Positions 1-25,507 of a stretch of DNA of 25,507 bases are shown one piece after another. Position 1 is the first letter of the stretch. Each line of letters starts with the position of its first letter. The translations under genes and the position numbers were made by a program. The stretch comes from Terramyces sp. JEL0728 (lineage: Eukaryota; Chytridiomycota; Chytridiomycetes; Rhizophydiales; Terramycetaceae), in the NCBI GenBank assembly GCA_027603945.1, contig JADIIU010000166.1, positions 1-25,507 on the forward strand, given 5' to 3'. The notes beneath the pieces were generated by a model, which searched no databases, was not told the DNA's origin, and worked only from the letters and a program-made list of their open reading frames with translations.

Positions 1-2
1 AT

Positions 3-170
3 GGTGGTAATGGGGCAGGACAAGTGCGTTTAGCTCTGAAAACTGCACCAGGATCGGAGTTGGCCGGGAGGGAGGATACAGTTGCTAATAATGTGCAAAT
101 AATAGAATACATGTTGATTGCACTATGGAATGTTGGGACTGATTTATAGTATTTGAAACTGGGAGCCTAA
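3..170 (+). CDS. Possible 3' end of an unrecognised gene (partial, tentative)
   Basis: A frame open from the window edge reads about 43 residues with protein-like composition (including LALKTAPG and IIEYMLIALWN). It would stop at a TAG at 147-149. If an 18-nt GT...AG segment at 132-149 is removed, as tiny introns are elsewhere in this window, the frame continues as YLKLGA and ends on TAA at 168-170. That fits the all-TAA stop usage of the neighbours. The putative intron is one base shorter than any confident one here. I do not recognise the protein family, the 5' part lies outside the window, and the reading may be fortuitous. Confidence 0.3.
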
Positions 171-929
171 AGGTTGGCTCTTTCTTTGGCGTTTCATCTC
201 AGTGCGGGAAAGTCTAGAAAGACCATAGAATAAGGGGGAATTCTTTAAAAAAATGACTGGAATGCCAATCGTTATCGCCTGCAATAAACGCTCCCTTTCC
301 GGTCCAAAGCTGCTGAAAATTAATGGATTTCTGGATGGCAGTGTTGGGACCCAAACCAAAAAAAGTGGGCTTTTTCTACTAAATCCCACGAATGTCAGAA
401 ATGGTCCAGTTCATCAATGAACACCGAACGGCTCAATAATGCTTTATATTCCAATTATAGAATTTCGTCATCATCTTTGAAATCGTGTGCACTAAGATAA
501 AGTTGCACCCATTTCTTTAAGATTATCTCTTGGCTCTTTTTGTTGCCTATGGATGTTTGACTGTGCTGCGTAGACTCTGGGAAACTATGCTGCATTTAAA
601 GTATAGCATCGCCCGAGAATTGAAGCGTTATATTCTCAACTGAATTATCATCGTTTTTAAATACCATTTAACGTTTTCACTCTCAATTACAATAACGATA
701 TTCCCATTCACCATTGCTCTCTCAAGGGACAAGAGGGTGAATGGTATACGATTATGTTATGGCTTGCTTTTGAATTTATCAGTTTGCAAACCTACCGGAA
801 TAAACAAGTTCATTATAAAAGATAAGCTTTACGATCTCCTTTTCAGCTCATACTCATTGCTTTCAAGACTTTTGCATCTTGTGGAAAGTATTCGAAATGT
901 CCGAAACTGGGTTTTTCTAATCTCCAATA
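171..929. other. Region without an assignable gene, upstream of SMC2
   Basis: About 760 bp holding only short open frames on both strands, none recognisable. One is described separately at 455-667. A 9-bp inverted repeat (CCATTCACC at 704-712 and GGTGAATGG at 736-744) lies in the middle. The last 200 bp presumably contain the SMC2 promoter. I see no clear TATA box, RNA gene or transposon. Confidence 0.5.
455..667 (-). pseudogene. Small unrecognised ORF interrupted by one TAA
   Basis: On the minus strand an ATG at 667-665 opens a frame of 23 codons, meets a single TAA at 598-596, and continues at once with ATG for 46 more codons to a TAA at 457-455. Both halves look protein-like; the second is rich in K, Q and acidic residues and ends with DDDEIL. 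AATATAAA follows the stop within about 15 nt. An 18-nt GC...AG segment ending before 592 would remove the TAA in frame, but GC donors are otherwise unseen here. It may be a small gene with an unusual intron, a decayed gene, or chance. No family recognised. Confidence 0.2.
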
Positions 930-3900
930 ATGCACATAGATGAAATTATCTTGGAGGGATTCAAGTCATATGCAACCAGAACAGTAATTGGAAAATGGGA
1001 TCCGAGGTTCAATGCCATCACTGGGTTGAACGGAACAGGGAAATCAAATATCCTGGATTCGATTTGTTTTGTTTTGGGTATCACTTCATATCAACATGTA
1101 AGAGATCGCTAACACAAAGGTAAGAGCTACACGCATCGAAGACTTGGTATACAAAAAGGGACAAGCAGGTATTAATAAGGCATCAGTTACAATCATTTTC
1201 AACAACAGCAACAGAGAGAGATCGCCTCCTGGTTATGAATCTGAAAAAACTATTACAGTCACCCGTCAAGTATTATCAAGCTCATTGTAGTATATCATTG
1301 GAGGGAAAAACAAGTACTTGATCAATGGGAAAACTCAGACTCAACAGAGTGTAACTGAAATGTTCCAATCGGTACAATTGAATATCCAGAACCCCAACTT
1401 TTTGATCATGCAAGGAAAGATTACCCAGGTGCTTAATATGAAACCAGCCCAAATCCTCGGCATGATTGAAGAGGCAGCAGGAACAAGATTATACGAAGAC
1501 CGTAAAGACAAAGCCCTAAAAGCCATTGAGAAGAAAGAAAGTAAACTCGCACAGAGTTCATTGGTAATTGAAACTAATTGCAGTTGCTGGACACGGAAAT
1601 TGCTCCAAAATTGGATGAATATCAAATCAAAAAAAGAGAATTTTTGGAATTTCAAAAGGTTAGGTCTGAAAGAGAAAAGTTTGAAAAGGTCATTGTGGCC
1701 AGTGACTATCTTAAATATACAGTAAGTGGGATTAATGTAGAATATGTCGGAAAAGCTAGACGAGAAAAAGACGCAATCAGCTGAACGGATAGCACACCTT
1801 GAAACCACGGAAAATATGTTGAGTGAAGAAATTATTGAAGCGCAGGAGCGCGTTAACGAAGTTACCTCAGAAAGATCAAAGGTTTGCATTTGCTAACTCA
1901 GAACGGTGGTATTTTCTTTAAGCTTGAAGACAAATTCAAAGAAACTGGAAATGAAATGGCAAAGTATCGCACTCAAATGGGGCTGAAAGCAAATGCAATC
2001 AGGGATGAACAAGAAGAGCTGAAATCATTGAATAGCAGTTTGGATGAAGTATTTGTTACTAACGCAGTCTAAATCTAACCTGGAAGCAACTAAATTGAAT
2101 ACTTTAAAACTGGAAACAGAGTGTAATGAAAAATTAGCCGAGTATGAAAGTTTGAAAAAGTCAATCAAAGATGTGGAAAACTTGGTAACTACTCTTACAA
2201 CTGGATTAAGCTCGTCAGACGGCAAAGATAATGGGTATATGGACCAACTGGCAGGTAAACATCTCTTATGTAAGCCGCAAAACAAGAAAATAGCGCTGCT
2301 AGCTCTGAAATTCAGCAATACAAAGTTAAACTATCCCACTTGCAAAATGAAATTAAAGCAAAAGAACCAAAGGCAAGGGAAGCTAAAAAAGAAAACGCAG
2401 CGTTACTTGCAGAAATCCAGAAAACTAAAAATATTGTGGAAAACTTGGAAAATGAACTTGAATCGATTGACATTGATTTGGACAACGAAAGCGGATTATT
2501 AGCAAGAAAGAAAAAGTTGGCTTATGCTTACACAGAAGTCCAAAAGGTAAGAATAATGCTTATCATAGAAAATTGATGAGATGGAAAGGACAATGAATGG
2601 TGTGAAATTCAATTACGTGGACCCTACTCCAAATTTTGACCGTTCCAAAGTAAAGGGTCTGGTTGTGTCGTTAATAACTATCCCCGAAGAGCATCTGGAT
2701 AAATCAACTGCCCTTGAAGTGTCGGCTGGAGGGAAACTCTATCAAGTAGTGGTGGAAGATGAAAAAGTTGCCTCGCAGCTGCTACAAGGAGGTAAACTAC
2801 AAAAAAGGGTAACAATCATTCCATTATCCAAAATCCAGTCTTACACAGTATCTCCAGAAAAGATCCAAACTGCCAAGAAGCTAGCACCAGGAAAAGTTGA
2901 CCTGGCACTAAATTTACTTGGCCAGGATAGTGAAATTGCTGAGGCTTTAAACTATATCTTTGGTTCCACTTTAGTTTGTAATGGTAAGATTAGGTTAAGT
3001 TAGATTCAAACACTGCAAAAAGAGTTACTTTTGACAAGAATGTAAATTTAAGATCTGTTACGCTTGACGGTGATTCATATGATCCATCAGGCCAGCTAAC
3101 GGGTGGTTCAAAATCTCAATCAAGTGGAATACTATTGAAGATGCAGGATTTAAAAAAGTTGTACAATGAACAAAGAGTTATCAACAAACAATTAGCAGTC
3201 GCAACGGAAGAACTGGATGATTTCCTGACCAAAAAGCAGCTTTGGGAAAGCATGAACCAAAAAAAAGAGTTGAAGCAACATGAACTGAACCTGGCTCAAA
3301 CTCGTATGGAAAATAACCCACACTTTAAAATCATTCAACAAGTGGACGAGCTGATTGAACAACACAAAGCCACCAAGGATGGAATAGAGACTGCAAAACA
3401 AAAACAAGATCTTTCTCAACGTCGAACCAAAGAAATTGAAAAAGAAATGGAAGAATTAAGCAATAACCGAGATTCCAAACTCAAGTCTCTGCAAAACCAA
3501 GTCAAGTCAGATAAAAAGAAGCTTGCCCAAATGGAACCAGCAGTTGAAAAAATGAAGCAATCAATTAATATCTCGAAAGAAGAAACTGTCCAGTTTGAAG
3601 CTGAAATTGTAAAGATTAATGACTTAATTGATACTGCAAAAGAAAACATTGATAAAATCAGGGCAGATCAAAGAGAGCTTGAAGCAATCATCAAGAAATT
3701 GGATGTAAGATTTATTAATTTAAGGATCATATGATTGGAATGTCCACCGAGTTGCAGGAAGAAAGAAAAGCACTTGCCAAGTATGACAAAGAGTTGCAGA
3801 TCTTGGATAAAGCCCTACTATCAAAGAATCAACAGATCCAAGACAACAGGCTGGAATTGCAACAAATAAAGTCTCAATTGCAATCAATGGCTGAAGATAT

Positions 3901-4751
3901 GTCGAAATCCAAGAATTACATAAAGAAATTGGAAAAAGACTATCCTTGGATAAAAGACCAGAAACAATTATTTGGAGTCGATGGCACACAGTATAATTTC
4001 AAAGAATACAACATCTCTGAATTAGAAACAAAGATCAAACACCTGGCTGCCAGCGAAGATAAACTGAAAAGAAATGTGGATCCCACTGTAATTGATAAAT
4101 ACGACAAGTAACAGATTCTAACACTAGAGTGGAAAAGAATGCAACTTCATTGAAAAACAAACTCACCAGAGTCAAGAAAGACAAGAGCTCTATCCAATCC
4201 ACGCTTGAATACTTGGACCGCAAGAAGCACGACAAGCTTTTAAAAACTTGGGAAAAGGTTAACCAAGACTTTGGGGATATCTTTGGGGATTTACTTCCAG
4301 GGAACTCTTGCAAACTTGAACCACCAGAAGGAGACATCAGCGAAGGGTTAGAAGTGCGAGTATGCCTTGGAGGAGTATGGAAGTCATCACTAACTGAATT
4401 ATCTGGCGGCCAGCGTTCCCTTATTGCATTATCACTGATTCTGGCGCTTTTACAATTCAACCCAGCCCCAATGTACATATTGGATGAAGTTGATGCGGCA
4501 CTTGATTTGTCTCATACTCAAAACATTGGCAAACTGTTAAAAAGCAGATTCAGGACATCCCAATTCATTCTGGTTTCACTTAAAGATGGAATGTACAATA
4601 ATGCAAACGTATTGTTCCGAACAAAGTTTGTGGATGGGGTCAGTCAAGTTGAGGTAATTTTGATTAACGACAGCGTAAGGAGCACTCCAGACTAAAGCAA
4701 TCGCCAGTAAAGAATGTCGCTCTTGAACGGGCTAAAGCTCAGCTCTTTTAA
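930..4751 (+). CDS. SMC2: SMC2, condensin core ATPase subunit
   Basis: Structural maintenance of chromosomes protein 2, the ABC-type ATPase that pairs with SMC4 in condensin to compact mitotic chromosomes. Exons: 930-1097, 1120-1269, 1291-1563, 1584-1721, 1741-1881, 1902-2048, 2068-2254, 2275-2546, 2569-2983, 3004-3704, 3725-4107, 4128-4653, 4674-4751. They join to 1192 residues, close to the usual ~1200. Seen in order: the N-terminal [18 protein letters not shown] and Walker [10 protein letters not shown] (residues 32-40), long coiled coil, the hinge (exon 9, start of exon 10), second coil, signature [10 protein letters not shown] and Walker [13 protein letters not shown]. The twelve introns are 19-22 nt. 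Without splicing the gene looks frameshifted about a dozen times. Walker A has Thr where human SMC2 has Ser (GLNGSGKS), a conservative change. The start fits the family N-terminus exactly. The TAA stop overlaps AATAAA. Confidence 0.96.
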
Positions 4752-4755
4752 TAAA
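4750..4755 (+). terminator. AATAAA overlapping the SMC2 stop codon
   Basis: The hexamer begins at the second base of the TAA stop (4749-4751), so stop and probable polyadenylation signal share two bases. The 3' UTR would then be only a few tens of bases. Confidence 0.6.
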
Positions 4756-4813
4756 GTCTTTTTGATATTTAAGGGAACCTAGAAATAGGAACAAGCTTAA
4801 TTTCTGGCTGTTC

Positions 4814-4872
4814 GAATGTTCCACTGGATTACCAAGGGCAGACTGGTGATTCATCGCTATCTCAGAAAGTTC
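4814..4872 (+). promoter_or_regulatory. Two heat-shock-element-like inverted pentamers
   Basis: GAATGTTC at 4814-4821 and GAAAGTTC at 4865-4872 both match the GAAnnTTC core recognised by heat shock factor. They lie about 140 and 90 bp upstream of the mitochondrial Hsp70 start, in a 210-bp intergenic stretch that also has two poly-T tracts. Each is a two-unit site, not a full three-unit HSE. The position before an Hsp70 gene makes function plausible. Confidence 0.45.
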
Positions 4873-4961
4873 TAGTGATTTTCCGTCAAGCATGGAAATT
4901 GATTGGCGCATTTTTTTTCAGCTGCATCTGACTGACTGAATTTTTTTTTGTAATCAGAAAC

Positions 4962-6958
4962 ATGTTGCGTTTGACAAGAAATACTCTAAAGGTAAATTTG
5001 ATGCATTAACCTTTAGACTCAATTATTTAAGAGATTTAATAGCGATAAAGTTCAAGGCCAAGTCATTGGTATCGATCTTGGAACCACAAACTCTTGTGTT
5101 GCAGGTAATTAGATTTTCATCGTTAGTCATGGACGGCAAATCCCCAAGAGTCATTGAAAACTCTGAAGGTCAACGCACAACCCCTTCTATTGTTGCATTC
5201 GGCAAAGATGGCGAGTTGATTGTCGGTACACCTGCAAAGAGACAGGCTGTTGTCAACCCAGAACACACATTATTTGCAACCAAGCGTTTGATTGGTCGTC
5301 AATTCTCAGACCCTGCAGTCCAAGCTGATTTAAAGACTGTATCATACAAAATCGTCAAGCACAATAATGGAGATGCTTGGGTTGAAGCTAGAGGAAAGAA
5401 ATATTCGCCATCTCAAGTCGGTGGATTTGTTTTACAAAAGATGAAGGAAACTGCTGAAGGTTTCCTCGGAAAGTCTGTCAAAAACGCTGTAGTTACTGTT
5501 CCAGCTTATTTCAACGATGCACAAAGACAAGCTACCAAGGATGCTGGTCAAATTGCTGGTTTGAACGTCCTTAGAGTAATTAACGAACCTACTGCTGCTG
5601 CTTTAGCCTATGGTGCTGACAAGAACAACGACAACATTGTTGCTGTCTACGATTTGGGCGGTGGTACCTTTGATGTTTCCATTTTGGAAATCCAAAAGGG
5701 TGTATTCGAAGTCAAATCTACTAACGGAGACACACATCTTGGTGGGGAAGATTTCGACAACTTGCTCGTTAACCACTTTGTTGCTGAATTCAAAAAAGAT
5801 TCTGGCATTGACCTTGCAAACGACAGAATGGCCCTTCAACGTATCCGTGAAGCTGCTGAAAAGGCAAAGTGCGAATTATCTTCCACACTCACCACTGAAA
5901 TCAACTTGCCTTTCATCACTGCTGATGCCTCTGGACCAAAACACATCTTGACCACTCTATCCAGAGCTCAATTCGAATCATTAACTGCTAAATTATTGGA
6001 ACGCACGATTGAACCTTGCAAAAAAGCGATCAAGGATGCTGGAGTTTCCACCTCTGAAATCAATGAAGTCATTCTTGTTGGTGGTATGTCCAGAACTCCA
6101 AAAGTTCAAGAAATTGTTAAACAAGTGTTCAAACGTGAAGCTACCAAATCAGTCAACCCTGACGAAGCTGTTGCTATCGGTGCTGCTATCCAAGGTGGTG
6201 TGTTGTCTGGTGAAGTTACTTCCATCCTTTTGCTTGATGTTACTCCACTTTCCCTTGGTATTGAAACCTTGGGCGGTGTCTTTACTAGATTAATCAACCG
6301 TAACACTACTATCCCAACCAAGAAGAGCCAAGTATTCTCAACTGCTGCTGACGGACAAACCCAGGTAGAAATCAAGGTGTTCCAAGGTGAAAGAGAATTG
6401 GTAAGAGACAACAAGATGCTTGGACAATTCAACTTGACTGGCCTTGCACCAGCTCCTCGTGGTGCCCCACAAATCGAAGTAACTTTCGATATCGACGCTG
6501 ATGGTATCGTCAACGTCTCTGCCAAGGACAAGAACACCGGCGTTGACCAATCTATCACCATTGCGGCTTCTTCTGGATTGTCTGATACTGAAATCGACTC
6601 CATGATCAAGAATGCAGAACAGTTTGCTGAATCCGACAAGAAGAGAAAGGAAGTTATCGAAGCATTCAATGCAGCTGAATCAGTTATCCACTCTACTGAA
6701 AAAGCAATGACCGATTTCAAAGACAAGATTGACAGCACCGAAGCAGAAAAAATCAAGGAACAAATCAAAGATTTGCGTGATTTGATGGCTAAAGGCCCTG
6801 ACTCTGCCACCCCAGAAGAAATCAAAGAAAAACAAGATGCTGTGCAACAAGCGTCCCTAAACCTTTTCCAAAAAGTTTATCAAAACAAAGAAGCATCGTC
6901 TGAACCATCCAAAGATGAGCCAGTAGATGCAGATTTTAAGGACACTAAAAAGCCATAA
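4962..6958 (+). CDS. SSC1: Mitochondrial Hsp70 chaperone (Ssc1/mortalin type)
   Basis: ATP-driven Hsp70 of the mitochondrial matrix; it pulls precursors through the TIM23 channel and folds matrix proteins. Exons 4962-4991, 5017-5104 and 5127-6958 give 649 residues, the usual size (yeast Ssc1 is about 654). The first exon encodes [10 protein letters not shown], a basic presequence start, followed by the nucleotide-binding domain ([38 protein letters not shown]), the linker and substrate domain ([17 protein letters not shown]) and a charged C-terminus. DnaK/mitochondrial character shows in [17 protein letters not shown] and in the lack of a KDEL or EEVD tail. The two introns (25 and 22 nt) sit in the first 165 bp; the remaining 1.8 kb is one uninterrupted exon, unlike SMC2. 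The first intron is the longest confident one in the window. HSE-like sites lie upstream. Confidence 0.96.
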
Positions 6959-6973
6959 TCAGCTTTTATTATT

Positions 6974-6979
6974 AATAAA
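6974..6979 (+). terminator. AATAAA downstream of Hsp70
   Basis: Canonical hexamer 15 nt after the Hsp70 stop, inside the 54-bp gap to the convergent SPAG1 gene. Confidence 0.5.
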
Positions 6980-7008
6980 CATTATTTGAAATCATATCAA
7001 ACTCGCGT

Positions 7009-7014
7009 TTTATT
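7009..7014 (-). terminator. AATAAA overlapping the SPAG1 stop codon
   Basis: TTTATT on the plus strand reads AATAAA on the minus strand and begins inside the SPAG1 TAA (7013-7015). With the convergent Hsp70 gene ending at 6958, the two 3' ends are packed into about 50 bp. Confidence 0.55.
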
Positions 7015-8301
7015 AATCTTCATCGTCTGAATCATCCTCTTTGAGGTTTATTTTTCTTCTTGGCACTGGTTCATCATCCGAGTCTTCTTCTACATCTTGG
7101 AAAACGAATTGCCTCTTTTCGACCAGAATAGCTCCTTCAGTTTTGATTTCCGTAATTTCTCCATTCAGAGCTTCACTTTTCTTTGGCTCGATAGTGTCTA
7201 TTTCTTCTTCAACTTCGACAATCGTTAATCTAGTAGAGCTTTGCGGTTTTTGGCTGATAGTGCCATCCACTGAAGACCACTTTTCATATATTTTGTGTTT
7301 TAGATCCACAGCTTCTTTATCATTTGGCTTAGATTCCAAACACTTTTCAATATCCATGACCGCATCTTGATACCTACCGATATTGTAGAATGCTAAGCTT
7401 CTTCTTAAGCAAGCTTTGAAATTAAAATCGATTTGCAGCGATTTTGTATAGTCATCTGCAGCATTTGAATACTTTTTTAGTTTCAAGTAGCACAGTGCGC
7501 GATTATTATACCCAGCACAAGTCTCATTTAGCTTTATGCTCGTTGTATAGTGGTTAAGCTGCAATTAGTAACAGGTACCGCTTGATCATATTCCATCGCT
7601 GCCAAGCATTCGTTCCCCTTTTCCTTTTCTCTTACCGCCATGTACTCTGATTCTTGTTTCGTAATACTGGCTGGAATGTCAGCTTGTGGAAGAGACAAAG
7701 GCCCAAACGATGTTGGGGCTGACTTTTCTGCTGATGTTTCTATTTTTTCTACTTCTTTATCCACATCAAATCTATCCCAAGCTCTGTAGTCGTTTGATTT
7801 GATGCGGCTAGTGTTCTTCTTTACAGCCGGCTTTGGTGTGTCGTATGAATTCGTAGAGACAAACGCACTTTCCACTGCAATATTCGCAATCACTTCCGTG
7901 TTCTTTCCTCCTGCAAGAGCTAATTCTGAATCTTTTGTAGACACCGAATCAATCCATTCCTATTATCAAAATATTATCACTGATAGGTCATTTTCCACTT
8001 CCTTTTGCATTTCATACTTTTCACGAGAATTCAAAGGAGTAATTTTAATAGAGGGGTCAAGCGATTCGATTCTCTTGGCCATAAACTCTTCCAGTTGCGG
8101 ATAGTATCCTTCTTTTTCACTCCTGCGGTTAATAGCGGGCTACTTCAAGTAATCCAGCAGCTCCCTTAGATATTTAACATCTGTACATTTTTCAACGTAA
8201 CCATAATCCAGATGATTGACATCTACTTCAGATTCTTTAACAGGTTCAAATCCTGGATCTACTAGTTTTGCTATTCCCTGTAAATCTTGCGGACCCAACA
8301 T
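7013..8301 (-). CDS. SPAG1: SPAG1-like TPR protein, axonemal dynein assembly factor
   Basis: Homologue of SPAG1 (DNAAF13), a cytosolic HSP90/R2TP-linked co-chaperone needed to preassemble axonemal dynein arms. Exons (minus): 8301-8144, 8122-7981, 7959-7579, 7558-7013; 408 residues; introns 21, 21 and 20 nt. The N-terminus carries the SPAG1 signature HLDYGYVEKCTDVKYLRELL followed by SEKEGYYPQLEEF. Then come IKSNDYRAWDRFDVDKE and a three-repeat TPR block (starting near EKEKGNECLAAMEYDQA), and an acidic tail ending EDDSDDED. Human SPAG1 is about 926 residues with several TPR clusters and an RPAP3-type C-terminal domain. This protein keeps the N-terminal domain and one TPR cluster and lacks the rest. 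RPAP3/TTC-type proteins share the TPR part, but the N-terminal domain argues for SPAG1. Its presence implies a motile cilium. ATG at 8301-8299 is the only start before the conserved domain. Confidence 0.9.
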
Positions 8302-8338
8302 TTGTTATTGACGCGAAAAGAATAACAGGAAAAATATA

Positions 8339-8635
8339 TTATAAATTTTGAGGCTCGGCTTCTTTGAATGACTTGAATCTGTTCCATCTCTTTGGCTGGG
8401 TGCCAGAGTGGTCATAGAATTTGTGGGTTTCGTCCCGTTGAACATTCAAATTTGGATGTAGGTTGTGCTTTCTGTCCAAGGCGATTTCTGGGCCCATTAA
8501 ACAATGGTATGCGAAATAACTTCCACCACTAACAGCACCAATCATAACCAGCCCTAATGGGTAGATGCCAGCTGGGATTTTTCTGAGCTGGAAGAAGGTA
8601 GAAATTTCTTTGATTCTTAATGAGAGAGCAGACAT
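8339..8635 (-). CDS. MLRQ/B12D/NDUFA4-like mitochondrial membrane subunit
   Basis: A 98-residue intronless protein. A basic N-terminus (SLRIKEISTFFQLRKIPAG) is followed by one membrane segment around residues 24-44 (YPLGLVMIGAVSGGSYFAYH), then PEIALDRKHN and HKFYDHSG. This layout matches the MLRQ/B12D family that includes NDUFA4/COXFA4, a small inner-membrane subunit now assigned to cytochrome c oxidase; assignment to a particular complex is inference. The frame stays open 17 codons further upstream, to an ATG at 8686-8684. I chose the ATG at 8635-8633 because it gives the normal family length. Its stop lies 37 bp upstream of the SPAG1 start on the same strand. The 277-bp gap to OFD1 is a divergent promoter. 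Confidence 0.8.
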   Translation of the reverse strand: MSALSLRIKEISTFFQLRKIPAGIYPLGLVMIGAVSGGSYFAYHCLMGPEIALDRKHNLHPNLNVQRDETHKFYDHSGTQPKRWNRFKSFKEAEPQNL

Positions 8636-8912
8636 TGATTGTATGAGATATTCCAGAGAAATCCAATGTCCTTTTATAGCACACATTTCTCAATTCCACC
8701 AAAAATTAATCACACGCTTTTCATTCTGATTCACAATGACAGACCAGATTTCAGCAAATGTGAAATGTCTGAAACGGTGCTTGTAAATCGGATTCGATAA
8801 TATCCATAATAGCAATTTATTCGACTAATTTCTCATGCCCGATTTCCACCCTGGAGAATGAGTTTAATAAGCTGTGATATTAATGTAAAGTTTTAATTTT
8901 GGCAGTTGGAAA
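8636..8912. promoter_or_regulatory. Divergent promoter between MLRQ-like gene and OFD1
   Basis: One of the longest gene-free gaps in the window (277 bp), between divergent starts. I see no convincing TATA box or RFX X-box. A 21-nt segment at 8885-8905 has the GTAAAG...CAG form of the local introns and ends 7 bp before the OFD1 ATG, so it may be a 5' UTR intron. Confidence 0.4.
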
Positions 8913-11739
8913 ATGGCAGACTTGCAATCACGCAACTTGGAAGCGTTTTCTCAGCAAGAACTCAGAGATCGATTATTAGATCAGTTCAATAAAGCAGGAT
9001 TAAGGGAAAAACTTAAAGTTTAATTCTGTCTAATATTAGTCTCAGCTGCGATCAAAGTTGTTTGCTGAGCTTTCGTTCAGGACAAAAGTAACAAATAATC
9101 AACCCTCGCCAACATCCGTATTACTTGTTAAAGTGGTCGATTCGCTGTTTACAGAATATTTATCAGAGCGAGGATTGGAATTTACTCTGTCTGTTTTTCT
9201 ACCAGAAACCGGACAGAACTTGAATACCACCTTAAAACAAGATGATATTGTCAGAGCGCTCCATTTAGATCCCGTCAAGAATATGATTAATCTTGCAGAC
9301 TCGAAAGAATCTTTGATTATGAGGCTCGTCCGGAGTGTTTCTAAAGTAACGGACAATCCAACACGGGACAAGGAAGTGCAGACCAATGTAGAAATCGATG
9401 ATATCCTCAGTACGTATATTTAATTGCAGATATAAAATTGCGCGATATAGACCACTCTTTGCGACACAGAAAAGGGCAATACGAGAGAATACAGGTTGCA
9501 CAGCTGGAAGAAAGGATATATACTTGCCAAAGAGAATTAGAGGAACAAAGTGCAAAACAACTGGAGCAACAAATCGCAAACTTCAAGCAGGTAGAGCTAG
9601 TGAAAATGAAACTGGAAGAAAAGAAAGCATTGCAAATTGCGCTGGATCGATTGAAGTCGGAGAATGAACAAAAGATGTTGGAGCTGGAAACCAAATGTAT
9701 GAATGATCTTCAATTGGAGCGCACTAGAATGGCGGAACGAGAACGGGAAATGGACAAACAGAATATGGTTTTACGACAAAAAATTCTAGATGAAAGCAAT
9801 ATAAAGATTTTGAAGGAATCTCAATTGAGAAATGAAGTTGAACTATCCGCCAAGCAAGTGGTGTTGGAAAGAGATCAGCTCAAGCATAGAATGGAGGATA
9901 TTCAACAACAGATGAAACAACTGGCTGAATACAAGGAAAAGTATACAAAGCAAATGGAAGAAACAATGACTGAATATAAAGTGAATTTGACCAAAGAGTA
10001 CTCCACGTTGCTCTCGACAGTTGAAGTAGAGCGGGCTAAATTGAAAGGTGACCAGAACTAATTCAGGTGAACAGTTGATGGTAGATCAAAAAGAAGCCAC
10101 GGTAGATAAAATGCTATCCAAGATCCATAAAACTGAACAAGATCTCTCTGAAACAAAAATTGAACTTCAAGATGTTTTGGCCAGATTAGACGAAGCAAAA
10201 AAAGCCAAAGAAGACGCTCTATATCAAGTAAAGGATTTACAACTACAACTTTTGACTTCAAAAGGCTCGATTTCGCTAGAATTTGAAATTACCAGCCTGA
10301 AGAAACAGTTGTTGGAAGCTGAAAGGAAAGCTGATGTAAGGCAACAAGGTAGTTGAAAATTAAATAGAAAATGAATCTTTGGTGAAAGGGCTAATGACTC
10401 CAAAAACTGACCATGCTCAAGATTTGCGGTTGGCAAGGGATAACGAAGCTAAATGGAAGACGCAATGCAAGGACTTGGTCGAGAAATTGGATAATGAAAT
10501 GTCACAAAATGAGTTGCTGAATCAAAAACTAGAGCAAGAAATTCTCAAGAATAAGGAACTGTCAAGAGAGGTGGCGGATATGAAAGTATTGTTGCATCAA
10601 AGCCAGGCGGCATTCTCTATGGCCCAGCAACGTGCGACTTTTGCTCAAACAAAAATCCCTATTCATCCAAATAACTTGAGGTAGAAATCCATTAAATTAG
10701 CGGTTTTAGTGATCTACATGGCTTACTAGATACAAGATATAAAAATACAGCACGAGATGGCTACAAAGCTCAGTATGCCGAGCCAAAGCATCAACTACCG
10801 TTGCCTGAAACGTATTCCTACAACTTTGATTTTAAGCCATCATATCCAGAACCACCAACAAAAGATAGTTCAGCGCTGTTTGCTGATCCAATATTTAACA
10901 AATATGAACGGGAATTTGATCACTTTTTCAAAAAAGAAACTAGTGCAGATACCAAACCTTTGGATCCATCACTAGAAACAACTAGCAACTTTGGAGGTCA
11001 AGAGATTAAGTCTACTGCACCAACCAACAAGGCGAGCCACCAACAAACCCCAGGAGTTTCAAAAATAAGCAGAGACTTTTCAATACAAAATGACTATTTG
11101 AATGAAAAAGAGCACATCAGACCACTTATTCAAGAAGTCGAACCCGGACAAGAGGCCATCAAGGTTGGTAAAGATCAACTTCACAGCCAAGCTGGAGCTG
11201 TAGTAGTCGAAAAACAACAGGCGCTTGATGAGGACGGCCAACTAAAATTGGAAGTTGAAAGAAAGTTAGAAGAAAGAGCAGCTCAAGAAAGACAAATTGC
11301 CCAGGAAAGACAAAAGGAGCTGGAACGAATTAGGATTGCAGAGCAAGAACAAATCAAAACGATTGCTCTTGAAAAACAAAGGGCACAAGAATTGGAACGA
11401 GAACAAGAACAAATCAAAACGATTGCTCGTGAAAAGCAAAAAGCGTTAGAGTTGGAACGACAGCAAGTGGAAAAAGCACGCGAAATTGAGCTGGCTAAAC
11501 AAAAAGAAAAAGAAGAGGCAATGAAAGGTATCAAGCAATTGGAAAATGATCCACTGCTACAAAAGTACATGGCATTGGTAAAAGACAAGAAAGGAATAAC
11601 TGAAACAAAGCCAGAGTCAAAGTCTTCTACCCATTCAGATCTTGGTATTGCGGCCGGAGATACTGCCGATGAAGTTAGGTAAATTAACACTAATTGTAGT
11701 GCCCCAGGAATCTCTTCAAGCGACGATCCATCCTGGTAA
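8913..11739 (+). CDS. OFD1: OFD1-like centriole/basal body protein
   Basis: Homologue of OFD1, a centriolar satellite and distal-centriole protein needed for distal appendages and ciliogenesis. Exons: 8913-9017, 9040-9409, 9430-10047, 10067-10348, 10368-10680, 10701-11678, 11700-11739; 901 residues; introns 22, 20, 19, 19, 20 and 21 nt. The N-terminus (FSQQELRDRLLDQF, then KSQLRSKLFAEL) leads into a LisH-type motif (VDSLFTEYLSERGLEFTLSV) and FLPETGQ, all in the OFD1 order. Very long coiled coil follows from about residue 160, then a Pro/Ser-rich segment and a second charged coil. The last exon is only 40 nt and encodes an acidic end, SSSDDPSW. The late coil has a 60-bp tandem duplication. Human OFD1 is about 1010 residues. 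Identity rests on the N-terminal ~110 residues; coiled coil alone would not decide it. Confidence 0.88.
11341..11460 (+). repeat. 60-bp tandem duplication inside OFD1
   Basis: 11341-11400 and 11401-11460 are direct repeats differing at roughly a fifth or fewer of the positions. Each encodes a 20-residue charged coil unit starting EQEQIKTIA and ending ELE(R). The start of each unit (AAGAACAAATCAAAACGATT) is identical over 20 bases. Being a multiple of 3, the duplication keeps the frame but adds coil length. Confidence 0.85.
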
Positions 11740-11784
11740 TTTTTAATATATTCTAATTTAATTTTCAAGAGCGGATTGCATACA

Positions 11785-13368
11785 TTAAAAGCCGCTTTTA
11801 TTAGGAGTTCCAAGAGAGTTTAGACTTGGCGCAGTCCCGTTGTCCTTCTTTCCTGTCGAAACTAACGAAAATGCATCTAACGAGACAAGTTTCGAAATAG
11901 GATCATTTGCTGCAGCTGGTGCTTGAGCAAAACCTCCAAATTCAGATTTTGGAGTTGTTTGGACGTTGGAAAAGTTTGCAAATCCATCATTTTTTGCAGG
12001 TGAAGTGGCAAACGCTCCAAATTGTTGATTATTAGATACAGGGGCGGCAGTAAAGTTTGCAAACCCTTGATTATTCGAAGATGGAACAGCAGTAAAGTTG
12101 GCAAACCCTTGATTAGCAGGGGCCGCATTTGGGGAAACGAAATTAGCGAAATTTTGGTTTGGAGCTGTTGGTTGAGTAAAGTTTGCAAATCCAAACCCTT
12201 GATTGCCAGTGGATGCGGTGGGAAAATTACTGAAATCTTGAGCGTTTGGAGCATTCGTCCCAGGAGAAATTTTGGCAGTGGCAAAGTTTGCGAATCCAGC
12301 ATTCGTTGCAGTTGGGGGTTTAGTTGCACCAACAAAGTCGGTGAATTCAAAATCATTCGATTTTGGAGGAATTGCCGCGGCGGATTGGAAAGTAGCGAAA
12401 TCGTTCTGTGCTGGCGCAGTATTAAAATCAGACCAATCATTATCATTGCCCATATCTAACAGATCCTTTACAACTGGTTTAGCTTCGACTTTCTTCTCGA
12501 TGGGAGCAGTCTTTTCAATTTTTGGCGCTGGCTTAGAATCTATGTTAGAAAGTCAAATACAGTTGGTGGGCTCATCATAGCGATTGGACTGTTCGTCATA
12601 TCTGCTTGCTGAATCACGGAATCCACCTAGTTTCAAATAAAAGTACCTGAGCGATAATTATCGCTTGAATAGGAATCGCTACCAACTCCACGCCTGTCAC
12701 TTGAATATGAGTCGCTTCCAAATCCAGAATATCCTCCGCCGGATTTCATTTCATATGAAGATACGCCTTTGTATTTGTTCCTATTTTCTTTTGTCAGTTA
12801 CAAAAACCTTTTGCTTTTTGCCGTTCATCGCGAATCTTGTCATCATTACCCAACATATCGACAATTTCTTTCGCCCTGTGACGAACTGAGTTAATCGTAT
12901 TTACTGTTAATTCCTTGATCTTTCTTTTTGTCATCAACGTAGTGATAGTTTTCGCATGCTTTAATTTCATAAATGTGATTGCGCGCGTTATCAATTACTT
13001 GTTCAGAACCATTTTTAAGCAAGAATTCCAACAGTTGCAAACCTTTGTAAGTTTGTCGCCATGTTGAACTTGGCGGTTCTTGTAATCGCTTGTAAATTGT
13101 GCTCATTATTTCCTGAAAGTGTCCACTAAATTAATACAAGTTGGTACTAGTGAGACGTAGCTGCAATCAATCAACCACTTACCGTTTGCAATCTCCATTT
13201 GAGTCGTGGAAGCAGTGCTTGTTTAGAAATTAATTACCCCCACGGATCGTTGTTAGTAGCTTCTCTAACTTTCCCTTCCCACTCCGAGTATTGCATCACA
13301 ACATTCTTTACTTTGTTGACCATAGAATTGACCTTTGCCATGTCAAAATAGTCGGTAAAGTTGGCCAT
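11785..13368 (-). CDS. EpsinR/CLINT1-type ENTH clathrin adaptor
   Basis: ENTH-domain protein of the epsinR/Ent3-Ent5 type; these bind phosphoinositides, SNAREs, clathrin and AP-1/GGA ear domains at the trans-Golgi and endosomes. Exons (minus): 13368-13238, 13217-13183, 13160-13148, 13125-12905, 12885-12808, 12787-12647, 12626-12561, 12539-11785; 479 residues; introns 20, 22, 22, 19, 20, 20 and 21 nt. ENTH landmarks: VVMQYSEWEGKVREATNNDP, FQEIMSTIYKRL, WRQTYKGLQLLEFLLKNGSE, ENYHYVDD, KDQGINIRHRAKEIVDML. After the domain, NRNKYKGVSS resembles epsinR. The rest is disordered, with a possible clathrin box (DLLDM) and eleven FxxF-type motifs, five exactly GFANF, likely gamma-ear ligands. Exon 3 is only 13 nt. 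ATG at 13368 was chosen over one 18 codons upstream because it fits the family and leaves room for the divergent TRAPPC8 start. Confidence 0.92.
11929..12294 (-). repeat. GFANF motif array in the epsinR tail
   Basis: Residues about 311-432 hold repeats of the form (N)xGFANF spaced by 10-35 residues: GFANF five times, plus DFSNF, NFANF, QFGAF and EFGGF. FxxF or GFxxF peptides are known ligands of gamma-adaptin and GGA ear domains. The array arises from imperfect DNA repeats (for example AACCCTTGATTA near 12061 and 12105 on the plus strand). Confidence 0.8.
13148..13160 (-). other. 13-nt microexon of the epsinR gene
   Basis: A 13-base exon between two 22-nt introns (13161-13182 and 13126-13147). 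It restores the ENTH reading ANATSHYGHFQEIMS, matching the helix that precedes the conserved FQEIMS in epsins. Skipping or joining in any other way breaks the frame. Confidence 0.8.
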
Positions 13369-13395
13369 TTTGGTTTTCGAAAGTTTGCAGTAAAA
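13369..13395. promoter_or_regulatory. 27-bp bidirectional start region, epsinR / TRAPPC8
   Basis: The two divergent ATGs are separated by just 27 bp, so both 5' UTRs and core promoter elements must be minute or overlap the neighbour's coding sequence. Both genes act in Golgi/endosome traffic, so shared control is possible but not shown. Confidence 0.55.
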
Positions 13396-16300
13396 ATGGA
13401 AGGTCGCGATTTCATCCTGCAAGCGACTGCACCACTAATAGGAATATTAGCATGTCCCAGGGTGAAAAAGGTAGCGGAAAAGAATCAAATTCCGGATTTT
13501 GTGGAATTCCTTAGACCATTTGGATTGCGCATCAACAATAGTAACACCAATATTTATAATAGTTACAACTCAAGATGTGCACGGAAATAAACTAACTCTG
13601 GATCCGGCGTATACTAGATTTGTCGATTGGAATGATTTGGAAGCACAAGATTACAACAAGCTCTCTGAAGTGATGGTCAAGCATATTTCTGAATACAAAC
13701 AAGTTGATCGAGAACTGCCAATATTGAAAACCAAAAATGAAGTCGAAAAGTATAGGGAGGAAGGTTACCATTAGTCTAAATTAGCATCGTTCGAGTATCT
13801 AACACCCTGGTATCACCAGTACAGAACAATAGTTTCCAAGTACATTGGATCTTCAGAACATGAAACCTTCAACCATCCTGTAGCATGTATCGTTGTTTTA
13901 ACTCAGGTTTAATTGTACTGTCCAGTGCCGATCCAGAACCGCTACAGACATTGAAAAATCTAACTGCTGAGGCAAACTTGCCCAGAATATTTAAAAAGGG
14001 ATACATGGATCCTAATGTACTAAAGCTGTGCTTGGTAATTCACGATCCAGAAGAATCAATCAACTTGGAGTAGATATTACTAACATAGCCAATCTATGAT
14101 TTCTCTGATTAAACAAAAATACCCAACGCATGTGCTGTCTATCAACAACAGGTCAAATTCGGAAAAGTCAATAGTACCAGATATCTGGAGCCCTTCTCTT
14201 TCTGAGAATTACCCAATCAGAAAAATGAAAGTCGCAAGCTTGATCGACATCCAGCCCCAAGAAGAAATATTTCAATTCAAATCCCGCGCAAGTTTTTCAG
14301 GACAATTAAGAGGTAATTGTCTGTCGCAACAAGATTTTTCTGCCGTTGAAGTTTTTATGAAAGATTTTTTGGCTACAAATGTCTTTAGCTACATTTCACA
14401 GCAAATGAAAGATTGGGAACGAGATGTCGCGAGTGCTAGAAGAGGAATATCAGGACGGCTTTTTAAAGTTGGTTTAAAATATTTTGGAAGCTCCAAATCA
14501 AACCCCACGCAATCAAGTTCGTTTGTTGACCCAGAAACCAAAATTGTAGCATTCCCATACCACTCACCGGAAATGCTTATGAGGAAGCTTGGAGATTATG
14601 CATTCATGGTTCGGGATATTAAATACGCACAAACAACGTATGAAAGTGCGAAAAAGGACTTTTCAACAAGTGAAAAGTATTACAAATTCTTTGCAGGTAT
14701 TCAGGAAATGCTTGCCATTACAGGAACAATTCTGAATGAAACTTCAAAGACGAGCCTTGAAAATTTGCACGAAGTGGCAGTTCAGTCGTACAATGATGTC
14801 AAGGTGCCTCTCTATGGAGTACGGTCAACATTGTGGATTACTGAATTATTGAAAGAACATGAAATGTATCGCGACTGTGCCCTGACCTTTATTAGGATGG
14901 CCAAAGATGTAACTCAATTTAATGAAAGGACTCTGACCTGAAATGTGCGCTCTTCCTGGAACAGGCTGCTATAATGTTTTTGCGTAGCTACCCGCCTATG
15001 CCAAGAAAATATGCATTCCACATCTTTTTAGCTGCGCATCGATATAGCAAATGCGGATTGGTATTCAAATCTTACAATAGAAAGATCATGCCCTAAGAAA
15101 TTATATGACCGCTTTAGAAATATACGGAGATTTAGGATGGAGTTTGATCTCGGACCATATCAATTTCACGGTTGGAAAAACTGCAATTGAAAATGGTGAC
15201 TATCATTCCGCAATAGATTACTATACAAAGCTTTTGAACAAATCTCGGCAGTCGCCATCTATTCAGAGAGCTTATCTGTCTGAATTCCTGTACCTTTACC
15301 AGCAGTATTCTATTAATGTCGACCTTCCAACATTGGAACACAAAATGTCTCTCCTTCCGCTACCAGTTCTAAATGATCAGTCAATACAGGTTTCAAATAA
15401 AGACCCTACAGTCAATACAAGAAGAAAGACGATCGAACTGGACGATAGAAGTGAACTTTGGGGTGAAATGGAAAAAGATCTTATGGATTACTTGGTGGAC
15501 ACAAAATCAAAATACGCATCAAAGATTAAACCTTCCAGAACAAAAGGAGATGAAAAGTCTGTCCTTCTAACTGAATGCGCTGTCGGCGGTACCTGAAATT
15601 AACTCGTAGAGCACATTCATGTCTCTTTCCTATGGATGAACCCAATGCAAGTCCCTATTCCAATCAACAATATCTTTTTGGAATGTAGCTATGAAAATGA
15701 AAACGCACCACCTTCTTTAGACATTCTTGCCTCGCCAGAGCCCTCAACAAAAGTGTCTTTTGATAAATTTGATATTGAAGTACTTCCTGATTTGGCGCTG
15801 GATTCAAGCGACAAACGCCTAGTCCACTTGAGAGTGTATCCAAAAGTAGAAGGCGAAATTAAAATTATTGGGGTAAGGTTCCTATTGTGCGGTATTATTC
15901 CGTCCTTCAGAAGGTTTAGCAAAAAGTCGCTTGGGTCAAATCCAGTACACCAAGAGTTGATATTAAAAGTAACTCCACCAATGCCTGTACTCGAAGCGTG
16001 TTTCCACAATTTTCCGTCTGAAATGGTCTCTGGCCAAGTTTGTCAAACTATGTTGGAACTGAACAATCGAGGCACAAAGGGGATGGAGGGACTCTTTGTG
16101 AAAATGAGCCATCCGTCGTTTTGTTATTTCGGGGATGCCACCTCCACCGACGATACTCCGTACGGTAGGTTGTTTGTAATATAGTATCACCTAAAGACGG
16201 AAGCGCTACTTATGATAAGGATGTAATTAAAGTTGGAAATACCATCATTGATGAAAGCATGATGCCGATAAAGCTGCCAACGTCCGAAGGGGATTCAAGT

Positions 16301-17690
16301 GGAAAACTGGAAGCGCTGTGCACCACTTTGATACCTATATGGATCCGTGCAGATCAAATTGGCAAGCACAGTTTTAGATTTCTGTTTGTATATCAGGCAA
16401 CTGTAAGTTTAGCTAACAGTAGGATGATCACGAGAGTGGGAACCATCGGTATTTAAAGATTTCCCAAAGTGTGGACGTTCAGTCTTCTCTGAGGGTGAAT
16501 ATTTTCACCAGACTATCTCCAATCAACATCAATGAATTCATCCTGGTCGTAGATATTACGAATATTCAATCACTGGAAGATCTGCTCGTTAATCAAATAA
16601 CCTCGCTCAGTCCTTCCTGGGCAATTTCCAGAATCACTCCGTAATTGTATTTAATATCAGAAATGACACAGTTAGTTCTAAATTATCGCCAAATGACAAC
16701 AAGCACATCTACCTGAAAGTAACAAGGATGAAGGTAGCATCTGTTGAGGACTTGGTAAATTCCCCAGAGTTTATCACAACTTTTGCTCTAGAACGAATGA
16801 TTTTGCTAGAGGATCCTAAGCCATTTTCACCCCCAGATATACCATTATTGGCTACAAGTGTCGCAGATGATCGACCTATCCTTGACATCAAATCTCACAT
16901 ATTCCAATATTTTGTAAGAGTGGCCAAAAACCATACCAGATTAAATTCCATCGTTCAGCATTATCCAGTTTTGACAAAAACACAAATCAAAGAATTGTTT
17001 ACCAAATATTGGCTGAGCGATCTGGATATGCTGGTTCTGTTTAGTAACAAGGACGCTTCAATTCAAGGGCATTTATCGATTAACGGATTCAATCTGAGTT
17101 TGGAGCAGCCGCTTCCAATTATTGGTTGGTTTAGCGGGCTGGATTCAAAGGCACTAGCTGGTAGAGCACTCTTTGAAAGGACTTTTAGGGAACGAAAGGA
17201 ACTGGTTAATAGCTTGTTAAAGTCTAAAGGAGGGGAAAATTCACCAATTCGGATACTTTTCCATGGAGATAGCTCGATAGATTTAAATTCAAGGTGATTT
17301 TATAGTAACCAAAGCAATGGCGTGGCGGAAATTAAAGTAACGCTTGGCAACACATCAATCATGCATAACGCGTTTTATGACTTTGAAGCGACTACCAGAA
17401 GGTATTTATTGTTTTATATTAGTATAAATTCATCTGAGGATTCAGTTCCTTTTGCCTGGGTTGGAAATACCAAATTTACAGGCAATCTAGAACCCTCCGA
17501 AATTGCAGAACTGAAATTGAAAGCAGTATTTGATCGTCCAGGAGTTTACGATGTCAGCCAATGGAAACTCAAAACCAAACTCTCATTCCCTAAACCAATC
17601 ATAGATGCTGGAGTCATGAGTAAACTCGAACGTGTCGGTGGAAGCTTCACACAGATCCCAACATTCAGTCACCTTATCAACGTTTTATAA
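13396..17690 (+). CDS. TRAPPC8: TRAPPC8 / Trs85 subunit of TRAPPIII
   Basis: Large TRAPPIII-specific subunit that targets the Rab1/Ypt1 exchange factor to pre-autophagosomal and Golgi membranes. Exons: 13396-13540, 13563-13763, 13785-13886, 13907-14069, 14089-14908, 14929-15060, 15081-15588, 15610-16164, 16185-16402, 16423-16640, 16661-17293, 17315-17401, 17423-17690; 1349 residues (human about 1435); twelve introns of 19-22 nt. Family landmarks: TPWYHQYR with FNHPVACLIVLSSADPEP (note the split Cys codon), RKLGDYAFMVRDIKYAQTTY, PRKYAFHIFLAAHRYSKCG, LGWSLISDHINFTVGK, and late beta-rich segments (PFAWVGNTKF, FDRPGVYDVSQWKL) like the Trs85 C-terminus. The fifth intron (14909-14928) and the last are easy to miss; the last is 21 nt with no stop in frame, so an unspliced mRNA would gain seven residues. 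The stop overlaps AATAAA. Confidence 0.94.
17402..17422 (+). other. Stop-free 21-nt intron of TRAPPC8 (may be retained)
   Basis: GT...AG segment of standard local length and base composition. It is a multiple of three and free of stops in the coding frame, so both spliced (TTRSINSSEDS) and retained (inserting seven residues after TTR) forms are readable. I prefer splicing because the resulting sequence aligns better in length with TRAPPC8. Confidence 0.6.
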
Positions 17691-17694
17691 TAAA
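17689..17694 (+). terminator. AATAAA overlapping the TRAPPC8 stop codon
   Basis: The hexamer starts at the second base of TAA (17688-17690). Dynactin converges from the other side and ends 44 bp away, with its own AATAAA (minus strand, 17716-17721). Confidence 0.55.
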
Positions 17695-17734
17695 CAAGCA
17701 AAGCAATTGTATCCATTTATTTACTACAATCTTG

Positions 17735-20700
17735 TTACTTTGCCAGAAGCGAATGTATAGATTGGAATTGAGACCGGCTGTTAACTTTTACGATGGATTT
17801 TGATTTCCGCAGCTTTGAAGGAATTTCAACCAATCCCAGGGAAAATAGTTTTCTCGACAGTGGGTTTTGCAAAACTGAAGAGTGTCGGAACTTTTGAACT
17901 TCGTCGGATATCTTTTGAATATTTTCAAACATTTCCTCCAGTTTCTTCTTTTGGGATATCCATTGGAATTGGGGATTTAAACCTTGCGGTTTCCACTCGT
18001 TAGTTTTCCCAACAGTGCACGTTAAATCTACTACCGATGATCCTGCCCCAAACATGTAAGCTTCAGTTGTAAGTTTCCTAGCCAATCTGTTCAAATCTTG
18101 CATTTTCTGTATTTTTTCATCTTTTATTGGATTGCTACCCACTTCTAGCTGTGCTCGCTTTGTCAATGGATCAGACGGGTGGAATAAATCAAGCGCGATA
18201 GAAGAATATTCTAAACCTTTCAGCCGGGCATTCTCCATCATCAAAAATCTGATACAGGTTCGTTGGATTTCAATCTCTGTTAAAAACAGCTTACTTGATC
18301 GGCGTTTGTCGATTCAATGGAGTGTATGTTGATCGACCTATCGCTATTTGTAACATTCCGGATAGGAGAGCCGACTGCCATTCTATTTTCGAGTTTGCGA
18401 CAATGCTCGCGGAGTTTTTCATTTTCAGTTTCGCTGAATGTAAAGTCTTCGTGCAGGGCTTGCATTGCCTCCTTAAATAAGGCTTCACTCTTGGAGACCT
18501 TGTCAAACTGAATTTCAAGATTTTTATAATCAGATTTTAGCTCGATCAATTGGATATTACCTTTTCTAAAACGCCGACTTTGCTTTCCAGCAATTCAATG
18601 CTAACGGAATATTGCCCAATTAGATCTTCTTTTTTGACGATATCCTGCACTTGTTCTATTAATTTCAATTCCAGTTGCTCATTCTTGACCAGCAATTCCT
18701 GTCCATTGATATTTTCAGCTTTGAGTATCGCTGCACAATGGCTCCATGCAAATTCTATTTGGCTATAATCCTCAAACGCTTCACTGGTGCCAGTAGCATT
18801 CGAAAGGTTTCTTAAATCCAGTAAAAGGCTGTCCATTTGATCCAAAAGGGGTTCTAAAAGATCTCCAGAGGACATATCTTTCAAATTAGCTTCATCCGAG
18901 AACGTCTTTTCAATCTGCAATTAATGGAAATTACTTTTAGTAGAGTTTCAAGAATTTGTGACGATTTTGTTTGTAAATTCGAAAACTCTGTGATTTCCCC
19001 GATATACACCTTTGAACGTTGCCAAGCGCTCTCGATCGACGACATAATTCTATCAAACCAATTTTGTACATCATCCTTTAAAGGAACAGTCTTGCTAACG
19101 AGTTGCACTAAAGAACCCGTACTGTTTTCAGCAGTAACCTTTTCCTTAAGAGATGAAATGGCGAGCGATTGTAGGTTAAACGTAGCCTGAATTTGAAAGA
19201 GTTCAGAATGAATCGATTTTGATTTGAAGTATTGGGAGGCAAACAGCGCTTTGCAGTCAATGCCGCAATTGGCCGATATGCTATTCAATTGATTGTAGAT
19301 GCTAACATCAGAATAAATAATACCTCTTCAAATCATTTAGGGTTTTCAAGGCGAGCATTCCTTCTTGGACGCAAGTCCAGAGAATAGATTTCAAACTACA
19401 TTAAGTATGATCACCTGTCCGCTATTGAACTAACAGATGAAGAAACTTGACCAAACCGGACAATTAATTCATCGGATTTAGAATACTCTATGGCCCAAAT
19501 CATTTGATTTGCAAGCTCCTGAATATCATACAGCCCTTTCATAATAGCAGCCACGTCGTTATGCACATTTAACTTGAGGTATTTTTGAAGGATCAAGCAA
19601 TTACTTGCAACAATTTGCAAACTTACGAATGAAGTTACTGAATTTCCGTATTTCGAAAAGAATGGTTTGTCCAAAAACAGTCTGTACAAGATGGTTTCAT
19701 TGTTTGAACGATCGCATTCGAGATTCTTTATATCGAAATCGGCTTTGTATTTCTGCAATTCCGATTCCGCCAAGCCAAGCTTTCTTTTCGTTTCTGCGAG
19801 TTCAACAACATTGGAATTGTTAAGCACCGGAGCCTCAATACCATTGGCGGTGTCCGATCGCAACTGTTCGACCATATTGCCGGTTTCCAATAATTGCATT
19901 TTCTGTTTTTGATATCGAATTATGAGCTCCTTTATAATTTGTTCCTTAACATCTATTTTAATCCAGGTCTACCACACTCATCGTAAAGTTGACGTTCCAG
20001 ATCGACATGAGCCATTTCCAGCTCATTGTTTATAAACCGTAATTGTTCCAATTCCATCAAATCCAGCTTCTTATTTACCAATGCTTCATCTAACTTTAAA
20101 TTTTGATCGGTAAGTGTCTGAACGATTTCCGCAGCAGAGTCGTTATCATTCAATTGCGATTTCAGATAGTGAATTCGCTCCTGTGCAACTCCCAAATTCT
20201 TTTGCATTTGGACATAGGTTTCTATGTGAAATAATAACTACCGTTCATTTCCACGTACAATTTTGACTGCAATTTAGACGATTCCAGCTCTTCCTTCAGT
20301 TCGACTTCTTTCGCGGTAGTGATTTCACGAAGTTTAATCAATGCTAACGAAAGCCTCTCGTTCTGTAGTGACAGCTGATTTTGGTTTTTAATACCTCCAG
20401 TATCATTGCCATCTTCTGTTAGCACTGTGATATTCTCGTTGGCAAGGTCCAATTCAATCGTTAACTCTTCCACTCTGTCATTTAACAGAGTATTTTGCGT
20501 ATGTAACTCTTCCGAGCGTTCCTCGGCAAGACATTTATCCAGCAAACAAAGTTCTAACTCGTCATTCTTTTTGTCAAGTTCTAGACGATATTTTGCTAGT
20601 TCCATTTGGCTTGATTCTTCATTAACTGTTGCTTTTTCTAATCTGCCCTTGATATTTGCTATTTCTACTTTCATTCCTTCACATTTCGCTTGAAGCATGT

Positions 20701-22376
20701 TGTAGGCAATTTGAACCCCGTCTTTGCCAGATTGCTGTTGCAGCATTTCCTGCATCGACTGTATCTCGTGTGCTCTTTCCTTTTCGTGAATTGCTTCAAC
20801 TTCTAAACGTAATTTAAGATCCCGACTTTCTTGTATTACTTGCTTCTCCCGTAATTCGGCATCTGCCAATCGCAACTCTAAATCTTGCTGATAAATCTGT
20901 GATCTTTTTTCATTTTCAAGCAATGAATTGCATTTAATTTGCATTTCGTCCAATGTTTTCACAAGAGAATCATATTTTTGCTGTAGACTTTTGTCATCAA
21001 ATTGGGTTTCACTATCTAGTACATTTGAATCTGCATTAAGAGATTTTGCTTCAATCTCCCTGATTACTGGAGACTCTGAATTAACTTGGTCAGCGTTTGA
21101 TGTGACAGACCTTGCGCGTTCAATGATTAGACTATCATGTGAGGTATCGACAAAAGTTGTAAATTCCTGTGGAATATTTGCATTTGGTATAACAGGATGA
21201 TTTAAGGGAATTTCTGTAGATCCAGAATTCCTACGCATAGGAACATCACCAGATACTGACGAGACATCTCCTAAACTAATGCTTGACCTCTTCTTGATTG
21301 GACTGGGTAATTTTGAAGTGCTCTGGAACAAAGATGCTTTCTGCGATTGTTCATCAATACTAGGAACTTTGACGGATTCAATATTATGTAGCAAAAGACT
21401 TTTAGACGGCAGGACAGGACTTTTTGGATGGATATCGAAACTCGCTCTAACTTCATTTGGAACAATTAGTTTCATTGGGAGTTTCATTTTTGAAACTGCA
21501 GGACTCTCTTTCAAATATTCTACGGAATCTAAGTGACCATTTGAATTGGATTGCTTGGTTAAATATAATTACCATTTCTCCAGGAATTTCCGTTTGAAGA
21601 GTAATACCAGTCTTGCTTGTTGATTTCTTAAAGCTATTTTCTTTGGTGTGGTCTAACCTTTCTGTACTGCTTGAATTCTGGTTAGATAATCTTTCTGTTA
21701 ATTTAGATTCAGAGTCGGATTTGCGCAAGGGCAAGGCTCCTGTACTCAACCTTTTACTAGAGGGCTGTCTATTAAAATGTATTTACTTTTGGTATTGTAG
21801 TAGCTGGTGATAAAGGCTTAGACGCAGCACTTGGTGTCCTTGAACGTGTAAGATTTGGAGAACGTACAACTGGAGACTACATTAATTTAAATTACAGCGG
21901 CTGGTGAAGTCGCAGTTTTGCTTAATCTCCTGAGGTTACCTCCAGTTTCCGATAGCCTTGTAGACGACGTAGATTTAGCAGGTTTTGGAGCAATTGCAGA
22001 CGTTGGTAGCGATTTACTTGCAGGCGACTACGTTAAAAATGGATACATTCGCTGGTGAATTTGGTTTTGCACTTGTCGGTGGGGAGCGTACTGCTTTCTT
22101 TGGAGCAATTTGAATCTGCGATGGACGAACAAATATCCCATGTCCTGATTGGCATTCAAAGTATCGTGTATCCATAACACTGCCATCATTTTTCCCCGCA
22201 GGTTCGTCCAGCTCAATACCAATCCAATTTCCTGTGGCAAAATTGGTTGTTCCTTTAAATCTAACAGTCCCTGTTAATCCATTTGATAGAACAATTACAG
22301 TTTCTCCTTTTTCTACTTCCACTTCCCTACCCAGTGATAATCTTGAAGCAGGTCTCGAAGGTGGACGAGATGCCAT
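17735..22376 (-). CDS. DCTN1: Dynactin subunit 1, p150Glued
   Basis: Largest dynactin subunit; it links cytoplasmic dynein to microtubules and cargo. Exons (minus): 22376-22047, 22027-21896, 21876-21787, 21764-21573, 21553-20242, 20221-19973, 19952-19415, 19395-19324, 19301-18935, 18914-18561, 18540-18295, 18274-17735; 1473 residues; eleven introns of 19, 20 or 22 nt. The CAP-Gly domain (residues ~20-90) has GLTGTVRFKGTTNFATGNW, the GKNDGS groove motif at 61-66 and SGHGIFV. A basic Ser/Pro-rich region (~95-250) follows, then a long coiled coil (~435-790), a helical p150 dynactin domain (for example LDKPFFSKYGNSVTSF), a second coil near 1150-1250 and a C-terminal segment with LDLFHPSDPLTKRAQ. 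The first three exons are short Ser/Pro modules. The start lies only 39 bp from the stop of the upstream gene, so its promoter probably overlaps that gene's 3' end. Confidence 0.93.
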
Positions 22377-22415
22377 AACAAAAAAAGTTAAATTAGTGGA
22401 GACAGAATGAATATA

Positions 22416-23468
22416 TTACTTGTCGATGTTTTTTGGAAGATGCGACCTGAGATGATCTAGGAACAAAACAAATCCAACTGAATATTCTTTTTTCCCCAAA
22501 ATGTCGGTTTCAACAGGAGGAAACCCAATTCCAACTCCGTATAGGTTTGGCCCAATTTTACCACTCCCATCATATCTTAGTGGATAGTCATATCCCACTA
22601 CATTGATTGGACGCTGTTTGAATCCACAACAGTAAATAACGTGGGTGCAATTGCGAACCAACTCTTCAGATTCGTTTAAGGCAACTCTTGTGAGCTTTGG
22701 GTGCACAGCTTTAACAATATTGTTTTGAGCCCATTCAGCAGCAGCGCCTTTTAGACCAGAATACCAATTGACATAACCTTCAGGTCCGTTTTCTGCAAAC
22801 ACAATCTCGCTTGAGCTTTTGTAAACATTCAAAGTTTCAATCCCCGTGGTAGTCAAGTACTCTAATGCAAGTATTGCAGAATGGCTGGATCCAAAGACAG
22901 CAACCTTTGGCGCAGTACTTGCGTTCCCCAAGATACTATTTAAGGCGTCCTTATTCAAAGCGTCTTTTAAGGAAATCTCTACTTGATTAGGAGATATTTC
23001 AAAGGGAAACACCGGAACTACAGGAACACAACCTGTAGCCAACACAATGCCGCGCGAGAAAACAGTTGTCGAATTTGTCTTGATTAGCCATACGTCGTCC
23101 TGTCTCTTTACTTCAACTACAGTGTCTTGAATAGTGGCTACCTTTTCTTTGAACTGAGCTGTGATTGTTTGAAAATTCGAAATCACTTGCTCCATTAAAC
23201 AATATTTGTCTCCACCAAATTCCAATACATCAAACGGGTTTCTGAACTTTTCGTATTCGAACGCATGGCAAGCTGCAAAATACTTGTCGTTCAGCAGTGA
23301 AATGATTGTATTACCAGGTATTTTTGGATATTGGCTCAAGTCGCCAACTCCAAATTCAGGGTCTATCCAACAGACGTCACTGGCTTGATTCTCCAGCAAC
23401 ACGCCAATGGCGGTAATTCCTGCTGGCCCAGATCCGATAACTGTCCAGTTGCTGATTTTTCTTGTCAT
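22416..23468 (-). CDS. FAD-dependent pyridine nucleotide-disulfide-type oxidoreductase
   Basis: A 350-residue flavoprotein in one uninterrupted exon. Seen: an N-terminal FAD dinucleotide-binding fold with GSGPAG at residues 12-17, the conserved LATGC (143-147) that closes the first FAD segment, and a second Rossmann motif GSSHSA (193-198), probably for NAD(P)H. A late GIGFPP segment lies near the end. No CxxxxC redox pair follows the FAD motif, so it is not a thioredoxin or glutathione reductase. The architecture resembles bacterial FAD/NAD(P)-binding oxidoreductases and flavin monooxygenase relatives; the substrate cannot be read. It is the only gene over 1 kb here with no intron, suggesting transfer from a prokaryote or recent origin, but this is inference. 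No targeting signal is evident. Confidence 0.75.
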   Translation of the reverse strand: MTRKISNWTVIGSGPAGITAIGVLLENQASDVCWIDPEFGVGDLSQYPKIPGNTIISLLNDKYFAACHAFEYEKFRNPFDVLEFGGDKYCLMEQVISNFQTITAQFKEKVATIQDTVVEVKRQDDVWLIKTNSTTVFSRGIVLATGCVPVVPVFPFEISPNQVEISLKDALNKDALNSILGNASTAPKVAVFGSSHSAILALEYLTTTGIETLNVYKSSSEIVFAENGPEGYVNWYSGLKGAAAEWAQNNIVKAVHPKLTRVALNESEELVRNCTHVIYCCGFKQRPINVVGYDYPLRYDGSGKIGPNLYGVGIGFPPVETDILGKKEYSVGFVLFLDHLRSHLPKNIDK

Positions 23469-23599
23469 TGGACAAAGAAATCATGTGGAGTGTTCATCCC
23501 GATCTCTGATCATTTATTTTCCAAATATATACTATCCCTGCGGTTGTCGGGTAAAGAGCCAATCAAAATCTGATGATTATCCGATAAAGACATTGCGAT

Positions 23600-23605
23600 T
23601 TTATT
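23600..23605 (-). terminator. AATAAA containing the stop of methyltransferase 1
   Basis: The TAA stop (23603-23601) lies wholly inside the hexamer, read on the minus strand as CAATAAAAT. Confidence 0.55.
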
Positions 23606-24443
23606 GATTCTTGGCCAAGATCATGACAATTGGCCAGACAATTTCAAGGTTGGTATTCAAATCTTTCTGGCCCGTTTGGTCACATACCAGACTAATGAAT
23701 TTATCAACAGGATCTTTATCAGTAGGATGCTTTTCTTTCCAGGTCTTGTAAGCAGACCATGTCAATAAAAATCTACTGTCAAACCAAGTATACCCTTTCA
23801 GTTCTTCAATTGTCCAGTTTGACCGCATTAGCAATTCATTGGAATCCTTTGGATGGATCTTGTAATCAAAATCTTTGAATGGAGAATTCATGAAGTTGGG
23901 ATGTGTATATGCGTGTTCCAAGTATTCCTTGCCAGGTGCAAAGTAACCACCAAGAAATTTGTTTGAATAGTCAGCGTACGCCTTTGTTAATTGAGGGTAG
24001 TTTGGAAACTCCAAGTCTAGATATGCCCAGATCGCAAGTGTTCCTGTTGGTTTAAGAATCTTTTGGCACTCTTTGTAAAACAACGGCATGTTGAACCAAT
24101 GCGCTGCAGTGGAACACACAATCAAATCTACTGATTTCGGTTCGGTGATTTCCGATAGATTTTCGGCAGAAGCTACTTTATATGTAATATTCTCTTTTTT
24201 GAATGCTTCCTTGAGCATATTTTCACTGTAATCTGTAGCTACAACCTTTCTGAATGCAGCAGAGACATCAACTGCAGTTTGTCCAGTCCCGCATCCCACA
24301 TCTAGAGCAAGATCATACCCGGCATTTCCGTGCTTGTTGTGGAACTTGTACACAGTATCGTAGAGTTTTTTCGAGTAGGTCGGTCTGTAGCGCTTGTAAA
24401 GGTCAGAGTTGTATTCAGGCATTTTGCTGAAAAATCTTTTCAT
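23601..24443 (-). CDS. SAM-dependent methyltransferase, TMT1/CRG1-like (copy 1)
   Basis: Class I methyltransferase of the small-molecule type related to yeast Tmt1 (trans-aconitate methyltransferase) and Crg1. Exons 24443-23794 and 23772-23601 give 273 residues. Motif I is LALDVGCGTGQ (residues 46-55), with the acidic residue after the second strand in VVATDYSENML, and STAAHWFN and ILKPTGTLAIW further on. The family core TWSAYKTW follows the intron. The 21-nt intron (23773-23793) has no stop in frame, so the gene also reads as one 280-residue ORF. I call it an intron because copy 2 has a 20-nt intron at the identical place, and splicing gives KGFLLTWSAY, in register with the paralogue. The ATG at 24443 is used; one at 24422 (MPEYNSDLY) is equally possible. 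The stop is embedded in AATAAA. The true substrate is unknown. Confidence 0.85.
   Translation of the reverse strand: MKRFFSKMPEYNSDLYKRYRPTYSKKLYDTVYKFHNKHGNAGYDLALDVGCGTGQTAVDVSAAFRKVVATDYSENMLKEAFKKENITYKVASAENLSEITEPKSVDLIVCSTAAHWFNMPLFYKECQKILKPTGTLAIWAYLDLEFPNYPQLTKAYADYSNKFLGGYFAPGKEYLEHAYTHPNFMNSPFKDFDYKIHPKDSNELLMRSNWTIEELKGYTWFDSRFLLTWSAYKTWKEKHPTDKDPVDKFISLVCDQTGQKDLNTNLEIVWPIVMILAKNQ
23773..23793 (-). other. Stop-free 21-nt intron of methyltransferase copy 1
   Basis: GT...AG segment at the same codon position and phase as the 20-nt intron of copy 2 (24864-24883). The two share GTA at the start, TTGACA near the end and TAG. Retention would insert seven residues without a frameshift. 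Confidence 0.65.
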
Positions 24444-24688
24444 ATTAATGCAGAGTTGTTAGCCTCTATTTATATCTTGAGGATTCGGGGCAATATCAGG
24501 TGTACATGATTATAAAGAGAAAATATCCCCGCATTAATATGGGAGTCATCAAGTTGAGGAATCAGCTGAATAATGAACCCACCTCTCAGAAACGATTCAT
24601 ACCAGAATGAGAAGATTGCAGCCAAACTGAAAATATTAAGCAATGCCAGTCAAAAAAAGTATAATCAAACCAGATAAGAAACGATAGT
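24444..24688. promoter_or_regulatory. Intergenic region between the two methyltransferases
   Basis: 245 bp, presumably the promoter of copy 1. A TATA-like ATATAAATA on the minus strand (near 24462-24470) lies about 20-25 bp upstream of the 24443 ATG. Nothing else recognisable. Confidence 0.4.
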
Positions 24689-24693
24689 TTATT
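24688..24693 (-). terminator. AATAAA containing the stop of methyltransferase 2
   Basis: GAATAAAC on the minus strand; the TAA stop (24691-24689) is inside the hexamer. Confidence 0.55.
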
Positions 24694-25507
24694 CATTGTT
24701 TTTTGCAAGGATCATTGCAATTGGCCAGTAGATATCGACCGTGGAATTCATATCTGTTGTTCCTACTTGTTGGAATATCAATTCAATGAACTCGTCGATT
24801 GGATCTTTATCAGTAGGATGCTTTTCTTTCCACGTCTTGTAAGCAGACCATGTCGACAAATACCTATGTCAAGCAATAATTACCCTTTGACTTGTTCGAT
24901 AGTCCAGTTTACTTCCATAAGTTGAATATCAGTATCGTCTGGATAAATCGCGTGTTTGAAATCTTTAAATGGTGAGTTGATGAATTCAGGGTGAGTGTAG
25001 CCTTTTTCCAAGTATTCTCTGCCTGGTGCCCAGTAGTCATTCAAGAAAATATTGGTGTAATCATCATGGGCTTTAGTCAGTACAGGATATTTGGGAAATA
25101 CAAAGTTCTTGTAGCCCCAGATCGCAAGCGTTCCCGTTGGTTTAAGAATCTTTTGGCACTCCTTGTAAAACAACGGCATGTTGAACCAATGCGCTGCAGT
25201 GGAACACACAATCAAATCTACCGATTTCGGTTCAGTGATTTCCGATAGATTTTCGGCAGAAGCTACTTTATATGTAATATTCTCCTTTTTGAATGCTTCC
25301 TTGAGCATATTTTCACTGTAATCTGTAGCTACAACCTTTCTGAATGCAGCAGAGACATCAACTGCAGTTTGTCCAGTCCCGCATCCCACATCTAGAGCAA
25401 GATCATACCCGGCATTTCCGTGCTTGTTGTGGAACTTGTACACAATATCGTAGAGTTTTTTCGAGTAGGTCGGTCTGTAGCGCTTGTAAAGGTCAGAGTT
25501 GTATTCA
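24689..25507 (-). CDS. SAM-dependent methyltransferase, TMT1/CRG1-like (copy 2, 5' end cut off)
   Basis: Tandem paralogue of the preceding gene, running off the window edge at a codon equivalent to residue 10 of copy 1. Exons 25507-24884 and 24863-24689 with a 20-nt intron (24864-24883) that contains an in-frame stop, so splicing is required. The joined protein continues KGYLSTWSAYKTWK and ends with PIAMILAKNNE. The N-terminal ~130 residues are virtually identical to copy 1 (one substitution, Thr to Ile in YD(T/I)VYK), including the SAM-binding motif. The middle ~75 residues, which should shape the substrate pocket, differ widely (for example DYWAPGREYLEKGYTHPEF against GYFAPGKEYLEHAYTHPNF). 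The two enzymes may act on different substrates. Confidence 0.86.

Follow-up and report, generated by a model that had tools for sequence, protein, structure and literature searches.

The question raised by this locus is whether the GT...AG segments of 19–25 nt that interrupt its genes are spliceosomal introns and, if so, how introns of this size might be recognized. The whole stretch of DNA analyzed, here called the window, measures 25,507 bp and makes up one contig of the chytrid Terramyces sp. JEL0728 (order Rhizophydiales, Chytridiomycota). Gene modelling and homology yielded 55 such segments across nine genes (Table 1), with lengths of 19 nt (10 segments), 20 nt (25), 21 nt (10), 22 nt (9), and 25 nt (1). 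An earlier sequence-only reading had reported the same number and length histogram, distributed over eight genes rather than nine, and had proposed a flagellated opisthokont host, which the spliced SMC2 product supports: across 95% of its length it is 100% identical to a protein of Terramyces sp. JEL0728. Its gene names SPAG1 and OFD1 are weaker, the domains found there being TPR and LisH alone.

The modelling run gave 53 introns, of which two were later dropped, and three were added by eye, so that eight genes contained 54 introns (10 of 19 nt, 25 of 20 nt, 9 of 21 nt, 9 of 22 nt, and 1 of 25 nt). The 55th, at 23773–23793 in methyltransferase copy 1, was accepted because match scores rise once it is removed: 93.6 bits become 102.5 against yeast Tmt1 (3g5t), and 64.8 become 74.8 against 4hg2. 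The candidate at 16449–16469 was dropped because a public Terramyces protein contains its unspliced form, HRYLKISQSVDVQ, to which sequences in Boothiomyces and Globomyces correspond. A 17-nt cut at 25392–25408 was also dropped from the set.

Table 1. Genes and introns of the window. Fractions give the homologues in which a junction is gap-free.
Feature	Position	Strand	Length (nt)	Basis and remarks
SMC2 (condensin) gene	930..4751	+		12 introns; SMC_N, SMC_hinge; homologues
SMC2 intron	1098..1119	+	22	model; gap-free 10/12
SMC2 intron	1270..1290	+	21	model; gap-free 11/12; stop if retained
SMC2 intron	1564..1583	+	20	model; gap-free 12/12
SMC2 intron	1722..1740	+	19	model; gap-free 11/12
SMC2 intron	1882..1901	+	20	model; gap-free 11/12
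SMC2 intron	2049..2067	+	19	model; gap-free 12/12
SMC2 intron	2255..2274	+	20	model; insert (7 aa) in B. macroporosus alone among 12 homologues
SMC2 intron	2547..2568	+	22	model; gap-free 12/12
SMC2 intron	2984..3003	+	20	model; insert (7 aa) in B. macroporosus alone among 12 homologues
SMC2 intron	3705..3724	+	20	model; gap-free 11/12
SMC2 intron	4108..4127	+	20	model; gap-free 11/12
SMC2 intron	4654..4673	+	20	model; gap-free 11/12
Mitochondrial Hsp70 gene	4962..6958	+		2 introns; gap-free to human mortalin, residues 23-181
Hsp70 intron	4992..5016	+	25	by eye, frame checked; outside mortalin match; longest in window
Hsp70 intron	5105..5126	+	22	by eye, frame checked; junction within gap-free mortalin match
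SPAG1-like TPR protein gene	7013..8301	-		3 introns; TPR domains
SPAG1-like intron	8123..8143	-	21	model; stop if retained
SPAG1-like intron	7960..7980	-	21	model; stops if retained
SPAG1-like intron	7559..7578	-	20	model
OFD1-like LisH coiled-coil gene	8913..11739	+		6 introns; LisH_2
OFD1-like intron	9018..9039	+	22	by eye, frame checked
OFD1-like intron	9410..9429	+	20	model
OFD1-like intron	10048..10066	+	19	model
OFD1-like intron	10349..10367	+	19	model
OFD1-like intron	10681..10700	+	20	model
OFD1-like intron	11679..11699	+	21	model; stop if retained
ENTH/epsin-like gene	11785..13368	-		7 introns; ENTH 142 bits; gap-free to human epsin 4, 162 residues
ENTH intron	13218..13237	-	20	model; within gap-free epsin 4 match
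ENTH intron	13161..13182	-	22	model; within gap-free epsin 4 match; adjoins 13-nt exon
ENTH intron	13126..13147	-	22	model; within gap-free epsin 4 match
ENTH intron	12886..12904	-	19	model; within gap-free epsin 4 match
ENTH intron	12788..12807	-	20	model; within gap-free epsin 4 match
ENTH intron	12627..12646	-	20	model; frame and motif only
ENTH intron	12540..12560	-	21	model; stop if retained
TRAPPC8 gene	13396..17690	+		12 introns; TRAPPC-Trs85 288 bits; homologues
TRAPPC8 intron	13541..13562	+	22	model; Boothiomyces P0122 insert 7 aa at site; strict gap test 0/11
TRAPPC8 intron	13764..13784	+	21	model; gap-free 8/11; stop if retained
TRAPPC8 intron	13887..13906	+	20	model; gap-free 9/11
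TRAPPC8 intron	14070..14088	+	19	model; gap-free 10/11
TRAPPC8 intron	14909..14928	+	20	model; gap-free 8/11; next exon missing from public protein
TRAPPC8 intron	15061..15080	+	20	model; gap-free 8/11
TRAPPC8 intron	15589..15609	+	21	model; gap-free 11/11; stops if retained
TRAPPC8 intron	16165..16184	+	20	model; gap-free 10/11
TRAPPC8 intron	16403..16422	+	20	model; gap-free 6/11
TRAPPC8 intron	16641..16660	+	20	model; variable region, strict 0/11; same junction in public protein
TRAPPC8 intron	17294..17314	+	21	model; P0122 insert 7 aa; strict 0/11; stop if retained
TRAPPC8 intron	17402..17422	+	21	model; stop-free if retained; P0122 without insert; variable region, strict 0/11
Dynactin p150-like CAP-Gly gene	17735..22376	-		11 introns; CAP_GLY; homologues
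Dynactin intron	22028..22046	-	19	model; P0182 no gap; inside 67-residue gap of P0183
Dynactin intron	21877..21895	-	19	model; P0182 no gap; inside 67-residue gap of P0183
Dynactin intron	21765..21786	-	22	model; P0182 no gap; P0183 gap at junction
Dynactin intron	21554..21572	-	19	model; P0182 no gap; P0183 2-residue insert adjoining
Dynactin intron	20222..20241	-	20	model; P0182 no gap; P0183 12-residue gap
Dynactin intron	19953..19972	-	20	model; P0182 1-residue insert adjoining; P0183 none
Dynactin intron	19396..19414	-	19	model; P0182, P0183 no gap
Dynactin intron	19302..19323	-	22	model; P0182, P0183 no gap
Dynactin intron	18915..18934	-	20	model; P0182, P0183 no gap
Dynactin intron	18541..18560	-	20	model; P0182, P0183 no gap; next 11 residues missing from public Terramyces protein
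Dynactin intron	18275..18294	-	20	model; 4-residue insert 3 residues off in P0182, P0183
Methyltransferase copy 1 (Tmt1-like) gene	23601..24422	-		1 intron
Methyltransferase copy 1 intron	23773..23793	-	21	homology scores; stop-free if retained
Methyltransferase copy 2 gene	24689..25507	-		1 intron; gene cut by contig end
Methyltransferase copy 2 intron	24864..24883	-	20	model; gap-free to 4hg2; same site as 23773-23793 by copy alignment

The size class was examined in 225 kb of the 15.0 Mb genome, using codon usage alone and a flat length prior of 10–60 nt. The GT...AG cuts peaked at 19–22 nt (96 of 172), a range that received 5–12 of the 109–169 cuts made with each of nine control dinucleotide pairs. 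With unconstrained cut ends the peak was absent (21 cuts in the window), and the 19–22 nt peak therefore depends on the GT...AG condition. GT...AG cuts of 23–200 nt showed no excess over five control pairs in the 225 kb, so that the sampled lengths form a band of a few nucleotides without a longer class, joined in the window by the single 25-nt intron. The 19–22 nt class recurs throughout the 225 kb sampled, and genome-wide extrapolation gives 12,000–15,000 introns in 15 Mb. Contigs C199 and C111 are 99% identical, with a single gap of 1 nt up to the gene's apparent stop, which we read as falling inside a putative intron of 21 versus 20 nt.

All introns in the window start with GT, usually as GTA, and end with AG. 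The motifs CTAAC, TTAAC, CTAAT, or TTAAT occur in 31 of 54 (500 shuffles of the interiors: mean 7, maximum 15), for which the earlier description "most" is just fair; the 55th intron carries TTGAC. Among the 96 cuts of 19–22 nt, which were found without motif training, 52 contain YTAAY (1000 shuffles: mean 12, maximum 24), and in the 225 kb set the distance of its A from the 5′ splice site is 14–16 nt in 50 of the 52, and that from the end of the intron is 6–8 nt in 49. YTAAY was present in just 10 of 56 cuts of at least 26 nt. The GT...AG-specific length peak and the U2-matching branch motif uphold the spliceosomal nature claimed beforehand: the segments are almost certainly U2-type spliceosomal introns of a chytrid, with sizes shrunk to a narrow 19–22 nt band.

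Splicing of such introns might proceed as follows. The GUAGUA of U2 snRNA would pair with the branch motif, leaving its A bulged, and U6 would pair with the first six intron bases, with a gap of about 4 bases between these and the branch element. Branching would generate a lariat loop of approximately 14–16 nt and a tail of 5–7 nt, after which the nearest AG would be chosen as the 3′ splice site; an intron of about 20 nt would have hardly any room for a polypyrimidine tract. There would scarcely be space for U1 and U2 to occupy the intron fully at the same time, and recognition of the 5′ site is therefore likely to be brief or sequential, by U1 and then U6.

A search for reduced or altered U1, U2AF, and SF1 genes had been suggested by the sequence-only reading. 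We found U2 snRNA (140 bits) with a canonical GUAGUA, U5 snRNA (86 bits), an SF1 gene (SF1-HH match above the cut-off), and a U2AF65-like gene, whose U2AF_lg match of 251.7 bits lies below the 310.3-bit cut-off and crosses four in-frame stops. No U1 snRNA match was obtained at E ≤ 1. The two matches to U6 snRNA were both coding false positives, and pattern searches for U6 gave nothing convincing. These methods lack the power to demonstrate that either RNA is absent. No match to U1-70K (PF12220) was obtained, but PF12220 matched in no control genome either.

The same introns could be defined differently if 5′ recognition had been remodelled, with the U1 snRNP lost or altered and U6, together with SF1, U2AF, and U2 on the branch, defining the intron. 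The unmatched U1 RNA and PF12220, the base at +5 (T 44 times and G 24 times among the 96 introns found without motif training), and the approximately 4 nt left between the 5′ element and the branch motif would fit this reading, as would the commonest intron of Stentor, GUAAUUUUUAUAUAG, which likewise has no +5 G (PMC9505925). However, the U1 misses are uninformative, as U6, a component that cannot be lacking, also escaped these methods. Stentor, with shorter introns, retains a normal U1 (PMC9505925). Such remodelling appears distinctly unlikely. A wider proposal, that a free-living, intron-dense fungus independently brought its entire intron set to about 20 nt and changed an early step, U1 and U2 being unable to share the intron and the +5 G being largely given up, with U1 lost, altered, or transient and introns defined by U6 and the branch complex, is tentative and, on the sequence evidence, doubtful.

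If the segments instead stayed in the mRNA, where they would be bypassed or translated into extra residues, the two of ten 21-nt introns that are stop-free when retained could be accommodated. Retention of the other eight introduces stops, 45 of the 55 introns shift the frame by their length if kept, and most aligned homologues have no inserts at the tested junctions, which makes this explanation highly improbable. For SMC2, tested with 12 homologues taken from at least 120 listed, 10 of 12 junctions were gap-free in 10–12 of the 12. For TRAPPC8, with 11 homologues of 60 matches, 8 of 12 were gap-free in 6–11 of the 11, and the other four fail the strict gap test. The homologue proteins are themselves predictions. 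The claim that junctions land where conservation demands was borne out for most of the junctions tested, which belong to SMC2, TRAPPC8, ENTH (five of seven), Hsp70 (one of two), the methyltransferases, and, with Boothiomyces as the sole comparison, dynactin. For twelve of the 55 introns (OFD1-like 6, SPAG1-like 3, ENTH 2, Hsp70 1), the basis is reading frame, codon usage, and motif.

Of the 35 junctions in SMC2, TRAPPC8, and dynactin, 19 are matched by the public Terramyces proteins of the contig, which at the remaining places lack exons or ends. The five Boothiomyces proteins compared contain four 7-residue insertions, all at most one residue from a Terramyces junction. Two of the proteins carry these insertions, whose length is that expected of a 21-nt intron left unspliced, and they imply 21-nt introns at the four sites. 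Boothiomyces proteins also lack stretches near several junctions: at two SMC2 sites in P0003, at two in P0002, at four places of TRAPPC8 in P0122, and at four dynactin sites in P0183. We infer these gaps to be annotation errors.

Removal after transcription by a non-spliceosomal route, such as an endonuclease and ligase, would suit a size under the usual fungal spliceosomal minimum; such a route would require no branch motif, and the GT...AG ends and branch motif fit canonical U2, leaving it scarcely credible. An assembly or sequencing artefact, or ciliate-style elimination at the DNA level, is highly improbable, as the same sizes and motif are found again throughout 225 kb, four of the sites are also implied to contain introns by the two Boothiomyces proteins, and the segments are GT...AG-bounded in a chytrid, whereas eliminated ciliate segments are TA-bounded.

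As U2-type introns, the segments can be set beside known ultra-short introns. Those of chlorarachniophyte nucleomorphs have GT...AG ends. They measure 18–21 nt, and roughly 300 genes contain over 800 of them (PMC10245619), resembling Terramyces in their narrow size band and abundance; the nucleomorph is the relic of a nucleus, its genome reduced, whereas Terramyces has a 15 Mb fungal nuclear genome, and the two are unrelated by descent. Stentor coeruleus introns are 15–16 nt long with the branch A at position 10–11 (PMC9505925). They share tiny size, AT-richness (75.6% in Stentor, 70.6% in Terramyces), a near-fixed branch-A position, a short tail (5 nt versus mostly 5–6 nt in Terramyces), and GUAAUU-like starts. 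The Terramyces introns are 4–5 nt longer, their host is a fungus rather than a ciliate, and they have a clear YTAAY branch consensus, whereas Stentor has no strong one. Mikrocytid introns (16–17 nt; 224 in M. mackini; PMC10245619) show a similarly narrow band and a shared motif, but their hosts are parasites with a reduced genome and spliceosome and few introns, whereas Terramyces is intron-dense, with SF1 and a U2AF65-like gene found. Paramecium and Nyctotherus likewise have whole ultra-short sets, which are longer, at about 25 nt, and in ciliates (PMC5014332). Microsporidia, a fungus-related lineage, have relatively short introns, but few per genome versus the dense Terramyces set (PMC10245619). 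Among the matches listed in the open-access literature, none was a paper on such tiny introns in a chytrid.

Fungi are a kingdom with solved spliceosomes and laboratory genetics. A dense ultra-short intron set is now placed in a fungus, unlike those of nucleomorphs and giant ciliates. The minimal spacing between the 5′ splice site and the branch point thereby becomes testable, as does any requirement for joint binding of U1 and U2, and the predicted proteins of such fungi may have to be annotated anew.

The spliced SMC2 protein from the window (positions 1-25507 of contig C166 in assembly G000; 15.0 Mb, 231 contigs) matches, at 100% identity across 95% of its length, a Terramyces sp. JEL0728 protein; Terramyces belongs to the chytrid order Rhizophydiales. 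Among the matches listed, the next relatives are Boothiomyces (88% and 86% identity). A screen for duplicates of part of the window returned Hsp70 matches alone. A gene model built on codon usage, with introns bounded by GT..AG and scored by a term trained on motif and length, yielded 53 introns in the window. Two of these were dropped and three more were picked by eye, so that eight genes hold 54; the 55th, in methyltransferase copy 1, was taken from homology. Their sizes are 19 nt (10 introns), 20 nt (25), 21 nt (10), 22 nt (9) and 25 nt (1). The sequence-only reading, which had proposed 55 introns of 19-25 nt in eight genes, was thus right in count and sizes but not in the number of genes. 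SMC2, TRAPPC8, dynactin, OFD1-like, SPAG1-like and ENTH are stop-free after splicing and carry 16-89 stops in the same frame unspliced; Hsp70 and methyltransferase copy 2 also read open once spliced. The individual features are collected in the table.

Features of the window, with curated introns named by their lower coordinate
Feature	Position	Strand	Remark
Intron 2255	2255 (start)		7-residue Boothiomyces insert at most 1 residue away
Intron 2984	2984 (start)		7-residue Boothiomyces insert at most 1 residue away
Intron 13541, TRAPPC8	13541 (start)		zero in gap test; 7-residue insert at most 1 residue away
Intron 16641, TRAPPC8	16641 (start)		zero in gap test
Intron 17294, TRAPPC8	17294 (start)		zero in gap test; 7-residue insert at most 1 residue away
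Intron 17402, TRAPPC8	17402 (start)		zero in gap test
Intron 18275, dynactin	18275 (lower end)		gap within 3 residues against P0182
Intron 19953, dynactin	19953 (lower end)		gap within 3 residues against P0182
ENTH exon	13148-13160	-	13 nt, between two 22-nt introns
TRAPPC8 stretch	14909-15080		as though a single 172-nt intron in the public protein
GT..AG segment	16449-16469		rejected as intron
17-nt cut	25392-25408		rejected as intron
Tmt1-like methyltransferase copy	23601-24422	-	tandem pair
Tmt1-like methyltransferase copy	24689-25507	-	tandem pair
Segment searched for a second copy	930-13400

Because the chance test had to stay independent of the claim, it relied solely on codon usage, with a flat length distribution of 10-60 nt and swapped end dinucleotides; codon usage was trained on long open frames from the sampled loci themselves. 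The 225-kb sample (the window and twenty 10-kb stretches, of which contig C1 gave 18 and C2 two) covers 1.5% of the genome, mostly one contig. GT..AG gave 172 cuts, 96 of them of 19-22 nt, compared with 5-12 of that size among the 109-169 cuts of each control pair (AG..GT, GA..TG, CT..AC, TG..GA, CA..TC, GC..AG, AT..AC, GT..GA and TG..AG). When lengths up to 200 nt were allowed, the GT..AG cuts numbered 11 at 10-18 nt, 78 at 19-22, 4 at 23-30, 23 at 31-60, 24 at 61-100 and 50 at 101-200. Five control pairs exceeded GT..AG in every class above 22 nt (52-67 cuts at 101-200 nt), and a longer intron class therefore shows no sign in the 225-kb sample. With free ends of any dinucleotides, the window gave 21 cuts and no 19-22 nt peak; nine had both ends no more than 6 nt from those of a curated intron, with the same length in one case, so codon usage alone is too weak for placing ends. 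A flat 12-400 nt length model was discarded, as it fused neighbouring genes via long false introns.

The sequence-only reading had also placed CTAAC, TTAAC, CTAAT or TTAAT shortly before the AG in most introns, and this YTAAY branch motif is present in 31 of the 54 curated in the window. Among the 96 cuts of 19-22 nt, called motif-free, it occurs in 52 (1000 shuffles: mean 12, maximum 24), and it is found in the last 20 nt of 10 of the 56 cuts of at least 26 nt. In 50 of these 52 cuts the branch A occupies position 14, 15 or 16, and in 49 it lies at -6, -7 or -8. A retrained sample contains the motif in 80 of 134 introns, a partly circular figure. At their 5' end, the 96 cuts have A at +3 in 78 cases and at +4 in 52, T at +6 in 54, and at +5 T in 44 against G in 24.

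The junctions were said to fall where conservation demands, and most of those compared agree with homologues; two in SMC2 and four in TRAPPC8 scored zero in a strict gap test. Against 12 SMC2 homologues chosen from at least 120, 10 of 12 junctions are gap-free in 10-12 homologues; the other two score zero because the Boothiomyces macroporosus protein has a 7-residue insert that the remaining 11 lack. In TRAPPC8 (11 of 60 matches, including P0121, the Terramyces record itself), 8 of 12 junctions are gap-free in 6-11 homologues, and the rest lie in variable stretches or adjoin 7-residue inserts. The ENTH protein and human epsin 4 align without gaps along 162 residues, spanning five introns, a match that needs the 13-nt exon; Hsp70 matches mortalin at residues 23-181 across one intron. 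Dynactin was compared with Boothiomyces proteins only: against P0182, nine junctions out of 11 are free of gaps for 3 residues either side, and against P0183 six junctions have a gap on them or no more than 3 residues off. Twelve introns (OFD1-like 6, SPAG1-like 3, Hsp70 1, ENTH 2) are called from frame, codon usage and motif.

Methyltransferase copy 1 scores 102.5 bits against yeast Tmt1 spliced versus 93.6 unspliced, with a gap-free junction, and spliced copy 2 runs gap-free through its junction against structure 4hg2. An initial suspicion that the copy 1 segment was coding sequence was dropped after these comparisons. The two copies share an intron site (21 nt and 20 nt) and are near-identical over about the first 400 bases and diverged beyond, the pattern that gene conversion would leave.

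Public protein models bear on the same junctions. By our count, the public Terramyces models match 11 of the 12 SMC2 junctions, four of the 12 TRAPPC8 junctions and four of the 11 dynactin junctions. Among five Boothiomyces proteins (P0002, P0003, P0122, P0182 and P0183), four inserts are exactly 7 residues long, two each in P0003 and P0122, all beside junctions; the other insertions in the five measure 1-42 residues, none of them 7. By back-translation, we read each 7-residue insert as a putative 21-nt GT..AG intron kept in the public model, presumably since its length is divisible by three and it lacks stops. The five proteins also lack some stretches that start or end at junctions, like mis-spliced gene models. 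Public Terramyces TRAPPC8 lacks a 44-residue exon within a stretch whose two ends are kept in eight other chytrid proteins. The stretch is mostly dropped in Boothiomyces P0122 and missing in Globomyces P0123, which hints that those relatives may have tiny introns too. Elsewhere in the genome, contigs C199 and C111 (loci L026 and L027) share stretches at 99% identity that probably represent two haplotypes or else a recent duplication; they hold a membrane protein gene that we take to resemble VMP1. The sole gap before its apparent stop, in an alignment printed to near base 2160 of 3106, is 1 nt inside a putative intron (21 versus 20 nt).

An earlier motif model, which recovers 43 of the 54 curated window introns plus three others, finds 177 introns of 18-23 nt across the 225 kb. 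Roughly extrapolated, the 15-Mb genome would hold about 12,000, or about 15,000 once corrected for this recall. Passages of published work describe introns of similar size in nucleomorphs and mikrocytids (PMC10245619) and in heterotrichs (PMC9505925). Searches of an open-access library, which lacks most subscription papers, turned up no description of introns of this kind from Chytridiomycota among the papers listed, and the genome paper may give sizes; the passages covered mention the Terramyces genus and strain names only in passing.

In G000, the U2 snRNA (140 bits) is canonical and carries GUAGUA, and U5 scores 86 bits. The SF1-HH match consists of two overlapping pieces, a split that would fit a short intron within the gene, and a U2AF65-like match (251.7 bits, under the family cut-off) crosses four in-frame stops. 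A search for PF12220 (U1-70K), which lacked a positive control, gave zero matches. Normal U1 carries ACUUACCU; no U1 match was obtained in G000 at E<=1. Rfam and three patterns, which were run on the whole genome, likewise returned no U6, with U2 and U5 detected. Pattern matches versus control were 18 versus 13, 2 versus 2 and 3 versus 0, none U6-like (the last set judged by matched strings alone), and Rfam U6 matches at L026 and L027 were rejected as two copies of one protein gene. Since U6 was also missed though splicing requires it, the U1 and U6 misses say little; U6 is possibly interrupted or unassembled.

If the 5' element spans +1 to +6 and the branch motif roughly 11-17, the two would be about 4 nt apart, with 5-7 nt left after the branch A. 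From general spliceosome knowledge, the U6 and U2 pairings could fit side by side on such an intron, and the U1 and U2 snRNPs together would hardly fit. On this basis, recognition of these introns would most likely be sequential.
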